This document shows, one piece after another, positions 1 through 63,985 of a stretch of 63,985 nt of DNA (the first letter of the stretch is position 1; each line of letters starts with the position of its first letter). The notes beneath the pieces were generated by a model, which was not told the DNA's origin, did no database searches, and saw only the letters and a program-made list of their open reading frames with translations. The translations under genes and the position numbers were made by a program. The DNA comes from Aciditerrimonas ferrireducens (GTDB lineage: Bacteria; Actinomycetota; Acidimicrobiia; Acidimicrobiales; UBA8190): contig NZ_JAKHEX010000015.1 of assembly GCF_023130475.1 (NCBI RefSeq), positions 1 through 63,985 of the forward strand, written 5' to 3'.

Positions 1-524
1 GCAAGGGCGGGGTGGCCTACATCATGAAGACCGAGCACGGCCTGGACCTGCCCCGTCGACTCCAGATCGAGTTCTCGGCAGCCATCCAGCACGTGACCGA
101 GGACACCGGGACCGAGATCACTCCGGAGGAGATGTGGGGGGTCTTCGAACGGGAATACCTTTCGCCGCACCCCTCGATCGAGCTGGTCCGGCACCAGACC
201 ACCACCGAGGACCAGCAGGCCGAGGTGGCCGTGACCCTGCGGGTCGACGGGGAGGTCCGGGAGGCCCGGGGCCGAGGGTCGGGGCCGGTGGCCGCGTTCG
301 TCCACGCCCTGAACAGCGCCCTCGGGACCGACCTGGAGGTCACGGACTACGCCGAGCACGCCCTCCAGGCCGGCTCGGAAGCGACGGCCGCCGCCTACGT
401 CGAGGCGCGCAGCCAAGACGGCGTCCGCTGGGGGGTGGGCATCGACCAGAGCATCCTCGCGGCCTCCTACAAGGCGGTCCTGAGCGCCCTGGGCCGCCTC
501 GAGCGCCTGGCCCCCGAGGGCTGA
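1..524 (+). CDS. leuA: 2-isopropylmalate synthase, C-terminal part (5' end outside window)
   Basis: The frame is open from the first bases of the window (K-G-G-V-A-Y-I-M-K) to a stop at 522-524, so the gene starts upstream. The visible residues match the end of the actinobacterial LeuA family: the KGGVAYIM stretch followed by LPRRLQIEF at the end of the synthase part, then the C-terminal regulatory (LeuA dimer) domain that binds leucine for feedback inhibition. The enzyme condenses acetyl-CoA with 2-oxoisovalerate, the first committed step of leucine synthesis, in the cytoplasm. The catalytic TIM barrel is not in view. Identification rests on family resemblance of about 170 residues. Confidence 0.88.
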   Translation, partial: KGGVAYIMKTEHGLDLPRRLQIEFSAAIQHVTEDTGTEITPEEMWGVFEREYLSPHPSIELVRHQTTTEDQQAEVAVTLRVDGEVREARGRGSGPVAAFVHALNSALGTDLEVTDYAEHALQAGSEATAAAYVEARSQDGVRWGVGIDQSILAASYKAVLSALGRLERLAPEG

Positions 525-564
525 GCGTCCCCAGGGGTGGGCCTCGGGCCGAGGGGTGACAGCC

Positions 565-579
565 ACGGCTCCGAGCCGT
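565..579. terminator. Perfect palindrome downstream of leuA; possible terminator or operator
   Basis: A 7-bp inverted repeat around a single central base (ACGGCTC-C-GAGCCGT), 41 bp after the leuA stop and 60 bp before the next gene. It could fold as a short hairpin followed by TTAGGG or serve as a dyad operator. There is no T tract, so termination is only a guess. Confidence 0.35.
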
Positions 580-639
580 TAGGGTCTCTCACGATCTTTG
601 ACCCGAGGGGGGTCTACGGCGGCCGGAGAAGGAGGGACC

Positions 640-1386
640 ATGCGCTACGAGGGCATCCTGGCGGAGACGGTGCGGATCCAGGGCCACGGTGGCGACGAGA
701 TCGCGGCCTACCTGGCCCGTCCCCTCGGTCCGGGCCCGTTCCCGGGGGTGCTGGTCGTCCACCACATGCCCGGCTGGGACCAGGCGACAAAGGAGATCAC
801 CCGGACCTTCGCCGTGCACGGCTACAACGCCATCTGCCCGCACCTGCACTTCCGGGAGGGGCCCGACGCCAGCCCCGACGACGCCGCGGCGGCCTCCCGG
901 GCCGCCGGCGGGGTGCCCGACGAGCGGTTCCTCGGGGACGCGGCGGGCGCCATCCAGGCCCTGCGGATGCTGCCGACCTCGAACGGCAAGGTCGGGGTCA
1001 TCGGCTACTGCTCCGGTGGCCGCCAAGCCTTCCTGGCGGCCTGCAGCCTGCCGGTGGACGCCTGCGTGGACTGCTACGGGGCGTTCGTGGTGGGCACCCC
1101 GCCGCCCGAGATGCCCATGAAGGTGACCCCGCTCACCGACCGGGTCCAGGACCTGCGGTGCCCGGTCCTCGGCCTCTTCGGCCAGGAGGACAAGTTCCCG
1201 AGCCCCGAGCAGGTCGAGGAGCTCCGGGGCCTTCTGACCACCCACGGCAAGACCTTCGAGTTCCACTCCTACGAGGGGGCCGGCCACGCCTTCTTCGCTG
1301 TGGACCGGCCGAGCTACCGGCCTGAGGCGGCGGTCGACGGCTGGCAGCGGATCTGGGCGTTCTTCGGCCAGCACCTGGCAGCCTGA
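640..1386 (+). CDS. Dienelactone hydrolase family protein
   Basis: A 248-residue alpha/beta hydrolase. The nucleophile elbow is IGYCSGG with Cys124. The acid is probably Asp184 in FGQEDKFPS and the base His216 in GAGHAFF, giving the Cys-Asp-His triad of the dienelactone hydrolase family. VVHHMPGWD near residue 40 is the usual oxyanion strand. The ATG at 640 was chosen because GAAGGAGGG lies just upstream; a longer reading from 598 lacks such a site. Members hydrolyse carboxymethylenebutenolide-type lactones or other small esters; the substrate here is unknown. It lies 12 bp upstream of a small conserved gene, probably in the same operon. Confidence 0.85.
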   Translation: MRYEGILAETVRIQGHGGDEIAAYLARPLGPGPFPGVLVVHHMPGWDQATKEITRTFAVHGYNAICPHLHFREGPDASPDDAAAASRAAGGVPDERFLGDAAGAIQALRMLPTSNGKVGVIGYCSGGRQAFLAACSLPVDACVDCYGAFVVGTPPPEMPMKVTPLTDRVQDLRCPVLGLFGQEDKFPSPEQVEELRGLLTTHGKTFEFHSYEGAGHAFFAVDRPSYRPEAAVDGWQRIWAFFGQHLAA

Positions 1387-1398
1387 GAGGAGCGGGCG

Positions 1399-1674
1399 GT
1401 GTGCACCTACGTGACCGAGCGGACGAGCGTGGTCGGATCGGGCAAGGGCCCCGAGGGGTGGTTCCGGCTGTCCCACGCCACGGTCTACTTCGACCATCCG
1501 TTCCACGCCCCGCTGGAGCACTCGTTGAACATCGACTTCGTCGACGAGCAGGCCGGGCCGGGGAAGCGGGTGGCGGTCGAGCTCAGCCCGGCGTCGGCTC
1601 GGGCCCTGGTGGCCTGCATCGAAGCGGCCCTGGCCGCCGCCGGTCCCCTGGCCGACGGGGCGGAAGGCAGTTGA
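1399..1674 (+). CDS. Small conserved protein, possibly DUF6295 family
   Basis: A 91-residue protein starting at GTG 1399 after a GAGGAGCGGG site, 12 bp behind the hydrolase stop. The text (MCTY start, SGKGPEGWF, HATVYFDHPFHAP, HSLNIDFV, VAVELSPASARALV) is recognisable as a small actinobacterial family that I believe is DUF6295 and that recurs next to dienelactone hydrolases. The conserved Cys and His residues could bind metal or a cofactor, but no function is established. The family name is from memory and should be checked. Confidence 0.65.
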   Translation: MCTYVTERTSVVGSGKGPEGWFRLSHATVYFDHPFHAPLEHSLNIDFVDEQAGPGKRVAVELSPASARALVACIEAALAAAGPLADGAEGS

Positions 1675-1786
1675 CGCCACCCCTGACCCGGCGGTAAGAC
1701 TACGGAGCGTGGGGAGTGCTCGGGAAGGCGGAAACCCGGGCCCGAAGGCTCGGCGGCACCGGCTGGAGGCCGGAACGGAGGGAGCG

Positions 1787-2053
1787 ATGGAACGCTGCGG
1801 GGGGATCGCCGTCGTCCACCTCGACGGGAGCTTCGCCGCTTGCACCGAGGAGCTGCTGGGTCGGCCCTGTGCCGGCCCGGGGGCCCCGCACGCCGAGGAG
1901 GTCTCCTGCGAGGCCCTGACCGGCCCGGGCGGGTGCGAGCACTGCGAGGTGGTGTACCAGGCCGAGAGCCTCTTGGCCGGGAACAGCTGGCGGAGCCACG
2001 TGGCGGCGGCCGAAGAGGTCCCGCCGCCGTCGTGGCTGCCGCCGGGCGCATAG
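1787..2053 (+). CDS. Small cysteine-containing hypothetical protein
   Basis: 88 residues from ATG 1787, preceded by ACGGAGGGAGCG; the frame is open further upstream to 1709 but without a good start. It has seven cysteines, including a GCEHCEVVY pair, and a short proline-rich C-terminus (PPPSWLPPGA). The cysteine spacing suggests a small metal or redox site, but I do not recognise the family. Coding potential is supported mainly by the ribosome binding site and the cysteine pattern. Confidence 0.5.
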   Translation: MERCGGIAVVHLDGSFAACTEELLGRPCAGPGAPHAEEVSCEALTGPGGCEHCEVVYQAESLLAGNSWRSHVAAAEEVPPPSWLPPGA

Positions 2054-2138
2054 CGCCCGTCCACTGACTGGCCAGCGCGCTCGACTCCGTGCCGGGGCCG
2101 GGCGTCGTAGGTCTGGCTCTCCGGCCAGGAGGTGCAGC

Positions 2139-2711
2139 TCACCCCGCGTGGCCGGTGCTCGTCCCCGCGGCGTGGGCAGCGGTGGTCGATCGGGCGTCCT
2201 GCAGATCGGCGAGAAGGGCGGTGGCTGCTCGATTGGTGGCCTGGGCCAGGGTCTCGAGACCCTGGCGGGCCAAGGTGGCATCGTAGGCCTGGACGGTCGG
2301 GGCCGCGACGAGGGCGGCCAGGCCGCCCTGGAGGCTCTGGAGATCGCTCAGGAGCTCCTGGCGCTGCAGGGTGACGGCTGGGGGCACCTGGAGGCTGCGG
2401 GCGGTGTGCGCGAGGCCCGCCCAGGCCGCGTCCAGCTGGCGGTCGACCGCCTGCACGCAGGCCAGGCGGCCGGGCCGGCCGGGGGCTGGGCAGTGGCTGG
2501 CCTGCCGCTCGGCGCTGGCTACGGCGTCGCCGGTGGCGGTCAGGGCGGCTTGGAGGGCCCGGACAGTGGGCGAGCCGGTGCTGGCGGTCGGCCGGGGGGC
2601 GTGGTGGCTCGCCCCGGTGAGCTCGCCCCGGAACCCGAGGACGGCAAGGCCCGTCCCGACCAGGCCGACGACGGCCGCCAAGCGCCAGGAACGGGGGCGG
2701 GTTCGGGCCAC
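2139..2711 (-). CDS. Hypothetical secreted or membrane-anchored protein
   Basis: 190 residues from GTG 2711. Residues 1-28 carry a basic start (MARTRPRSWR) and a hydrophobic stretch (AAVVGLVGTGLAVLGF), so it is a signal-anchor or signal peptide. The rest is Ala/Gln/Leu-rich and probably helical, with an isolated Cys pair near residues 75 and 86. No known domain recognised. It is transcribed away from csrA, and the two starts share the 111-bp gap 2712-2822, in which I see no convincing promoter. Confidence 0.55.
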   Translation of the reverse strand: MARTRPRSWRLAAVVGLVGTGLAVLGFRGELTGASHHAPRPTASTGSPTVRALQAALTATGDAVASAERQASHCPAPGRPGRLACVQAVDRQLDAAWAGLAHTARSLQVPPAVTLQRQELLSDLQSLQGGLAALVAAPTVQAYDATLARQGLETLAQATNRAATALLADLQDARSTTAAHAAGTSTGHAG

Positions 2712-2822
2712 GACCTATACTCCCGAGCGCCGACCGGCCGGGAGGGGGAGTGGACGCCGGCGGGAGCGGCCCCGGCCGCCAAGAGGAGGCCGGGACACGA
2801 GCTGACGAAGGGAAGCGGGGCC

Positions 2823-3143
2823 GTGCTCGTACTCAGCCGCCGGACGCGGGACTCCATCGTGATCGGCCACGACATCGTCGTGACCGTCTTGTCCATCGGT
2901 CGGGACCACGTCCGGCTGGGCATCGAGGCCCCACCCGAGGTGCAGGTCCATCGGGAAGAGGTCTACCGGGCCATCCAGGAGGCCAACCGCGCGGCTGCTG
3001 CGACCTCGGGGGACGAGGCCGCCCTGGCGGACCTGGCCCGGGCTGCCCGGGGAGAACCGGGGACGGCCGCCCCGAGCGAGCCGGCTCCCCCGGCCGCAGC
3101 GCCTCACGCCGAGGCGCCGACCAAGGGCTCGGCGACGCCGTAG
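2823..3143 (+). CDS. csrA: Carbon storage regulator CsrA with C-terminal extension
   Basis: RNA-binding translational repressor that in flagellated Gram-positives blocks flagellin mRNA and is antagonised by FliW. The N-terminal 60 residues are a clear CsrA domain: MLVLSRR, IVIGHDIVVTV, VRLGIEAP, VHREEVYRAIQ. The family is usually 60-75 residues; this one has 106, with an Ala/Pro-rich tail of about 45 residues. Start GTG 2823 is set by homology (Met-Leu-Val-Leu-Ser), with a GAAGGGAAGCGGGG site upstream. The gene runs towards fliW and their 3' ends overlap by 40 bp. Confidence 0.9.
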   Translation: MLVLSRRTRDSIVIGHDIVVTVLSIGRDHVRLGIEAPPEVQVHREEVYRAIQEANRAAAATSGDEAALADLARAARGEPGTAAPSEPAPPAAAPHAEAPTKGSATP

Positions 3144-3601
3144 CCCGAGTCGAGCTGGACCACCTGGCCGGCCTGGCCGGTCCGGCGGTGGACGACCAGG
3201 GGACCGAGGAGGTTGGCCGTCGGCGCCTGGCCGGGCCGCAGGGTCACGAGCACCAGGACCTCAGCGTCCTCCGCGGCCCGGAGCCCGAGCCGGCTGGCCC
3301 AGTCCTCGTCCACCTCGACCCGGTAGTCGGGGAAGAGCAGGCCCGGGGGCACCACCGTGAACCCCAGGCCCGGCTGGTCCAGGCTCTGCAGGCGGGCGAA
3401 GGGCGCGAGCGCGGGGCCGAGGGGTTCCAGGGCGAAGGCGCGGGCCTCGGGGAACCCCGGGAGGCCGTGCTCGAAGTGGAGGACTGGCGGGATCCCCACC
3501 TCGGCCAGCGCACCGGCCCCGCCGGCGTCGGGGGGTGCCGGTGGCTCCCCGGGCGCAAGCGGACTGCCGGTGCGGGCCAGGGGGGTGATGACGGTGGGCA
3601 C
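3104..3601 (-). CDS. fliW: Flagellar assembly factor FliW
   Basis: 165 residues. The core HFEHGLPGFPEARAF and the following FARLQSLDQPGLGF, LLFPDYRVEV and ANLLGPLVV are FliW hallmarks. FliW binds CsrA and flagellin, releasing translation when flagellin is exported. It has an unusual 35-residue proline-rich N-terminus. Start GTG 3601 has GGAGG just upstream. It is the last gene of the flgN-flgK-flgL-fliW run, 16 bp behind flgL, and converges on csrA. Confidence 0.92.
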   Translation of the reverse strand: MPTVITPLARTGSPLAPGEPPAPPDAGGAGALAEVGIPPVLHFEHGLPGFPEARAFALEPLGPALAPFARLQSLDQPGLGFTVVPPGLLFPDYRVEVDEDWASRLGLRAAEDAEVLVLVTLRPGQAPTANLLGPLVVHRRTGQAGQVVQLDSGYGVAEPLVGASA

Positions 3602-3617
3602 AGGGGTCCTCCGAGGG

Positions 3618-4589
3618 TCAGGGGAGCAGGAAGTTCGCGAGGGAGGTCTGGGCGGTCTGGGCAGTGGCCCAAAGCGCCTGCTGGTAGGCCTGCTGGGCCT
3701 CGGCCAGCTGGGTGCTGACCTGGGGCAGGTTCACGTTCTGCACCGCGCCGAGCTGGTCCTGGAGGGCCTGCTGAGTGGCGGTGGCCTGCTCCGAGAACGC
3801 CTGCATGTTCTGGTAGGCGGCACCCAGCTGGGCAGCGGCGTTCTCCATCTTGCCGAGGAAGGACTGAACGGGTGAGAGAAGGCTCTGCGCGCCGGAGAGG
3901 TTCCCGGCATTGAGCGCCCCGCTGATCTGCGCCAACAGACCGTTCGTCCCGAGTAGGCCAGAAGCCGCGCTCGACTGCAGATTCGAACCGGTGATCGGCG
4001 GAGTGGTCGAGGAACTGGACCCAAAGACCTGGTCGCCGGTGATGGCGATCTGGACCTGGGTGCCGGGGGCCACGGTCCGAGTGGGGATGGTCGAGCCCCC
4101 TTGGTAGGCGCCATTGTTGAACGGCGGTTGGCTCGAGGTCCCCGAGAAGATGTACTGCCCGTCGTACTGCGCGTTGGCCAGGCCGGCGAGTTGCTGCTCG
4201 GCCGAGTTGATCTGGTCAGCGATCCCAGTGATGGCCGCTTGCTGACCGGAGAGGGCGCTGCCGGAGATGGACTCGACCGCCTGGGCCACCCCTTGGAGCA
4301 CCGAGATGGCCTGGTTGACCGTGGAGACCCCTTCTTTGAGCCAGCCGAGGCCGTTGTTCGCGTTCGACACGTACTGCTGCGCCCGGGCGACCGAGGCGCC
4401 AAGCGTCATGACCTCATAGGTGCCCGCCGGGTTGTCCGAGGGCTGGTTGATGGTGGACCCGGTGGCGATCTGCTCCTCGAGGTTCGCCTGCTGGGTCTGG
4501 GCGGTGGCGATGTCGGCGACGAGGCCCTGGGCGATGGTGAGAGGGGTGGGGACGAGGGCCGGTGGCGTGGCCGAGGAGATCATGGTCAT
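3618..4589 (-). CDS. flgL: Flagellar hook-associated protein 3 (hook-filament junction)
   Basis: 323 residues, near the usual 300-320. The N-terminal heptad-rich helix holds the flagellin-like signature (LEEQIATGSTINQPSDNPAG) and the C-terminus has the matching coiled coil (TQLAEAQQAYQQALWATAQ). FlgL forms the ring between FlgK and the filament and is exported by the flagellar type III system. It sits 92 bp downstream of flgK; that gap shows no strong promoter. It has Ser/Gln-rich exported-protein composition. Confidence 0.93.
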   Translation of the reverse strand: MTMISSATPPALVPTPLTIAQGLVADIATAQTQQANLEEQIATGSTINQPSDNPAGTYEVMTLGASVARAQQYVSNANNGLGWLKEGVSTVNQAISVLQGVAQAVESISGSALSGQQAAITGIADQINSAEQQLAGLANAQYDGQYIFSGTSSQPPFNNGAYQGGSTIPTRTVAPGTQVQIAITGDQVFGSSSSTTPPITGSNLQSSAASGLLGTNGLLAQISGALNAGNLSGAQSLLSPVQSFLGKMENAAAQLGAAYQNMQAFSEQATATQQALQDQLGAVQNVNLPQVSTQLAEAQQAYQQALWATAQTAQTSLANFLLP

Positions 4590-4681
4590 GGTCGGCTCCC
4601 ACGGGTTCGGTCGGGGATCGGGTCGCCCACCTCGGGGCGCCCGTGCTTGCCTTCGGTCGAAGCAGGGTGACGGCCCACGGC

Positions 4682-6082
4682 TCAGACCGCCTGGATGAGG
4701 GACTGGAGCATCTGGTTCGCGCTGTTCACCACGTCGGCTGACGCCTGGTAGGCGTGCTGGTAGGAGAGCATGGCGATGAGCTGCTGGCTGGTGTTCACCC
4801 CGGCGATCTCCTCCAGGTTCTGCTGCGCCGCGGTCGCCACCGACGTGGCGGTCTGCACCGTCGCGTTCTGCTGCTGCACCGTGCTGCCGATCTGCTGGAT
4901 CAAGGTGTTGTAGTCGGCGTTCGGGTTGCCTGCTGTTTTGAGAGACGTACTCCCTGCGGGCGTGTAGCTGATCGGGCCGGTCTGGGCGGAGCCGGCCTCG
5001 GCGATGGCCTGGGCGTTGGCTCCGTTCGCGCTCGTCCCGGAACCACCGACCGAGGACACTGCCAGGGTGCCTTGCGGATCTGCCACGACCGTCGGGTTCA
5101 CCGACAAGGTGGCGGCGGTGATCCCGGTGGTCGTCGCGTTCGGCCCCGAGGTGCCGGCGAGGACGAAGAGCGGGTCGCCGGCCATCCCGGTCGTCGTCGT
5201 GTACCCCTGGCTGAGCAGGCCGTCCACCGCGGACGCCAGGTCCTGGGCGGTGGCGTCGAGCTGCTGCTGGATCCCCGGCAGATCGCTGTTCAGGGATTGG
5301 AGCAGGCCCCCGGCGCTGCCCCCGACGCTGCTCAGGGCGACGGACTGCTGGACGGCCAGGCTGGTGGCGGTGGTGTCCTGGACGAGGGTGATGCCGCCGA
5401 CGGCCAGGGTGACGGTGCCGTTGGGCTGGTCGGTGGCCTGGACCCCGAGGTCCTTCGCCAGCTGGCTCACGACCTGGTTCCGCTGGTCGACGAGGGCGTT
5501 CGGGGAGGCACCGGAGGAGGCGACGGTGACGATCTGGCCGTTGAGCTGGGCGACCTGGGCGAGGAGGGTGTTGTCCTGGGCGACGAGGCTCGACAGTCGG
5601 CTCGACGCGTCGGCCCCGGCCTGGGCGAGCTCCTGGGCGGTCTGGTTGAACGTGGTGGCCAGACCCTGGGCCTGCTCGACCACCTGGGTGTAGGGGGCGG
5701 GGGAGGTCGGGTTCTGGTCGATGGCGTCCCAGGCGTTCCAGAAGGAGGCCAGCTGGCTGGAGATCGCCCCGCTGCCGTTGGGCTCGGGGAAGAGGCTCTG
5801 GATCTGCTGGAGGACCTGCTGGCGGGCGGTGGCCTGCGCCAGGTTGGCCTGGGCCTGGTTGTCGACCGTCTGGGCCAGCTGGGCGGGGACCTGGCTGATG
5901 CCGAGGACCTCGACCCCCGAGCCGACCCCGTTGGGCCCAGGGACGGGCATGGTGGTGAGGTTCGGGGTCTCGGCCACATAACCCGGCGTGGTCGCGTTCG
6001 CCAGGTTCTCCGAGACTGTGTCCATGCCCGTCTGCTGGGCCGCGAGGGCCGAGGCGGCGATCTCCAGGCTGAGGTTGCTCAT
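4682..6082 (-). CDS. flgK: Flagellar hook-associated protein 1
   Basis: 466 residues. The N-terminus (SLEIAASALAAQQTGMD then ENLANATTPGYV) is the rod/hook-type signature, and the C-terminus (YQHAYQASADVVNSANQMLQSL) is the paired coiled coil. FlgK caps the hook and accepts FlgL. Start ATG 6082 follows a GGAGGACAGAGGACC site. Its chaperone gene flgN lies 34 bp upstream in the same operon. Confidence 0.94.
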   Translation of the reverse strand: MSNLSLEIAASALAAQQTGMDTVSENLANATTPGYVAETPNLTTMPVPGPNGVGSGVEVLGISQVPAQLAQTVDNQAQANLAQATARQQVLQQIQSLFPEPNGSGAISSQLASFWNAWDAIDQNPTSPAPYTQVVEQAQGLATTFNQTAQELAQAGADASSRLSSLVAQDNTLLAQVAQLNGQIVTVASSGASPNALVDQRNQVVSQLAKDLGVQATDQPNGTVTLAVGGITLVQDTTATSLAVQQSVALSSVGGSAGGLLQSLNSDLPGIQQQLDATAQDLASAVDGLLSQGYTTTTGMAGDPLFVLAGTSGPNATTTGITAATLSVNPTVVADPQGTLAVSSVGGSGTSANGANAQAIAEAGSAQTGPISYTPAGSTSLKTAGNPNADYNTLIQQIGSTVQQQNATVQTATSVATAAQQNLEEIAGVNTSQQLIAMLSYQHAYQASADVVNSANQMLQSLIQAV

Positions 6083-6116
6083 CGGGTCCTCTGTCCTCCG
6101 GAGGCTGGCAGGCGGG

Positions 6117-6602
6117 TCAGGCCCGGGTGTCGACCAGGACCGCTTCGGGCCGGGACCGCGGCCGGTGGGCGGATTGGGGGGTGCCGAGCAGCGGCGAGGC
6201 GCCGAGCAGGGCCAGGGCGTCGCTCGTCGCGGCCAGCTGCTGGGCGAGGAGCTGGCGGAGCTGGTCGGCGAGGCGGTCCACCGTCCCGAGCTGCTCGAGG
6301 AGGGTCGAGCGCAGCTCGAGGAGGGGCGCTCGCTCCTCCGGGTCGAGCCGCTCGGCCACTGCCCGGAGGGGCGCGCCGGGTTCGAGACCCACGGCGGGGG
6401 CCAGCTCGGCGAGGATCTCGACCCGGCGCTGCTCGGCGGCCTCCAGGCGGACGAGGGCCGTCTGGAGGCTGGCGGTGGCCCGGGCCAGGTGGCGGGCCCG
6501 GCCGGCCCCGGCGAAGAGCAGGGTCTGTTCCAGGGAGAAGGTCAGGTCCTCGAGGGCCTCCCGGGTCTCCCAGAGCACGAAGGTCAACTGGTCGACGGCC
6601 AT
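6117..6602 (-). CDS. flgN: FlgN-type flagellar chaperone
   Basis: 161 residues, largely helical, with the FlgN-family heptad pattern (LWETREALEDLTFSLEQTLLF, then LLELRSTLLEQLGTVDRLADQL) and a disordered C-terminus. FlgN keeps FlgK and FlgL monomers soluble before export, and flgK and flgL are the next two genes. Start ATG 6602 has no ribosome binding site. A sigma28-like -10 element ends 7 bp before it, so the mRNA may be leaderless. The assignment rests on context plus helical pattern; sequence conservation in this family is low. Confidence 0.75.
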   Translation of the reverse strand: MAVDQLTFVLWETREALEDLTFSLEQTLLFAGAGRARHLARATASLQTALVRLEAAEQRRVEILAELAPAVGLEPGAPLRAVAERLDPEERAPLLELRSTLLEQLGTVDRLADQLRQLLAQQLAATSDALALLGASPLLGTPQSAHRPRSRPEAVLVDTRA

Positions 6603-6609
6603 GGCTCTG

Positions 6610-6637
6610 GTATCGGCAGGCCGGTGCCCGAGGTGTA
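6610..6637 (-). promoter_or_regulatory. Sigma28-like promoter for flgN-flgK-flgL-fliW
   Basis: On the minus strand, TACA-N16-GCCGATAC, with the -10 element 7 bp before the flgN ATG. The -10 is exact and the spacer is the same 16 bp seen at nine other sites; the -35 matches TCAA in three of four positions only when read loosely. Transcription would start at or very near the start codon. Confidence 0.65.
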
Positions 6638-6654
6638 GGGCGAGCCTGGCCGGC

Positions 6655-7239
6655 TTACTGCTGGAGGACGAAGCTGCCGGTGAAGAGGACCTGGACCACC
6701 TGGGGCGAGCCGTCCACCGGGCCGAGGATCTGCTGGATCCGCGCCAGCATGGCCTGCTGGGCGGCGGCCCGGCCGCTCGGGGAGAGGAGCTGGGCGTAGG
6801 TGTCGGAGCCGAGGACCGAGATGACGGCGTTCTCGATGGCAGGCTCGTCCTTGGTCAGCTCCTTGCTGTTCGCCACCGTCGTGAGCTGCAGAGCGATGCC
6901 GGTCTGCACCAGTTTGCCGTCGGCGGTGGTGACGGTGATGGGGGAGGTCGTCGGGAGGGGGTAGACGACGCCGTCCGGGGCCGGGTGACCGGGCTGGTAG
7001 TGGGGCTTCAAGAACAGCCCCTTCTCCTTGAAGCCGATCAGGGCGAGGAGGACGACGGCGCCGATGAGCAGGGGCAGCTTCTTCTTCTTGGGCTTGCCCT
7101 CGGCAGCATCGTCCTTCTCTTTGCTCTTCCCCTTGGCGGCCTTCGGGTCGCTGGCCGGAGCCGGCCCGGCCGGGCGTTGCTCCCGGGTCGGCCAGCTTCG
7201 GGGGGCCTGGGGTGGGGTGGCAGGGCTCGGCATGCTCAT
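6655..7239 (-). CDS. fliL: Flagellar basal body-associated protein FliL
   Basis: 194 residues. A long basic cytoplasmic segment (residues 1-54, ending KKKK) precedes one membrane helix (about 55-70, PLLIGAVVLLALIGF), then a periplasmic-type domain with VYPLPTTSPITVTTADGKLV and the C-terminal FTGSFVLQ. FliL surrounds the MotAB stator and modulates torque. Its start overlaps the motB stop by 4 bp, which fits a role with the stator. Confidence 0.88.
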   Translation of the reverse strand: MSMPSPATPPQAPRSWPTREQRPAGPAPASDPKAAKGKSKEKDDAAEGKPKKKKLPLLIGAVVLLALIGFKEKGLFLKPHYQPGHPAPDGVVYPLPTTSPITVTTADGKLVQTGIALQLTTVANSKELTKDEPAIENAVISVLGSDTYAQLLSPSGRAAAQQAMLARIQQILGPVDGSPQVVQVLFTGSFVLQQ

Positions 7240-7991
7240 GGTTGTTGTTGTCCTGGTCCGAGGATCACGATGTCGACCCGGCGGTTGCGGGCCATGTTCG
7301 CCGGGGTGGTGTTCGGCGCCACCGGGTGGGTGCTGCCGAAGCCCAGGGCGACCAAGCGGTTGTGGTTGATGCCGTCGACCTTGTAGAGCCGGACGACGAC
7401 GTTGACCGCCCGCATGGCCGAGAGCTCGGTGTTCGTGGTGTAGGGGCCGCCGATGATCGGCTCGTCGTCGGTGAAGCCCTCGACGTCGATGGCGTTCGTG
7501 TCCGTGCGGAGCACCGAGGCGATGGTGTCGACCACCTCGTCCCCGGCCGGGCCGAGGCTGGCCGAGTCGATGGCGTAGAAGACCTTGTCCGAGAGGATCT
7601 GGACCACGAGACCCTGCTTGGAGATGGTCTCGGTGGCAAGACCCGAGAGGCCCTTGGCGGCCAGGGCCGCCTGGATCTGCTGGTCGATGGTGCTGAGGGG
7701 CTGCTGGCCAGGACTGGCCGAGGTGCTGGACGAGGCGGTGCTCGACTGGCTGCTGTTGCCAGGTTGGGTCGCCGAGGCGGTCTGGCTGCCGGCGGTGGGG
7801 ATGAGCGAGGCGTTCTGGAGCAGGCCGTTCGAGCTGGGCAGGAGGCCCGGGTTCGGGTTGAAGGTCTCCCGGAGGCCAAGGGCCAGGGCCTCGAACTTCT
7901 TCTGGTTGATGGTGGAGACGGCGAAGAGGACGATGAAGAGGGCGAGCAGCAGGGTGATCATGTCGGAGTAGGTGAGCAGCCAGCGCTCCAT
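7236..7991 (-). CDS. motB: Flagellar motor stator protein MotB
   Basis: 251 residues. A single N-terminal membrane helix, LTYSDMITLLLALFIVLFAV, holds the proton-binding aspartate (Asp10). After a Ser/Gln-rich linker comes an OmpA-like peptidoglycan-binding domain (about 140-240; TNTELSAMRAVNVV, then VALGFGSTHPVAPNTTPANMARNRRV). The cytoplasmic N-terminus is about 10 residues shorter than usual because the gene starts inside the end of motA (34-bp overlap). Translational coupling with motA is likely. Confidence 0.93.
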   Translation of the reverse strand: MERWLLTYSDMITLLLALFIVLFAVSTINQKKFEALALGLRETFNPNPGLLPSSNGLLQNASLIPTAGSQTASATQPGNSSQSSTASSSTSASPGQQPLSTIDQQIQAALAAKGLSGLATETISKQGLVVQILSDKVFYAIDSASLGPAGDEVVDTIASVLRTDTNAIDVEGFTDDEPIIGGPYTTNTELSAMRAVNVVVRLYKVDGINHNRLVALGFGSTHPVAPNTTPANMARNRRVDIVILGPGQQQP

Positions 7992-8776
7992 GCCAGCCGC
8001 CGGTTGGGCCGTTCCTGGCGGTCCTTCGGGGAGAGGTAGGCCTGGAGGCGGGCGTGGACCATACGGGGACTGGACCCGGCCTGGACGGCCAGGAGGCCCT
8101 CGAGGATCATCCGCTTGCCGTGGATCTCCAGCTCGCTGGCCCGCTTGAGCTTGTTCGAGATCGGCAGCCAGACGATGTTGGCCAGCATGACCCCCCAGAG
8201 GGTGGCCGTGAAGGCCGAGCCGATCGCCGGGCCGATCTCCGAGACATTGTTCAGCGAGCCGAGCACGTGGATGAGGCCGACCACCGTGCCGATGATGCCG
8301 AGGGTCGGGGAGAAGCCCCCCATGTCGGTGAAGAACTTCGCCCCCATCTTGTGGCGCTCCTGGATCGCCGCGATCTCCCCCTCGAGGATCTCCTGGATCT
8401 CCTCGGCGTCCACGCCGTCGACGGTCAGCTCGATGCCCTTCTTGAAGAACGGGTCGTCGACCTCGCTCGCCGCCTTCTCCAGGGCGAGGAGCCCCTCGGA
8501 GCGGGCCAGCTCGGCCAGGTGGACCATGCGCTGGATCTGGTCGTCAGGGGTCTCCTCGGGGGTCCCGATGGCCTGCTTCACGACCGCCTTCACGTTCTTC
8601 ACGTCGCTTTTCATGAAGCCGGCGGCCGAAGCCATGAGGGTGCCGCCCAGGACCAAGATGATCGGTGAGGGCTTGAAGAGCACGGCCGGGTTCGAGCCGT
8701 CCATCGTCATGGCCACGAAGATGGCGGCCAAGGCGCCCACGATGCCGATGACCGTCATCCGGTCGAGCTTCGTCAT
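7958..8776 (-). CDS. motA: Flagellar motor stator protein MotA
   Basis: 272 residues from ATG 8776. Four membrane helices are visible: two near the N-terminus (VIGIVGALAAIFVAMTM; ILVLGGTLMASAAGF), then a large cytoplasmic loop, then GFSPTLGIIGTVVGLIHVLG and a final one at ATLWGVMLANIVWLPI. The tail after KRMILEGLLAVQAGSSPRMV is family-typical. MotA and MotB form the ion-driven stator. The frame is open far upstream, but the start is fixed by homology and by the 4-bp overlap with flbD. Confidence 0.93.
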   Translation of the reverse strand: MTKLDRMTVIGIVGALAAIFVAMTMDGSNPAVLFKPSPIILVLGGTLMASAAGFMKSDVKNVKAVVKQAIGTPEETPDDQIQRMVHLAELARSEGLLALEKAASEVDDPFFKKGIELTVDGVDAEEIQEILEGEIAAIQERHKMGAKFFTDMGGFSPTLGIIGTVVGLIHVLGSLNNVSEIGPAIGSAFTATLWGVMLANIVWLPISNKLKRASELEIHGKRMILEGLLAVQAGSSPRMVHARLQAYLSPKDRQERPNRRLAWSAGCSPTPT

Positions 8777-9123
8777 CGGGCCGCTCCCTTCGGCGGCACC
8801 GGCGGCTCGGCCGGGGCGAGCAGACGCAGACGGGGCTCGACACCCGAGCCCGGCGGGGAGGGGACCGTGGCACCGTCGGGGCTCTCGGACGCGGTGGCGG
8901 CGGATCGGGCGCCGGCCGCGGTGGCCGCCACGTGGCCGGCACGGGCGAGGATCTCTGCCCGCTGCTGCAGGACCGCTGCGACGACCTGCTCGAGGGTCTC
9001 GGCCACCACGTAGCGGCTGCCGGTCACCAAGGTGACCACCGTGTCCGGTGTGGCTTCCACCCGCTCGATGAGGTCCGGGTTCAAGGCGAACCGTGCCCCT
9101 TGCAGGCGCGTCAGCGAGATCAT
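8773..9123 (-). CDS. flbD: FlbD family flagellar protein
   Basis: 116 residues from ATG 9123 (MISLTRLQG, FALNPDLIERVEATPDTVVTLVTG, YVVAETLEQVV). Residues 1-60 are the FlbD (SwrD-like) domain, which in Bacillus supports motor power by increasing stator levels. The Ala/Pro-rich tail of about 50 residues is extra. It starts the flbD-motA-motB-fliL unit and overlaps motA by 4 bp. AGGGGAGC lies just before the start. A sigma28-like promoter lies about 50 bp upstream. Confidence 0.88.
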   Translation of the reverse strand: MISLTRLQGARFALNPDLIERVEATPDTVVTLVTGSRYVVAETLEQVVAAVLQQRAEILARAGHVAATAAGARSAATASESPDGATVPSPPGSGVEPRLRLLAPAEPPVPPKGAAR

Positions 9124-9172
9124 CCGTGCTCCCCTGGCGCTGTCGGACGGTCGACACCGCCCCGCATGCACA

Positions 9173-9200
9173 GCATCGGCACGCAGGGTGGTGCCCTTGA
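9173..9200 (-). promoter_or_regulatory. Sigma28-like promoter for flbD-motA-motB-fliL
   Basis: Minus-strand TCAA-N16-GCCGATGC, an exact match to the window consensus, ending 49 bp before the flbD start. It lies in the 150-bp gap behind the upstream membrane-protein gene, so the stator genes have their own flagellar-class promoter. Confidence 0.8.
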
Positions 9201-9273
9201 GGGGCGAGGACGCACGGCGCGTGGAGGCCCGCTGGGCGGCGGGTCTGGTGCAGGCAAGGGGACGGGGCGAAGG

Positions 9274-9747
9274 TCAGCCGATGGCCGCTCCTTGCGGTGG
9301 TCCCGGGCGGGTGGGAGCGGACGGGGGGGCCGGGGTCGGCACCGGACCGGACGCCACGGCCGGGCCGCTCGGGGCGCCGGGCTGGCTTCCGGGGTTCGTG
9401 GGGCTCGAACCGCCCGGGCCGAGCGTCGCCTCGGCGGCGCGCCGCCGGGCTTCTTCGAGGAGCCGGCGCGCCGTCTCCTGGCGGGCCTGGTGCTCGTAGC
9501 GGCGGAGCAGGCCCCCGACCCCGGCAGCGGCCGCCCAGACCAGGAGCAGCGCCACGAGGAACCGGACCAGGGCATCGGTGGCCGGCACGGCACCGTCGAG
9601 GACCCCTGGGGCCATGGGGAGGCAGAGCAGGATGGCGACCGCCACCACGAGGCCCGGCCGGGCCACCCCGGCGCTGGCCGTCTCGGTCCCCGCCGAGCCC
9701 CGGCGGGCCGAGCGGCTCGCACCGTCCGAGCTGCCCGCTGCCTTCAT
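9274..9747 (-). CDS. Two-helix membrane protein of unknown function in flhA operon
   Basis: 157 residues from ATG 9747, which overlaps the flhF stop by 4 bp. It has a Ser/Arg-rich start, two adjacent membrane helices (ARPGLVVAVAILLCLPMAPGV and ALVRFLVALLLVWAAAAGVGGLL), a basic helix (RRYEHQARQETARRLLEEARR) and a Pro/Gly-rich tail. I do not recognise a family. The flhA-flhF context suggests a flagellar role, perhaps at the export gate or stator, but that is inference only. In other bacteria flhG often occupies this place. Confidence 0.65.
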   Translation of the reverse strand: MKAAGSSDGASRSARRGSAGTETASAGVARPGLVVAVAILLCLPMAPGVLDGAVPATDALVRFLVALLLVWAAAAGVGGLLRRYEHQARQETARRLLEEARRRAAEATLGPGGSSPTNPGSQPGAPSGPAVASGPVPTPAPPSAPTRPGPPQGAAIG

Positions 9748-10946
9748 CCCTCGACCAGCTCCTCGAGCAGCCGGGCCCAGTCCTCGGCCCCGAAGGCCCG
9801 GCCGTCGGCCACGAGGACGGGCAGGCCGAGTCGGAGCACGCTGGCTGGGCTGCTCGTCGCCCGTAGGCCGGTGACGCACAGACCACGGAGGCCCAGGTCG
9901 CCAGCCCAGCTGGCCACGTCCTCGGGCTTGTCGGTGGCGGCCACCATCCCGAGGGCGCAGGTCGGCGCCAGGGCGGTCAGGGCCTCCTCGGCGCGTCGCC
10001 GGTCCCGCGGGGCGTAGCCGGCGTCGAGCACCACCAGGCGGGGCCGCGTCCCCCGGGCGCCCCGAGACGCCTGCGGGGACGGCTCGCCGCGCGTCGAGGC
10101 GAGCGGCTGCTCGAGCAAGCGGCCATCGGCGCGCAGGACGGTGCAGTGCCCGGGCGGCTCGGGGAGGAGCCGGCCGAGGGCCCGGGCAGCGCCGAGGCCA
10201 AGCCGGCGAGGCCCGACGAGGACTGTCAGGTCCGTCGGCCCGGGGAGCGGGGGAGCGGGGGGCAGGTGGGAGAACAGCTCGGCCAGGGCCTCCCGCAGGC
10301 TCCGGCCCGCCTCCACAGCCCCGACGACGGCCTCGGCGTCCAGATCGGCCAAGCCGGCCCGGCGCAGGCGGCAGTCCAGGACCGGGTTCGAGAGACCCGG
10401 GCGAGCGGGGGTCGGCGGAGCGACGCGGGGTCGCCTCGGCCGCGCCGGTCGGGCCTGGGCCGGTCGGACTGGCGTCGGTCGAACCGGGGAGTGCTCGACC
10501 GGCGGCGCAGGGGGTTCAGCCAGGGCGGCGGCGGCCTCGGCGAGCAGCGCCGCGAAGGCCCCGGGGCCTGGCTCGGGTGGCGACTCGGGTGCTGGTCGGG
10601 GGACCGGGTCGAGGGCAGGGGCGGGGTCGGGAGCGGGCAGGGTGGCGAGGAGAGCGGGGGTCGGCTTCGGCTCGAAGTGGTCGCTGGCCGCGTCGGCCAG
10701 GGCAGCGAAGGGGTCGGGGCTCGGGGCGAGACGCTGGCCGAGCCGGGAGGCCGGCGCGGGCCCGGCCGGCGGGTCGGGTGGGGCGACCGTGAGGCGGTAG
10801 AGGAGCCGACCGGCCGGGCTGCGGAGGCTGCGGCGACGGGTCCGCTCGGCCTGGAGGATGGTGGCGGCGGGCCCGAGCTCCCGGCGGATCCGCTCCAGGA
10901 GGGGCTGGAGCTCGGGGCCTTCAAACTGCTGCGGCTGGGCTGGCAA
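9744..10946 (-). CDS. flhF: Degenerate FlhF-like protein
   Basis: 400 residues, TTG start at 10946 overlapping flhA by 26 bp, with GGAG upstream. The N-terminus (LQPLLERIRRELGPAATILQ ... LLYRLTV) is the FlhF B-domain, and a Pro/Ala-rich linker follows (about 60-190). The C-terminal half keeps the layout of an SRP-type GTPase but not its chemistry: the P-loop position reads VLVGPRRLGLGAARALG, without GKT or GKS, and the DTAGR motif is replaced by VLDAGYAPRDR. FlhF normally sets flagellar position and number as a GTPase. This copy probably cannot bind GTP in the usual way. Confidence 0.72.
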   Translation of the reverse strand: MPAQPQQFEGPELQPLLERIRRELGPAATILQAERTRRRSLRSPAGRLLYRLTVAPPDPPAGPAPASRLGQRLAPSPDPFAALADAASDHFEPKPTPALLATLPAPDPAPALDPVPRPAPESPPEPGPGAFAALLAEAAAALAEPPAPPVEHSPVRPTPVRPAQARPARPRRPRVAPPTPARPGLSNPVLDCRLRRAGLADLDAEAVVGAVEAGRSLREALAELFSHLPPAPPLPGPTDLTVLVGPRRLGLGAARALGRLLPEPPGHCTVLRADGRLLEQPLASTRGEPSPQASRGARGTRPRLVVLDAGYAPRDRRRAEEALTALAPTCALGMVAATDKPEDVASWAGDLGLRGLCVTGLRATSSPASVLRLGLPVLVADGRAFGAEDWARLLEELVEG

Positions 10947-12978
10947 CGTTCACCACTCCGATCCGTTCGATCTTGAGGTGGGGGGCGAGCTCGTGGACCG
11001 ACAGGACGGCCAAGCGGGGGGCGACGGCCGAGAGGAGGCGGTGGAGGGCGGGCCGGAGGCGGGAGGCGCAGAGCACGACCGCTTCCCGGCCTTGCTGCTC
11101 GACTTGGCGGATGAGCCCCTGGATCTCCTGGGCCAGGGCCTCGAGGGTCTCGGGCGGGGCGGCGAGCACCGACCCGTCGTCGCCGGGCCGCACCGCCTCG
11201 GTGAGGGTCCGCTCCAAGCGGGGATCCAAGGTGACCACCGCCAGGACCCCGTCGGTAGCGTACTGGCTGGAGATGGCCGGGCCGAGGGCCGCCCGGGCTG
11301 CTTCGATCAGGGCCTCGTGGTCCTTCGTGCCTGAGAGGCGGGCCCGCTCGGTGACCGCCTGGACGATGGAGACCAGGTCCCGGATGGCGACCCCCTCGTC
11401 GAGCAGCCCGGCGAGGACCCGGTGGAGGTCGGTGAGGGTGACCTGGGCGGCGGCCATCTCCTCCACGAGGGCCGGGTCGGTCTGCTTGAGGCTGTCGAGC
11501 AGGACCCGGACCTGCTGGGCGCTGAGGAGCCGGCCGGCGTTCGCCGTGGCCACCTCGCCGAGGTGGGTGGTGACGACCGAGGAGCGGTCGATGACGGTCG
11601 CCCCGGCCACGAGGGCCTGGTGCCGCAGCTCGGTCGGGATCCACTTCGCGGGCAGGCCGAAGACCGGCTCAGTGGTGGTCCCCCCGGGCAGGCGGTCGAT
11701 GCCCTCGCCGATGGCAAGGAGCCGACCGGGCGGGGCGGTGCCCCGGGCCACTTCGACGCCCTGGAGGCGGATGGCGTAGGCGTGGTCCGGCAGGGAGAGG
11801 TTGTCGCGGGTGCGGACCGGCGGGACGAGGACGCCGCGCTCTTGGGCCAGCTTGTGGCGCAGGGCCTTCACCCGGGCCAGGAGGTCCCCGCCCCGCTCGG
11901 GGTCCACCAGGTCGATGATGGTCGGGGCGAGCTCGAGCTCCAGGGGTTCGACCCGGGCCGCCGCCGCCAGGGCCTGGGGGGTGTCGAGGACCGGCTCAGC
12001 CTCGGCGGGCTCGGCCTCCGCCCCCTGCTCGGCTCGGGTCTCCTGGCGGGCGAGGCGGCGTCCGAGGAAGACGACGGCCCCGCCGGTCATGAGGAAGGGG
12101 ATGTTCGGCAGGCCCGGCACGAGGCCCATGACGAGGAGCACCGCCCCGGCGATGGTGACCGCCCGGTGCTGGCGGCGGACCTGGGAGAGCAGGTCCGAGC
12201 CGAAGTCCTCCTCGTCGGTGGCGGCCCGGGTGACCACGATGCCCGTGGCGATGGACATGAGGAGGGCCGGGATCTGGGAGACCAGGCCGTCGCCGACCGA
12301 GAGCAGGCTGTAGGTGTGGACCGCCTGGGTGACCGAGAGGTGCTTCTGGACGATGCCGACCCCAAGGCCCCCGAGCAGGCTGATGGCCACGAGGACCACC
12401 GCGGCGATGGCGTCGCCTCGGACGAACTTCGAAGCCCCGTCCATGGCCCCGTAGAAGTCGGCCTCGTTCGCGATCTCCTGCCGCCGCCGGCGGGCCTCCT
12501 CCTGGTCGATGAGCCCGGCGTTCAGGTCCGCGTCGATGGCCATCTGCTTGCCGGGCATGGCGTCCAAGGTGAAGCGGGCCGCCACCTCGGCTACCCGGCC
12601 CGCCCCGGAGGTCACGACGACGAACTGGATGACGATGATGACCAGGAACACCACGAGGCCCACCACCAGCTGGCCGCCCACCACGAAGTGGCCGAACGCC
12701 TCGACCACCGAACCGGCGTTCGCGTGGAGGAGGATGAGCCGGGTGATGGAGACGTCCAGGGCCAAGCGGAACAGCGTGGCGACCAAGAGGACCGAGGGGA
12801 AGACCGAGAAGTCCAGGGGCCGCTTCACGTGCATGGTCATGAGCAGGACCACGACCGCCCCGGTGATGTTCGCCGAGATCAACAGGTCGACCACGATCGT
12901 CGGCATGGGCACGACCAGCATGACCACGATGAGGATCACGCCGGTCGGGACGCCGATCAGGCCGAAGCGCTTCTGCAT
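10921..12978 (-). CDS. flhA: Flagellar export gate protein FlhA
   Basis: 685 residues, close to the family's 690. The N-terminal half contains the membrane helices (GVILIVVMLVVPMPTIVVDL onward), the conserved FPSVLLVATLFRLALDVS and the FHIPEP-type cytoplasmic signatures (MPGKQMAIDADLNAGLID and the EADFYGAMDGASKFVRGDA loop). The C-terminal cytoplasmic half (from about 360) is the substrate and chaperone platform. FlhA is the core of the flagellar type III export gate. It heads the flhA-flhF-unknown unit, and a sigma28-like promoter lies 90 bp upstream. Confidence 0.96.
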   Translation of the reverse strand: MQKRFGLIGVPTGVILIVVMLVVPMPTIVVDLLISANITGAVVVLLMTMHVKRPLDFSVFPSVLLVATLFRLALDVSITRLILLHANAGSVVEAFGHFVVGGQLVVGLVVFLVIIVIQFVVVTSGAGRVAEVAARFTLDAMPGKQMAIDADLNAGLIDQEEARRRRQEIANEADFYGAMDGASKFVRGDAIAAVVLVAISLLGGLGVGIVQKHLSVTQAVHTYSLLSVGDGLVSQIPALLMSIATGIVVTRAATDEEDFGSDLLSQVRRQHRAVTIAGAVLLVMGLVPGLPNIPFLMTGGAVVFLGRRLARQETRAEQGAEAEPAEAEPVLDTPQALAAAARVEPLELELAPTIIDLVDPERGGDLLARVKALRHKLAQERGVLVPPVRTRDNLSLPDHAYAIRLQGVEVARGTAPPGRLLAIGEGIDRLPGGTTTEPVFGLPAKWIPTELRHQALVAGATVIDRSSVVTTHLGEVATANAGRLLSAQQVRVLLDSLKQTDPALVEEMAAAQVTLTDLHRVLAGLLDEGVAIRDLVSIVQAVTERARLSGTKDHEALIEAARAALGPAISSQYATDGVLAVVTLDPRLERTLTEAVRPGDDGSVLAAPPETLEALAQEIQGLIRQVEQQGREAVVLCASRLRPALHRLLSAVAPRLAVLSVHELAPHLKIERIGVVNVASPAAAV

Positions 12979-13067
12979 GGCACCGTTTCTCGAAGGACGC
13001 GGGCGGGCTCAGGGCAACGGGCCGGTCCGTGGCCTCCTCGTGGTGCCGTCCTGGCTGACCGTCCGAG

Positions 13068-13095
13068 GTATCGGCTGCGTCGGGCCCAGGGTTGA
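13068..13095 (-). promoter_or_regulatory. Sigma28-like promoter for flhA operon
   Basis: Minus-strand TCAA-N16-GCCGATAC, an exact consensus match ending 89 bp before the flhA start. Its -35 element covers the TTG start codon of the divergent truncated glycosyltransferase. Confidence 0.8.
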
Positions 13096-14348
13096 GCGGC
13101 TGCGCCGGTCAAGGTCGAGGGGCCCGGGTGGTCGAGGGGAGCTGGCCGGCGAGCTTCGGGGCGGCCCGGAACGCCGCGGTGCGGCACTGCCGGGGACGGT
13201 GGGTGCTCATGGTGGACGCCGACGAAGAGGCCCGCTGCCCGGATCCCCAGGCGGTGCGCCGAGTGCTTGCCGACGCCCCCGGGGCCGCGGTGGCCTTCTG
13301 GGTCCCCATCGACAACCGGACCGGCCTGGGCCTGGGGTCGGGCTACGCCCACGCCGCCAGCCGCCTCTACCGCCGGGGCCGCTGCGAGTGGCGGGGCCGG
13401 ATCCACGAGCAGCTCGTTGATCTCGCCACCGGCCAGCTCGCCCCCACTCTCCGGGTGCCCGGGCTGCGGCTGGCCCACGACGGCTACCTGGCCACCGTCG
13501 AGGTGGCCCGGGGGAAGATCGAGCGGAACGTGGCGCTCGCCCGGGCGGAGGTCGAGGACCCCTCCCTCGGGGACCGGGGCGTGGCCCTGGTCTGGCTCGG
13601 CCGGGCCCTTTGGGCGGCCGGGGAGCTCGAGGAGGCCTTGGCGGCCCTCCGGGACGGCAGCGCCGAGGCCGGCGTCCCCTCGGCCCGACGGCTGGGTCTC
13701 CAGGGGGCCTGCGAGGTCGCCCTGCTCCTCGGCCAGCTCGACGAGGCGGAGCGCCTCGCCCAGGCGCTCCGGCGGGCGTCGGTCCGCCCTGCCGTGCCGG
13801 ACTGGCTCGAGGCTCGGGTCGCCCTGGTGGCCGGCGACCCGGCTCGGGCGGTCGCCCTCCTCGACCCCTACCTCGAGTCCGGGGCGGAGGGGGACGACGG
13901 CCGGCAGGTGGGGCCGAAGGAGGCCCTCGAACCCTGGGTGGAGGCGATGCTGGCCCTCGGGCGAGCCGACGAGGCCGCCGCCCGCCTCCTGACGAGGCTG
14001 GAACAGGGGCTGGGCCTCGAAGTGCGCCTCGAGGTGGTGGTCCGAGCCGTGCGGGGCGCCGGTCGGCCCCTTCGGGAGCTGGCGGCGGTGCTGCCCCTTG
14101 CGGAGCCTGAGGCCCTCGTGGCCGGCGCGCTCCACGGACTTGAGCCGAAGGACGCGAGCAAGCTGCTCGAAGCCCTGCTCGACCGGGTCCACCACGAGGC
14201 GGCTGCCAGCCAGCAACCGTTGGTGGTGCGGACCGAGGGGGCGCTGCTCGCGGGGGCGGCCTGGCTGGTCGCCCGCCTGGACCCGGCGACGGCCGAAGGC
14301 TGGCGCCGGGTGCTGTTGGACAGGGGACTGGCCGGGCTCCTGGCCTAG
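13092..14348 (+). pseudogene. 5'-truncated family 2 glycosyltransferase with TPR-like region
   Basis: The frame opens with TTG 13092 and enters a GT2 domain in the middle. The first clear match is VVEGSWPASFGAARNAAVRH then GRWVLMVDADEE, the second half of the nucleotide-sugar site with its DAD metal motif. The first 60-70 residues of the fold (the VKNEE and DTGSTDRT segments, present in the convergent neighbour at about 16.6-16.7 kb) are missing, and the stop TGA at 13093-13095 in another frame and the flhA promoter occupy that place. Residues 150-400 are Ala/Leu-rich helical repeats. It ends on a CTAG shared with the opposite gene. It is either a broken copy or a gene retained for its repeat part. 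Confidence 0.6.
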
Positions 14349-17236
14349 GCCCAGGCCAGGGCTGGTTCGTCGGCGCCCTGCTGAGCGTCGGAGGTCTCGC
14401 CGTCGCTCCCCGCGACGGGCGTCGTCGACTCGTCCGCGGTCGGGGGGAGGCCGGCTCGACGGCGGTCGAGGCGGGGATCCCGGGCAGCCCGGAGCAGCAC
14501 GGCCTCGGGGGCGAAGGCCAGGGCCGAGCCGGCGGCCCGCAGGTGGTCGGCGAGGCGGGCGAGCGCGGCGAGCGGGCCTGGGACCGTGTCGTCCTCGGCC
14601 GGGAGGGCGTCCCGCAGCGCCTCGGCCGCCCCGAGGAGGAGGTCCCGTCGGCAGGCGAAGGCCGCCGGGGCCGGGGCGTCGGGCGGGCCGAGCTCGGCCA
14701 GATCCGGGTCCCGACCAGGGCGACCGGCACCGCGAGGTTCGAGACGGGCCGGCAAGGTCCCGTCGCCCTCGGCACCGTCCTCGGGGGGTTCGGGCTCGAC
14801 CCACTGGGAGCCGGCGGACCAGACGGTCCCGTCGACGTCGAGCAGGAGCGGGGCGACCAGGCCGACGGTCGGGTCCTCGAAGGCCCGGTGGAGGGGGGCG
14901 AGCCAGTTCGGGGTGGCGAGGAGGTCGGGCTCGACGACCAGGACGACGGGGTTCCGGGCCGCGGCTGCGCCCGCCAGCCATGCGTCGGGCAGAGGGGTCT
15001 CGCGTGGCAGGTGAAGGGCCCGGACTGTCCCGTCGGGGGTGTCTTGCACCTGAGCGGTCGCGTCGGTCGAGCCCCGGTCGACGAGGATCACCTCGAGCGC
15101 CCCCGGCGGGGTCGAGCGGGTGACGCTGGCCAGGAGGCTGCTGAGCAGCGACGCGTCGTCCTGGCAGGGCACGACGAGGCTGACGCTGCGGGGCGGCAGG
15201 GGCTCGGGCCCGGGGATGGGGAAGTGGGTGACGAGCGCCGGGGCGAGGGGCGCGAGCTGGCTGGCCGCCAGGGGGTAACAGGCAACGGGGAGCTCGGTGG
15301 CGAGCTCCCTTGCGAGGTCCTCGGCGACCGGGTCCTGCAGGCGGGCCAGGACCCCGAGGGCGGCCGCTCGGTCGGCCACCGCGCGGTGCGGGGCGCGGAG
15401 CAGTGCCCGCAGAGGACAGGCCTCGGGGTATCCGGCTTGGCGGATCCGGGTCGACCAGACGAGCGCCCGCTCCACGGGGAGCTCTGCCGCGACGAGACCC
15501 GCCGTGGCAAGGACCTTGACCGGGGGGATCCGGCCCTTGGTCCAGAGGGCCTCGAGGACCAGGTCGCCGTGGGGGGGGTCGAGCTGTCGGACCTGGGCCA
15601 TGAAGAGCTCGGCCTTCTCCGGCGGGATGGCCGGCGCCACCTCGTCGGCGGAGCGCCCGGCTCGCTCCAAGCACGCGAGGAGCTCGCCGAGGTGCGTGTC
15701 CAGGGTCCCTTCGGACCGGAGCACCTCGAGAAGCTGGTCGGCGGCCTCCGACCAGCGCTGCAGGCCGCTCAGCGCCTTGGCCCGCAGGGGGGCGAGCATG
15801 GCGAAGGAGAGCCGCTCTCCGTCCTCGTCGACGGCGGTCGGCCCGAGCGCGTCGAGACAGTCGAGGGCTTCCTGCCAGTGCTCTTTGGCCAGGGCGAGAT
15901 CGGCGCGGAGGCGGAGGACCTGGACCGGGCTGGTGCAGGCCGCGGCGAGGCGTTCGATCCAGGCCTCGGCCTCGGCGAAGCGGTGCTCGTGGATCAGGGT
16001 GTTCGCGCCGGTCCGCAGGGCGAGGCGGCGCAGCGTCGGGGTCATGTCGGCCTCGCCGAGCGCCTCCTCGAGGGTGGCGAGCGTGGCGTCGACGTTCCCG
16101 GCAAGGTGGTGCGAGCGGGCGAGGGAGACGAGGGCGGTGGGGCGGAGCGGTCCGTCGACGGCCCTGGCGTCGGCTTCGGCGACCCGCAGGTTGCGCTCGG
16201 CCTTGTGGCGTTCGGCGAGCAGCTGGTCGGTGTAGCCGTAGTGGCGGAGGAAGGTGTCCTCGAGAAGCGCCTGGGTGATCTCGGGGCGGCCCTGTGTCCT
16301 TACGAGCTGCTCGTGGAGCTTGCCGACCCATCGGCACCGGGTCCGGCGGAACAGGCGGGCCGCTCGGTGCGAGAACCCTGCGCCGACCCCGGCGCCGGTC
16401 AGGTTCTCGATCTCGACCGACCAGGCGTCGATCTCGGGCTTGGTGCGTCGGAGCAGGGTGCGGAGCCCTTGGGGGTCCTCGCACACCAGGACCTCGTCGG
16501 CGTCCAGCCACAGCACCCACTCGCCACCGCAGCGGCGCACGGCGGCGTTGCGCGCCCGGGCGAAGTCGTCGTCCCAGTAGCCCTCGACCACCAGGGCCCC
16601 GAGGTCCCGGGCGATCTCGCGGGTCCGGTCGGTCGACCCGGTGTCGTAGACGACGATCTCGTCGACAACGGGGAGGATGGAGCGCAGGCACTGCTCGATG
16701 AAGCGTTCCTCGTCCTTCACGATGAGGCACCCCGAGAGGAACGCCGGGCGATGGCCAGGACCGCTGCCGTCCTCCCGGTCCCACAGGTCCCCTCGGCGCG
16801 GGTCGCGGCTCGGGAGCTCGAGGATGCGTCGGAGCGTCGTCTCGACTGCCTGCTCCCAGGAGGTCGCCGTCTCGGGGAGGCCACCGACGGCGAGGAACCC
16901 CTGGCGCTCGACGAGAAGCACGCCGTCCTCGACCAGCACGCCCCGGCCCGCTTGCGCCCAGGGGCGCTTCTCGCCGAGCCGTCCCAGAGCTGGCAGGTGC
17001 GCCCCGGGGTCGCTGGCCGGGGGCAGCAGCACCAGGTGGGAAGCGTCGACGAGGGCCGCGGCGTCGTTCAGCGCGCCGAGGGGCGAACGGCTCGAGGGCA
17101 GGAGAAGTCTCGGGGGTGGCGGCGGCCCGGGGTCGGGGCCGACGAGGAGCAGGGAGAACGGGGCCGGGAGGTCCAGCCAGCCTGCCGTGTGGGCGGCCTC
17201 CCCTGGGCAGTACAGGACGGGCACGGATCGAGGCAC
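14345..17236 (-). CDS. Large multidomain glycosyltransferase (two GT2 modules, helical repeats)
   Basis: 963 residues from GTG 17236, a start chosen because a sigma28-like -10 element ends 7 bp upstream, as at flgN. Residues 1-160 resemble the tail of a GT2 domain. At about 165-400 is a full GT2 module: LIVKDEERFIEQCL, VVYDTGSTDRTREIA, WDDDFARARNAAV and the metal motif DADE. About 400-700 are TPR-like helices. At about 720-930 is a second GT2-like module (VSLVVPCQDDASLLSSLL, ILVDRGSTDATA, VVEPDLLATPNWLAPLHRAF). It is divergent from flagellin across a 191-bp gap, so it probably glycosylates flagellin. It is a paralogue of the truncated gene it converges on. Confidence 0.82.
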   Translation of the reverse strand: MPRSVPVLYCPGEAAHTAGWLDLPAPFSLLLVGPDPGPPPPPRLLLPSSRSPLGALNDAAALVDASHLVLLPPASDPGAHLPALGRLGEKRPWAQAGRGVLVEDGVLLVERQGFLAVGGLPETATSWEQAVETTLRRILELPSRDPRRGDLWDREDGSGPGHRPAFLSGCLIVKDEERFIEQCLRSILPVVDEIVVYDTGSTDRTREIARDLGALVVEGYWDDDFARARNAAVRRCGGEWVLWLDADEVLVCEDPQGLRTLLRRTKPEIDAWSVEIENLTGAGVGAGFSHRAARLFRRTRCRWVGKLHEQLVRTQGRPEITQALLEDTFLRHYGYTDQLLAERHKAERNLRVAEADARAVDGPLRPTALVSLARSHHLAGNVDATLATLEEALGEADMTPTLRRLALRTGANTLIHEHRFAEAEAWIERLAAACTSPVQVLRLRADLALAKEHWQEALDCLDALGPTAVDEDGERLSFAMLAPLRAKALSGLQRWSEAADQLLEVLRSEGTLDTHLGELLACLERAGRSADEVAPAIPPEKAELFMAQVRQLDPPHGDLVLEALWTKGRIPPVKVLATAGLVAAELPVERALVWSTRIRQAGYPEACPLRALLRAPHRAVADRAAALGVLARLQDPVAEDLARELATELPVACYPLAASQLAPLAPALVTHFPIPGPEPLPPRSVSLVVPCQDDASLLSSLLASVTRSTPPGALEVILVDRGSTDATAQVQDTPDGTVRALHLPRETPLPDAWLAGAAAARNPVVLVVEPDLLATPNWLAPLHRAFEDPTVGLVAPLLLDVDGTVWSAGSQWVEPEPPEDGAEGDGTLPARLEPRGAGRPGRDPDLAELGPPDAPAPAAFACRRDLLLGAAEALRDALPAEDDTVPGPLAALARLADHLRAAGSALAFAPEAVLLRAARDPRLDRRRAGLPPTADESTTPVAGSDGETSDAQQGADEPALAWA

Positions 17237-17243
17237 TGGCCTG

Positions 17244-17271
17244 GTATCGGCAGCGGCCAACGTTCGCTCAA
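17244..17271 (-). promoter_or_regulatory. Sigma28-like promoter for the 963-residue glycosyltransferase
   Basis: Minus-strand TTGA-N16-GCCGATAC. The -10 is exact and lies 7 bp before the GTG start, so the message is probably leaderless; the -35 deviates from TCAA at two positions. The 11 bases GCCGATACCAG are identical to those before flgN. Confidence 0.6.
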
Positions 17272-17295
17272 GGGCTGCGCCGCACAAGAAAGCCC

Positions 17296-17323
17296 TCAAG
17301 GACCGGCTCGGACCGGCCGATCC
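17296..17323 (+). promoter_or_regulatory. Sigma28-like flagellin promoter
   Basis: TCAA-N16-GCCGATCC, predicted start near 17331, giving a leader of about 97 nt before the fliC ATG. It lies back to back with the promoter of the divergent glycosyltransferase. Confidence 0.82.
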
Positions 17324-17330
17324 CCTGCAT

Positions 17331-17427
17331 GGTCCCTGGTCGCCGGGCCGCACCGTGGCGGCGGCGTGGCCTGGGACCAAAGGAGGGGCCGTCCCCACGG
17401 ACGGGGTCGAGCAACGAGGAGGAACGG
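17331..17427 (+). promoter_or_regulatory. Structured fliC leader, possible CsrA target
   Basis: GGTCCC (17331-17336), at the predicted 5' end, can pair with GGGACC (17373-17378). A second hairpin is CCGTCC-ccac-GGACGG (17389-17404). GGA trinucleotides lie at 17382, within the second hairpin, and twice in the ribosome binding site (17418-17423). CsrA binds GGA motifs and csrA-fliW are in the window, so translational control is plausible but unproven. Confidence 0.4.
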
Positions 17428-18183
17428 ATGTCTTCCCTGGTCATCAACACGAACCTGTCGGCGATCAACGCCTACAACAATCTCAACGCCACCGACAACC
17501 AGCTGAACAACGTCATCTCGGAGCTGTCTTCGGGTCTGCAGATCCAGACCGCAGCGGACAACCCGGCTGGCTACGTCATCTCCCAGGGTCTTGAGGCCCA
17601 GGCCAACGGCTACCAGCAGGCCATCGCGAACGCCCAGAACGGGGTGTCGCTCATCCAGACGGCCTCGGGGGCGCTCAACCAGATCGAGTCGATCCTCCAG
17701 ACCATGAACCAGCTGGCCACGGCCTCGGCGAACGGGGCGACGAACGACTCCAGCTCGCACCTCTTGGACGGGACGTTCACCGGCCAGGTGCTCCAGGTCG
17801 GCGCCTTCGACTACCCCAGCCAGCAGGTCCATATCAGTATCCAATCGGTCACGACCACTGCGCTCGGCGTGGCGAGCACGAACGTCAGCGTCGGCTCGGC
17901 CGCGTCGGCCCAGGCGGCCATGTCGGCCGTGCAGGCGGCGATCGCCACCGTGGCCTCGGTCGAGGCGTCGGTGGGTGCCGTCCAGAACCAGCTGGAGGCG
18001 GTGGTGGCGAACCTGACGGTCGGGCAGCAGAACCTGCAGGCCGCCTACAGCCAGCTGGTCGACGTGAACTTCGCCCAGGCCACGACCCAGTTCACCACCG
18101 ACCAGATCCTGGAACAGTCCGGCGTGGCGATGCTGTCCCAAGCCCAGCAGGCGCCGGCGCTCGCGCTGAAGCTGCTGCCGTAG
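17428..18183 (+). CDS. fliC: Flagellin
   Basis: 251 residues. The N-terminal D0/D1 helix (SLVINTNLSAINAYNNL, then SSGLQIQTAADNPAGY) and the C-terminal helix (VDVNFAQATTQFTTDQILEQ, ending LALKLLP) are classic. The middle is short and Ser/Thr/Ala-rich, so there is no large D2/D3 domain; flagellins are usually 270-500 residues. Flanking glycosyltransferases suggest the surface Ser/Thr are glycosylated. The ribosome binding site GAGGAGGAACGG is strong. It has its own sigma28-like promoter and a 15-bp hairpin terminator. Confidence 0.96.
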   Translation: MSSLVINTNLSAINAYNNLNATDNQLNNVISELSSGLQIQTAADNPAGYVISQGLEAQANGYQQAIANAQNGVSLIQTASGALNQIESILQTMNQLATASANGATNDSSSHLLDGTFTGQVLQVGAFDYPSQQVHISIQSVTTTALGVASTNVSVGSAASAQAAMSAVQAAIATVASVEASVGAVQNQLEAVVANLTVGQQNLQAAYSQLVDVNFAQATTQFTTDQILEQSGVAMLSQAQQAPALALKLLP

Positions 18184-18212
18184 CGACGAGGGTCGGGAGC
18201 CACAAGGCGTGC

Positions 18213-18247
18213 CGAGGGGAGGGGAGGGCCTGCCTCCCCTCCCCTCG
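18213..18247 (+). terminator. Strong hairpin terminator after flagellin
   Basis: A perfect 15-bp stem (C plus GAGGGGAGGGGAGG and its complement) with a 5-nt loop GCCTG, starting 30 bp after the fliC stop. There is no U tract, as is common in high-GC actinobacteria. It should cap the abundant flagellin message and limit read-through into fliD. Confidence 0.8.
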
Positions 18248-18327
18248 TGCCATGATCACGAAAGCAGCAAGAAGCAGCAGGAGCAGGGCTCGGTCCGGCG
18301 CTTTCGGACCAGCGGAGGAGGACGACG

Positions 18328-20865
18328 GTGTCGACGGTCAGTTCGACGAACCTCGGGTTGCAGACCCCTCCGATCCTCGACAACAGCATCGTCGGCGGGT
18401 TCAATTCGAACGCCATCATCCAGGCCGAGATGCAGGCCTACGAGCAGCCGATCACCGACCTGCAGAACCAGCAGTCCACCATCCAGAGCGAGGTGTCGGA
18501 CTACCAGCAGCTGGTGAGCGACCTCCAGTCCCTCCAGAGCGCCGCCCAGGCCCTCTCGATGAGCCCGACCGCTTCCACGACCTCGGCGTGGGCGTCGAGG
18601 AGCGCGACGTCGTCCGACAGCTCCGTGGCCACTGCCAGTGCCGCACCGGGCACCCCGACCGGATCGGTCCAGTTCGTGGTGGAGCAGCTCGCGGCCGCCG
18701 AGTCGCTCGTCTCGAGCGGCACGGTCGCCTCGACCTCGGACGTGGTCACGAGCGCACCGGACTTCCTCCTCTCCCAGGGCGGCGCCGAGCTGGGATTCTC
18801 GTCGCTCGCCAGCTCCGGGCTCACCCTCGGGCAGCACACGGTGTCGGTCACCCAGGCCTCCGAGGCGGCGCTCACCACCGGGACCAGCGACCTGGCCAGC
18901 CAGTCCTCGGTGAGCGTCACGTCGAGCAACGACACGCTCAACGTGACGGTGAACGGCACGGCCTACAGCCTCACCCTCGCGAGCGGCACCTACACCGGCA
19001 GCCAGCTGCTCAGCGCCCTTGATGCCGCGATCTCCTCGGCCGGGGCGGGCGGGGTGCTCGAAGCTGGCTACAACGGCTCTGGCCAGCTCGTGCTCGCCAC
19101 GGTCGACCAGGGGTCCACCCAGTCCCTCCAGGTGACCGGCGGCACCGCCCTCTCGACGCTCGGGCTCTCGGCCATGGCCAGCGCGGTGAGCGGCACCGCC
19201 GCGGTCGTGCAAGTCGACGGGACGAGCACCACGCTCTCCACGGTGACCCCGGGCGCGACCGTGTCGCTTGCGGCCCCGACCGGCTCGGTGAGTGCCACCG
19301 TCGTGAGCGCCCCGAGCAGTATTGGCGGGTCGCTCATCAGCGTCGGGTCGCTCACCGCCACCGACGTCTCCACGGGCAACGGGTCCCTCGCGGACCTGGT
19401 GAGCAGCATCAACGATGCCGGGACGGGGATCACCGCGTCGGCGGTGGACACCGGCTCGGGCTATGTGCTCCAGCTCTCCTCCTCTGCGACCGGGGTGGCG
19501 AACGACCTGTCGGTGGACACCCAGGCGTTCGCCTCGTCGTCGCTTGGGACCCTCCAGGTCGCCTCGGCCGGCCAGGACGCCGAGATCCAGGTCGGGGGCG
19601 CTGGTGGCTACACGCTCTCCTCGTCGACCGACACGTTCTCGAACCTGCTCCCGGGGCTCTCGGTCACTGCCCGGTCGGTGAGCAGCACCCCGGTCACCGT
19701 CACCGTCTCCCCGGACGCCTCTACGGTGGCGGGCGACGTCCAGACCCTGGTGAACGACCTGAACACGACGTTCTCGGACCTGCAGAAGTACGCGGGCTAC
19801 AACGAGGAGACCAAGACCGGCGGCCCGCTCATGGGCTCGGCAGTCCTCCAGAACCTCCTGAACGAGCTCCAGGGCACGATCTCCCAGGTGGTGGGCACCT
19901 CGACGCTGGGCGACGCCAAGAACGTCGGGATCACCCTCTCGTCCTCGAGCAGCGGGACCAGCGTGAGCTTCGACAAGAGCGCCTTCGAGGCCGCCTACCA
20001 AGCGAACCCGGCCCAGGTCGAGGCGATGTTCACCCAGGGCGGCACGTTCTCCCCCTCGGCCAGCGGCTACAGCGGCCAGGTGAGCCTGCTCACCGCCGAG
20101 GACAACACGCAGCCGGGCAGCTACGGGGTCACGATCACCCACTCCGCGACCCAGGCCACGGACCTCGGGGCGGTGCTGAGTTCGGGGACCGTGTCCGCGG
20201 CCGAGACCCTCACGATCACCATGGGGTCCAGCTCGGTCCAGGTCACCACGAGCGCCGGGGAGTCCCTGAGCGCCATCGCCCAGGCCATCAACCAGGCCCT
20301 CGCCCAGGCCAACATGCCGATGTCCGCCTCGGTCGTCGACTCGGGCCAGCAGCTCGAGCTGGCCTCGAGCGCCTACGGCTCCCAGGCCTCCTTCAGCGTC
20401 ACGAGCACGAACACCGGCTCGGGCACCACGGGCCTCTCGGGAACGTTCACCGGCTCCGACGTGCAGGGCAGCATCGACGGCGTGACTGCCCAGGGCTCGG
20501 GCCAGGTGCTCTCGCTGCCCGACAATGCCAACTCGCCGGCCGCTGGCCTGGCCCTCACCGTGAGCGTCCCGGGGATCACCAGCTCGACGAACCTCGGGAC
20601 CTTCACCTACTCCCCTGGCATCGCCCAGTCCCTCGTGACCCTGGCCTCTTCGATGACGAACGCGGTGAACGGCCAGATCACCGAGACGATCAACAACTTG
20701 AACCAGCAGTCCAGCGGCCTCACCAGCCAGATCGACTTCTACCAGAACATTGCCGCGGAGGAGCAGAAACTCCTCACCCAGCAGTTCTCCCAGCTCCAGG
20801 TCACCCTGGAGAAGCTCCAGAACCAGTCCACCTCCCTGTCCTCCGCGCTGGCCGGCCTCCCCTGA
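18328..20865 (+). CDS. fliD: Flagellar hook-associated protein 2 (filament cap), long form
   Basis: 845 residues from GTG 18328 with GGAGGAGGAC upstream. The N-terminus (IVGGFNSNAIIQAEMQAYEQPITDLQNQQ) and C-terminus (SQIDFYQNIAAEEQKLLTQQFSQLQVTLEKLQNQSTSL) are FliD coiled coils. The middle contains flagellin hook-type repeats, for example DLVSSINDAGTGITAS and LSAIAQAINQALAQ. Usual lengths are 450-650, so extra surface domains are inserted. It is very Ser/Thr-rich and a likely glycosylation substrate. No fliS or fliT follows. Confidence 0.92.
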   Translation: MSTVSSTNLGLQTPPILDNSIVGGFNSNAIIQAEMQAYEQPITDLQNQQSTIQSEVSDYQQLVSDLQSLQSAAQALSMSPTASTTSAWASRSATSSDSSVATASAAPGTPTGSVQFVVEQLAAAESLVSSGTVASTSDVVTSAPDFLLSQGGAELGFSSLASSGLTLGQHTVSVTQASEAALTTGTSDLASQSSVSVTSSNDTLNVTVNGTAYSLTLASGTYTGSQLLSALDAAISSAGAGGVLEAGYNGSGQLVLATVDQGSTQSLQVTGGTALSTLGLSAMASAVSGTAAVVQVDGTSTTLSTVTPGATVSLAAPTGSVSATVVSAPSSIGGSLISVGSLTATDVSTGNGSLADLVSSINDAGTGITASAVDTGSGYVLQLSSSATGVANDLSVDTQAFASSSLGTLQVASAGQDAEIQVGGAGGYTLSSSTDTFSNLLPGLSVTARSVSSTPVTVTVSPDASTVAGDVQTLVNDLNTTFSDLQKYAGYNEETKTGGPLMGSAVLQNLLNELQGTISQVVGTSTLGDAKNVGITLSSSSSGTSVSFDKSAFEAAYQANPAQVEAMFTQGGTFSPSASGYSGQVSLLTAEDNTQPGSYGVTITHSATQATDLGAVLSSGTVSAAETLTITMGSSSVQVTTSAGESLSAIAQAINQALAQANMPMSASVVDSGQQLELASSAYGSQASFSVTSTNTGSGTTGLSGTFTGSDVQGSIDGVTAQGSGQVLSLPDNANSPAAGLALTVSVPGITSSTNLGTFTYSPGIAQSLVTLASSMTNAVNGQITETINNLNQQSSGLTSQIDFYQNIAAEEQKLLTQQFSQLQVTLEKLQNQSTSLSSALAGLP

Positions 20866-21020
20866 GCCTGGCGCGTCCCTGACCCGCCGCGTGCTGGCCG
20901 GGCACGGCCTCGTCTCGTGGCAATCCCCGGTCGTCTGCTCGGCGCTCGGGAGGTAAGGCGTTGTGGACGGGGAGCAGGTCGCAGGGATGGCTGGGGTCGC
21001 CGGGTCTCGGCTCGACACGG

Positions 21021-21048
21021 TTCAGTCCGAGGCGCAGCTGGCCGATTG
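21021..21048 (+). promoter_or_regulatory. Sigma28-like promoter for tandem glycosyltransferase
   Basis: TTCA-N16-GCCGATTG (or TCAG with a 15-bp spacer), 35 bp before the ATG. The -10 core GCCGAT is exact. It sits in the 218-bp gap after fliD; nothing else is seen in that gap. Confidence 0.6.
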
Positions 21049-21083
21049 CACTTCGAGCAGCGAGCGAGCCGAAGCGAGGGAGC

Positions 21084-23513
21084 ATGTCGAAGAAGAGCGC
21101 CGCGTCGCGGGCCAAGGCGCGCCACGCGAACAGCAAGGCAGGCCGCCGGGCCCTGTCCGGGCAGCGCCCCGTCGGGCGAGCCGCCCTGTCAAGAGGCGGG
21201 GCAGGGGTCTACTGGCTCGGGCCGCTGCTCAGCGTGGCAGGCTACGCGGACGAGGGGAGAGAGTTCGTCGTGGGGATCCAGCAGCAAGGAGTGCCGGTCC
21301 AGGCGCTCCACCTGGGGCCGGTGACACCCGGGCTGCTCGAGGACCTCGGGGCGACGTACCCGAAGAAAGCCGCCCTGCTCGCGAAAGCCCTCGGGGCGCG
21401 ACCGTCGCCGTCGCGCCTGACGGTCATCCACAACCCGGGTGGCGTGATGGGCACCGACCCGGACGCCGACGCGACGGTCGCCCGGATGATGTTCGAAACC
21501 GACCGGATCCCCGGCGAGTGGGTCGCGTCGCTGAACGAGTTCGCCGAGGTCTGGGTCCCCACCCAGTTCAACGTGGACACGTTCCTCGACGCCGGCGTGC
21601 AGGTCCCAGTGGTCCAGGTGCCAGAAGGTGTCGACGGCACCGTGTACCACCCGGACCACCCGAAGCTGGCCATCCCCGGCGTGCGGGGCACAGTCTTCCT
21701 CTCCGTGTTCGAGTGGTACGACCGGAAGGCGCCCGGCGTGCTCCTCGGCGCCTGGGCCGACGCGTTCGGGCCGCACGACGACGTGACGCTGCTGCTCCGG
21801 GTCTACCCCGTCGGGGGCCACGAGGTGATCGACAACCAGCGCGCCGCGGACGGCCTCATCGAGAGGCAGCTCGAAGCGCTCGGCACCACGAGGTCGGCAA
21901 CCGCGCCGATCGTGGCGCTCGGCAAGCACCTTCCCCCCGGGGCGATGCCCCGGCTCTACTGCACCGCGGACGTGTACGTGAGCCCGACGAGAGGCGAGGC
22001 GTGGGGCCGGCCCTTCACCGAGGCCCAGGCGTGCGGCAGGCCGACGATCGCCACGAACTGGAGCGCTCCCCCCGAGATCCTCCGCCGGGACGCGAACCTG
22101 TTCATCGAGGTCGAAGAGCTGATCACGGTCCCTCGGAGCTTCGAGATCAAGACATTCCACGGGCACCGCTGGGCCAGCCCGAGCCGGGAGCACCTCGCCG
22201 AGCTGCTGCGCTGGTGCCACGAGCACCGCGACCTGCTCCCCGAGATGGGCCGCCGGGGCCGGATGGACATGCTGTCGCGCTGGCGCTGGGACCAGGCGGC
22301 GGCACGCGCCAAGGAGCGGATCGTCCAGCTCGGCGGGACGAGTCGGAGCCGGACGCGCGCCGCCGTGCGCCCGCCGAGGGACCCGTTCGTGCGCTGGCAA
22401 GGAGACGTCGCCCGGCTGCACAGCCTGGCGAAGGTGAACCGAGAGCTCGCGTCGCGGATCGCGAGGAGCGGGCGCTTCGCGGTCCAGGCCGTCACGTTCG
22501 AGCCGCAGAGCCTGGCGAGGGCGGCCCGGCTGCCGTTCGACACGGTCGGGGCGCTCGGCGCCAAGGGCCGTCCGGCGGTCGAGGTGCGCCACAGCTGGCC
22601 GCCGATGTTCGACCAGACGCCGTGGCCACTCGTGGTGGTCCAGCCCTGGGAGTTCGGGGTCGCGCCGAGAGCGTGGGTGGAGCACGCCGACGAGGTGCAG
22701 GAGTGGTGGACGCCGAGCCGGTACTCCCGGGAGTGCTTCCTCCGCGCCGGGATCCCTGAGGAGAGCGTCGCGGTCGTCCCGAACGGCGTGGACACGACCG
22801 TGTTCGCACCGAGGGAGCGGAGCGAGCGGAGCGGCCCGGTCCGCTTCCTCTACGTGGGCGGCACGATCCAGCGGAAAGGGTTCGACCTCGTGCTCCAGGC
22901 CTACTGCGCGGCGTTCTCGAGGAAGGACGACGTGGTGCTGGTCGCGAAGCCGTTCCTCTCCAACGCCCAGTACGCGGGCATGAACCTCGACGAGGCGCTT
23001 CGGCGCGCGGCCGCCGACGAGGCGAACCCGAGGATCGAGGTCGTCGAGGACGACCTGGACGAGCAGGGCCTCGCCGACCTCTACCGCAGCTGCGACGTGC
23101 TGCTCGCCCCCTACCGGGGCGAGGCGTTCTGCCTGCCGGTCCTCGAGGCCATGGCCTGCGGTGTCCCGGCGGTGGTGACCGGGGCTGGGGGGGCGATGGA
23201 CTTCGCCTCGAGCAGCACCAGCTGGCTGGTCCCCTGCCGGGAGACCCCCATGGCCCTCGGAGAGGAGTTCGTGCCGGCTGCCGGGAGGTTCACCTGGTTC
23301 GAGCCCGACCTTGGTGCCCTGGTCGAGCTGCTCAGGGCGGTCGTTGGCGACGAGGCTGGCCGACAGGAGCGCTCAACAGCAGGGATCCAGCAGGCCGCAG
23401 CGTTCACCTGGGAGAAGGCTGCCAGGACCGCCGAGGAGCGCCTCGCCCGTCTCGCCGGCGAAAGCGTCGTCGACGAGGAAAGGGACCTGGTCGGGGCCAA
23501 CGGGCCTCGCTAA
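21084..23513 (+). CDS. Tandem GT4-type glycosyltransferase
   Basis: 809 residues from ATG 21084 (GCGAGGGAGC upstream). Two GT-B glycosyltransferase modules are fused. Module 1 (about 35-405) has VWVPTQFNVDTFLDAGV, YVSPTRGEAWGRPFTEAQACG and a preceding VFEWYDRKAP. Module 2 (about 440-800) has PNGVDTTVF, FLYVGGTIQRKGFDLVLQAY, VLLAPYRGEAFCLPVLEAMACGVP. The E-x7-E retaining motif appears in both (EAWGRPFTE, EAFCLPVLE). The basic N-terminus (SKKSAASRAKARHANSK) is unusual. Its position between fliD and flgB and its sigma28-like promoter suggest it builds or attaches flagellar glycan. Donor and acceptor are unknown. Confidence 0.85.
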   Translation: MSKKSAASRAKARHANSKAGRRALSGQRPVGRAALSRGGAGVYWLGPLLSVAGYADEGREFVVGIQQQGVPVQALHLGPVTPGLLEDLGATYPKKAALLAKALGARPSPSRLTVIHNPGGVMGTDPDADATVARMMFETDRIPGEWVASLNEFAEVWVPTQFNVDTFLDAGVQVPVVQVPEGVDGTVYHPDHPKLAIPGVRGTVFLSVFEWYDRKAPGVLLGAWADAFGPHDDVTLLLRVYPVGGHEVIDNQRAADGLIERQLEALGTTRSATAPIVALGKHLPPGAMPRLYCTADVYVSPTRGEAWGRPFTEAQACGRPTIATNWSAPPEILRRDANLFIEVEELITVPRSFEIKTFHGHRWASPSREHLAELLRWCHEHRDLLPEMGRRGRMDMLSRWRWDQAAARAKERIVQLGGTSRSRTRAAVRPPRDPFVRWQGDVARLHSLAKVNRELASRIARSGRFAVQAVTFEPQSLARAARLPFDTVGALGAKGRPAVEVRHSWPPMFDQTPWPLVVVQPWEFGVAPRAWVEHADEVQEWWTPSRYSRECFLRAGIPEESVAVVPNGVDTTVFAPRERSERSGPVRFLYVGGTIQRKGFDLVLQAYCAAFSRKDDVVLVAKPFLSNAQYAGMNLDEALRRAAADEANPRIEVVEDDLDEQGLADLYRSCDVLLAPYRGEAFCLPVLEAMACGVPAVVTGAGGAMDFASSSTSWLVPCRETPMALGEEFVPAAGRFTWFEPDLGALVELLRAVVGDEAGRQERSTAGIQQAAAFTWEKAARTAEERLARLAGESVVDEERDLVGANGPR

Positions 23514-23556
23514 CCCCCCTGCTCGAAGACAGCTCGGCGCTCAGGCTGGTCCGGTC

Positions 23557-23584
23557 TCAAGCCGGGAGCCGGCCGGACCGATGA
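23557..23584 (+). promoter_or_regulatory. Sigma28-like promoter for flgB-flgC-fliEFGH
   Basis: TCAA-N16-ACCGATGA, one mismatch to GCCGAT, in the 204-bp gap before flgB. The predicted leader is about 125 nt. The rest of the gap shows no gene. Confidence 0.68.
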
Positions 23585-23717
23585 TCAGGTCACGACGGTG
23601 CCAGGACGGCGCCGCTTCTCTGCCCAGGACGGGCGCACGACAACGCCGCAGGTAGGGAGCCGGAGTTGGGCTCTCGCCTCGAGGTGTGCGAGCAGCCAGC
23701 GTCAGGGGAAGGAGCGG

Positions 23718-24062
23718 ATGAGCGGCATCGTCGGCATCTTGCAGTTCGCCGTGGACGGGTTGGCCCAGCAGCAGCAGGACATCGCGCAGAACCTGGCCAA
23801 CTCGGAGACCCCGGGGTACACGGGGGTCCAGGCGAACTTCGAGTCCAGCCTTGCTCAGGCCCTGGACTCTGGCACGGGGGGGACGGCCCAGTTGACCCAG
23901 TCGGCGACCCCGGGCCTCCCGGCCACGAACGGGAACAACGTCAACCTCTCTGACCAGCTGGTGGAGGCGGAGCAGACCACCCTGCAGTACCAGGCGATGG
24001 TGGACATGCTGAACGCCCAGTTCCGGCTGGTGCAGGGGGCGGCAGGAGGGAGCTTCCAGTGA
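23718..24062 (+). CDS. flgB: Flagellar basal-body rod protein FlgB
   Basis: 114 residues from ATG 23718, preceded by GGGGAAGGAGCGG. It carries the rod signature QQQDIAQNLANSETPGYTG and the C-terminal ending TTLQYQAMVDMLNAQF. FlgB forms the proximal rod with FlgC and is exported without cleavage. It overlaps flgC by 4 bp and heads the basal-body operon. Confidence 0.95.
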   Translation: MSGIVGILQFAVDGLAQQQQDIAQNLANSETPGYTGVQANFESSLAQALDSGTGGTAQLTQSATPGLPATNGNNVNLSDQLVEAEQTTLQYQAMVDMLNAQFRLVQGAAGGSFQ

Positions 24063-24466
24063 GCCAGCTCTTCGGCGCGCTGCCGATCTCGCAGTCCGGC
24101 CTGGACGCCATGCAGACCTGGATCGACACGACCGGGGGGAACATCGCGAACATGAACGACCAGGCCCCCCTCACCCAGGGCGTCTACCAGCAGCAGACCC
24201 CGGTGTTCGCGCCCATCACCACCCCGGCGGGCCAGGGAGAGGGGGTGGCGGTCACCGGCATCGCCCTCGGCCCGGCGGCCGGCGAAGTGGTCTACGACCC
24301 GACGAGCCCGGACGCCAACGCCCAGGGCCTGGTGCGGGAGCCGAGCATCGACATGGGGACGCAGCTGGTCCAGCTGGTCCAGGCAGAGAACGCCTACCAG
24401 GCGAACACCGTGGCCGTGAAGCGGGCCGAGCAAGCCTACCAGTCCGCCCTGACGCTCGGGAGCTGA
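24059..24466 (+). CDS. flgC: Flagellar basal-body rod protein FlgC
   Basis: 135 residues, GTG start within the flgB stop. Typical elements are ISQSGLDAMQTWIDTTGGNIANMND, VVYDPTSPDANAQGLV (the DPxHPDA-like segment) and the C-terminal VQLVQAENAYQANTVAVKRAEQ. It is a proximal rod component acting next to FliE and FlgB. Confidence 0.95.
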   Translation: MSQLFGALPISQSGLDAMQTWIDTTGGNIANMNDQAPLTQGVYQQQTPVFAPITTPAGQGEGVAVTGIALGPAAGEVVYDPTSPDANAQGLVREPSIDMGTQLVQLVQAENAYQANTVAVKRAEQAYQSALTLGS

Positions 24467-24468
24467 GG

Positions 24469-24765
24469 ATGATCCCGCCGATCCAGCCACTGCCGGGTAC
24501 CCCGGCCCCCGGGGCCACGGGGGGCACGATTGCGACGGGAAGCGTCGGGGGCGACTTCGGGCAGAGGGTCGCCTCGGCCCTCGACCACCTCCAGGGGGTC
24601 CAGAACGGGGCGTCGGCCCTCGAGGCCCAGGCTGCCGCCGGGCAGGGGAGCATCTCGAACGCCATGATCGCGGCGAGCGAGGCGTCCTTGGACACCCAGG
24701 TTACGGTGGCGCTTGCGAACAAGGCCATCGCCGCGTTCACCGATGTCATGAACCTGCAGGTCTGA
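24469..24765 (+). CDS. fliE: Flagellar hook-basal body protein FliE
   Basis: 98 residues, 2 bp after flgC. The C-terminal half shows the FliE pattern: FGQRVASALDHLQGVQN, MIAASEASLDTQVTVALANKAIAAFTDVMNLQV. FliE joins the rod to the MS ring and is among the first exported subunits. It has a proline/glycine-rich N-terminus. Confidence 0.93.
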   Translation: MIPPIQPLPGTPAPGATGGTIATGSVGGDFGQRVASALDHLQGVQNGASALEAQAAAGQGSISNAMIAASEASLDTQVTVALANKAIAAFTDVMNLQV

Positions 24766-24766
24766 G

Positions 24767-26371
24767 ATGGCCCTCGTCCCGGTGAACGAGCAGCTCGGGC
24801 GCTTCAAGGAGCGGGCCCGGCGCTTCGCCAGCGGCTTCACCGCTGGCCAAAAGGCGGTGACCATTGCTGCTGCGGTCCTCGTGGTGGCCGGCGCGGTCCT
24901 CTTCATGAGCCTCTCCTCGAAGCCCACCTACGCCCCGCTGTTCACGAACCTCCAGCCCCAGGACGCGGCGAACATCACCGCCAAGCTCCAGTCGGCGAAC
25001 GTGCCGTTCCAGCTGGCGGACGGGGGCAGCACCATCATGGTGCCGGCGAACGACGTCGCGAAAGAGCGCCTGGCGATGGCCGAGGCGGGCTTGCCGGCCC
25101 AAAGCACGGTCGGGCTCTCCATCCTCGACAAGGAGGGCATCACCGCCTCGGACCTCACCCAGCAGGCCGACTACCTCCGGGCCCTGCAAGGCGAGCTGGA
25201 ACAGACCATCGACGCCATCTCGGGCGTCGAGAGCTCCCAGGTGACCATCGCCCTGCCGGCGAACCAGAACTTCGCCCTGACGAACGACAACCCGACGGGC
25301 GCCTCCGTGCTCGTGACCATGGCGCCCGGCCAGAGCCTCTCAGGGGAAGAGGTCCAGGCCATCGTGCACCTCGTCGCCTCGAGCGTCCCGAACCTCTCGA
25401 GCAACGAGGTCACGGTCGCTGACTCGAACGGGAACCTGCTGGCCGGTCCGGGCGTGGGGAACAACTCGGCGGTCGCCGACTCGGCCACGGCCAGCTACGA
25501 CGCTGCGGTCCAGCAGAAGGTCGAAAGCTACCTGGCCGCTGTGCTTGGCCCGAACAACGCGGACGTCCAGGTGAACGCCACCTTGAACTACGACAAGGTG
25601 AGCACCACCACCCAGCGGATCCTCCCCGGCGCGAACGGCCAGCCGACGAGCTTTTGCACCTCCACCTCGACGAACACCGAGAAGTTCACCGGCACGGGCA
25701 CCCCGCCGGGCGGCACGGCTGGCACGATCGTGGCCACCCCGGGGACGGGCACGAACACCTACACCCAGACCCAGACTCAGCAGACCTGCGAGACCGACCA
25801 GCAGACCACGACCGACCAGCAGGCGCCCGGGACGGTCCAGGTCCAGTCGGTCGCCGTCCTGGTGAACTCCCGGGCTCTGCCCAAGGGGGTGAGCCTCGGC
25901 CAGCTCCAGGCCGGGGTGGCCGCCGCTGCCGGCATCAACCCGGCCCGTGGGGACACCCTGGCGTTCTCGGCGATGCCGTTCTCGACCGCCGAGTCCCAGC
26001 AGGCCGCGGCGGCGGCCAAGGCGGCGGCGGCAGCGGCGAAGAAGCGGTCCCTCGAACACGACGCCACGGTCGGGATCGTCGTCCTCGCCGTGCTCGCCGC
26101 CTTGTTCCTCCTGTGGCGCTCCGCCCGCAAGGCTCGGGGCGGCGAGGAGGTCTACATGGAGCCCATGGGCCCCATGGACGCGCTGGCGGGGCTCACCCTG
26201 GCCGAGCTGCCGAGTGAGCCGACCGGGCAGCTCCCCGCCGTCGGCGCCGAGAGCGAGGACCCCCTGGCAAGCGAGCTGAGCACGGTGCAGAAGTTCGTCG
26301 ACAGCCAGCCCGACGACGTGGCGACCATGTTGCGCTCCTGGATGCGGGAGCGCAGCGGAGCCAAGGGGTGA
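24767..26371 (+). CDS. fliF: Flagellar M-ring protein FliF
   Basis: 534 residues. Membrane helices lie at about 28-48 (VTIAAAVLVVAGAVLFMSL) and about 425-445 (ATVGIVVLAVLAALFLLW). Between them are ring-building motifs (YAPLFTNLQPQDAANI, EGITASDLTQQADYLRALQGELEQTI, VTIALPANQNF). The C-terminal helix binding FliG ends at SELSTVQKFVDSQPDDVATMLRSWM. FliF forms the MS ring, the base on which the switch and export gate assemble. Start is 1 bp after the fliE stop. Confidence 0.95.
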   Translation: MALVPVNEQLGRFKERARRFASGFTAGQKAVTIAAAVLVVAGAVLFMSLSSKPTYAPLFTNLQPQDAANITAKLQSANVPFQLADGGSTIMVPANDVAKERLAMAEAGLPAQSTVGLSILDKEGITASDLTQQADYLRALQGELEQTIDAISGVESSQVTIALPANQNFALTNDNPTGASVLVTMAPGQSLSGEEVQAIVHLVASSVPNLSSNEVTVADSNGNLLAGPGVGNNSAVADSATASYDAAVQQKVESYLAAVLGPNNADVQVNATLNYDKVSTTTQRILPGANGQPTSFCTSTSTNTEKFTGTGTPPGGTAGTIVATPGTGTNTYTQTQTQQTCETDQQTTTDQQAPGTVQVQSVAVLVNSRALPKGVSLGQLQAGVAAAAGINPARGDTLAFSAMPFSTAESQQAAAAAKAAAAAAKKRSLEHDATVGIVVLAVLAALFLLWRSARKARGGEEVYMEPMGPMDALAGLTLAELPSEPTGQLPAVGAESEDPLASELSTVQKFVDSQPDDVATMLRSWMRERSGAKG

Positions 26372-26378
26372 GGCGGCC

Positions 26379-27383
26379 ATGCCCAGCCTGACCGGACCCC
26401 AGAAGGCCGCCGTCGTCCTGGCCCAGCTCGACGAGCAGAGGGCCACCCGGCTGCTGAAGGCCATGTCGGAGACCGAGGCGGTCGAGCTCATGGCCGCCAT
26501 GGCGTCCCTGCCGACGCTCAGCCCCGAACAGGTCCAGGCGGTCCTCGCCGAGTTCGTTGGCCAGGCCGCCGCCCTCCTGCAGGTCGGCCAGGGCGGCATC
26601 GAAGTGGCCCGGCGCCTGCTCCGGGAGCGGCTCGGCTCGAGTCGGGCCGACGAGGTCCTCCAGCACTTCCTCGAGGCCAGTCCCGGCACCCCTCTGGGGG
26701 TTCTCCAGCGGGTCGACCCCCAGCAGATCGTGAGCTTCTTCGCCGACGAGCACCCCCAGACGGTGGCCATGGTGCTCGCCCACCTGCCGGCCGAGCAGGC
26801 CGCGGCGGTCCTCGCCTACTTCGACGAGGAGCGCCGGGCAGACGTGGCGAGGCGGATCGCCACCATGGGGAAGATCGCGCCCGACGTTCTCCAGCAGGTG
26901 GCCGAGGTTCTCGATCAGAAGCTCGCCACCTTGCTGCACAGCGGAGCGGGGTCGGGGACGCAGGTCGGTGGGATCCGGACCCTGGTGGCCATCTTGAACC
27001 AGATCGACCGTGGGTCCGAGAAGCAGATCCTGGCGTCCCTCGAGCAGACCGACCCCGAGGTGGCCGAAGAGGTCCGCAACGAGATGTTCGTCTTCGACGA
27101 CGTCGTGAACCTCGACGACCGGACCCTGCAGCGGGTCCTCCGGAACGTCGTGCCGAAGGACCTGGCGGTCGCCCTGAAGGGGGTCGACGAGCGGATCCGC
27201 GAGAAGTTCCTGCGGAACATGTCGGAGCGGGCCGCCGCGGATCTCATCGAAGAGGTCCAGCTCCTCGGCCCCACCCGGTTGTCCCAGGTGGAGGCTGCCC
27301 AGCAGGCCGTGGTGAAGGTGGTCCGGCAGCTCGAGCAGGCAGGGGAGATCGTCATCGCCCGGGGGGACGATGAGCTCGTCTAG
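26379..27383 (+). CDS. fliG: Flagellar motor switch protein FliG
   Basis: 334 residues, the usual size. The N-terminal FliF-binding domain begins LTGPQKAAVVLAQLDEQ. The middle domain has the diagnostic EHPQTVAMVLAHL. The C-terminal torque domain has MFVFDDVVNLDDRTLQRVLR, DLAVALKGVDERIREKFLRNMS and the charged helix that contacts MotA. It is 7 bp behind fliF and overlaps fliH by 14 bp. Confidence 0.96.
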   Translation: MPSLTGPQKAAVVLAQLDEQRATRLLKAMSETEAVELMAAMASLPTLSPEQVQAVLAEFVGQAAALLQVGQGGIEVARRLLRERLGSSRADEVLQHFLEASPGTPLGVLQRVDPQQIVSFFADEHPQTVAMVLAHLPAEQAAAVLAYFDEERRADVARRIATMGKIAPDVLQQVAEVLDQKLATLLHSGAGSGTQVGGIRTLVAILNQIDRGSEKQILASLEQTDPEVAEEVRNEMFVFDDVVNLDDRTLQRVLRNVVPKDLAVALKGVDERIREKFLRNMSERAAADLIEEVQLLGPTRLSQVEAAQQAVVKVVRQLEQAGEIVIARGDDELV

Positions 27384-28158
27384 CCCCACGACCCGTGCCC
27401 GCCGCCCCGCCGGCCGGGTGTGGCGGGACCTCGAGGAGGACCAAGTCACGGCTCTCGGCTTGGCGAGCTTGCCGGTGCCCGGCGCCACCGCCACTTACCA
27501 GGAGGAACCGCCGGCACCCAGCCTGGAGGAGCAGCTCGCGTTGGCTCGCGCCGAGGGGTTCGCCGAAGGTCGCCAGGTCGGCCGGAGCGAGGCTGAGGAC
27601 GAGGCCCGCCGGGAGGTGGTCGAGGCCATCGGCACGCTGAGCGAGGCGCTCCGGCAGGCGGTGGCTGCCTGGAAGGTCGCCGGAGCGGCTGCCGTGCAGG
27701 TGGCCGAGGAGGACGTCGTCGCCCTGGCCCTGGACCTCGCCGAGGCGGTCCTCGAGCGGGAGCTCGCCCTCCAGCGGACCCCGGTGGTCGAGGCGCTGCA
27801 GCGCTGCCTTCGCCTTGCCCCGGACCTCGGGCCCCTCACCGTCCGGATCCACCCCGAGGAGCTGGCCAGCCTCCAGGAGGCCGAGGGTCTCGCTGCGCTG
27901 GGCCCCGTCCTCGGGGACCGGACGGTCGAGGTGGTCCCCGACGAGACCGTGGCCCCCGGCGGGTGCCTGCTCGAGGCCGGCCCCTGCCGGATCGACGGCC
28001 AGATCCCCTCGGCCCTCGCCCGGGCCCGGGCGGTCCTGGCCACCCTGGGCCAACCCCCGACGGTGCCGCCGAGCGAGGACGGCTCCTTTGCCGACGCTCA
28101 AGATTGCAGTGGGACATCCAGTCCGGAGTCAAATGCTCAAGAACGAAGGGAACGCTGA
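27370..28158 (+). CDS. fliH: Flagellar assembly protein FliH
   Basis: 262 residues. It has a charged N-terminal region, a coiled stalk (LEEQLALARAEGFAEGRQVGRSEAEDEA) and the C-terminal dimer domain (VALALDLAEAVLERELAL, LTVRIHPEELASL, DRTVEVVPDETVAPGGCLLE). FliH is the negative regulator and docking partner of the FliI ATPase. The last 25 or so residues (from about 28080) are Ser/Gln/Glu-rich and encoded in visibly lower-GC DNA, so the original 3' end was probably altered by the adjacent insertion. Confidence 0.88.
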   Translation: MSSSSPTTRARRPAGRVWRDLEEDQVTALGLASLPVPGATATYQEEPPAPSLEEQLALARAEGFAEGRQVGRSEAEDEARREVVEAIGTLSEALRQAVAAWKVAGAAAVQVAEEDVVALALDLAEAVLERELALQRTPVVEALQRCLRLAPDLGPLTVRIHPEELASLQEAEGLAALGPVLGDRTVEVVPDETVAPGGCLLEAGPCRIDGQIPSALARARAVLATLGQPPTVPPSEDGSFADAQDCSGTSSPESNAQERRER

Positions 28159-28164
28159 ACTCTC

Positions 28165-28785
28165 ATGTCACTCTCGATTGAGCATTGTGATTTTCTTGAA
28201 CAAGACGTTGACCGCATCTATCGTCAGCTAAGCCATGTCTTCGAAGGCGGACGTGCCGATCGGCTTGCGTATTACGAACATTTTTCGACATTCTTCGATG
28301 CTGGTGATGTTGTGCTCGATCTTGGGTGCGGTGACGGGATCTTCTTGGAGACACTTGCGAAGAAGGGTATCTCCGCGTTTGGGGTTGACCGTGATCCGGA
28401 TCGGGCGCTGTGTGTCGATTCAAAAAATGCCAACATCGTTGTTGGGGACCTCCTGACCTGCAATATCCCTGTTGCTGGGATCAACGCACTATCGTTGATC
28501 CATGTGATCGAGCATTTCCAACCGGATCAGATTATTCGGCGGATCTGTCAGCTGCAGCGAGAGTTCGACATACGGAAAATTCTCATTGTTACTCCGAATA
28601 TTGGAGATGCACGAGTTATTGAAAATTTTTGGTTAGACATCACGCACGTTCGGCCATACCCACGAGCACTGCTTGTTGCCCTTCTCCAGGCGGTGGGATT
28701 CAATGACGTGAAGTCTGGTTATGGAAATACTGGTCTTGACACGCTTGCCTTCGGGAGCACGCAAATGGTGACTCTTGTCGAGTGA
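28165..28785 (+). CDS. Class I SAM-dependent methyltransferase, foreign base composition
   Basis: 206 residues from ATG 28165. Motif I is VVLDLGCGDGIFLETL (residues 49-64), followed by an acidic ribose-binding position (FGVDRD) and the post-I VVGDLL, so a Rossmann-type methyltransferase is clear. The tail HVIEHFQP and LLQAVGFNDVKSGYGNT is typical of small-molecule or sugar methylases. Base composition is about half GC with A/T-rich third positions, unlike every neighbour, indicating recent transfer. It splits fliH from fliI, which are normally adjacent. Glycan or flagellin methylation is a reasonable guess. Confidence 0.85.
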   Translation: MSLSIEHCDFLEQDVDRIYRQLSHVFEGGRADRLAYYEHFSTFFDAGDVVLDLGCGDGIFLETLAKKGISAFGVDRDPDRALCVDSKNANIVVGDLLTCNIPVAGINALSLIHVIEHFQPDQIIRRICQLQREFDIRKILIVTPNIGDARVIENFWLDITHVRPYPRALLVALLQAVGFNDVKSGYGNTGLDTLAFGSTQMVTLVE

Positions 28786-28801
28786 GCAAGGGAATCTCAG
28801 G

Positions 28802-28829
28802 TCAAGTTGGTGCTGGCAGCTGCCGATCG
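28802..28829 (+). promoter_or_regulatory. Sigma28-like promoter upstream of fliI
   Basis: TCAA-N16-GCCGATCG, an exact consensus match, 17 bp after the methyltransferase stop and about 180 bp before fliI. It would restart flagellar transcription downstream of the inserted gene. Confidence 0.78.
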
Positions 28830-28894
28830 CTCCCTCGAGGCGGTGCACGGATCGCTCCGCACAAACCCTAGGACGGGCGGCAGAGGACGAAGAG

Positions 28895-28993
28895 ATGACT
28901 GTTCTCAAATTCTTCCATACAAAGAGAGAAGTGAAGCGGAGAGGTTCCCGAGTGTCGTCTTCACTGTGGTCTTGTCCTGGGAAAGATCGTTGA
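28895..28993 (+). CDS. Possible 32-residue basic peptide
   Basis: A short frame from ATG 28895 with GAGGACGAAG upstream, rich in Lys/Arg (KREVKRRGSR). It lies between the sigma28-like promoter and fliI in the low-GC segment. No family recognised; it could equally be leader sequence or a gene remnant. The rest of 28786-29012 shows no other gene. Confidence 0.2.
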   Translation: MTVLKFFHTKREVKRRGSRVSSSLWSCPGKDR

Positions 28994-29012
28994 TCGTAGC
29001 GACGGGCCTGTG

Positions 29013-30407
29013 ATGTCTCATCGGTCACAAGAGCTGCGCACCGTCCGCCCCGCCGTGGTCGCTCGGCTCCGCCAGGCCCTCGCCCCCTACCGCACCGGGC
29101 GGGTCCGGCGCCTCGTGGGGCTGCGGGTCGACGTGGAGGGTGTCGACGCGGCGGTCGGCGACGCCCTGCGGATCGTGCGGGTCGGTCCCGAGGGGACGAG
29201 CACCCTGCCGGCCGAGGTGGTGGCGGTCCACGGCGAGGCGCTCACCTGCCTGCCCCTCGGGGAACTGGCGGGGGTGCGCTTCGGCGACCCGGTCGAGGCC
29301 CTCGGGGGGCCGCTGCCCATCGGGGTCGGGTCGGGGCTTCTCGGGCGGGTGCTCGACGGGCTCGGTCGACCGATCGACGACCAGGGTCCCTTGGCGATCG
29401 AGGAGGAGGTCGGGATCAACGGGGACCCGCCCCATCCCCTCCGGCGGGACCTCGTGGACCGCCAGCTTGGCCTCGGGGTGCGGGTCCTCGACACGTTGGT
29501 GCCCTGCGGGCGGGGCCAGCGTCTTGGGATCTTCGCCGGATCCGGGGTCGGCAAGTCCTCCTTGCTCTCGATGATCGCCCGGGGCACCGAGGCCGAGGTG
29601 GCGGTCGTAGCCCTGGTGGGGGAGCGGGGCCGGGAGGTGAACGAGTTCTTGCAGCGGGACCTCGGGGAGGATGGCCTTCGGCGCTCGGTGGTGGTGGTGG
29701 CCACCTCCGACGAGCCGGCCCTCGTGCGGATCCGCGCCGCGTTCACCGCCACCCGGATCGCCGAGTGGTTCCGGGACCAAGGGGCAGACGTGGTCCTCAT
29801 GATGGACTCCCTCACCCGCTTCGCCATGGCCCAGCGCGAAGTCGGCCTCTCCGCCGGGGAGCCACCGGCGACCCGGGGGTACCCGCCCTCGGTGTTCTCG
29901 CTCCTGCCGCGCCTCTTGGAGCGGGCCGGGGCGGCAGAGCGCGGCTCGATCACCGGGCTCTACACGGTGCTCGTCGAGGGCGACGACATGAACGAACCCA
30001 TCGCGGACGCCGCCCGCTCGATCCTCGACGGGCACGTCGTGCTTTCCCGCAAGCTCGCCACCGCGGGCCACTTCCCGAGCGTGGACGTCCTGGAGTCCAT
30101 CTCCCGGGTCGAACCGGCGGTGACCACCCCTGTGCAGCGGGCCGCGGCCCGCGAACTTCGCCGGCTGCTCGCCGCTGAGCGGGACGTGCGGGACCTGGTG
30201 GAGATCGGGGCCTACGTGGCCGGCACGAACCCCTTGGCCGACCGGGCCCTTGCTGCCCGGGAGGCGATCTGGGCGTTTCTGCGCCAGGACGTGGCCGAGG
30301 TGGTGCCCACGGCCCAGTCCTGGGCACAGCTCGACGCCCTCGTCGCCGACAGTGCTCAAACGACGCCGGCTCCGGCACCGGCCATGGCCCAGGGGGTCGG
30401 GGCATGA
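29013..30407 (+). CDS. fliI: Flagellum-specific ATPase FliI
   Basis: 464 residues from ATG 29013 (a GTG sits immediately before it). The Walker A loop is GIFAGSGVGKSS with Lys181, Walker B is VVLMMDSLTRFAMAQREVGL, and the type III signature LSAGEPPATRGYPPSVFSLLPRLLERAG is intact. It powers substrate unfolding and release at the export gate, with FliH and FliJ. There is no strong ribosome binding site, perhaps an effect of the upstream insertion. It overlaps the next gene by 4 bp. Confidence 0.96.
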   Translation: MSHRSQELRTVRPAVVARLRQALAPYRTGRVRRLVGLRVDVEGVDAAVGDALRIVRVGPEGTSTLPAEVVAVHGEALTCLPLGELAGVRFGDPVEALGGPLPIGVGSGLLGRVLDGLGRPIDDQGPLAIEEEVGINGDPPHPLRRDLVDRQLGLGVRVLDTLVPCGRGQRLGIFAGSGVGKSSLLSMIARGTEAEVAVVALVGERGREVNEFLQRDLGEDGLRRSVVVVATSDEPALVRIRAAFTATRIAEWFRDQGADVVLMMDSLTRFAMAQREVGLSAGEPPATRGYPPSVFSLLPRLLERAGAAERGSITGLYTVLVEGDDMNEPIADAARSILDGHVVLSRKLATAGHFPSVDVLESISRVEPAVTTPVQRAAARELRRLLAAERDVRDLVEIGAYVAGTNPLADRALAAREAIWAFLRQDVAEVVPTAQSWAQLDALVADSAQTTPAPAPAMAQGVGA

Positions 30408-31966
30408 AGCGCTTCCAGTTCCGGCTCGCCACCGTCTTGCGGGTTCGGCGGGTCGAGGAAGAGCGGGCCCGAGGCGCGCTCGCCCTGGCGAACGCGGCGA
30501 GGCGGCAGGCCGAGACCGAGCGGCAGCGGGCCGAGGAGCACCTCGCCGCGACCCCGCAACCCGCGGCGGTGGTCTCCCTCGCTGCCTACCGGGCCTGGCG
30601 GGCGACCGGGGAGCTGCGCGCCGAACGCTGGCAGGCAGCCAGCCAGCAGGCCAGCCGGGCTGCCGAGGCGGCCGAGGAACGGCGGCAGGCCTGGGCGCGA
30701 GCCGCGACGCGGGTGGCAGCCCTCGAGCGCTTGGAGGCCCGTCGGCGAGACGCCTGGCGGCAGGAGCTGTTCCGGGCCGAGGCCCGAGAGGTCGACGACC
30801 TGGTCACGAGCCGCTTCCAGCCCGAGGGGTCCAGGAGGGGTGGCATGAGCAGCATGCCGGGTCTCCTGGGGACGCCCCTGGTGCCCGCCGAGGTGAGCCA
30901 GGTCCAAGCGGCCACGAGCACCCTGGCCAGCCTCGGCTCGAGCATCGCCCAGGCGGCGCAGAGCGGGAACTTCGCCGGGGTGCTCGACGCGGTGCTGAGC
31001 GCCGAGTCCGCCCTCGACGGGGGCGGGGCCACCGAGACGAGCAGGGCCAGCGCCGGGGGCCTGGCCACCGACCAGCTGCTCGCCGGCGGGTTCCTCGGCA
31101 GCCCGAGCACGGCGGGCATCGCGGGCAGCTCCCTCGCCGGCGGGACGGTCACCGGGAGCCAGGTAGTGGCCGAAGCGGAGCGGTTCCTCGGTGTCCCCTA
31201 CCGCTGGGGCGGGACGAGCCCCCAGACCGGCTTCGACTGCTCGGGGTTCGTGCAGTACGTCTACGGGCAGCTGGGGATCAGCCTGCCGAGGACCTCCGAG
31301 GAGCAGGCCCAGGTCGGCACGCCCGTCTCGAGCCTCGCGGAGGCCGAGCCGGGGGACCTCGTCTTCTTCCCCGGCACCGACGGCACCGTAAGCGCCCCGG
31401 GGCACGTCGGCATCTACCTGGGCAACGGCCTCATGATCGACGCGCCCCAGACCGGCCAGACCGTCTCGATCCAGCCGGTGGGGAACCCGGTGGCGATCCG
31501 CCGGGTCCTCCCCACGAGCGGGGTCGCCACCGACCCGGCCGTGGGTGGCGGCGGGAGCTCGGGGACCCTCGCCGCCCTCGGGGTGCCGCCGAGTCTCGTC
31601 CCGGTCTTCGAGCAGGCTGCCGCCCAAAGCGGGGTCTCCGCCAGCCTGCTCGCGGCGGTGGCCGCGCAGGAGTCTGGGTTCGACCCGAGCGCGGTGTCCT
31701 CTGCAGGGGCCGAGGGGATCATGCAGCTCATGCCGGGCACCGCCGCGAGCCTCGGGGTCGACCCCTTCAACCCGGCCGAGGCGATCAGCGGGGCCGCCCA
31801 GCTCCTCGCCGGCTACCTCCAGACCTACGGCGGGTCCCTCCCCCTGGCGCTTGCCGCGTACAACGCGGGGCCCGGCGCGGTGGCCCAGTACGGCGGGGTG
31901 CCGCCGTACCCCCAGACCCAGTCCTACGTGACGGACATCCTCCAACGACTCCAGGAGGTGGCATGA
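30404..31966 (+). CDS. FliJ fused to NlpC/P60 peptidase and lytic transglycosylase
   Basis: 520 residues with no stop between the parts. Residues 1-147 are a FliJ coiled coil (FQFRLATVLRVRRVEEERARGAL). From 148 an Ala/Ser-rich linker leads to an NlpC/P60 domain (about 240-375; Cys279 in FDCSGFVQYVYG, His334 in GHVGIYLG). Then comes an SLT-type transglycosylase (about 395-515; Glu423 in AAQESGFDPSAVS, then GIMQLMPGTAASLG and ALAAYNAGPGAV). The hydrolase part would open the wall for the rod, as FlgJ does elsewhere. An internal ATG at 30845 with AGGAGGGG before it could also give the hydrolase alone. FliK follows with a 4-bp overlap. Confidence 0.85.
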   Translation: MKRFQFRLATVLRVRRVEEERARGALALANAARRQAETERQRAEEHLAATPQPAAVVSLAAYRAWRATGELRAERWQAASQQASRAAEAAEERRQAWARAATRVAALERLEARRRDAWRQELFRAEAREVDDLVTSRFQPEGSRRGGMSSMPGLLGTPLVPAEVSQVQAATSTLASLGSSIAQAAQSGNFAGVLDAVLSAESALDGGGATETSRASAGGLATDQLLAGGFLGSPSTAGIAGSSLAGGTVTGSQVVAEAERFLGVPYRWGGTSPQTGFDCSGFVQYVYGQLGISLPRTSEEQAQVGTPVSSLAEAEPGDLVFFPGTDGTVSAPGHVGIYLGNGLMIDAPQTGQTVSIQPVGNPVAIRRVLPTSGVATDPAVGGGGSSGTLAALGVPPSLVPVFEQAAAQSGVSASLLAAVAAQESGFDPSAVSSAGAEGIMQLMPGTAASLGVDPFNPAEAISGAAQLLAGYLQTYGGSLPLALAAYNAGPGAVAQYGGVPPYPQTQSYVTDILQRLQEVA

Positions 31967-33465
31967 CCAGCGCCACCCTCGTCGACCTCGCGGCGGTCGG
32001 CCCGAGCCCGACGGGCAACCCCACCCCCTCGCCCGGTCCCTCGACCGAGGGGAGCACGCCGAGCTTCGCCGGGGTCCTCGCCGGGGTGCACGGCGACCAG
32101 GGATCCACGGCCCAGGCGGGCAGCGGGCCGTCGAACCCGGCCCCCCCGTCGGCCGCGGCGGAGTCGGCCGGTGCGACCCACCCCACGTCGCCAGGCACCG
32201 CGCCCGCGGGGAGCGGGGGCACCGAGGCCGCCGGCAGTGCCCCCGAGGGGGGGAAGGCCAAGCGGTCGCCGTCGCGGCATGCCGCGACGGCCGACGCGAG
32301 CACGGCTGCCCTGGCCGGCGCGCTCGCAGCCCCGGCACCGGCGAACGCCACCACCCCGGCCCCTGCGGGCGCAGCCGCCGGCACCACGGCTGCGCCCGCT
32401 CCCTCCCCAGGGCCGATTCCGGGCAACGACACGTCCGCGGCGAGCGGCCCGGCCGCTGGCGACCCTGGGAGTCGAGCGAGCGGGCCGGCGGCGGGGTCCG
32501 GCCCGGTCGAGACGGGTAGCGCCGCGGCGGGAACGACCGACGCAACCCCGAGCCAGGAAGGAGTCCCGAGCCAGCGAGGAGCGCAGACTCCGGATGCGTC
32601 TGGGGCCGGGAGCACCCCGGTCCCCGCGAGCCCGGCCGGTGTCGACGGCGGGCCAACCCCTGCCCCCGCCCCGAGCCAGGGCACCCCTGCGGGCCCCCCG
32701 AACGGGTCCGCCAGGGTGGCGGCTGGGGCCGATCCGGGCACGGGCCGGCCAGCCACCGGAGGCACCGAAGCGGCACCGAGCAGCCCCTCGCCGACGTCTC
32801 CGGCGACCACCCAGCCCAAGGTGGCTAGCGCGCAGCCCGCGGTAAACCCGTCAGCCAGCCACGGGACGGCGACGACGACCGCGACCACCTTGCCGACCCG
32901 GCCAGCGCCAGCGAGCGGCGGGACGCCGTCGGGCCCGAACCCGAGCGCCACGCCGGGTCCCGCCCCGGTGCTTGCGAGCGCCCCCATCCCCGGAACGGCG
33001 GCCACGGCGGCCACGCACGGCCAAGCGCCCGACGTTGCCCGCAACTCGGTGAGCCCGGCGGACCAGGTGGTGCGGGCACTCGGGCCGCTGCGCACCCTCG
33101 CGTCGGGGAGCCGGAGCGTGACCCTGGCGCTCGAACCCGACGGGTTGGGCACCGTGCGGGCCACCGTGGTCGCAGGGGCGGGAACCCTCAGCGTGACCCT
33201 CCAGGCCGCGAGCCCTCAAGGGTACGAGGCGCTGCGACAAGGCCTCGGCCAGCTCCACCACGAGCTCGGCACCCTGGCCAGCAAGGTCCAGATCGACCTG
33301 CGCCAGGAGGGCCAGGGGAGCGGGTCTGGGAGCCAGCAGGCCCCCGGTCGAGGCCCCGGGAGCCCAGCGACGACCAAACCGGTGACGCCGGAGCTGCCCC
33401 CGGAAGTGACGGGCACGGGTCCAAGCAGCCCAATGGGCGGCCGCCTCGTGGACCTCCGGCTCTAA
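31963..33465 (+). CDS. fliK: Flagellar hook-length control protein FliK
   Basis: 500 residues from ATG 31963 in the stop of the previous gene. Residues 1-360 are a Pro/Ala/Gly/Ser/Thr-rich, low-complexity tape-measure region. The C-terminal domain (about 365-470) matches Flg_hook: VTLALEPDGLGTVRATV, LSVTLQAASPQGYEALRQGL, LASKVQIDLRQ. FliK measures the hook and switches export specificity through FlhB. Order (fliK-flgD-flgE) supports the call. The frame upstream of the ATG is open but non-homologous. Confidence 0.88.
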   Translation: MTSATLVDLAAVGPSPTGNPTPSPGPSTEGSTPSFAGVLAGVHGDQGSTAQAGSGPSNPAPPSAAAESAGATHPTSPGTAPAGSGGTEAAGSAPEGGKAKRSPSRHAATADASTAALAGALAAPAPANATTPAPAGAAAGTTAAPAPSPGPIPGNDTSAASGPAAGDPGSRASGPAAGSGPVETGSAAAGTTDATPSQEGVPSQRGAQTPDASGAGSTPVPASPAGVDGGPTPAPAPSQGTPAGPPNGSARVAAGADPGTGRPATGGTEAAPSSPSPTSPATTQPKVASAQPAVNPSASHGTATTTATTLPTRPAPASGGTPSGPNPSATPGPAPVLASAPIPGTAATAATHGQAPDVARNSVSPADQVVRALGPLRTLASGSRSVTLALEPDGLGTVRATVVAGAGTLSVTLQAASPQGYEALRQGLGQLHHELGTLASKVQIDLRQEGQGSGSGSQQAPGRGPGSPATTKPVTPELPPEVTGTGPSSPMGGRLVDLRL

Positions 33466-33532
33466 GCCCCGGGCCCCGAGGCCAAGCATCCAAGCGACCG
33501 GTCCCGACCACACAGGCAAGGAGAGCGACGAG

Positions 33533-34015
33533 GTGACGACCATCGACCCGACCAGTGCCCTGGGCGCCAGCCAGGGGGCCGCAACCCAGGACCAGGCAGC
33601 GACGAGCGCATCGGCGCCCGGTGGGACCAACCCCCTGAACCAGCTTGACAACACCCAGACCTTCCTCCAGCTGCTCGTGGCCCAGCTCGAGAACCAGGAC
33701 CCGCTGAACCCGACGGACCCGACCTCGTTCATGACCGAGATCTCCCAGCTCACCTCGGTCGAGGCCCAGACCACCTTGGCGAACGAGCAGCAGGTGACGG
33801 CCGCCGACTCGATGCTCGGCGACGTCGTGACCGGCCTGGACGCCTCGGGCAAGAGCGTGAGCGGGGTGGTGACCGGGGTCCTGCTCAGCTCGACGGGCTC
33901 CCCCGAGCTGACCGTGGGGCCCGACGGCACGGCCGTCGCCCTCACGTCGGTGACGAAGGTCGCCCAGCAAGGCTCGACCACTGGGTCCTCGACCACCGCC
34001 ACGCCGACGAGCTGA
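33533..34015 (+). CDS. flgD: Flagellar hook assembly (capping) protein FlgD
   Basis: 160 residues, GTG start 33533 with CAAGGAGAGCGACGAG upstream. The conserved N-terminal block is TFLQLLVAQLENQDPLNPTDPTSFMTEISQLTSVEAQTTLAN. It is the short form seen in Gram-positives, lacking most of the C-terminal Tudor/FN3 part. FlgD caps the growing hook and flgE follows. Confidence 0.93.
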   Translation: MTTIDPTSALGASQGAATQDQAATSASAPGGTNPLNQLDNTQTFLQLLVAQLENQDPLNPTDPTSFMTEISQLTSVEAQTTLANEQQVTAADSMLGDVVTGLDASGKSVSGVVTGVLLSSTGSPELTVGPDGTAVALTSVTKVAQQGSTTGSSTTATPTS

Positions 34016-34085
34016 TTGAGCCAACCAGCACCACCGTTTCGACGACCAGACGCCACGAACCGACGACCACAAGGAGAAAGACACC

Positions 34086-35408
34086 ATGGAACGATCCCTG
34101 ATCGCCGCCACCTCGGGCATCGAGGCGAACCAGACCTATCTGGACGTGATCGGCAACGACATCGCGAACGCCAACACCACGGCCTTCAAGTCCCAGAGCG
34201 TCTCGTTCGCCGACCTGCTGAACGAGCAGGTCGCCGGCGCGACCGCCCCCACGGCCACCTCCGGTGGGATCAACCCCTACGCCGTGGGCTCGGGGGTGAA
34301 GGTCGGGACGGTGAGCGAGAACGACACCCAGGGCACCATCGAGCAGACCAACGTCCCCACCGACGTGGCCATCCAGGGCAACGGCTACCTCATCGCCAGC
34401 CAGAACGGCCAGACCCTCTACACCCGCGACGGCCAGCTCTCCACCGACGCGAACGGGCAGCTCGTCGCGCCGAACGGCGCGCTCATCCAAGGCTGGATGG
34501 CCCAGGGCGGGGTGGTGAACACGAACGCGCCGGTCGGGAACATCACGATCCCGCTCCAGTCGACGGTGCCGGCCACCGAGACCACGAACATCACTCTCGG
34601 CGGAAACCTGCCCGCCAACTCAGGAAGCGGCACCAACCCGGTGAGCTTCACCACCGATGCCTACGACTCCTTGGGGAACACGGTCCCGATCACGGTGTCG
34701 TTCTACCCGACCAGCACCGCTGGCCAGTGGACCATGGTGGTCACTGCCGAGTCGACTTCTTCATCGGGTACGACAACGACCTCCGACATCGTTGGGACAC
34801 CACCGACCTCCAGTAGTAGCGCCAGCGGGCCCACCGTCACCTTCCAGAACGGCCAGCTGAGCGGCATCTCCGGTGGTACCCAGAACGCGAACGGTTCCTG
34901 GACGGTCCAAGGGACCTGGCCGACCGGCAGTCCGTACACCTTCGGGACGACAACGGTGGACTTCACCTTCCCAGCACCGGGCTCCTCCGGCGCCGTCACC
35001 CAGTTCGCCGGGAACCAGTCGATCTCGGCGACGAGCCAGAACGGTTCCCCGGCGGGGAGCCTGCAGAGCTTCTCGATCGGGGCGGACGGGACCATCACCG
35101 GCACGTTCTCGAACGGCCAGAGCCAGACCATCGGCCAGATCGCCCTGGCGACCTTCGCCAACCCGCAGGGCCTCACGGACCTCGGGAACCTGATGTACCA
35201 GTCGACGGTGAACTCCGGGCAGCCGGTCATCAGCGCCCCGGGCTCGGGCGGGGCCGGCACCTTGGTGGGCGGGGCCCTGGAGCAGTCGAACGTGAGCCTG
35301 TCGAAGGAGCTCACGGACCTGATCGTGGCCCAGGAGGCCTACCAGGCGAACACGAAGGTCATCACCACCACGGACCAGGCGGTCCAGTCGCTGCTGCAGG
35401 TGCCGTGA
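34086..35408 (+). CDS. flgE: Flagellar hook protein FlgE
   Basis: 440 residues from ATG 34086, AAGGAGAAAG upstream. The N-terminus (IAATSGIEANQTYLDVIGNDIANANTTAFK) and C-terminus (LTDLIVAQEAYQANTKVITTTDQAVQSLLQ) are hook/rod signatures, and GSGVKVGTV and LTDLGNL are FlgE-typical. It polymerises into the hook. No flgF or flgG is seen nearby. Confidence 0.93.
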   Translation: MERSLIAATSGIEANQTYLDVIGNDIANANTTAFKSQSVSFADLLNEQVAGATAPTATSGGINPYAVGSGVKVGTVSENDTQGTIEQTNVPTDVAIQGNGYLIASQNGQTLYTRDGQLSTDANGQLVAPNGALIQGWMAQGGVVNTNAPVGNITIPLQSTVPATETTNITLGGNLPANSGSGTNPVSFTTDAYDSLGNTVPITVSFYPTSTAGQWTMVVTAESTSSSGTTTTSDIVGTPPTSSSSASGPTVTFQNGQLSGISGGTQNANGSWTVQGTWPTGSPYTFGTTTVDFTFPAPGSSGAVTQFAGNQSISATSQNGSPAGSLQSFSIGADGTITGTFSNGQSQTIGQIALATFANPQGLTDLGNLMYQSTVNSGQPVISAPGSGGAGTLVGGALEQSNVSLSKELTDLIVAQEAYQANTKVITTTDQAVQSLLQVP

Positions 35409-35427
35409 CGGATCGGCCCGAAAGGCC

Positions 35428-35455
35428 TCAACCGCGGCGCCGGCGTTGCCGATGC
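35428..35455 (+). promoter_or_regulatory. Sigma28-like promoter for fliM-fliN-fliOPQR-flhB
   Basis: TCAA-N16-GCCGATGC, exact consensus, 19 bp after the flgE stop. The predicted leader to the fliM start is about 100 nt. The rest of the 158-bp gap holds no gene. Confidence 0.8.
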
Positions 35456-35566
35456 GTTGTGGAGAGCGGAGGGGCGGAGGCGGCGGGCCTCCGCCCCCGC
35501 CGACTGGCCGGGCCAGCAGCCCGGGGCCCGGGGAGGGCCTGAGCGAGAGGCAGCGAGCGACGGAGC

Positions 35567-36517
35567 ATGGTGGCGCTCAGGACGGAGGAACAGGAGATGC
35601 CGGCGGGCGAGCCGGCGTCGGAGAACGGCGGCCGGCGGGTCCGGCCCTACGACTTCCAGCGCCAGGAGGCCCTCGACCGGGGCCGGCTGCGGCGCCTGGA
35701 GCCGGTGCTCGAGGTGCTGGCCCACCGGATGGCGGGGGCCCTCACGAGCACCCTGCGGCTTGCCAGCAAGGTCGAGGTCGGCGAGCTAGACCAGCAGCGC
35801 TGGGAGCACTACGCGGCCAGCCTGCCCGAGCCGACCTTCCTCTGCTCGGCCACCGTCGTGCCCTACGGCGGCCGGATCGTCCTGCACCTTCCCCTGCCCT
35901 TGGCGCTCACCGCGGTGGAGCTCCGCATGGGGGGCACGGGCCGGCCGGCCCCCGAGCCCCGGGCCCTCACGGAGATCGAGCAGCGGCTGGTGAGCGACCT
36001 GGCCCAGCGGATGCTGGCCGAGCTGCCCCCGGCCTTCGCCCCGGTGCTCAACGTGTCCATCGGGGCGCTCAGCTCGGTGGCGAGCAGCATGTTCCTCCAG
36101 GCGGTCAAGCCCACCGAGATGTGCCTCATCGTGGCCCTGCGGGTGGTGCTCGGAGACCTGGACGGGGCGGCGGCCAGCCTCTGCGTGCCGATCTCGGTGC
36201 TGCTGCCCATCCTCGACGCCTTGGAGCGCCTCGACCAGACCGAGGGCGGCGAGAGCCACGCGGACGCCAGCCAGGTGCGCCTCCGGGAGCGCCTGCTCGA
36301 GGTGCCGGTCGAGGTGGTGGTCTGCTTCCCCGACGTCTTCCTGCCGCCCGAGGAGCTCCTGGGACTGCGGCCCGGGGACGTCGTGCCCCTGCACCGGGAA
36401 GTGGACAAGGCCCTGCAGCTGCGGGCCGAGGGTGAGCCCTACCGGTCGGTGCGCCTGACCGCCCGGGGCAAGCGGCTGGCCGCGGTGGTGGTCGAGGACG
36501 AGGAACGGGAGGCGTGA
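35567..36517 (+). CDS. fliM: Flagellar motor switch protein FliM, short N-terminus
   Basis: 316 residues from ATG 35567 (ATG 35597 also possible). The middle domain begins VRPYDFQRQEALDRGRLRRL and contains PLPLALTAVELRMGG and LTEIEQRLVSDLAQRML. The C-terminal SpoA-type FliN-like domain is at about 240-310 (LEVPVEVVVCFPDVFLPPEELLGLRPGDVV). The N-terminal CheY-binding peptide (LSQ-EIDALL type), present in most FliM, is missing; only about 25 unrelated residues precede the core. It overlaps fliN by 4 bp. Confidence 0.9.
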   Translation: MVALRTEEQEMPAGEPASENGGRRVRPYDFQRQEALDRGRLRRLEPVLEVLAHRMAGALTSTLRLASKVEVGELDQQRWEHYAASLPEPTFLCSATVVPYGGRIVLHLPLPLALTAVELRMGGTGRPAPEPRALTEIEQRLVSDLAQRMLAELPPAFAPVLNVSIGALSSVASSMFLQAVKPTEMCLIVALRVVLGDLDGAAASLCVPISVLLPILDALERLDQTEGGESHADASQVRLRERLLEVPVEVVVCFPDVFLPPEELLGLRPGDVVPLHREVDKALQLRAEGEPYRSVRLTARGKRLAAVVVEDEEREA

Positions 36518-36972
36518 TCGTGGAGAGCGTGCAGGAAGCGACAGTCCTCGGAGCAGCGGAGCAGCCCGGCACTCCCGAGGCTGCGGGGGGCCCGGTCCCG
36601 GCCAGTGCACCGGAGCCGGGCCCCGGCGGGACGCCCGCGGAGGGGCCGCGGCCAGCGGCCGCCCCGGCGCCGGCCGCCGCTGCGGTGGCCGCGGCCATGG
36701 GCGGGACGGGGAGTGGCGCGGGGAGCCGACACGCCCTACGGGTCCTGCAGAACGTCGAGCTGGCGGTCACCGTCGAGCTGGGCCGGGCCCGGCTGGCGGT
36801 CCGGGAGCTGCTGGAGCTGCGGGCCGGCTCGATCGTCGAGCTGGACCGGGCCGCCGGGTCCCTGGTGGACGTCATGGTGAACGGCACCCTGCTCGCCCGG
36901 GGCGAGGTGGTCGTGGTCGACGACGAGCTCGGCGTCCGGATCACCGAGGTGGTCGGCGGGGAGCCGGCGTGA
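36514..36972 (+). CDS. fliN: Flagellar motor switch protein FliN
   Basis: 152 residues, GTG start in the fliM stop. The first 70 residues are Pro/Ala-rich linker. The SpoA domain occupies about 70-150 (LQNVELAVTVELGRARLAVRELLELRAGSIVELDR, then DVMVNGTLLARGEVVVVDDELGVRITEVV). FliN forms the lower C ring, which switches rotation and docks FliH-FliI. It overlaps fliO by 4 bp. Confidence 0.93.
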   Translation: MIVESVQEATVLGAAEQPGTPEAAGGPVPASAPEPGPGGTPAEGPRPAAAPAPAAAAVAAAMGGTGSGAGSRHALRVLQNVELAVTVELGRARLAVRELLELRAGSIVELDRAAGSLVDVMVNGTLLARGEVVVVDDELGVRITEVVGGEPA

Positions 36973-37760
36973 ACCGGGCCGCTGCGCACCCGGCGCTGGC
37001 CCACCGGGCGTCGGCCCACCGGGCGGCGGCCTCCCCCGTGGCGAGCGTCGGGCACCGGGCGGCGACGGGCAGCGCCCATCTGGCCGGGTCCCTCGGTGCC
37101 CAGAGCATCTCGGCCACCAGCCTCCTGTTGCAGCTGGCGGTCGGCTTGGCGGTGGTGGTCGGCTTGGTCTACCTCACGGCCCGCCTGCTGCGGGGCCGCC
37201 TGGGGGCACGGCTGACCGGTGCTGGGTCCCGGGGAGCCCGGTCGGCTCGGGGCCAGGCGGTGGCGGTGCTCGGCCGCCAGAGCCTCGGCAAGGGGGTGTC
37301 GGTGGCCCTCGTGCAGGTGGCGGAGCGGGCCTACCTGCTCGGGGTGACCCCGGGCCGGGTGCAGAAGGTGGCGGCCCTGGACCCGAGCGCTCTTGGGACC
37401 GGGGGACCCGAGGAGCCGAGCGCCGGTCCGCGACGCTGGCTGGCAGCCGGCCGGCCCGGGACGGCGTCGGGGTCACCGGCCCTGCCGGCCTGGGTGCAGA
37501 AGGTGCCCGGCCTCTCGGGCCTAGAAGCCCGGCTGCGGGCGGCGACCGGGCACGAAGGGTCGGGCGAGGCGGCCCGGCCAGCGGGCACGGGGCCGAGCGC
37601 ACAGGCGGAGCGGCGCCGAAACGACGGGAGTCGTGGCGGCGGGAGCGGGACGGGCCAGGGACGGGCCCGGACGAGGTCCCAGGCGGGCCGGCGGCCCGCT
37701 GGGGACGAGACATGGACGTCGGCCATCGCAGAGCTCAAGGAGCGCCTCGAGCGGGTCTGA
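36969..37760 (+). CDS. fliO: FliO-like flagellar biosynthetic protein
   Basis: 263 residues. One membrane helix (about 47-68, LLLQLAVGLAVVVGLVYLTARLL) precedes a small beta domain (VAVLGRQSLGKGVSVALVQVAERAYLLGVTPGRV) as in FliO; the rest is a long basic, disordered tail. FliO helps FliP assemble in the export gate. The call depends on helix, domain pattern and position between fliN and fliP, since FliO is poorly conserved. Confidence 0.8.
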   Translation: MNRAAAHPALAHRASAHRAAASPVASVGHRAATGSAHLAGSLGAQSISATSLLLQLAVGLAVVVGLVYLTARLLRGRLGARLTGAGSRGARSARGQAVAVLGRQSLGKGVSVALVQVAERAYLLGVTPGRVQKVAALDPSALGTGGPEEPSAGPRRWLAAGRPGTASGSPALPAWVQKVPGLSGLEARLRAATGHEGSGEAARPAGTGPSAQAERRRNDGSRGGGSGTGQGRARTRSQAGRRPAGDETWTSAIAELKERLERV

Positions 37761-37875
37761 CCCGCCGCGCTCGACTGGACCTGGAGGACCGACACGTGAA
37801 GGACGCTCCGACGGGGCTCGACCCGGCGCGCCCGGGGAGGGCCCGGCGTCAGCACCACACGCAGGAGCGGGGACC

Positions 37876-38592
37876 GTGCTGAGCAGCGTGCTGCCCGGCC
37901 TGCTGCTCGGCGGCCACCTGCTGGCCGCCGGCTCGTCGATCACGGTGAACCTGGGGCGGACCCTGTCGAAGCCCTCGGAGAGCATCGTGGTGCTGCTCGC
38001 CGTCACCTTGCTGGCGGTGGCGCCCTCGCTGCTGATCCTGCTCACCGGGTTCACCCGGATCGTCATCGTGCTGTCACTGACCCGCAACGCCCTCGGGCTG
38101 AACTCGGTGCCGCCGAACCAGGTGCTGGCCGGCCTCGCGCTGTTCTTGTCGCTGTTCTTGATGATGCCGACCCTGAAGCAGATCAACCAGGTGGCCGTCC
38201 AGCCCTACCTGCACGGCAAGGAGACCGCCGTCCAGGCCTACCGGGCCGCCGAGGAGCCGCTTCGGTCCTGGATGCTCGAGCAGACCGGCGGCTCGGAGCT
38301 GGCGCTGACCACCGGCATCGACCACGAGCATCCGGCCAAGCCCCAGGACGTCTCCATGGCCGCCCTGGTGCCCGCGTTCTTGCTCTCGCAGCTCAAGTCG
38401 GCGTTCATCATCGGGTTCGTCATCTTCGTGCCGTTCCTCATCATCGACCTCGTGGTCTCCTCGGTGCTGATGTCCATCGGGGTGGTCATGCTGCCCCCGA
38501 CGCTCGTGTCCTTGCCGTTCAAGCTGCTGCTGTTCGTCATGGTGAACGGCTGGGTGCTCGTGACCCACACCGTGCTGGTGAGCTTCCGATGA
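37876..38592 (+). CDS. fliP: Flagellar export gate protein FliP
   Basis: 238 residues from GTG 37876 with CAGGAGCGGGG upstream. Diagnostic segments are SLLILLTGFTRIVIVLSLTRNALGLNSVPPNQVLAGLALFLSLF, ALVPAFLLSQLKSAFIIGF and MSIGVVMLPPTLVSLPFKLLLFVMVNGW. FliP forms the core of the FliPQR export channel. The frame is open further upstream, but the start is fixed by the site and by family length. Confidence 0.95.
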   Translation: MLSSVLPGLLLGGHLLAAGSSITVNLGRTLSKPSESIVVLLAVTLLAVAPSLLILLTGFTRIVIVLSLTRNALGLNSVPPNQVLAGLALFLSLFLMMPTLKQINQVAVQPYLHGKETAVQAYRAAEEPLRSWMLEQTGGSELALTTGIDHEHPAKPQDVSMAALVPAFLLSQLKSAFIIGFVIFVPFLIIDLVVSSVLMSIGVVMLPPTLVSLPFKLLLFVMVNGWVLVTHTVLVSFR

Positions 38593-38861
38593 CCGACGTC
38601 GAGGTCACCCACCTTGGGATGCAGGCCCTGCTGATGGCGGCGAAGCTCGCCGCCCCGGTGCTGCTGGCCAGCTTGACGGTGGGCTTGGCGGTGTCGCTGT
38701 TCCAGTCGATCACCCAGCTCCAGGAGATGTCCCTCACCTTCGTGCCGAAGCTGGCGGCGATCTCGCTGGTGCTGCTGGTGGCCGGGCACTGGATGCTGAA
38801 CCAGTTCGTGGGCTACGTGGACAACCTCTTCGCCCACGCGGCGGTGCTGGCCGGCGGTTGA
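38589..38861 (+). CDS. fliQ: Flagellar export gate protein FliQ
   Basis: 90 residues with two membrane helices (MAAKLAAPVLLASLTVGLAVSLFQSITQLQEMSLTFVPK, then LVLLVAGHWMLNQFVGYV). Overlaps fliP by 4 bp. It packs around FliP-FliR in the export channel. Confidence 0.95.
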   Translation: MTDVEVTHLGMQALLMAAKLAAPVLLASLTVGLAVSLFQSITQLQEMSLTFVPKLAAISLVLLVAGHWMLNQFVGYVDNLFAHAAVLAGG

Positions 38862-38879
38862 GGCGCGCGAGGCGGGGCG

Positions 38880-39659
38880 GTGCAGGTCGACCTGAGCGGG
38901 CCCTGGCTGCTCGCGGTGCTGCTCGGCACGGTCCGGGCTGCGGCGTGGCTGGCGGTGGTCCCCCCGTTCTCGACGGCCATGACCGGGGGGATGCCGAGGA
39001 TGGCCCTCATGGGGGTGGCGGTGGGCCTCGGGGTGCTCTCGGCCCCCCTGCTGCTGGCCCACGGGGTGCCGACGAGCACTGCCGGGCTCATCGGCCAGGT
39101 GGTCCTCGGGGTCTTCGTCGGGGCCGCCCTCGGGTTCGTGGTGCGGCTGCTGGTCTCGGCGGTGGCCGGGGCGGGGAGCCTCGTGGACCTCTTCGGGGGG
39201 ATCACGCCCCTGCCGGCCTACGACCCGGTCTCCGCCAGCGAGATCCCGATCGTCGGCCAGCTGTACGACCAGCTGGCCATCGTGGTGCTCTTCGCGTCGA
39301 ACGGGGAGCTGCTCGTGATCCAGGGGTTTGAGACCTCGTTCCGGGTGAGCGGGGGCCCGATCGACCATTTCGGCGGGACGGTCCTGCCCGGGGTGCTGGC
39401 CAGCGGACTGGCGACGTTCTTCACCGCGGCGCTCGAGATCGCCGCCCCGATCCTGGTGGTGCTGTTCTCCTTGCAGGTGGCCCTGGCCCTGTTGGCCAAG
39501 GCGGCGCCGCAGGTGAACGCCTGGTGGCTGGGCCTGCCCCTCCAGGTCGTCTTGGCCCTGGTGCTCACGGCCTTCTCGCTGCGGGTGGTGCCAGGAGCCT
39601 TGGCGAACCTGCTGCAGGTCATGGTGGGGGACGTCCGGGCCCTGGTGGGCCTGGGCTGA
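38880..39659 (+). CDS. fliR: Flagellar export gate protein FliR
   Basis: 259 residues, GTG start 38880, 18 bp after fliQ. It is hydrophobic with about six membrane helices. Family elements are RAAAWLAVVPPFS, the GALGF-like VGAALGFVVRLLVSAV and the C-terminal VNAWWLGLPLQVVLALVLTAFSL. It completes the FliPQR channel that FlhB wraps. Confidence 0.93.
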   Translation: MQVDLSGPWLLAVLLGTVRAAAWLAVVPPFSTAMTGGMPRMALMGVAVGLGVLSAPLLLAHGVPTSTAGLIGQVVLGVFVGAALGFVVRLLVSAVAGAGSLVDLFGGITPLPAYDPVSASEIPIVGQLYDQLAIVVLFASNGELLVIQGFETSFRVSGGPIDHFGGTVLPGVLASGLATFFTAALEIAAPILVVLFSLQVALALLAKAAPQVNAWWLGLPLQVVLALVLTAFSLRVVPGALANLLQVMVGDVRALVGLG

Positions 39660-39674
39660 ACGGGGAGCGCCGCG

Positions 39675-40775
39675 ATGGCCAGGCGGGACGAGCGCACCGA
39701 GAAGCCCACCCCGAAACGCCGGCGCGAGGCCCGCCAGGAGGGCCGGATCGCGAAGACCCCGGAGCTGGCCGGCTGGCTGGCCGTCCTGGTGGCCTCCATG
39801 GCGCTGCCGGCGGCCTTCGGCGACGGGGAGCGCCGGGTCCTCGGGGTGCTGGCCCAGGCGAGCCACGTCATGGCCGATCCGACCAGTGCCGGGGCCCTCG
39901 CGGTGCTGCGCACCGGTCTGGTGGCCGCCGCCGAGATCGTCTTGCCGGTGGCGGGGGTGATGGCCGCGGTGTCGCTTGCTGCGACCGCGGCACAGGTCGG
40001 CCCGGTGCTGGCCTGGAAAGCGGCCCGTCCCCAGTTCTCCCGGCTCAACCCCTTGACGGGCATCAAGCGGCTGTTCTCCGCCCAGTCCCTCTGGATGCTC
40101 GCGAAGGAGGTCCTCAAGCTGGCGGTCATCGGGGCGCTCGCGTACCGGACGATGGACGCCATGGTGCGGCTCATGCTCGGAGCGCAGCTGACCGGCATCG
40201 GCCCCGCCGTGGCCTACGCCGGGGGCGCCCTGGTGGGCCTGGTGCGCCAGGTGGCCCTGGCCGGGCTGGTGCTCGCCGGGTTCGACTACGCCTTCCAGCG
40301 CCGCCGGGTCGGCCAGCAGCTGAAGATGACGAAGCAGGAGGTGAAAGAGGAGTTCCGCCAGCACGAGGGCGACCCGCTGCTCAAGGGCCAGATCCGCAAG
40401 AAGCAGCGGGCCCTCTCCCGGCTGCGCATGATGGCCGCGGTGGCGAAAGCGGACGTGGTGGTGACGAACCCGACGCACGTCGCGGTGGCACTGCGTTACG
40501 AGCCGGGCAGCGGCCAGGCCCCCCGGGTCGTGGCCAAGGGCGCGGACCACCTGGCCGCCCGGATCCGGGAAGAAGCCCGGCGACATGGCGTCCCCGTCGT
40601 CGAGGACCCGCCCCTGGCCCGGGCGCTGCACGCCGCTTGTGACCTCGACGACCTGGTCCCCGTCGAGCTCTACCTGGCGGTCGCCCGGCTCCTCGCCTTC
40701 GTCTTCACCCTCCCCGACGTGGTCCGCCGCTCGGGCCGGGTGCATCGCCGGCCGGTCTCGGCCATGGTCGCGTGA
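39675..40775 (+). CDS. flhB: Flagellar export switch protein FlhB
   Basis: 366 residues. N-terminal EKPTPKRRREARQEGRIAKTPEL, four membrane helices, then LKMTKQEVKEEFRQHEGDPLLKGQIRKKQR and the autocleavage motif NPTH in VVVTNPTHVAVALRY. FlhB changes export specificity from hook to filament after FliK's signal. It is 15 bp behind fliR. The C-terminal tail (RSGRVHRRPVSAMVA) is longer than usual. Confidence 0.95.
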   Translation: MARRDERTEKPTPKRRREARQEGRIAKTPELAGWLAVLVASMALPAAFGDGERRVLGVLAQASHVMADPTSAGALAVLRTGLVAAAEIVLPVAGVMAAVSLAATAAQVGPVLAWKAARPQFSRLNPLTGIKRLFSAQSLWMLAKEVLKLAVIGALAYRTMDAMVRLMLGAQLTGIGPAVAYAGGALVGLVRQVALAGLVLAGFDYAFQRRRVGQQLKMTKQEVKEEFRQHEGDPLLKGQIRKKQRALSRLRMMAAVAKADVVVTNPTHVAVALRYEPGSGQAPRVVAKGADHLAARIREEARRHGVPVVEDPPLARALHAACDLDDLVPVELYLAVARLLAFVFTLPDVVRRSGRVHRRPVSAMVA

Positions 40776-40873
40776 GGCCGGGGTTGTCGACAGGAGGGGA
40801 GGGTTCCAGTGGCGGCGGGCGAGGCGAGGACCGAGGATGGACGGGTCCGGGGGGAGCGAGGGAGGGGCGGGTG

Positions 40874-41674
40874 ATGGTCGAGGAGCGAGGCGGGGTCGAG
40901 GAGGCGGGGGTCGAGGAGGCAGCCCTCGATGCCCTGGTGGGTCGCTGGGCCATGCTCCGGCCGGCCGACGGCCAGCCGGTGGAGGCGGCGGGAGGAGCCA
41001 GGGGGGCACGGCCAGGGGTCGGCCCGACGGGGTCGGCCGGCTCGCCGGGCGGCGGCCAGGTGGTGTCCCTCGCCGGGGTGGTCCTCGCCGACGACGCCGT
41101 CGAAGCGGCGGTCATGGCCCTCGAAGGCGGGGTGCTGCGCTGCGAGACCCGGGACCGGCGCGCCGCGGGGCTCGACGAGCGACCGGTGCTGGTCGAGTTC
41201 GGCACCCCCGCCGCCATGCTCCAGGTCCCCGCGACGGCGCGGGTGCTGGTGAGCTGGCCCCTGCCGGTCGTGCTGGCCCTGACCCCGAGCGGGCCGGTGG
41301 AGCAGTACCAGCGGCGGGTCTGGGTGCGGGTCCCGGTGGCCGTGCCGGTGGAGGTGGCGGTGGCGGCCACAGTGGAAGGGGAGGCGGGCAGCGAGGAGCC
41401 TCGGGTGGCGACGGTGAGCCGGGACCTCTCGGCGGGGGGCTGCCGGCTGGAGCTCGTCCCGGGCCTCGAGCGGCTCGGCCCGGGGGACGAGCGGAGGGTG
41501 GTGCTGGGCCTCCCGGACCAGCCGCTCGTGCTGGCCGCCCGGGTGGTCGGCCGGGGGGAGCGGGATCGGACCCTGCGCCTCGAGTTCCTGGCGCCGCCCG
41601 AGGCGGCGGTGAAGCGGCTGCTGCGGTTCGTCTTCGACGTGCAGCTCCGCCAGCGCCGGGGCCAGGACCCCTAG
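40874..41674 (+). CDS. PilZ-domain c-di-GMP receptor, YcgR-like
   Basis: 266 residues from ATG 40874 (GTG 40871 just before). The C-terminal PilZ domain (about 155-265) has both c-di-GMP elements: RRVWVRV (the RxxxR motif) and DLSAGGCRLE (the D/N-x-S-x-x-G motif), with a preceding YcgR-N-like beta domain (ALEGGVLRCETRD ... VLVSWPLPVVLAL). Such proteins bind c-di-GMP and slow the motor or act on export. It is the first gene after flhB, only 98 bp away, so probably co-transcribed. Confidence 0.87.
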   Translation: MVEERGGVEEAGVEEAALDALVGRWAMLRPADGQPVEAAGGARGARPGVGPTGSAGSPGGGQVVSLAGVVLADDAVEAAVMALEGGVLRCETRDRRAAGLDERPVLVEFGTPAAMLQVPATARVLVSWPLPVVLALTPSGPVEQYQRRVWVRVPVAVPVEVAVAATVEGEAGSEEPRVATVSRDLSAGGCRLELVPGLERLGPGDERRVVLGLPDQPLVLAARVVGRGERDRTLRLEFLAPPEAAVKRLLRFVFDVQLRQRRGQDP

Positions 41675-41696
41675 CGCGCGGGCCCACAACGGGCCG

Positions 41697-41724
41697 TCAA
41701 GGCCGGGCCCGGGCGTGCCGATGG
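41697..41724 (+). promoter_or_regulatory. Sigma28-like promoter for the GAF/degenerate GGDEF gene
   Basis: TCAA-N16-GCCGATGG, exact consensus, 40 bp before the GTG start. Places this signalling gene, and possibly the overlapping argG, in the flagellar regulon. Confidence 0.78.
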
Positions 41725-41764
41725 GGGGAGGGCCGGGACGGAACCCGGCAGAGGAAGGGGCGCG

Positions 41765-42865
41765 GTGGCAAGGTCCGGCACGGAGGCATGGACCGCAGCG
41801 GCCCGGCGGGCAGCGGCCCGGGCGGTGGCCCAGGCGCGTGCTGCCGAGGCCGAGGAGACGGCCTTGGGGCGGCTGGTGGTCGCCCTGAGCAGCGCCAGCA
41901 CGCCCGAGGAGGCGGCCGCCGGGGCGCTCGGGGCGCTCCCGGCGCTGTTCGGCGGGTGCCGGGCGGCGCTGTTCCTGCGGGAGGAGCCCGACCAGCTGGT
42001 CCTCGCCGCGGGTGGGCCCCGGCGGCTGGGCGGCCCGGGGGGTCCTGGGGTGCCGGGGAGCGTGGTGTCCGGCTGCGGGCCGTTCCTCGCCGGTCTGGCC
42101 CGCCGGCCTGCCCCTCGGCGGCTGTCGACCGGGACGACCGAACCGGCGGTCGGGGACCTGGCCCGGACCGCCGAGCTCGTGGACGGTTGGCTGGTGCCGT
42201 TGGTGAGCGGCGGGCAGGGCCGCGGCGTCCTGGTCCTCGGGGAGCTCGGGGATCCGCCGCTGGGCGACGCGCCGGAGGAGCTGGCGCGGCGGCTGGCCGG
42301 GGTGGGCGCGGTCGTGGCCCTGGGTCTCGAACGGGCCGGGCTGGCCGGCCGGCTGGCCGAGCGGCGGGCGGTGGACCAGGCCACCGGCGTGGCCAGCCGA
42401 CGGGCCTTCGAGGTGGAGGGCCGGGCCCTGGCCGCCGAGGCGGCCCGGGGAGAGGCCCGGGCCGCCCTGTTCTGGCTGACACCGGCCCTCGCAGTGGGCC
42501 CGCTGGACGAGCGCGCGCTGGTCGAGGCGGCGGGTCGGCTGCGGGGCGGGGTGCGGGGCGGGGACGTGGTCGGGCGGCTGGGAGAGTGGACCCTCGGGGT
42601 CCTGGCCCGGGCGGTCGGGAACCCGGAGCAGGCCGCGGCCCTGGCCGGCCGGCTGGGCACGGTGCTCGGCGCCGGTCCCCGTGCCGGAGGGTCCGCCGGC
42701 GGCCCGGTGGCGTGGCGGGTCGGCTGGGCGCTGCTGGCTCCGGGGCGGACCTTCGAGGAGGCCTTGGCCCAGGCGGCCGAGGCGGCCCAGGGGCCGTCCG
42801 GTAACCTCCTGCGGGCCGGTCGTGGGGCCGGCTTCGAGCAGGAGGCGCGAGCAGGGTGGACGTGA
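41765..42865 (+). CDS. GAF protein with degenerate GGDEF domain
   Basis: 366 residues from GTG 41765. N-terminal coiled helix (ARRAAARAVAQARAAEAEETALGRLVVALSSAST), a GAF-like domain (about 40-195; EEAAAGALGALPALFGGCRAALFL, VPLVSGGQGRGVLVLGE), then a GGDEF-fold region (about 200-350) starting DQATGVASRRAFEVEG. The catalytic GGDEF loop reads VVGRLGEWTLGVLAR, so the Gly-Gly-Asp/Glu-Glu signature is lost and cyclase activity is unlikely. It may bind GTP or a partner as a sensor. Sigma28-like promoter upstream; its end overlaps argG by 10 bp. Confidence 0.75.
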   Translation: MARSGTEAWTAAARRAAARAVAQARAAEAEETALGRLVVALSSASTPEEAAAGALGALPALFGGCRAALFLREEPDQLVLAAGGPRRLGGPGGPGVPGSVVSGCGPFLAGLARRPAPRRLSTGTTEPAVGDLARTAELVDGWLVPLVSGGQGRGVLVLGELGDPPLGDAPEELARRLAGVGAVVALGLERAGLAGRLAERRAVDQATGVASRRAFEVEGRALAAEAARGEARAALFWLTPALAVGPLDERALVEAAGRLRGGVRGGDVVGRLGEWTLGVLARAVGNPEQAAALAGRLGTVLGAGPRAGGSAGGPVAWRVGWALLAPGRTFEEALAQAAEAAQGPSGNLLRAGRGAGFEQEARAGWT

Positions 42866-44121
42866 GGGACCTCCAGGGGCGGACGGTCGCGTTCTTGGCC
42901 TCTGGCGGCTTGGACAGCTGCACCATCACCCACTGGCTGGCCAGCCACGGGGTGCGGGTGGTCTGCTACACCGCGGACCTGGGCCAGGGCGACGAGCCTG
43001 ACCTCGGGGCGGTGGCCGAGCGGATGCGGGCCTGCGGGGCGGCCGAGGCCCACGTGCTGCCGCTGGTGGACGAGGTGGCCGAGGCGGGCCTCGGGGCGGT
43101 CCAGGCCCAGGCCCGCTACGAGGGCGGCTACTGGAACACGACGCCCCTGGCCCGCTACGTGACCGTGCGGGGGGCGCTTCGGGCGATGGCGAAGGCCGGC
43201 ATCACGGTCCTCTCCCACGGCGCCACCGGCCGGGGCAACGACCAGGTGCGGTTCCAGCTGGCCACGAACATGCTGGCCCCGAGCGTCGAGGTCTACGCCC
43301 CCTGGCGGGACGGCGAGTTCCTGGCCCGCTTCGGGGGCCGGGAGGAGATGATCGAGTACTGCCTGGCCCACGAGCTGCCCATCAAGCCCCCCGGCCAGGC
43401 GAAGTACTCGACCGACGCCAACCTGCTCGGCCTGACCCACGAGGCGGGGGAGCTGGAGCGGCTGACCACCCCGGCGAGCTTCGTGACCCCGGAGATGGGG
43501 GTGCGCCCGACGGAGGCCCCGGGGGAACCCGAGGCGGTCCGGGTGGTCTTCGACGCCGGCCGGCCCGTCGAGGTGGGCGGTCGGCCCACCGGCAGCGCCC
43601 AGGCCGCCTTGCGGGTGGCGAACGAGATCGGGGGGCGCCACGGGGTGGGCATCGGGCTGCACCTGGTGGAGAACCGGTTCGTCGGGGTGAAGTCCCGGGG
43701 GGTGTACGAAGCGCCGGGCATGGAGCTGCTGGGGCAGGCCTACGCGTTCTTGCTGCAGCTGCTCCTGGACCGCCGTGCTCGGCGGCTCTTCGACACCGTC
43801 TCGGCCTACCTGGCCGAGCAGGTCTACCAGGGCTACGGCGAGGACCTCGGCTCCAGCCTGGCCCGCGGGGTGGTCGCCGAGGTGGCCGCCTTGGCCAGCG
43901 GGACCATCGAGGTGGCCTGCTACAAGGGCGGGGTGAGCTTCCTCGGCGCCTCGGACGTGCCCCGGTCGCTCTACGCCGAGGAGGCGGCCTCGATGAGCCG
44001 CTCGGAGGCCTTCGACCACCACGACTCCGAAGGGTTCCTGCGGGTGCTCGGGGTCGGGGCCAAGGTGGCCAGCCGGGCTGGCCAGGTGCCGGGGGTGGCC
44101 GAGTTGGCCGCCGACGAGTAG
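42856..44121 (+). CDS. argG: Argininosuccinate synthase
   Basis: 421 residues from GTG 42856. ATP-pyrophosphatase loop VAFLASGGLDSCTITHWL, then VVCYTADLGQG, GATGRGNDQVRFQL, and KYSTDANLLGLTHEAGELE are all ArgG signatures. It joins citrulline and aspartate with ATP, the penultimate step of arginine synthesis. The 10-bp overlap with a flagellar-regulon gene is odd for an amino-acid gene; no other arg gene is near. Confidence 0.95.
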   Translation: MDVRDLQGRTVAFLASGGLDSCTITHWLASHGVRVVCYTADLGQGDEPDLGAVAERMRACGAAEAHVLPLVDEVAEAGLGAVQAQARYEGGYWNTTPLARYVTVRGALRAMAKAGITVLSHGATGRGNDQVRFQLATNMLAPSVEVYAPWRDGEFLARFGGREEMIEYCLAHELPIKPPGQAKYSTDANLLGLTHEAGELERLTTPASFVTPEMGVRPTEAPGEPEAVRVVFDAGRPVEVGGRPTGSAQAALRVANEIGGRHGVGIGLHLVENRFVGVKSRGVYEAPGMELLGQAYAFLLQLLLDRRARRLFDTVSAYLAEQVYQGYGEDLGSSLARGVVAEVAALASGTIEVACYKGGVSFLGASDVPRSLYAEEAASMSRSEAFDHHDSEGFLRVLGVGAKVASRAGQVPGVAELAADE

Positions 44122-44133
44122 GGTCCGCCAGCC

Positions 44134-44916
44134 GTGGACGACCTGTTCTCGGTGGCGGGCAAGACCGTGCTGGTGACCGGAGGCTCCCGGGGCATCGGCC
44201 GGATGATCGCCGAAGGGTTCGTGACCCGGGGGGCGCGGGTCTGGATCTGCGCTCGCAAGTCCCCCGAGGTCGAGGCCACCACGGCCGACCTGGCCGCGCA
44301 GGGGTCCTGTGAGGGCCTGGTGGCCGACCTGGCCACCGAGGAAGGGTGCCGGGCCCTTGCCGGGGCGATCGCCGAGCGGACCGACCGGCTGGACGTGCTG
44401 GTGAACAACGCCGGGGCCACCTGGGGGGCGCCGCTCGTCGAGCACGACACGGCCAGCTGGCGGCGGGTCCTCGGGCTGAACGTCGAGGGGGTCTTCCACC
44501 TCACGAAGTTCCTCCTGCCCCTCCTGGAGGCGGCCGGCACCGAGGAGGACCCGGCCCGGGTCATCAACGTCGGTTCCATCGACGGGCTCCACGTGCCGGT
44601 GCTCGAGACCTACTCCTACTCGGCCTCGAAGGCCGCGGTGCACCAGCTCACCCGGCACCTGGCCCGGCGGTTGGCTCCCCGGATCACGGTGAACGCCATC
44701 GCCCCGGGCCCCTTCGAGTCGAAGATGATGGCCGCCACCCTCGAGGCGTTCGGGGAGCAGATCGCGGCCTCGGCCCCCCTGCGGCGGATCGGCCGGCCCG
44801 AGGACATGGCGGGCACGGCCATCTTCCTGGCCTCCCGTGCCGGCTCCTACCTGACCGGCGCCATCGTCCCGGTCGACGGGGGGATCGCCACGGTGGGCTC
44901 GGCCCGCTTCGGCTGA
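44134..44916 (+). CDS. Short-chain dehydrogenase/reductase
   Basis: 260 residues. Cofactor loop TGGSRGIGRMIAE (residues 15-27), NNAGATWGAP, catalytic Ser in NVGSIDG and YSASK with Tyr and Lys, and PVDGGIATVG at the C-terminus, so it is a classical SDR. The ICARKS segment after beta 2 suggests NADPH preference. Similar to RhlG/FabG-type 3-oxoacyl reductases; substrate unknown. The GTG start has no ribosome binding site but TAGGGT lies 9 bp upstream. Confidence 0.85.
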   Translation: MDDLFSVAGKTVLVTGGSRGIGRMIAEGFVTRGARVWICARKSPEVEATTADLAAQGSCEGLVADLATEEGCRALAGAIAERTDRLDVLVNNAGATWGAPLVEHDTASWRRVLGLNVEGVFHLTKFLLPLLEAAGTEEDPARVINVGSIDGLHVPVLETYSYSASKAAVHQLTRHLARRLAPRITVNAIAPGPFESKMMAATLEAFGEQIAASAPLRRIGRPEDMAGTAIFLASRAGSYLTGAIVPVDGGIATVGSARFG

Positions 44917-44934
44917 GCGCCGTGTCCGCGGCGC
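44917..44934. terminator. Weak hairpin between convergent SDR and apt genes
   Basis: GCGCCG-tgtccg-CGGCGC, a 6-bp stem in the 40-bp gap between the two convergent stops. It has no T tract on either side; it is a possible bidirectional terminator. Confidence 0.35.
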
Positions 44935-44956
44935 GGCGGCGTCGACGCGGGTCCCT

Positions 44957-45553
44957 CTAGAGGGTGAGGAGCACCCGGGGCTCGAGGGGGGCCATGCGGG
45001 CCCGGCCGCCGAGCTGGGAGAGCTCGCAGAGGGCGGCCACCCCGACGACGGTGCCGCCGAGGCGATGGACGAGGCGGAGGCTGGCCTCCACGGTCCCGCC
45101 GGTGGCGATGACGTCGTCGACCACCAGGACCCGCTGGCCCGGCTGGAGGGCGTCCTCGTGGACCTCGACGGCTGCGGTGCCGTACTCGAGCTGGTAGGTC
45201 TCGGCGACGGTGGGCCGGGGGAGCTTGCCGGCCTTGCGGACCGGGATGAAGCCGGCCCCGAGGGCCACGGCCACCGGGGCGCCGAGGATGAAGCCCCGGG
45301 CCTCGATGGCGGCCACGAGGTCCACCTGGTTGGCGAACGGCGCGGCCAGCGCGGCGACGCAGCGGCGGAGGAGCTCGGGGTCGGCGAGGACCGGGGTGAT
45401 GTCCTTGAAGATCACGCCGGGTTCGGGGAAGTCGACTACGTCCCGGAGGGTCCGGGCCACCGCGGACGCCAGTTCGCCGTCCGCGGTGGCGGACGGCGAA
45501 CTGGGGGTGCTGGCTCGGGGGTCGGACGGGGGGACGAGCCTCGGCGCGCTCAC
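44957..45553 (-). CDS. apt: Adenine phosphoribosyltransferase
   Basis: 198 residues. FPEPGVIFKDITPVL and the PRPP loop VLVVDDVIATGGTVEA are diagnostic, and AIEARGFILGAPVAVALGAGFIPVRKAGKLP is the family core. It converts adenine and PRPP to AMP. The first 25 residues are an extra Ser/Pro-rich stretch. The GTG start overlaps the stop of the protease gene by 4 bp, so the two are co-transcribed. Confidence 0.95.
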   Translation of the reverse strand: MSAPRLVPPSDPRASTPSSPSATADGELASAVARTLRDVVDFPEPGVIFKDITPVLADPELLRRCVAALAAPFANQVDLVAAIEARGFILGAPVAVALGAGFIPVRKAGKLPRPTVAETYQLEYGTAAVEVHEDALQPGQRVLVVDDVIATGGTVEASLRLVHRLGGTVVGVAALCELSQLGGRARMAPLEPRVLLTL

Positions 45554-47169
45554 TGGGGCGGCCCCGAGGCCAAGGTGACGGTCGCCTGCTGGCTGGTGCC
45601 CTGGGGCGTGGTGTAGGTCACGGTGACGCTCTGCCCCGGGCGGTACTGCAAGAGGATCTTCGTCAGGCTGTTGGCGCTGCTCACCGTGGTGCCGTTGATG
45701 GCGGTGATGACGTCACCGGCGCCGAGGCCGGCCTGGGCCGCCGGGGTCCCCGAGACCGTGCCGCAGACCTCGGCACCCGAGGTGGTGCCGCCGCTGGCGC
45801 CGGGCACGCCGAACCCGCCGAAGCCCCCGAAGCCGGGGATCCCGGTCCCGCAGCCCTGGGCCGTCGTGGCCACTTCGACCCCCAGGAAGGCGGTGGGCCC
45901 GATGTGGACCGTCGCCGACGCCTTGTGCTGCTCGATCTGGCGGGCGATGTTCGCAACGGTGTCGATCGGGATGGCGTAGCCCTGGGTGGCCCCCTCGAGC
46001 TGGAAGCCGGCGGAGGCTGCGGTGTCCATGCCGATGACCTTCCCGGCGGTGGTCACCAGGGGCCCGCCCGAGTCCCCGGGCCGGATGTCGGCGTCGGTCT
46101 CGAGCATCCCGCTCAGCTTCTCCGTCGTGCCGTCCGCCTCGTCACTGGCGGTGATGGACTGGTCGAGCGCCGTGATGGTGCCGCCGACGGCGCTCGGGGT
46201 GCCGCCGACCCCGCCGGCGTTGCCGATGGCCACCACTGGGGTGCCCACGGTCACGCTGTTGGAGTTGCCGAACTGGACCGTCTTCAGGCCCGAGGCCCCT
46301 TGGAGCTGCAGCACGGCGATGTCCCGGTCGTGGTCGTAGCCCACCACCGTGGCAGTGTAGGTCTGGCCGTTGCCGATGTCGGTGGCCTTGATGCTCGTGG
46401 CCTGCTCGATGACGTGGTTGTTCGTGATGACCAGGCCGTTGGACGAGACGACCATGCCGGTTCCGGCGGCCGCCTCGCCGGTGTTGTAGCCGATGGTGGT
46501 GTCGATGTCGACCAGGCCCGGGTCGACCTTCGCCGCGATGGCGGCGGGGTCCGTGGGGGCTCCGGAGGGGACCCCGACCTGGCCGCTGGAGGGCGACTGG
46601 GGGGTCACGAGGGACGAGGAGCTCGAGGTCGGGGCACCCTGGGCGAACGCGGTCCGGCCGATCACCACCCCGGCTGCTACGGCCACCACCACGGCCAGGC
46701 CGGTGGCGACCACCGCCCGGGCCCGTCGCGCCTTCGGGGAGAGCGGCGGCTTGGGCGGCGGGCCGTAGCCGCCGCCGTAGCCCCCGGGGCCCCACCAGCC
46801 CCCGGAGGGACCGCCCCCGTAGGGGCCGTACGGCCCGCCCCCATACGGCCCGCCCCCGTAGGGGCCTCCGCCGTAGGGGCCGCCGCCGTAGGGACCGCCG
46901 CCGTAGGGGCCGGCTGGGCCGCCAGGGCCGAAGGGGCCCGACGGCCAGCCCTCGGCGGGGCCGGGGCCGCTGCGGGCTCCCCCGGCTGGATCGGGCTGCG
47001 GGCCGGCCTCGGCGGGCGGGACCCAGGCGTGCGGGTCGGCGGGCGCCGACGGGGAGCCGGCCGCGAGGAACGGCGCAGTCGGCGTCTGGGGCTCGGTGGG
47101 GGTGGGGTCGGTCGGGGTGGGGTCCTGCTCGGGCGGGACGGGGATGGGTCCGTGGTCATCGAACGGCAT
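45550..47169 (-). CDS. HtrA/DegP-type trypsin-like serine protease with PDZ domain
   Basis: 539 residues. Residues 1-140 are a cytoplasmic Pro/Gly-rich segment with tandem Pro-Tyr-Gly-Gly-Gly repeats, then one membrane helix (about 150-175). The protease domain has His252 in TNNHVIEQ, Asp in DHDRDIAVLQL and Ser367 in RPGDSGGPLV. The C-terminal PDZ domain (about 430-535) has AQAGLGAGDVITAINGTTVSS. It acts outside the membrane in protein quality control, like the mycobacterial PepD/HtrA group. Start ATG 47169 with GGAGGAGATC upstream. Confidence 0.92.
   Translation of the reverse strand: MPFDDHGPIPVPPEQDPTPTDPTPTEPQTPTAPFLAAGSPSAPADPHAWVPPAEAGPQPDPAGGARSGPGPAEGWPSGPFGPGGPAGPYGGGPYGGGPYGGGPYGGGPYGGGPYGPYGGGPSGGWWGPGGYGGGYGPPPKPPLSPKARRARAVVATGLAVVVAVAAGVVIGRTAFAQGAPTSSSSSLVTPQSPSSGQVGVPSGAPTDPAAIAAKVDPGLVDIDTTIGYNTGEAAAGTGMVVSSNGLVITNNHVIEQATSIKATDIGNGQTYTATVVGYDHDRDIAVLQLQGASGLKTVQFGNSNSVTVGTPVVAIGNAGGVGGTPSAVGGTITALDQSITASDEADGTTEKLSGMLETDADIRPGDSGGPLVTTAGKVIGMDTAASAGFQLEGATQGYAIPIDTVANIARQIEQHKASATVHIGPTAFLGVEVATTAQGCGTGIPGFGGFGGFGVPGASGGTTSGAEVCGTVSGTPAAQAGLGAGDVITAINGTTVSSANSLTKILLQYRPGQSVTVTYTTPQGTSQQATVTLASGPPQ
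46812..46912. repeat. 15-bp tandem repeats inside the HtrA gene
   Basis: About six to seven near-identical 15-bp units (each coding Gly-Pro-Tyr-Gly-Gly) in the cytoplasmic N-terminal part of the protease. They are a likely site of copy-number variation by slippage. Confidence 0.85.
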
Positions 47170-47334
47170 GGCGATCTCCTCCTGCTCGGGTGCCGCCGAG
47201 CTGTCGGGACCCAGTCAAGCGCACGAGGCTGTGAAGAGGCTTTGGACGATCTGTGGACCTGGTGAGGTCAGGGGCCGGCCGGCGGGCGGACGCCGGGGAG
47301 CGGCCCAGGAGCTGGTCCCGGGGCGACCGGCGGG

Positions 47335-48351
47335 TCACGAGGACGGCTCCGGGGCCGACGGGTCAGCGGGTGGGGGAGGGGTCTCGCTCGGCGGGCAGGC
47401 CACCACCGCGGAGGTCACGACCTCGGGCCGGCGGCGCTCCTGGTGGACGTAGGTGACGAGCATCTGGCGGTCCACCGGGGTGAGCGGCGGCTGGACGAGG
47501 GACCGGGGCCAGAGGTGGCGGTCGAGCACGACGTTCGCCTCGGCGGCGTAGATGACCACCCGCATGATGAGGTAGATCCAGGCCAGGGCCCCGAGGACGA
47601 TGGCGAAGAAGCCGTAGACGGCGCTGGCGCCCCGCAGGTCCCGGGTGACGACCAAGGTTCCGACCGCCTGGAGCACCGCCCAGGCCACCCCGGCGATGAG
47701 CGAGCCGGGGAGCAGCTGGCGGGTGCGGACCCCCTTGGGGGTGAGGAGGCGGTAGGCCACGAGGAACAGGCCGATGTCGACCAGGAGGGACGCCAGGGCC
47801 CCGAGGACCCGGAGGGGGACCCCCAGGCGGTCGGTGGCCGCCGCCACCCCCGAGAGACCGGTGCCGACGACGAGGAAGACGAAGAGGGCCAGGAGCAGGC
47901 CGACGGAGCGCCCGAGGCGGGGCAGGAAGCCGGGGCGATCGAGCTTCGGGACGTTCCAGATCTCCGCCATGGCGTACTGGCCGGTCTGGGCGGCCCCGAG
48001 GGAGCCCCAGAGGAGGCCGAGGACGCCGATGACGAGGCCCGGCAGGGAGTTGCGGTGCAGGGCGTGGATGTTGCGGGCCAGGTCGGTGCCGATGATCGGG
48101 AAGGTCCGCAGGGCCGAGTGGAGGATGCGGTGGGTGATGCTGGAGGACCCGCCGGCCACGAGGCCGAGGACGGTGACGAGGACGAGGAGGAGGGGGAAGA
48201 GGGCCAGGAAGGCGTTGTAGGTCAGCAAGGTGGCGAGGTTGCCGCCGTTGTCGTCCCCGTACTTCTTGTTGACGGCGAAGAGGAATGCCGCCACCGGGAA
48301 GCGCTGCTGGGCTCGGTCGAAGGCCCGGAGGCCCCGCTCCAGGGGGTTCAC
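47335..48351 (-). CDS. YihY/BrkB family membrane protein
   Basis: 338 residues with about six membrane helices. Family elements are NLATLLTYNAFLALFPLLLVLVTVLGLV near the start, GLLWGSLGAAQTGQYAMAEIWN, and AVYGFFAIVLGALAWIYLIMRVVIYAAEANVV. The C-terminus is a soluble Pro/Ser-rich tail. Once annotated as ribonuclease BN or virulence factor BrkB, the family has no settled function. Between its stop and the HtrA start lies a 165-bp gap in which I see nothing clear. Confidence 0.9.
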   Translation of the reverse strand: MNPLERGLRAFDRAQQRFPVAAFLFAVNKKYGDDNGGNLATLLTYNAFLALFPLLLVLVTVLGLVAGGSSSITHRILHSALRTFPIIGTDLARNIHALHRNSLPGLVIGVLGLLWGSLGAAQTGQYAMAEIWNVPKLDRPGFLPRLGRSVGLLLALFVFLVVGTGLSGVAAATDRLGVPLRVLGALASLLVDIGLFLVAYRLLTPKGVRTRQLLPGSLIAGVAWAVLQAVGTLVVTRDLRGASAVYGFFAIVLGALAWIYLIMRVVIYAAEANVVLDRHLWPRSLVQPPLTPVDRQMLVTYVHQERRRPEVVTSAVVACPPSETPPPPADPSAPEPSS

Positions 48352-48491
48352 TGGCGGCCCCGGGGCCGGCCCGGGGTGGCGGGGCGAGGCGGCACGGTCC
48401 CCATTCTGGCCGCTTCGGTTCCCGACCCCGGCCCGGGGCGCCGCCTGACCCGTGGCCAGCGGTCAGCGGAGGCACCCTAAGGTGGGCAGGG

Positions 48492-49070
48492 ATGAGCCGA
48501 GCCGAGGCCGGAGCGGGCGGCGGCCGGCGGCGACCCGGGCGGGGCCGGCTGCTGGTGGCCGCGCCCCAACTGGAGGACCCGAACTTCCACCGGACGGTGG
48601 TCCTCGTGGTCGAGCACGACGAGGAAGGCAGCTTCGGCCTGGTCCTGAACCGGCCGACCGCCGTCCCGGTCGGGGAGCTGCTGGAGGGGTGGGCGCCGGC
48701 CGCCGAGGGAGCGCCGCCGGCAGTGGTGTTCCAGGGCGGGCCGGTCTCCCCGGAGGTGGTCATCGGGCTCGGCCGACCGAGCCTGGGCGGGCGGTTCGTG
48801 CCGGTCCTCGGGGCGGTCGGCATCGTGGACCTCCACGAGGTCCCGCCGCCAGGGTCGGCGGTCGCCGCCCGGATCTTCTCCGGCTACGCCGGGTGGGGAC
48901 CGGGGCAGCTGGACCGGGAGCTGGCGCAAGGGGCCTGGTTCGTGGTGGCGGGTCGGCCCGAGGACCTCCTCGGCGGCGATCCCGAGGGCCTCTGGCGGGC
49001 CGTGCTGCGCCGCCAGCCCGGCGAGCTGCGGCTCCTGGCCGCCTACCCGGCGGACCCGGCGGCGAACTGA
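48492..49070 (+). CDS. YqgE/AlgH family protein
   Basis: 192 residues from ATG 48492. GRLLVAAPQLEDPNFHRTVVLVVEHDEEGSFGLVLNRPT is the family signature, followed by VFQGGPVSPE and IFSGYAGWGPGQLDREL. The function is unsettled; it was linked to alginate regulation in Pseudomonas. No ribosome binding site, but TAAGGT ends 8 bp before the ATG, so the mRNA may be leaderless. Confidence 0.93.
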   Translation: MSRAEAGAGGGRRRPGRGRLLVAAPQLEDPNFHRTVVLVVEHDEEGSFGLVLNRPTAVPVGELLEGWAPAAEGAPPAVVFQGGPVSPEVVIGLGRPSLGGRFVPVLGAVGIVDLHEVPPPGSAVAARIFSGYAGWGPGQLDRELAQGAWFVVAGRPEDLLGGDPEGLWRAVLRRQPGELRLLAAYPADPAAN

Positions 49071-49114
49071 GGGGCCCATCGGGGACCTGGGCCGGCGCCC
49101 TAGCATCCCGGACC

Positions 49115-49771
49115 ATGGCCGGGGACGCTCGGGGGTACGAGGGGGTCGGGGCCCGGGGGCCGCGACCGCGCCGGGCGGTCCCGGCCGAGCTGCCCCGCCT
49201 GGTGGAGGTCCTGGCCGAAGCCTTCGACGACGACCCCCTGGCCTGCTACCTCTTCCCGCCGGCGGGGGTCCGCCGGCGGGGCCTGCGGCGGTTCTTCCGC
49301 CTCCAGCTGCGGCGGCTCCTGGCCGGCGCCGGGGAGGTGTGGACCACCGAGGACCTGCTCGGGGCGGCCCTGTGGGTGCCGCCGGTCGCCGAGCGGCCGG
49401 CCAGCCTCCGGGACCTCTGGGCCCTGGCCCCGGTCCTCGTCGACCTGCTGGCCGGGGGGCGGCCGACCGTGGCCCTGCGGCTCCTGGCCGACGTCGAGCG
49501 GGCCCGGCCGACCGAGCCGCACTGGTACCTCGCCACCTTGGGCACGGCGCCTCGTGCCCAGGGCCGGGGGATCGGCTCGACGCTCCTCCAGGCGGTCCTG
49601 GCCCGCCTCGACGCCGAGGGCCTCCCCGCCTACCTGGAGTCCTCGAAGGAGCGCAACGTCCCGTTCTACGCCCGTCACGGTTTCGAGATCGTGGGGGAGG
49701 CCCGGGCGAAGGACGATCCCCTGACCCTCTGGCTGATGTGGCGCTCGCCGCGCCCAGGCCCCTTGGGCTAG
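49115..49771 (+). CDS. GNAT family N-acetyltransferase
   Basis: 218 residues from ATG 49115. Acetyl-CoA binding motif A is LATLGTAPRAQGRGIGSTLLQAVLARLD, followed by LESSKERNVPFYARHGFEIVGE. The N-terminal AEAFDDDPLACYLFP is typical of a GNAT subgroup common in actinobacteria. Substrate unknown. TAGCAT ends 8 bp before the ATG with no ribosome binding site, suggesting a leaderless message. It converges on the LysR gene, 17 bp apart. Confidence 0.87.
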   Translation: MAGDARGYEGVGARGPRPRRAVPAELPRLVEVLAEAFDDDPLACYLFPPAGVRRRGLRRFFRLQLRRLLAGAGEVWTTEDLLGAALWVPPVAERPASLRDLWALAPVLVDLLAGGRPTVALRLLADVERARPTEPHWYLATLGTAPRAQGRGIGSTLLQAVLARLDAEGLPAYLESSKERNVPFYARHGFEIVGEARAKDDPLTLWLMWRSPRPGPLG

Positions 49772-49788
49772 GGAGCGGGCCCGAGGGC

Positions 49789-50760
49789 TCAGTCGTTCGG
49801 CACGCCGAGGGTCCGAAGCGACCCCTCGGCCCGGCGGAGGACCTCGGGTTCGATGGGCTGGAGGCCAGGCGGGAGGGCCTCGGCCCGCCGGGCTAGGCGT
49901 TCGACCGCCTGGATGACGGCCCGCGCGGGGGCCGATGGCAGGCCGCGGCGGCGCAGGGCCACCCCGACGGTCCGGCTGGGCAGACCCTCGACCGGTCGGG
50001 CCCGCACCCGGCCCTGGAGGTACTGGGGGATGGCCGAGGCCGGCAGGACGGCGGCGCCGTGGCCGTCGAAGACCAAGGAGGCGATGAGGCGGAGCCCGTC
50101 GAGCTCGGCCCGGGCCCGCAGGGCGACGCCGGCGGCCGCAGCTGCGGCGTCGAGCTCGACCCGGAAGGCGCTGCCCGGCGGGGGCAGGAGCAAGGGGACC
50201 TGGGCCAGCTCGGCCATGGTCAGGTGCTCCGCACCCGGGAAGGGGTCCTGGTCGAGTGGGCTGACGAAGAGGAGGGCCTCGGCGAGGAGGGGTTCGAGGC
50301 GGAGGTCCCGGCTCGGCAGCGGGTGGCTCAGCAGGGCGAAGTCCAGGCGGCCGGTGAGGAGGGGCCCTTCGAGGGTGGCGCTGGTGCCCTCGGCCACCAC
50401 GAGCTGGAGCTTGGGGTGGCGGGCCCCGAGGTCGGCGAGGAGGGCGGGGACCACCCAGCGGGCCAGGGTGCCGATCATGCCGGCCCGGACCGTGCCGGCC
50501 AGCTCCTCCCGGAGGGCCCCGAGGTCGGCGACGAGGGCCTCGACCTCGCTCAGGACCCGGCGGGCCCGTTCGAGGACCACCTGGCCCTCGGTGGTGAGCC
50601 GGCCGCCGGAGCGCTCCAGGAGGGTGGCGCCGAGCTCCCGTTCCAGGCGGGCGACCTGGGCCGAGACGTTGGACTGGACGGTGCCGAGGGCCTCGGCGGC
50701 CGCCGAGAAGGACCCGTGGTCGACGACGGCGAGGAACGCCTGCAGATGCCGCAGCTCCAT
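49789..50760 (-). CDS. LysR-family transcriptional regulator
   Basis: 323 residues. The N-terminal winged HTH (residues 3-60) reads RHLQAFLAVVDHGSFSAAAEALGTVQSNVSAQVARLERELGATLLER, and the effector domain runs from about 90 to 295. The ligand is unknown. TATCAT lies 8 bp before the ATG, consistent with a leaderless start. It is divergent from the 6C RNA promoter, with a palindrome between. LysR proteins usually control themselves and the divergent unit, here possibly the RNA. Confidence 0.92.
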   Translation of the reverse strand: MELRHLQAFLAVVDHGSFSAAAEALGTVQSNVSAQVARLERELGATLLERSGGRLTTEGQVVLERARRVLSEVEALVADLGALREELAGTVRAGMIGTLARWVVPALLADLGARHPKLQLVVAEGTSATLEGPLLTGRLDFALLSHPLPSRDLRLEPLLAEALLFVSPLDQDPFPGAEHLTMAELAQVPLLLPPPGSAFRVELDAAAAAAGVALRARAELDGLRLIASLVFDGHGAAVLPASAIPQYLQGRVRARPVEGLPSRTVGVALRRRGLPSAPARAVIQAVERLARRAEALPPGLQPIEPEVLRRAEGSLRTLGVPND

Positions 50761-50770
50761 CGCTCACAAT

Positions 50771-50783
50771 GATACAAAGTATC
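50771..50783. promoter_or_regulatory. LysR-type palindrome
   Basis: GATAC-AAA-GTATC, a perfect dyad in an unusually AT-rich patch. It overlaps the putative -10 of lysR (50769-50774) and ends 12 bp before the -35 of the 6C RNA. Size and T-N11-A-like layout fit a LysR operator. Confidence 0.55.
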
Positions 50784-50795
50784 TCCGATAACTGT

Positions 50796-50824
50796 TTGAC
50801 AGATCTCGTGCGGTGGAGCACAAT
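50796..50824 (+). promoter_or_regulatory. SigA-type promoter for 6C RNA
   Basis: TTGACA, a 17-bp spacer, then CACAAT. The -35 is a perfect consensus match and the spacing is ideal. The predicted start is near 50831. Confidence 0.8.
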
Positions 50825-50830
50825 GGTCTC

Positions 50831-50922
50831 AGACCACAGGGAGCTGGATTCCCCCCCCTCCACTGCCTGTGTCACCTGCGAAGGGACCGGACACCCCCCC
50901 CTCCGGTCCCTTCGCCGCGTCT
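50831..50922 (+). ncRNA. 6C small RNA
   Basis: Two hairpins each exposing a run of eight C: first stem CACAGG/CCTGTG (50835-50840 with 50866-50871; C8 at 50851-50858), second stem GCGAAGGGACCGG and its perfect 13-bp complement (50878-50890 with 50903-50915; C8 at 50894-50901). This is the defining structure of the actinobacterial 6C RNA. A strong promoter precedes it, and no credible reading frame covers it. The second hairpin may also end transcription. In mycobacteria the 6C RNA acts on mRNAs through its C-rich loops. Ends are estimates. Confidence 0.88.
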
Positions 50923-51015
50923 GGGCCCGGGTGCGGGGACCGGCCGGTCAGGGGCCATGCCCCCAGCCGGTTGGACCCGCCCGGGACCGGCGAGGACGCC
51001 TTGTAGGCTCCGGCC

Positions 51016-52464
51016 GTGGCCGCCGGGCAGGGACCTCGCCGGGAGCGTGCAGCGAACGGGACGGCACCGTCGGCTCGGCCGGCAGTGTTCGTGGACCTCG
51101 ACCGGACCCTGCTCCGGGGGGCGTCGGGGCCGGTCCTCGGGCGGGCCCTGCGGGAGGTGGGGCTGCTCGAGGGGCCAGGCCTGCCTGGCGAGGGGCTGCT
51201 CTACGCTGCCTACGACCTGCTGGGGGAGAGCCTCGCCACCATCGGCCTGGTCCGGCTGGCCGCCCTGCGGACCCGGGGGTGGCCGGAGGCCGAGGTGCTG
51301 CGGGCCGGCGAGCTGGCCGCCCCGACCCTGGCCGGGATGGTCCAGCCCTACGCCCCCGCAGCCCTCGCGGCCCACCGGGCGGCGGGCCGGCAGCTGGTGC
51401 TGGCCACCACCTCCCCCGAGCAGCTCGTGCGGCCCCTGGCCCGGCTGCTCGACTTCGACGACGTGGTGGCCACCCGCTACCAGGTGGCCGAAGGTCGCCT
51501 GACCGGGGGCCTAGACGGCGAGCTGGTGTGGGGCCTGGGCAAGTGGCGGGCCGTGGCCGCCTGGGCCCGGGCCAGGGGGGTGGACCTCCGGACCTGCTGG
51601 GCCTACAGCGACGCCGTGTTCGACGCCCCGTTGCTCGGGGCGGTCGGGAACCCTCGGGTGGTCCACCCTGACCCGCGCCTGCGCCTGCTGGCCCGGGCGG
51701 TCGGCTGGCCCGAGGAGCCCTGGGACCGGCCCCCGGGGGTGCTGAAGCTCGGCCCCTTCGAGCTCGCGGACCTCTTGCGGCCGGTCCTGCGTCCCGAGGC
51801 CTTCCCCTATGCCCGCTTCGTCCTCGAGGGCCTGGAGCGGGTGCCCGGGGAGGGGCCGGTGCTGCTGGCCGCGAACCACCGGAGCTACTTCGACGTCGTG
51901 GCCCTCGCCCTCGTCGTTGCCCGCCTCGGGCGCCCGGCGCGCTTCTTGGCCAAGCAGGAGCTCTTCGACGCCCCCCTGGTCGGGCCCCTGGCCCGGGCCC
52001 TTGGCGGCATCCCCGTGGACCGCCGGGGCGACCCGGCCGCGGCCCTCGAACCGGCCCGGCGGGCCCTCGAGGCCGGGGAGATCGTGGTGGTGACCCCCCA
52101 GGGCACCATCCCCCGGGGCCGGGCCTTCTACGACCCGGTCCTGCGGGGCAAGACCGGCTGCGCCCGGCTGGCGGCGGCCACGGGTGCGCCGGTGGTGCCC
52201 GTCGGGCTCTTCGGCACCGAAGCGGTCTGGCCCCGCTCGGCCCGCCTGCCCCGGGTGACCCAGGTCCTGGACCCGCCGCTGGTCCAGGTCAGGGTGGGCC
52301 GGCCCCTGCGGCTGGCCGCCGAGGCCCGGCGGGACCCCGAGGCGGCCACTGCCCGGCTCATGGCGGCCATCAGCCGGCTCCTGCCGCCCGAGGCCCGACA
52401 GGGGCGGGAGCCCACCCCCGAGGAGGTGGCCCTGGCGACCCCGCCGGGGCGGGCGTCGGCGTGA
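51016..52464 (+). CDS. HAD-IB phosphatase-PlsC acyltransferase fusion
   Basis: 482 residues from GTG 51016. HAD domain at about 20-220: VFVDLDRTLL (Asp27, Asp29), LATTSPEQLV, and SDAVFDAPLL. PlsC domain at about 265-460: NHRSYFD (His288, Asp293), FLAKQELFDAPLVGPLARALGGIPVDR, and PQGTIPRG in place of EGTR. Such fusions are known in actinobacteria (for example Rv2483c of M. tuberculosis) and are thought to acylate lysophosphatidate and act on a phosphate ester. TAGGCT lies 6 bp upstream, possibly a leaderless start. It overlaps the next gene by 4 bp. Confidence 0.88.
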   Translation: MAAGQGPRRERAANGTAPSARPAVFVDLDRTLLRGASGPVLGRALREVGLLEGPGLPGEGLLYAAYDLLGESLATIGLVRLAALRTRGWPEAEVLRAGELAAPTLAGMVQPYAPAALAAHRAAGRQLVLATTSPEQLVRPLARLLDFDDVVATRYQVAEGRLTGGLDGELVWGLGKWRAVAAWARARGVDLRTCWAYSDAVFDAPLLGAVGNPRVVHPDPRLRLLARAVGWPEEPWDRPPGVLKLGPFELADLLRPVLRPEAFPYARFVLEGLERVPGEGPVLLAANHRSYFDVVALALVVARLGRPARFLAKQELFDAPLVGPLARALGGIPVDRRGDPAAALEPARRALEAGEIVVVTPQGTIPRGRAFYDPVLRGKTGCARLAAATGAPVVPVGLFGTEAVWPRSARLPRVTQVLDPPLVQVRVGRPLRLAAEARRDPEAATARLMAAISRLLPPEARQGREPTPEEVALATPPGRASA

Positions 52465-54653
52465 GCCGCCACGGCGACCGGCGGCTGGTGCTCGGGGCCC
52501 GGACCCGCCTCGGGGTCGGGCTCACCCGGGGGGTCGGGGGACTGTCCCGGCGGCTCCGCGTGGGGAGCGGCTCGGTGGTCGGCGGGCGGGTCGGCCTGGC
52601 CGTCGACCCGGGCCTCATTCGCTCCTTGGCCGCAGGGCGGCCCGTGGCCCTGGTGAGCGGGACGAACGGGAAGACGACCACCACCCGGCTGCTGGTGGCG
52701 GCCCTCGGGGGACCCGAGGTGGTGGCCAGCTCGCCGGCCGGGGCCAACCTGCCGGCCGGCATCGCCGCCGCCCTGGCCAGCGGTCCCCGGGAGGGACCAG
52801 CGGTCCTCGAGGTCGACGAGGCCTACCTGCCGGCGGTGGCCGAGGCGACCGGGGCGGCGGTCCTAGTCCTGCTGAACCTGTCCCGGGACCAGCTGGACCG
52901 GGTGAGCGAGGTCCGGCTCCTCGCGGCCCGCTGGCGGACCGGCCTGGCCCGGCTGGCGGGGGCCACGGTGGTGGCGAACGCCGACGACCCCCTCGTGGCC
53001 TGGGCGGCCGAGGCGGCCCAGGCGGTGCGCTGGATTGGGGCGGGCCAGCGCTGGCGGCAGGACGCCTGGGGTTGCCCGGCCTGCGGCGGCACCCTGCGCT
53101 TCGACCCCCCGGGCGGGGCGGACCCCGACCCGGGGGGCGCCGGCGGCGACCCGGGTGGGGCCTGGCGGTGCCGCGCCTGCGGGAGGGCCCGGCCGCCCCT
53201 GGACGCGTGGCTCGACCCCGAAGGCCGGCTGGTCCGGCCCGGCGAGACGCCGCTCGCCCTCGACCTGGCCCTACCGGGGCGCTGCAACCAGGCGAACGCC
53301 GTCATGGCCCTCGAAGCCGCCGGGGTCCTCGGGGTGCCGGCGGCGACCGCGCTGGCCCGGGTCCAGGCGGTGCGGGAGGTCGAGGGGCGCTTCGCGGCGG
53401 TGCCGCTGGGGGAGGGGGCCCTCAGGTTGTTCCTGGCGAAGAACCCCGCCGGGTGGCTGGAGCTGCTCGACCTCCTCAAGGGCCTCCCGTCCCCGGTCGT
53501 CGTCGTGGGCATCAACGCCGAGGTCGCCGACGGCCGGGACCCCTCGTGGCTCTGGGACGTGCCCTTCGAGCAGCTGGCCGGCCGGCGGGTCGTGGCCAGC
53601 GGCCGGCGGGCCGCCGACCTGGCGGTCCGGCTCGCCCACGCCGGGGTGGCCCACCGGGTGGTCGAGGACCAGCTGGCAGCCGTCCAGGAGGCCCTCGCCT
53701 GGGCGGCCGAGCCGGCGCCCGGACGCAACCCGGCGGAGGACGCCAGGGGCCCCGAGGTGGCCTACGTCGGCAACTACACGGCCTTCCAGGAGCTCCGCCG
53801 CCAGCTCGCCCGGCGGCCCGGCCGCCAGCTCCGCCGGCGAGCCGAAGGGCCGGCGCGGCCCACCTGGACCGGGGGGGTCGGCGGCCTCCTGCGGCACCCG
53901 GGGTCGACCCTGACGGTCTGCCAGCTCTACCCCGACCTGCTCGGCACCTACGGGGACGGCGGCAACGCCTTCGTCCTCGTGCACCGGGTCCGCTGGCGGG
54001 GCCTTCGCACTGAGCTGCTCGCCGTGGGGGCCGGCGACCCGGTGCCGACCCAGGCCGACTGCTACCTGCTCGGCGGGGGCGAGGACAGCCCCCAGGCACG
54101 GGCCGCCGAGCTGCTCCGGGCGGACGGGGGCCTGGCCCGGGCGGTCGAGGCCGGGGCGGTGGTCCTGGCGGTGTGCGCCGGGTTCCAGCTCCTCGGCGAG
54201 TCCTTCCCCGGCCCCGAGGACACCGTGGTGGCCGGCCTCGGCCTGCTCGACGCCCGGACGACCCGGGGGCCCTGGCGGCGGGCCGTCGGGGACGCGGCCG
54301 CGGAGCCCCTGGCGCCCGAGCCCTGCCCCGCCGAGCTGGCCCTGGCGGCCGAGCTCCTCACAGAGGCCGGGCTGCTCGTCGGGTTCGAGAACCACGGCGG
54401 GGCGACCGCCCTGGGCCCCGGCCTGGCGCCCCTGGGGCGGGTCCGGCGGGGACGGGGCAACGACGGGACCGGCGCCGAGGGGGCCTGGGCCGGGAAGGTG
54501 CTGGCCACCTACCTGCACGGGCCGGTCCTGGCCCAGAACCCCCAGCTGGCCGACGCCCTCGTGGCCCTGGTGACCGGGCAGCGGCCCGAGGCCCTGCCCG
54601 ACGAGGAGGAGCAGGCCCTGCGCCGGGCCCGCCTCGACGCCCTCGGGCTCTAG
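52461..54653 (+). CDS. MurT-GatD fusion, lipid II isoglutaminyl synthase
   Basis: 730 residues. Residues 1-465 are MurT: ATP loop SGTNGKTTTTR (Lys71), LEVDEAYLP, a Zn ribbon with Cys205/Cys208 and Cys237/Cys240, and the C-terminal VGINAEVADGRDPSWLWDV. Residues about 480-720 are GatD, a class I glutamine amidotransferase: LTVCQLYPDLLGTYGDGGN, Cys572 in AVCAGFQLLG, GFENHGG, and His686 in TYLHGPVL. Together they amidate D-Glu of lipid II, needed for peptidoglycan cross-linking. In known species these are two adjacent genes; here they are one reading frame. The stop CTAG is shared with the convergent gene. Confidence 0.92.
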   Translation: MSRHGDRRLVLGARTRLGVGLTRGVGGLSRRLRVGSGSVVGGRVGLAVDPGLIRSLAAGRPVALVSGTNGKTTTTRLLVAALGGPEVVASSPAGANLPAGIAAALASGPREGPAVLEVDEAYLPAVAEATGAAVLVLLNLSRDQLDRVSEVRLLAARWRTGLARLAGATVVANADDPLVAWAAEAAQAVRWIGAGQRWRQDAWGCPACGGTLRFDPPGGADPDPGGAGGDPGGAWRCRACGRARPPLDAWLDPEGRLVRPGETPLALDLALPGRCNQANAVMALEAAGVLGVPAATALARVQAVREVEGRFAAVPLGEGALRLFLAKNPAGWLELLDLLKGLPSPVVVVGINAEVADGRDPSWLWDVPFEQLAGRRVVASGRRAADLAVRLAHAGVAHRVVEDQLAAVQEALAWAAEPAPGRNPAEDARGPEVAYVGNYTAFQELRRQLARRPGRQLRRRAEGPARPTWTGGVGGLLRHPGSTLTVCQLYPDLLGTYGDGGNAFVLVHRVRWRGLRTELLAVGAGDPVPTQADCYLLGGGEDSPQARAAELLRADGGLARAVEAGAVVLAVCAGFQLLGESFPGPEDTVVAGLGLLDARTTRGPWRRAVGDAAAEPLAPEPCPAELALAAELLTEAGLLVGFENHGGATALGPGLAPLGRVRRGRGNDGTGAEGAWAGKVLATYLHGPVLAQNPQLADALVALVTGQRPEALPDEEEQALRRARLDALGL

Positions 54654-55885
54654 GGCTCGAGGAGGGCCTGGTAGACGAGGGTGCGGAGCTGGCTGCGCAC
54701 CGGCAGGGTGTTCGAGGGCAGGAGCTGGGTGCAAAAGACCACCGAGATCCCAAGGGCCCGGTCCACCCAGAACGCGGTGCTCGCCGCCCCGCCCCAGGAG
54801 AGCTCCCCGGGGCTGCCGAAGCTCTTGGCCTGGGCCGGGTCGAGGAGGACGGCGAACCCGAGGCCGAAGCCGGTGCCGGTGAAGGGCGACTCGGCGTAGA
54901 GGCGCTCCCCGAAGGACTCCAGGTCCGCCCCGCCGGGCAGGTGGTTGGCGCCCATGAGCTCGACCGTCCGGGGGGCGAGCAGGCGGGTGCCCTCGAGGGC
55001 CCCGCCGAGGCGGATGGCCTCGCAGAACCGGAGGTAGTCGGCGGCGGTACCGAGGAGGCCCCCGCCGCCGCTCAGGAACGTCGGGGGCTCGGTCGGCACC
55101 TGGGCGGAGGCCACCCGGGCGATGCGGCCTCCGGGGCCCGGGCTGTAGAGGGCCGCCACCCGGCCCTGGTGCTCGGCGGGGACGGCGAAGGCGGTGTCGA
55201 CCATGCCGAGGGGGCCGGTGACCCGCTCGGCGAGGAACCGGTCGAGGGTCTGGCCGCTCACCACCTCGACGAGGGCCCCGAGGACGTCGGTGGCCACCGA
55301 GTAGGTCCAGGAGGTGCCGGGCTCGAAGAGGAGGGGCAGCGCGGCGAAGCGGGCCGCCGCCCCCTGGGCGTCGACGTCCCGGGGACTGCCCCAGGCGAAG
55401 CCGGCCCGCTGGTACATGACGTCGACCGGGTGGTGGTCGTGGAAGCCGTAGCTGAGGCCGGCGGTGTGGGTGAGGAGGTGCCAGACCCGGATGGGCTCGG
55501 TGGCCGGGACCGTGAAGGGGGCGGTGCTCGGCCCGCCCCGGTAGACGCGGGGCTGGGCGAAGGCCGGCAGGTAGCGGGCCACGGGGTCGGCCAGCTCCAG
55601 GCGGCCCTCCTCGACGAGGCTCATGACCGCCACCGAGGTGAGGGGCTTGGTCATGGAGTAGATCCGAAAGATGGTGTCGTCCTCCACCGGCAGCCCGGCC
55701 TCCACGTCCCGGTGGCCGCCCCGGCCGGCGTAGGCCAGACGGTCGTGGCGGGCCACGAGGAGCTGCCAGCCCGGCAGGCGGCCCTCGGCCACGTAGGCGT
55801 CGAGCAGCCGGCCGAGGCGGGCCAGGCGGGCCGGGTCGAAGCCCAGGCGGTCGGGGTCCTCGGGGGCCAAGGTGGTGGCGCTCAT
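54650..55885 (-). CDS. Serine hydrolase of the beta-lactamase/class C esterase family
   Basis: 411 residues from ATG 55885. The SxxK motif is SMTK (Ser77, Lys80) in FRIYSMTKPLTSVAVMSLVEEGRLELADPVARYLP, Tyr lies in TWTYSVATDVLGALVEVVSG, and the third motif is probably the AFWVDRAL region near the end. There is no signal peptide, so it is probably an intracellular esterase rather than a beta-lactamase. It is the last of five genes joined by 4-bp overlaps, so it likely acts on an ester made by the operon. Confidence 0.87.
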   Translation of the reverse strand: MSATTLAPEDPDRLGFDPARLARLGRLLDAYVAEGRLPGWQLLVARHDRLAYAGRGGHRDVEAGLPVEDDTIFRIYSMTKPLTSVAVMSLVEEGRLELADPVARYLPAFAQPRVYRGGPSTAPFTVPATEPIRVWHLLTHTAGLSYGFHDHHPVDVMYQRAGFAWGSPRDVDAQGAAARFAALPLLFEPGTSWTYSVATDVLGALVEVVSGQTLDRFLAERVTGPLGMVDTAFAVPAEHQGRVAALYSPGPGGRIARVASAQVPTEPPTFLSGGGGLLGTAADYLRFCEAIRLGGALEGTRLLAPRTVELMGANHLPGGADLESFGERLYAESPFTGTGFGLGFAVLLDPAQAKSFGSPGELSWGGAASTAFWVDRALGISVVFCTQLLPSNTLPVRSQLRTLVYQALLEP

Positions 55886-56907
55886 GGGGCTGCTCCTCTC
55901 CGTCGCCAGGGGGCCCGGCGGTCCCGCAGCCAGGGCAGCTCGTCCTCGGTCCGAGGCGGCCGGGGCGCGGCGGGGTCGGGGGGACGGGCCCAGGCCCGCC
56001 GCCACGGGGCGGCCTCGGGCCCGGCGACCAGCTCGGTCCGCTCCGGCTCGGGCAGGCGGCGGGCCGCCCACCAGTCGCTGCGGCTCTCGGCGGCCAGCCG
56101 GGCCACGGCCCGCTCGATGCGGGCGGCCAGGGCCCGGGCGTCCTCGCCGGGCTCGGGGTGCAGGGGCTGCCCGACGGTCACCGTCACCCGGCCCCGCCGG
56201 AGCCGGTCCGCGCCCCGGGGCAGCATGCGGTCGGTGCCCCGCAGGTGCAGGGGCACGACCGGTCGGCCGCTGCGGACCGCCAGGTAGGCGGCACCGCCCC
56301 GGTGGGGCTGGGGCCAGCCGTCGGGGGTCCGGCCCCCCTCGGGGTAGATGAGGAGGTTCCAGCCGTCCTCGATCAGCCCGAGGGCCACCTCCGCCGAGCG
56401 GCGGTTCACCCGGTGGCGCTCGACCGGCACGGCCGAGAGCAGCCCGGCCCACAGGTGGGCCTTCCAGCGCCGGTCGAAGAAGTGGTCGGCGGCCGCGGCC
56501 ACCACCGTGTGGTGGCGCAGGCGCGGGGGCAGGAGGCTGAGGAGGACCGGGGTGTCGAGGTGGCTGGCGTGGTTCGCCACGAAGACCACCGGCGGGTCGA
56601 GGAGGGCCAGCAGCTCCCCGCCCCGGACCTCGGGGGCGGCCAGGAGGTGGACGGCCGGGCGGAGGACGTTGTCGAGGAGGACGGCCCGGACCAGGCGCAC
56701 CGGGTAGCGGCGGGCCCAGTCGGTCTCGTAGGCCGCGCCGAGGGCCGGTCGGTCCCGGGGGGCGGGCACGCTGGTCGGCCAGGTCGGCGGGGACCAGGGG
56801 AAGGGCAGGTCCCGGCGCAGGGTGTTCTTCGCTCGGCCGAGCAGGGCCCGGGCGGCAGCGGGGCTCCCGGGGAGGGCCCGGCGGGGATCAGGGGTCCTGG
56901 TGCTCAC
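55882..56907 (-). CDS. PlsC-type 1-acylglycerol-3-phosphate acyltransferase
   Basis: 341 residues. FVANHASHLDTPVLLSLLP contains the HX4D motif (His113, Asp118); further on are DRRWKAHLWAGLLSAVPVERHRVNR and LLIYPEGGRTPDG (the EGTR-like motif) and GRPVVPLHLRGT. It transfers an acyl chain to a hydroxyl, usually a lysophospholipid. It has an Arg/Pro-rich C-terminus. Overlaps both neighbours by 4 bp within the five-gene operon. Confidence 0.88.
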   Translation of the reverse strand: MSTRTPDPRRALPGSPAAARALLGRAKNTLRRDLPFPWSPPTWPTSVPAPRDRPALGAAYETDWARRYPVRLVRAVLLDNVLRPAVHLLAAPEVRGGELLALLDPPVVFVANHASHLDTPVLLSLLPPRLRHHTVVAAAADHFFDRRWKAHLWAGLLSAVPVERHRVNRRSAEVALGLIEDGWNLLIYPEGGRTPDGWPQPHRGGAAYLAVRSGRPVVPLHLRGTDRMLPRGADRLRRGRVTVTVGQPLHPEPGEDARALAARIERAVARLAAESRSDWWAARRLPEPERTELVAGPEAAPWRRAWARPPDPAAPRPPRTEDELPWLRDRRAPWRRRGAAP

Positions 56908-58490
56908 CGGACGTCGGCCATCAACAGGGGCGGGGCGTGGAGGTGGGTGACGCTCGGTGAGGGGCCGACGACATCGGCGGCCATCTCAAGGGCGTCGGCC
57001 AGGGTCGAGGCCGGTTTGAACCCGAGCCGGCGGACCGCCGCGGGGTCCCCGCCGACGACGATCACCCCCCCGAGGTGCTCCAGGGCGTGGGCGCACCAGT
57101 ACCACATGTAGAAGGGGTGGACCCCGTGGTAGGCGTTGCCGGTCCGGTAGAGGTGGACGTACCAGGGGTCGGTGGCGTAGGCCTCCTCGTACTTGCCGAT
57201 CTCCCCCGGGTCGGTGGTCTCGGCCAGGACCTCCTCGAAGAAGTCGATGTAGCTGGGGTGGTGGGCCGGGTGGAAGGACCGGGGGGTGGGGTGGCTGAGG
57301 ATGAGGACCCCGCCCTCGCGGACCAGGGGCCGGCCCCGGTACATGTTGAACAGGTAGCCCAGGCCCAGGCAGGCCACGAGGATCGGGTTCATGATGGAGT
57401 TGACGTTGTAGGGGCAGATGTAGGGGAGCCCCATGGTCAACACGTCGCTTTGGCCCTCGACCTCGACGAGCTGCTGGGCGTAGACGTGGCGGAGGGTCTC
57501 GTCGTGGACCGCCTCCACCTCGCCGGCCTGGACCGAGGTGAGCCGGTAGGGGGCGGTCACCTGGTGGAAGACGCTCCGGCGGAGCCCGTCGGGGAGGCGC
57601 CGGAGGGCGGCCTGGGTGGCCAGGTAGGTGGCCCGGTCCTGGGCGGTCCACTCCCACTCCCGGCGCTGGAGGAACCGGAGCTGGGCCGGGAAGGCGTCGT
57701 TGTTCAAGGTGGTCTCGATCTGGAAGATCCGGACCCCACAGGCGGCGATGAGCCGGCCCATGCGCCAGTTGGAGCTGTGGAGCTCGGAGTGGTCCTTGTC
57801 CATGAAGGACCGGCTGTGCCGCAGGGTCCGGGCGTTGTGGTGGTGGCGGAGGCTGCGGTAGGAGGCGAGGCCGGTGGCCACTGACTTGTGGCCCCCGTCC
57901 ATGGGCACGAGGTTGATGTTGACGTAGACCACCAGGTCCGACGTGGCGGCCCGCTTGGAGATCTCGACGTCCTCGCCGAGGTCGGTCCGGCCCAGGTGCA
58001 CCAGGCCGTCGGGGTCCTCGGCGTCGTGCTGGAGCAGGAGGCCCTGGGGGGCGAAGGCGTCGTAGACCCGGTCCCCGAGGGCGTGACGGAGCTCGGCCTC
58101 GGTCATGCGCCGGTGGAGGGCCAGGGCGGCGATGAGGCAGACGTCGTCCACCCCGGCCTCGGCCGCGAGGTCCAGGACCTGCTCGATGACCAGCTGGCGG
58201 ACGTCGGGTCGGCGCATGGGCGGCAGCGGCAGGGACACGTCGTCGAAGCAGATCGTGAGGCGCATCCCGGGCCGCAGGAGGCTGCGGAGCGGCTGGCTGT
58301 CCCCGAGGGGCTCCTCGAGGGCCCGCCGGATCGCCCCGATCGGGTCGGGCAGCGGCGGCAGGGGCTCGGGTGGGTAGATCACCCGACTGCCCTCGGGGAG
58401 GCGCTCGAGCCGGAACCCCTCGCCGTGCCAGAACAGCACCGGGGGGGTCGAGCGGTCGACGTCGAGGACGTAGCCGGGGCGAGGGCTCAT
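56904..58490 (-). CDS. LarA-family (DUF2088) protein
   Basis: 528 residues from ATG 58490. The lactate racemase N-terminal region is recognisable: TICFDDVSLPLPPMRRPDVRQLVIEQVL, then LALHRRMTEAELRHALGD (His126 at the nickel-ligand position) and NINLVPMDGGHKSVATGLAS (Lys202 near the cofactor-binding Lys). It is longer than LarA (about 425 residues) and divergent in the C-terminal half (YICPYNVNSIMNPILVACLGLGY). LarA enzymes use a nickel-pincer nucleotide for 2-hydroxyacid racemisation; relatives act on other hydroxyacids. Substrate here unknown. No larBCE genes are in view. Confidence 0.8.
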   Translation of the reverse strand: MSPRPGYVLDVDRSTPPVLFWHGEGFRLERLPEGSRVIYPPEPLPPLPDPIGAIRRALEEPLGDSQPLRSLLRPGMRLTICFDDVSLPLPPMRRPDVRQLVIEQVLDLAAEAGVDDVCLIAALALHRRMTEAELRHALGDRVYDAFAPQGLLLQHDAEDPDGLVHLGRTDLGEDVEISKRAATSDLVVYVNINLVPMDGGHKSVATGLASYRSLRHHHNARTLRHSRSFMDKDHSELHSSNWRMGRLIAACGVRIFQIETTLNNDAFPAQLRFLQRREWEWTAQDRATYLATQAALRRLPDGLRRSVFHQVTAPYRLTSVQAGEVEAVHDETLRHVYAQQLVEVEGQSDVLTMGLPYICPYNVNSIMNPILVACLGLGYLFNMYRGRPLVREGGVLILSHPTPRSFHPAHHPSYIDFFEEVLAETTDPGEIGKYEEAYATDPWYVHLYRTGNAYHGVHPFYMWYWCAHALEHLGGVIVVGGDPAAVRRLGFKPASTLADALEMAADVVGPSPSVTHLHAPPLLMADVR

Positions 58491-59728
58491 CGTGGGGCTC
58501 CGGGGTCGGGGGCGGGACGGGACGAGGGGCGCCGGCTGCGGAGGTCGAAGACGACCTTCACCGCGCCCCGGCGGCCGGCCTGGCCGGCGTGGGCCAGGGC
58601 CGCCTCGAAGCGCTCCAGGGGGTAGGCGGCCGAGACGAGCCGCCCCAGCCGGCAGCGGGCGGCGAGCTCCAGGGCCACCTCGAAGGTCCGCCGGGGCTCG
58701 CCCTGGAGGTGCTCGAGGCCGTAGGCGTAGACCCCCTGGAGGACCACCTGGCGGTGCCAGAGCGGGGCCAGGTCCACGGTGGCCGGCCCGGGCATGCCGA
58801 CCAGCACCACGGTGCCCCGGGGCCGGACCATGCCGAGGGCGGCCCGGAGGGAGGCGGCCGAACCGACGCAGTCGAAGACCACCGCCGCCCCGCCGCTCAG
58901 GGCCCCGGCCGCGGCCAGGGACCCGGTGGCCCGACGGACCGAGCGCGGCAGCTGGTCCTCGGGGACCGCCAGGTCCGCGCCGAGCTCGCTCGCCAGACGA
59001 CGCTGGTGGGGGTAGCGGGCCCCGACGAGCAGGGTGCCGGGGTCGGCCAGGTGCCGCAGGGCGGCCACCACCAGGAGGCCGAGCGTCCCGGCTCCGAGGA
59101 CCGCCACCACCTCCCCGCTCGTCGCCGGGGCCTGGGCGACGGCGTGGACGGCGCAGGCGGTCGGCTCGACGAGGACCGCGGTCTCGTCGTCCATGGTCTC
59201 GGGCACCGGGTGGAGCTGGCTGGCGTGGGCCACCAGGCCGGCGGTCGACCAGCCGCCGCCGGTGTCCCGGCAGTAGCCGATCTGGAGGCCCGGGGCGATG
59301 CGGCCGAAGGCCACGTGCTGGCAGGCCCCGACGTCCCGCTCGGCGCACGCCGGGCAGGGCGGCTCGAGGCCACGGGGCAGGCAGCCGATGACCGGCTCGA
59401 CGACCACCCGGGTGCCGGGGGCCAGGGCCGAGCCGGCCGGGGCGGTCTCGAGTATCCCGACGACCTCGTGGCCGGGCACGAACGGGAAGCTGACCAGGTC
59501 TTCGAAGTAGCGGGAGCTGCGGCCGTCCACCGTGGCCAGGTCCGAGCCGCAGATCCCGGCCAGGCGGGGCCGGACCAGGGCCCAGTCCGGCCCCGGCGGG
59601 CTGGGGGTGGGGACGTCGGCGAGGCGCAGCGGTCCCACCTCCCCGGCCCGCCCCGAGCCCCGCAGACTGCTCCAGGCCCGGGCCGCCGCGAAGCGGGGCA
59701 GGGACCGCTCGACCACCAGACCGCTCAC
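58487..59728 (-). CDS. Zinc-dependent alcohol dehydrogenase
   Basis: 413 residues from GTG 59728. GICGSDLATV (Cys60) and FVPGHEVVG (His87, Glu88) are the catalytic zinc ligands. A Cys cluster at about 105-130 (PPCPACAERDVGACQ) gives at least part of the structural zinc site. Rossmann loop VLGAGTLGLLVVAAL, then VVFDCVGSAASLRAAL. It is a medium-chain dehydrogenase. In an operon with an acyl-CoA reductase it would interconvert alcohol and aldehyde. Overlaps both neighbours by 4 bp. Confidence 0.9.
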   Translation of the reverse strand: MSGLVVERSLPRFAAARAWSSLRGSGRAGEVGPLRLADVPTPSPPGPDWALVRPRLAGICGSDLATVDGRSSRYFEDLVSFPFVPGHEVVGILETAPAGSALAPGTRVVVEPVIGCLPRGLEPPCPACAERDVGACQHVAFGRIAPGLQIGYCRDTGGGWSTAGLVAHASQLHPVPETMDDETAVLVEPTACAVHAVAQAPATSGEVVAVLGAGTLGLLVVAALRHLADPGTLLVGARYPHQRRLASELGADLAVPEDQLPRSVRRATGSLAAAGALSGGAAVVFDCVGSAASLRAALGMVRPRGTVVLVGMPGPATVDLAPLWHRQVVLQGVYAYGLEHLQGEPRRTFEVALELAARCRLGRLVSAAYPLERFEAALAHAGQAGRRGAVKVVFDLRSRRPSSRPAPDPGAPR

Positions 59729-62190
59729 CCTGGGCCCCCGGCGGTCTCGAGGGCCTGGCGCAGCCGGGTCCACCAGCGGGAGCGGCCCGGATCGACCGGG
59801 CCGAGGGGCAGCCAGGGCCGGGTGCCGGCCCGGCCCCAGTGCTCCACCGGCCAGCCCCGCCGGCGGGCCAGGGCCGCCAGCCGGGCGTCGGGGTTCACCG
59901 CCACCGGGTAGCCGACCGCCTCCAAGAGGGGCAGGTCGGAGGCCGAGTCGGCGTAGGCCACGGCCTGCTCGAGGCGCAGGCCCTCGGCCGCGCAGTACTC
60001 GGCGAGCGCCAGGGCCCGCGCCTCGCCGGTCGGGGGCAGGCGGACCAGGTGGCCGCTCAGCCGGCCATCGGCCCCCTCGGCCAGCTCGGCGCAGATGATC
60101 TCGTCGAACAGGGGCCGCAGGCCGGCCACCACGAGGTCCAGGGCCCCGGTCAGAAGAACGGTCCGGTGCCCGAGGGCCCGGTGCCGGCGGACCCGGGCCA
60201 GGCCCTCGGGGAAGGCCCGCTCGAGCAGGAAACGCTGGCAGAGCTCCTCGGCGTCGGCCCGCAGCTGCTCGGCGTCGGCCCCTTCGAAGCGGCGGTAGAA
60301 GCTGCGCAGGAAGTCGCCCCGGTCCCGGCGGTCCAAGGCGGCCAGGCCCGGGGCGGCGGCCAGCACCCGGGCCACGAGGGCCAGGCGGTCGGCGACCGGC
60401 AGGTGGCGGCTCGCCAGCCAGGTGTAGGTCTCCACGACGTTCGAGGCCACCAGGGTCTGCTCCAGGTCGAAGGCCGCCAGGTGGCGCTCGGGGCTCAGGA
60501 CCGCTTGGCGGGACCGAGCGGTCCGGTCGGCCAGGGGGGAGCGCTGAGGGGTGGTCCGGACCCGGGCGTGGGCCACCACCGAGGGCAGGTGGATCTCGTG
60601 GACGTAACGCCGCCAGTCGACCACCGCCGGGTCGAAGCAGAAGGCCTCGCGGTCCGCGGGGCCGAGCCGCTCCCAGAGCCCGAGGAGCCGGTCCACGGCG
60701 AAGAGGGCCTCGGTCTCGGTGTAGGCCCCGTAGAGCTCGACGTAGGACAGGGCCCGTTCCGCCTGGCTCCGGCGCTCCTCCAGCTCGCCGAGCCGCTCGG
60801 CCGGCCGGCCCCGCAAGGGCAAGGAGCCGAGGAGCCGTTCCAGGCCGCCGAGGGCCTGGGTGGTCCGGCGCAGCTGCCGCTGGACCCGGCCGCGCCCGGG
60901 GAACGACCAGGAGGGCACCACGATGGGCTGGCCGTCGCTGTCGTAGAGGGGATGCGCGGTGAACCACTCCCGCACCAGGTCCACCAGCTGGCCGTAGCGC
61001 AGCGGGTTGCGGACCCCCGAGGCCACGTGGAACACCTGGGGGCCCGCCGGGTCCGGGCCGGCCGCGGCCACCGCCAGGAGGGCGGCCACCACGAGGTCGA
61101 CCGGGATGACGTCGATGACCCCCTCGGGGAGGCCCGGGAACTGCCGGAGCAGGCCCCGGGCGTAGGAGACGATGATCGGCTCGGCCATCCGGAAGCCCCG
61201 GATCCAGCCCGGGCGGGGCTCGGCCAGGGCCGACTCGATGATGGAGGGCCGGACCACGCTGATGGGGACCTCGCCGGCCCGCTCCACGAGGAGCCGCTCG
61301 CCCAGGGCCTTCGTGAAGGCGTAGGCGTCGGGCCAGCCGAGGGCCTGGGCCCGCTGGCGGCCCGCCTCGACCAGCTGCTCGCGGACCCAGTCCTCCCGGA
61401 GGCGCTCGACCCGCTCGGCCAGCAGGTGGATCCCGGCCGAGCCCAGCTCCCGGCGGGCCGCCGCCTGGAAGCGGGCCAGCTGGGGCCCCTCCCGGGAGGC
61501 CGCCTGGAGGTCGGCCCGCAGCCGCCGGGCGGCGGCCACCTCGGCGGGGATGTCCACCTCGGTGGTCACTGTGGCGTGGGTCCTCGGTCCCCCGCCCTGC
61601 TGGCTCGCCTGGCTGGCCAGGACCTCGGCTGCCCGGCCCTGGTGGGTGCCGGCCACGTAGGCCGTGGAGACCGACACCAGGTGGGTCGGGGGCGCCCCGG
61701 GTCGCCGCCGGGCCCGCTCCTCGGCCAGCTCGACCAGGCAGTCGGCCACCCGGCGGGGGCCCAGGAGGTTGACCTCCACGGCGCTGTCGAACGCGGCGTC
61801 GAAAGCCACCGTGGCTGCCGAGTGGATCACCACGTCGGCCTCGGCCAGGGCGACCCGGCCGGCCTCGTCGAGGCCCAGGCCCTCGCTACCCACGTCGCCG
61901 GGGACCGCCTGCAGCCGGCTCGCCACCACCTCCTCGAAGGCCGGGCCCAGTTCGGACCGCAGGCGGTCGAAGCAGTCGTTCCGCAGGATCTCCCGCTCGG
62001 CCCGCCGCCGGGCATCGGCCCGCCGGGTCGGTCGCACGAGCACCGTGACCTGCGCCTCGGGCACGCAGCGCAGCAGGCGCTCCACGAGCGCGGTGCCGAG
62101 GAACCCCGTGGCGCCGGTCACGAAGAACCGGCGGCCAGTCAAGCGCTCGGCGATCCCCGGACGAAGCTCCTGCTCCTCCCCGGCCACCAC
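59725..62190 (-). CDS. Fatty acyl-CoA reductase fused to HAD-IB domain
   Basis: 821 residues. Residues 1-480 are a male-sterility-type NAD-binding reductase: FVTGATGFLGTALVERLL (loop at 24-32), VVIHSAATVAFD, and Tyr290/Lys294 in YAFTKALGE, with PSIIESALAEPRPGWIRGF. Residues about 565-790 are HAD-IB: FDLEQTL (Asp575 but Glu577 where Asp is usual), VLLTGALDLVV, YADSASDLPLLEAVG. The reductase part would turn acyl-CoA into aldehyde or alcohol; the HAD part may be catalytically altered. First gene of the five-gene operon; GTG start 20 bp from the divergent TetR gene. Confidence 0.87.
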   Translation of the reverse strand: MVAGEEQELRPGIAERLTGRRFFVTGATGFLGTALVERLLRCVPEAQVTVLVRPTRRADARRRAEREILRNDCFDRLRSELGPAFEEVVASRLQAVPGDVGSEGLGLDEAGRVALAEADVVIHSAATVAFDAAFDSAVEVNLLGPRRVADCLVELAEERARRRPGAPPTHLVSVSTAYVAGTHQGRAAEVLASQASQQGGGPRTHATVTTEVDIPAEVAAARRLRADLQAASREGPQLARFQAAARRELGSAGIHLLAERVERLREDWVREQLVEAGRQRAQALGWPDAYAFTKALGERLLVERAGEVPISVVRPSIIESALAEPRPGWIRGFRMAEPIIVSYARGLLRQFPGLPEGVIDVIPVDLVVAALLAVAAAGPDPAGPQVFHVASGVRNPLRYGQLVDLVREWFTAHPLYDSDGQPIVVPSWSFPGRGRVQRQLRRTTQALGGLERLLGSLPLRGRPAERLGELEERRSQAERALSYVELYGAYTETEALFAVDRLLGLWERLGPADREAFCFDPAVVDWRRYVHEIHLPSVVAHARVRTTPQRSPLADRTARSRQAVLSPERHLAAFDLEQTLVASNVVETYTWLASRHLPVADRLALVARVLAAAPGLAALDRRDRGDFLRSFYRRFEGADAEQLRADAEELCQRFLLERAFPEGLARVRRHRALGHRTVLLTGALDLVVAGLRPLFDEIICAELAEGADGRLSGHLVRLPPTGEARALALAEYCAAEGLRLEQAVAYADSASDLPLLEAVGYPVAVNPDARLAALARRRGWPVEHWGRAGTRPWLPLGPVDPGRSRWWTRLRQALETAGGPG

Positions 62191-62195
62191 CTCTG

Positions 62196-62211
62196 TCTAC
62201 CATCTGGTAGA
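62196..62211. promoter_or_regulatory. TetR-type operator in the divergent gap
   Basis: TCTACC-ATCT-GGTAGA, a perfect 6-bp dyad that fills most of the 20-bp gap and touches the tetR ATG. TACCAT (62198-62203) within it, 7 bp before the ATG, could be the -10 of a leaderless tetR message. Binding here would block both directions. Confidence 0.65.
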
Positions 62212-62846
62212 TGCCGGGGGCGAGCGAGGGAGCGGGAGCGGCGGCGACCGGTCGGGCACCGCGCGCCGGCACCCAGGAGCGCATCCTGGCCGCGGCCCTC
62301 GCCTCCTTCGCCCGCCGCGGGGTCGAGGCCACCTCGCTCGACAGCCTGGCCGACGGCCTGGGGCTGCGCAAGCAGTCCATCCTCTACTGGTTCCCCTCCA
62401 AGGACGCCCTGCTGGCCGCCGTGGTCGACGAAGCCGCCTTCGAGCTCCGGGCGGCCCTCGAGGGCGCCCTGGCCAGCGCCGGACCGGGCTGGGCCCGGGT
62501 CGAGGCGGTCGTCCGCTCCGTGTTCCGCCTGGCGGCCGAGCGCCCCGAGCTGCTCGGCCTCGTCCGGGAGGTGGCCCGCCTCGGGCAGCCCACCGCGGCC
62601 CGCTTCCTGGCGGCGCTCGAGCCGCTGGTCGACCGGGCGGTGGCCTTCCTCGAGGCCGAGATGGCCGCGGGAGCCATGCGGCCCCACGAGCCCCGCCTGC
62701 TGCTCTTGGCCATCTCCTGGATGGTCGTCGGCATGGTCAGCGAGGTCGAGGTCCTCCGGGCCCTCGGCGAGGAGCCCGACCTCCGCTCCCTTGTCCGGCG
62801 CCGCCAGGAGATCCTCGCGTTCCTCCGCGACGCCCTCTGCCCCTGA
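62211..62846 (+). CDS. TetR-family transcriptional regulator
   Basis: 211 residues. HTH in residues 20-65: TQERILAAALASFARRGVEATSLDSLADGLGLRKQSILYWFPSKDALLAAVVDEA. The C-terminal ligand domain is helical (VEAVVRSVFRLAAERPELLGLVREVARL). It is divergent from the acyl-CoA reductase operon with a palindrome in the gap, so it probably represses that operon, perhaps responding to an acyl-CoA or alcohol. Confidence 0.92.
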   Translation: MPGASEGAGAAATGRAPRAGTQERILAAALASFARRGVEATSLDSLADGLGLRKQSILYWFPSKDALLAAVVDEAAFELRAALEGALASAGPGWARVEAVVRSVFRLAAERPELLGLVREVARLGQPTAARFLAALEPLVDRAVAFLEAEMAAGAMRPHEPRLLLLAISWMVVGMVSEVEVLRALGEEPDLRSLVRRRQEILAFLRDALCP

Positions 62847-62861
62847 ACCCGCCAGCGCCGG

Positions 62862-63974
62862 TCAGGACGAGGCGCCGCCGCTGGGGGCTCGGCGCGCCGC
62901 CCCCTGGCCCGCGGGCCGCCTGGCCGGGCTGCTCGACCCGGCGGGCCGTCGGCTCGGGGCCTTCGCCTTCTCCTCGCCCCGGGGCTTCGGCGGCGTGTAG
63001 CGCCGGTTCGGTCCCGGCCCCGCCGGTTCGGGTGCCGGCTTCTTCCGGCCGAGCAGGCCCCCGCCGGCCCGCTGCCCGGGGCCCGCCGCCTTCTTCCGCC
63101 GCTGCTGCTGGGCCCGGAGCTGCCGGGGGTGCTCGCCCCGGGCGGTCAGGGCCCGCTGCATCTTGTAGGAGCGGAAGAACAGCCAGCCGGCCAGGCCCCA
63201 GAAGGGCACCAGGCCGTAGATGCCTGAGCCATAGCCGAGGAAGAGCAGGGCGAACACGGTGAAGGACCGCCGCCGGACCAGGGCGCTGATGAGCACCACG
63301 ATGGCGAAGGCGATGGCGATGACCCCGTCGGTCACGATGGTGCTCGGGTCCTCGTGGCCCTTCGCCCCGACCGGCGGATTCACGTGGAGCGAGACCAGCA
63401 TGACGGTGATGCCCAGGGCGGCGCCCAGGGGGGCGGCGAGGAGGGCGAAGAGCCGCTCCCGGTCGTCCAGCCGCTTGATCCACTCCTGGAGCTCCGCCGA
63501 GCTCAGCTGCGGGTAGGGGTCCTGCTTGGTCGGCTGGCGCCCCGAGGCGCCCCGGGCTTTGGGTGCCGTCGAGGTGGCGGCCGGGGCCTTCGTGGTCCCC
63601 CGGCCCTTGCTGCTCTCGGTGGTCCTGCTGGCCTTCGGGGTGTCCGGCTTGGCCTCGGGGTTCTCCTGGTCCTCTTCGTTGTTGCGGGCCGGCCGCTTCA
63701 CCGGCTCGATCCCTGGCGGTGGCTTCAAGAAGGCGTCCCGGAGGCGGTCCCGCCAGTCGTCGGCCCGCTCCGCTTGCGCCGCAGGACGGCGCTTCGCCGG
63801 CGGGGCCTTCGGGGCCGGGCGTCGAGGCTCGGCTGGTGGGGCCGGAGCGCTCGAGCTGAGGGGCTCCTCGCGGCTTGGGGGCCGGAGGGTCGGGAGGGCG
63901 GTCAGGATGCGCTGACCCAGGCTCAGTCGGCGAGGGGCCGGCGACGACGAGTCGGGCGGGTCAGCGGACGCCAC
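62862..63974 (-). CDS. Hypothetical membrane protein with charged disordered ends
   Basis: 370 residues from GTG 63974, close to the window edge. Residues 1-155 are Pro/Ala/Lys-rich and probably disordered. A short helical block (QLSSAELQEWIKRLDDRERLFALLAAPLG) leads into about four membrane helices (about 170-266; LGITVMLVSLHV, DGVIAIAFAIVVLISALV, FTVFALLFLGYGSGIYGLVPFWGLAGWLFF). The tail is basic (RKKAAGPGQR, RRYTPPKPRG). No family recognised. It converges on tetR, 15 bp apart. Confidence 0.7.
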   Translation of the reverse strand: MASADPPDSSSPAPRRLSLGQRILTALPTLRPPSREEPLSSSAPAPPAEPRRPAPKAPPAKRRPAAQAERADDWRDRLRDAFLKPPPGIEPVKRPARNNEEDQENPEAKPDTPKASRTTESSKGRGTTKAPAATSTAPKARGASGRQPTKQDPYPQLSSAELQEWIKRLDDRERLFALLAAPLGAALGITVMLVSLHVNPPVGAKGHEDPSTIVTDGVIAIAFAIVVLISALVRRRSFTVFALLFLGYGSGIYGLVPFWGLAGWLFFRSYKMQRALTARGEHPRQLRAQQQRRKKAAGPGQRAGGGLLGRKKPAPEPAGPGPNRRYTPPKPRGEEKAKAPSRRPAGSSSPARRPAGQGAARRAPSGGASS

Positions 63975-63985
63975 GTCCCCAGGCT

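Follow-up and report, generated by a model that had tools for sequence, protein, structure and literature searches.

The window, i.e. the whole stretch of 63,985 nucleotides of Aciditerrimonas ferrireducens DNA that was analyzed, carries a flagellar gene cluster. The genes and the predicted promoters, the latter placed by motif scan, are arranged as follows.

2823..3143, plus strand: csrA (PF02599), convergent with fliW
3104..6602, minus strand: flgN-flgK-flgL-fliW unit; FlgN (PF05130) and FliW by Pfam, flgK and flgL by reading and tblastn order in relatives
6612..6637, minus strand: predicted WhiG promoter of flgN-flgK-flgL-fliW, TACA-N16-GCCGAT, 9 nt upstream of the flgN ATG
6655..9123, minus strand: flbD-motA-motB-fliL unit; FlbD (PF06289) and MotA by Pfam, motB and fliL by reading
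9175..9200, minus strand: predicted WhiG promoter of flbD-motA-motB-fliL, exact
9744..12978, minus strand: flhA and FlhF-like unit, the FlhF-like gene without a Pfam match
13070..13095, minus strand: predicted WhiG promoter of flhA and the FlhF-like gene, exact
14345..17236, minus strand: GT2 glycosyltransferase (PF00535)
17246..17271, minus strand: possible WhiG promoter of the GT2 glycosyltransferase, TTGA-N16-GCCGAT, 9 nt upstream of the GTG; weak alone, with 0 usable rows in relatives
17296..17321, plus strand: predicted WhiG promoter of fliC-fliD, exact
17428..20865, plus strand: fliC-fliD (flagellin by Pfam)
21021..21046, plus strand: possible WhiG promoter of the tandem glycosyltransferase, TTCA-N16 or TCAG-N15
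21084..23513, plus strand: tandem group 1 glycosyltransferase (PF13692, PF00534)
23557..23582, plus strand: predicted WhiG promoter of flgB-flgC-fliE-fliF-fliG-fliH, ACCGAT
23718..28158, plus strand: flgB-flgC-fliE-fliF-fliG-fliH; flgB and fliF by Pfam, the others by reading
28165..28785, plus strand: low-GC methyltransferase gene (Pfam Methyltransf_23) inserted between fliH and fliI
28802..28827, plus strand: predicted WhiG promoter of fliI-fliJ-flgD-flgE, exact, directly 3' of the inserted gene
29010..35408, plus strand: fliI, fliJ-hydrolase frame, fliK region, flgD and flgE; fliI and the fliJ frame by Pfam, the others by reading
35428..35453, plus strand: predicted WhiG promoter of fliM-fliN-fliO-fliP-fliQ-fliR-flhB-PilZ, exact
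35567..41674, plus strand: fliM-fliN-fliO-fliP-fliQ-fliR-flhB-PilZ; fliM, fliN, fliP and PilZ by Pfam, the others by reading
41697..41722, plus strand: predicted WhiG promoter of the GAF/degenerate-GGDEF gene, exact
41765..42865, plus strand: GAF and degenerate GGDEF protein (Pfam matches below cut-off)

All ten sigma28-like sites claimed in the earlier note, whose intervals take in two trailing N past the GCCGAT box, were recovered by the window scan with an N16 spacer in each case. Six of them, upstream of flbD, flhA, fliC, fliI, fliM and the GGDEF-like gene, matched both boxes exactly, the same number as in the note. One mismatch was present at flgB (ACCGAT box), and two each at flgN (TACA at -35), at the 17246 glycosyltransferase site (TTGA at -35) and at the 21021 glycosyltransferase site (TTCA-N16, which can also be read as TCAG-N15). 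The sites have the form of a FliA/sigma28-type promoter, i.e. a TAAA-like -35 box and a GCCGAT(AA) -10 box at fixed spacing. The -35 box is TCAA here and TAAA in several relatives, and the AA that ends the classical GCCGATAA was not conserved at the window sites. The distance from box to start codon was 91–182 nt for flhA, fliC, fliM, flgB and fliI.

Over spacers of 8 to 24, exact matches in the window numbered six at N16, one each at N21 and N24, and none at the other 14. Allowing up to one mismatch gave 11 matches at N16 versus 0–7 at other spacers. With up to two mismatches there were 59 matches in the window versus 27.2 (SD 5.4) in shuffles, so that the two-mismatch sites are not significant alone.

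A whole-genome scan found TCAA-N16-GCCGAT 15 times, compared with 24 times for the 16 other spacers of 8–24 together, so that 15 of 39 exact matches lay at N16 against a mean of 1.5 per other spacer. The N16 pattern read backwards had no exact match in the whole genome. A local coding signature of at least 0.22 was obtained with one script for none of the 15 N16 sites and for 19 of the 23 other-spacer sites covered (all but C40:67222). Further exact sites stand before fliS, before a gene for a type IV pilin and before three that encode GGDEF or GGDEF-EAL proteins. Two more (C24:5920 and C40:41610) precede genes without recognised identity, and two others (C1:353038 and C9:54573) uncharacterised proteins that appear to be exported. 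Matches with one mismatch numbered 120 in the genome; one- and two-mismatch matches were dropped as a regulon list because they were too noisy, and the exact sites and a few placed ones are listed instead. A TCAG-N15-GCCGAT sequence about 63 nt before a PAS-MCP gene, upstream of CheW genes, is a possible chemotaxis site and was kept out of the counts.

In the stretches taken from 17 relatives, an exact match to TCAA/TAAA-N16-GCCGAT was found upstream of 11 of 64 unit heads and of none of 155 other flagellar genes, among which fliI was tallied. Genes whose tblastn match started after residue 60, or with fewer than 200 bases upstream, were dropped. With up to one mismatch, N16 occurred at 23 of the 64 unit heads and N15 at 15, versus 0–5 for other spacers. 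The pilin site was exact in 11 of 18 pilin loci (10 with N16, one with N15; own locus counted), five of these belonging to relatives without an flhA hit. Two of the 18 had fewer than 100 bases upstream, and 12 of the original 30 loci had been set aside as weak hits or further copies. A separate set of relatives, gathered from named genomes with FliM, comprised 30 loci, chiefly from Firmicutes and Acidobacteria, and was little used.

Could the motif simply have arisen by chance from the GC-rich composition and from codon use? Such an origin would fit the many two-mismatch matches in the window, and also the median N16 density, which was the same across the order in 196 sigma-positive genomes (4.22/Mb) and 102 sigma-negative genomes (4.25/Mb; p 0.39), implying that raw matches across the order are mostly background. 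Subtracting the backward-pattern count gave 3.87 versus 2.67 (p 0.002), although the backward count itself varies with composition. Cross-genome density was dropped as evidence because the two groups were alike, and spacer, position and conservation were used instead. It is these three, namely the spacer specificity, the non-coding position and the recurrence before unit heads and pilin genes, that contradict a chance origin and make it hardly credible. The TCAA-N16-GCCGAT motif is real and commoner than chance.

A search for the fliA/whiG gene yielded one gene above the FliA/WhiG cut-off (TIGR02479, 270.8 bits, cut-off 189.6), the next best gene scoring 113.6, below cut-off. The same gene exceeded the cut-off of the WhiG family NF004935 (364.6 bits, cut-off 343), and its closest solved structure was WhiG (PDB 6pfj_A, E 2.6e-92; best FliA 7.4e-47). 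By reading, it adjoins rpsB-tsf-pyrH, and whiG of Streptomyces adjoins rpsB-tsf as well. WhiG is therefore likely, judging from homology, to be the sigma factor for the motif. In the 85.4%-complete assembly there were no hits for FlgM (detected in 3 of 14 control genomes) or for sigma54/RpoN (detected in 4 of 14). The sigma hit (E 1e-50) was missing in 6 of 65 flhA-positive genomes. Its presence in 137 flhA-negative ones shows that the sigma factor is not purely flagellar.

The motif lies upstream of early (flhA, flgB-fliF, fliM-flhB) and late (fliC, fliS) genes alike. Together with the sigma gene and the lack of FlgM and sigma54 hits, this makes a flat design the simplest reading. An alternative is that the WhiG promoters are genuine and expression is nevertheless tiered, a further master regulator acting on additional sigmaA promoters of the early operons, which WhiG would only boost. 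In its favor, the basal-body operon begins with flgB, whose box, ACCGAT, is of the weaker form; a site before flgB was present with up to one mismatch in 5 of 5 relatives and exact in none. The box-to-start gaps given above leave space for other promoters. However, neither FlgM nor sigma54 was found in the 85.4%-complete assembly, and at 12 of the 27 anchored loci of the order the early gene flhA has an exact site (20 of 27 with up to one mismatch; own locus counted, spacers 15–17; 3 of 30 loci were unanchored and left out). Tiered expression is accordingly regarded as unlikely, and the flat reading is preferred.

Support from relatives differed among the remaining sites. The flbD site was exact in G154, G173 and G204 and had up to one mismatch in 7 of 13 relatives; the fliC site was exact in G154 and had up to one mismatch in 4 of 9. 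The flgN site gained support because TACA-N16-GCCGAT recurs at almost equal distance in G086 and G204 (up to one mismatch in 5 of 8 relatives), as did the 21021 glycosyltransferase site from an exact site in G154, one of four relatives tested. Little or no support was obtained for the 17246, fliM and fliI sites: the fliM site had up to one mismatch in only 2 of 6 relatives, in one of them at an unlikely distance, and no conserved site was present upstream of fliI in 8 of 8 relatives. The methyltransferase gene adjoining the fliI site has a GC3 of 0.51, compared with 0.87 and 0.91 in its neighbors. The protein downstream of the last window site scored below the Pfam cut-offs for GGDEF (21.2 bits, cut-off 23.8) and GAF_2 (21.1, cut-off 28.6), and a pattern search found no GGDEF-like motif in it.

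The promoter motif is common to flagellar genes and one pilin gene, as in the Actinoplanes type, and the predicted regulon is wider than flagella. The earlier proposal of one flat sigma28 regulon stands in large part, as a prediction: the sigma gene and the motif on early and late genes agree with it, but the regulon would not be flagellar only. Sharing of the motif by flagellar, pilin and c-di-GMP genes implies that one sigma factor, WhiG, would switch swimming and attachment together.

The RsiG motif was not present in a first set of stretches from the same genome; rsiG was then located at G000:C40:53710-54204. RsiG was matched by PF22802 in two stretches (85.7 bits, cut-off 27), and its profile matched 6pfj_T (E 9.7e-32). 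The E(X)3S(X)2R(X)3Q(X)3D motif occurs twice in the protein, first as EASVSFLRRLVQGRLD and then as EAALSSARRALHERID; in the latter, H replaces Q, a substitution described as frequent among RsiG homologues (PMC8325347). An antiparallel coiled-coil fold was seen in the predicted model, which matched 6pfv_T (E 4.3e-7, TM 0.70/0.76).

Among 298 sampled genomes of the order, WhiG (E 1e-50) and RsiG (E 1e-3) occurred together in 160, WhiG alone in 36 and RsiG alone in 12 (Fisher p 9e-33, relatedness not corrected). Both accompanied flhA in 49 of the 298, i.e. in 49 of 65 flhA-positive genomes. The RsiG hit was missing in 10 of 59 genomes with flhA and the sigma factor, including G032 (one contig, 99% complete), which argues that RsiG gating is not universal. 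These ten genomes, and the PilZ gene inside the fliM-flhB operon, would suit a regulon driven by WhiG in which RsiG is not the c-di-GMP switch, WhiG being controlled through its synthesis or by a different partner, while c-di-GMP acts elsewhere, e.g. through the PilZ protein. That arrangement appears rather improbable here, where RsiG retains both c-di-GMP motifs and the predicted fold, and given how often WhiG and RsiG are found together in flhA-positive genomes.

We consider it probable that the ten sites are WhiG promoters, that WhiG drives a single regulon made up of the flagellar cluster, a type IV pilin gene and genes for c-di-GMP enzymes, and that RsiG with c-di-GMP restrains WhiG. In this model WhiG would read the ten sites, and RsiG and c-di-GMP would sequester WhiG, by analogy with Streptomyces and Rubrobacter. 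High c-di-GMP would turn flagella and pilin off together, and a fall in c-di-GMP would free WhiG, so that production of export gate, basal body, motor, hook and filament would be simultaneous, without tiers. The GGDEF and EAL proteins of the regulon might feed back on the c-di-GMP signal.

With a narrow leaning we extend this to flagellated Acidimicrobiales in general, where WhiG-RsiG may be a one-step master control of lifestyle, c-di-GMP-RsiG silencing every stage of the flagellum simultaneously and, along with it, the type IV pilin and some of the c-di-GMP network. Control of the pilin would have been kept after loss of flagella, and the Streptomyces sporulation and Rubrobacter pilus switches would be remnants of an older swim-and-attach switch. 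If true, one step would switch the flagellar system, in place of a series of tiers. The proposal bears on the role of a c-di-GMP-gated flagellar-type sigma switch before Streptomyces sporulation, and offers a candidate mechanism for the connection of flagella with c-di-GMP enzymes that section 9 of PMC10746217 describes in Actinobacteria. The sections covered of PMC8325347 tie the switch to pili in Rubrobacter and name no flagellated case with RsiG. A full-text literature search (titles and abstract starts, most subscription papers lying outside its coverage) gave no description of WhiG-RsiG control of flagella among the matches listed. What is new is the combination of WhiG, RsiG, flagellar cluster, pilin and c-di-GMP genes.

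The classical FliA/FlgM hierarchy of E. coli and Salmonella uses a FliA-family sigma factor and a GCCGAT -10 box with a spacer of 15. The present system shares the sigma family and the -10 box, but FlgM was not found in the assembly, the early genes have the same motif and the spacer is 16. Streptomyces, which is not known to have flagella, also has a twin-motif RsiG. WhiG-RsiG there serves sporulation, as far as the sections covered describe it (PMC8325347). For Rubrobacter radiotolerans the same sections report a (RsiG)2-(c-di-GMP)2-WhiG switch and promoters of the WhiG type upstream of genes for type IV pili and for DGC/PDE enzymes (PMC8325347), and Rubrobacteria are given as lacking flagella in the sections covered of PMC10746217. 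WhiG, RsiG and WhiG-type promoters, here predicted ones, before pilin and c-di-GMP genes are common to both systems, whereas Rubrobacter has a single-motif, dimeric RsiG and here a twin-motif RsiG occurs with a flagellar cluster. The idea of a flat regulon is not new, having reportedly been proposed for Actinoplanes missouriensis: Jang et al. in 2016 are said to have described a promoter common to flagellar genes, CTCA-N15-17-GCCGAA, and a single sigma factor for all of these genes. In the sections covered of PMC8325347, WhiG-like sigma factors direct flagellar and type IV pilus genes in this species, and Actinoplanes is listed without RsiG; three FliA-family sigma factors in sporangium development are described in part of PMC13293333. 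As in Actinoplanes, flagellar and type IV pilus genes are predicted here to be under a WhiG-like sigma factor; unlike Actinoplanes, this genome encodes RsiG, has a single gene that exceeds the FliA/WhiG cut-off, and uses GCCGAT as the predicted -10 box.

Ten sites of the form TCAA-N16-GCCGAT had been placed in the flagellar cluster of the window, and all ten were recovered in place with the 16-nt spacer, six of them exact as described (flbD, flhA, fliC, fliI, fliM and the GGDEF-like gene). The remaining four had one mismatch (flgB) or two each (flgN and both glycosyltransferase sites). Pfam supported FlgN, MotA, FlbD, flagellin, FliD, an FlgB-like rod protein, FliF, FliI, FliJ, FliM, FliN, FliP, CsrA, FliW and PilZ; other flagellar names in the window were assigned by sequence reading and tblastn gene order in relatives. 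A single 520-aa frame (30404-31966) with FliJ, NlpC/P60 and transglycosylase SLT domains is possibly a fusion or contains an internal start. Additional to the window flhB, a partial FlhB-like protein (PF01312, profile positions 173-288) was found near chemotaxis genes (L201:15861-16580).

At spacer 16 the window contains six exact matches; none of the sixteen alternative spacers in the 8-24 range has more than one. With one mismatch there were 11 for N16 and up to 7 for other spacers, and with two mismatches 59 versus 27 expected, a weaker signal than for exact sites. In the whole assembly (2.65 Mb, 43 contigs, 85.4% complete), N16 gave 15 exact matches, the other sixteen spacers together 24, and the N16 pattern read backwards none. 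A local coding signature of at least 0.22 was detected at 0 of 15 N16 sites versus 19 of 23 other-spacer sites (one script for both sets; 23 of the 24 included), the highest N16 value being 0.20 (C24:5920; contig, then position).

Among 298 genomes of the order, median N16 density was 4.22/Mb in the 196 sigma-positive and 4.25/Mb in the 102 sigma-negative genomes (p 0.39). After subtraction of the backward count the values were 3.87 and 2.67 (p 0.002), a difference that may be caused by composition, since the backward count itself differs (0.25 versus 0.66).

The FliA/WhiG gene sought by the earlier note was located at C9:47070-47741 (270.8 bits), the only candidate above the FliA/WhiG cut-off; the runner-up reached 113.6 bits, below it. 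NCBIfam identified the product as WhiG, and the nearest solved structure was S. venezuelae WhiG. By sequence reading, the gene lies between an xerC-like recombinase gene and rpsB-tsf-pyrH; Streptomyces whiG also sits beside rpsB-tsf. FlgM and sigma54 gave no match in the 85.4%-complete assembly, and some control genomes were matched.

At E 1e-50 the sigma factor was found in 196/298 genomes (187 over the cut-off) and was commoner than flagella, occurring in 59/65 flhA-positive and 137/233 flhA-negative genomes. The six flhA-positive genomes lacking a match (G043, G073, G116, G147, G199, G261) may have an assembly gap or a diverged sigma; G043 and G073 nonetheless carry promoter-like sites before flhA.

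The early export gene flhA occurs in 65/298 genomes, and 27 of 30 loci could be anchored at the start. Within 450 nt upstream, 12 of these 27, own genome included, had an exact TCAA site (10 N16, 2 N15), rising to 20/27 when one mismatch was allowed; one counted site (L086) was far from the usual position. In 17 relatives, exact TCAA/TAAA-N16-GCCGAT was present in 11/64 stretches upstream of unit heads versus 0/155 for other cluster genes (fliI was placed among the 155, and a gene matched in two adjacent stretches counted twice). With at most one mismatch, unit heads gave 23 for N16, 15 for N15 and 0-5 for other spacers; the other stretches gave 3, 4 and 0-8. Because N15 is this frequent at unit heads, the relatives are read as also accepting N15 with TCAG or TCAA. 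Genes differed in their support: flhA 14/17, flgB 5/5 (none exact), flbD 7/13, flgN 5/8, fliC 4/9, fliM 2/6 and the 21021 glycosyltransferase 1/4. The flbD site was exact in G154 and G204 at near-equal distance although the spacer letters differ. Taken together, the motif is a real and conserved set of predicted FliA/WhiG-type promoters.

For flgN (6602-6637) and the 17236 glycosyltransferase (17234-17271) the coding start lies 9 nt after GCCGAT, so these mRNAs may be leaderless if transcription starts 6-9 nt past the box; the flgN spacing is repeated to within one base in G086 and G204. Before fliI, a site was present in 0/8 relatives. Here a low-GC methyltransferase gene (28165-28785) is inserted between fliH and fliI, with the exact site directly 3' of it, and the fliI promoter therefore probably arose or arrived with the insertion.

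Nine exact N16 sites of the genome lie outside the window:
C1:57887, before a PAS-GGDEF gene
C1:89928, before a PAS-GGDEF-EAL gene
C14:30158, before a GGDEF gene
C23:88772, before fliS
C23:116048, before a type IV pilin gene (49 nt to ATG), pilM- and pilO-like genes preceding
C1:353038, before a gene for a 457-aa protein without Pfam match
C9:54573, before an exported-repeat-protein-like gene cut by the contig end
C24:5920 and C40:41610, the remaining two

Exact sites accompany 3 of the 23 GGDEF matches of the genome, each close to the gene start. A GGDEF or GGDEL motif is kept in two of the three proteins; the C1:89928 product has EALVR and no GGDEF-like motif. TCAG-N16-GCCGAT was found at the start of a GAF-GGDEF-EAL-DICT gene (L234:9627-12005), which lies about 1.4 kb from rsiG on the same strand (L234:7705-8250).

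A pilin was matched in 15/17 genomes of the family. Of 30 loci fetched, 18 were tested, own included. An exact upstream site was present at 11 of these (10 TCAA/TAAA-N16-GCCGAT, one N15), in every case beginning 142-158 nt ahead of the prepilin motif; the remaining spacers between 8 and 24 yielded a single exact match, at N9. Five genomes with exact pilin sites (G123, G179, G225, G245, G264; 77-94% complete) had no flhA match. G123 has twenty-two pilin-like matches, with an exact N15 or N16 site at 3/3 tested loci.

E(X)3S(X)2R(X)3Q(X)3D is a motif of RsiG (the c-di-GMP-dependent anti-sigma of WhiG). Among the available sequences it was found in one ORF, in the relative G060; this ORF matches the solved RsiG proteins from both Streptomyces and Rubrobacter. 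Used as query, it matched 172/298 genomes, including the own genome at C40:53710-54204 (E 2.6e-25), whose product matches PF22802 RsiG. Among the 120 nearest RsiG proteins listed, the five that carry an organism name are labelled 'Acidimicrobiales bacterium' or 'Actinomycetota bacterium', which makes Acidimicrobiales the probable order. A 13-homologue profile matched 6pfj_T (E 9.7e-32), and the only four matches of the predicted model (pLDDT 83.5) below E 0.001 were to RsiG chains in 6pfv and 6pfj. Of the two motifs, the first is complete and the second has H instead of Q, described in excerpts of PMC8325347 as frequent and compatible with stacking. WhiG and RsiG co-occurred in 160 genomes, with WhiG alone in 36 and RsiG alone in 12 (E cut-offs differ between the two, and kinship is ignored); for the 65 flhA-positive genomes the counts were 49 both, 10 WhiG only, 3 RsiG only and 3 neither.

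The flagellar block closes with 41765-42865, which encodes a GAF protein with a degenerate GGDEF domain lacking the catalytic motif. An RmdB-like role, binding WhiG and hindering RsiG, is conceivable by analogy, because the inactive GGDEF domain of Streptomyces RmdB does so (excerpts of PMC13232838).

A flat regulon, with one sigma for early and late flagellar genes, remains the best reading, as predicted from sequence, but it would not be confined to flagella, as pilin and c-di-GMP enzyme genes also carry sites. Such a regulon has precedent, having reportedly been proposed for Actinoplanes missouriensis by Jang in 2016. RsiG would place flagella, pilin and c-di-GMP enzymes under c-di-GMP at one step. 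A single predicted WhiG regulon of this extent, likely held by RsiG, is considered quite probable; that WhiG-RsiG would be a one-step c-di-GMP master control of lifestyle in flagellated Acidimicrobiales is favoured by the narrowest of leads. Both were rated slightly lower because the full density control stays flat.

No description of WhiG-RsiG control of flagella was found among the best matches of a full-text literature search. Excerpts of PMC10746217 count Acidimicrobiia with the classes in which 41-91% of species are flagellated, give FlgM as missing from later classes and Rubrobacteria as without flagella, and report more GGDEF proteins in flagellated species. According to parts of PMC8325347, WhiG shares promoter specificity with the flagellar sigma, and twin-motif RsiG occurs in 3/4 Acidimicrobiales. 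New here are the predicted extent of the regulon, which takes in flagella, pilin and c-di-GMP enzymes, and the fact that RsiG is present. In the same parts of PMC8325347, WhiG-RsiG of Rubrobacter is tied both to DGC/PDE genes and to type IV pili, and Actinoplanes has WhiG-like sigmas for flagella and pili, yet without RsiG (background in excerpts of PMC13293333, PMC11064477 and PMC10733313).
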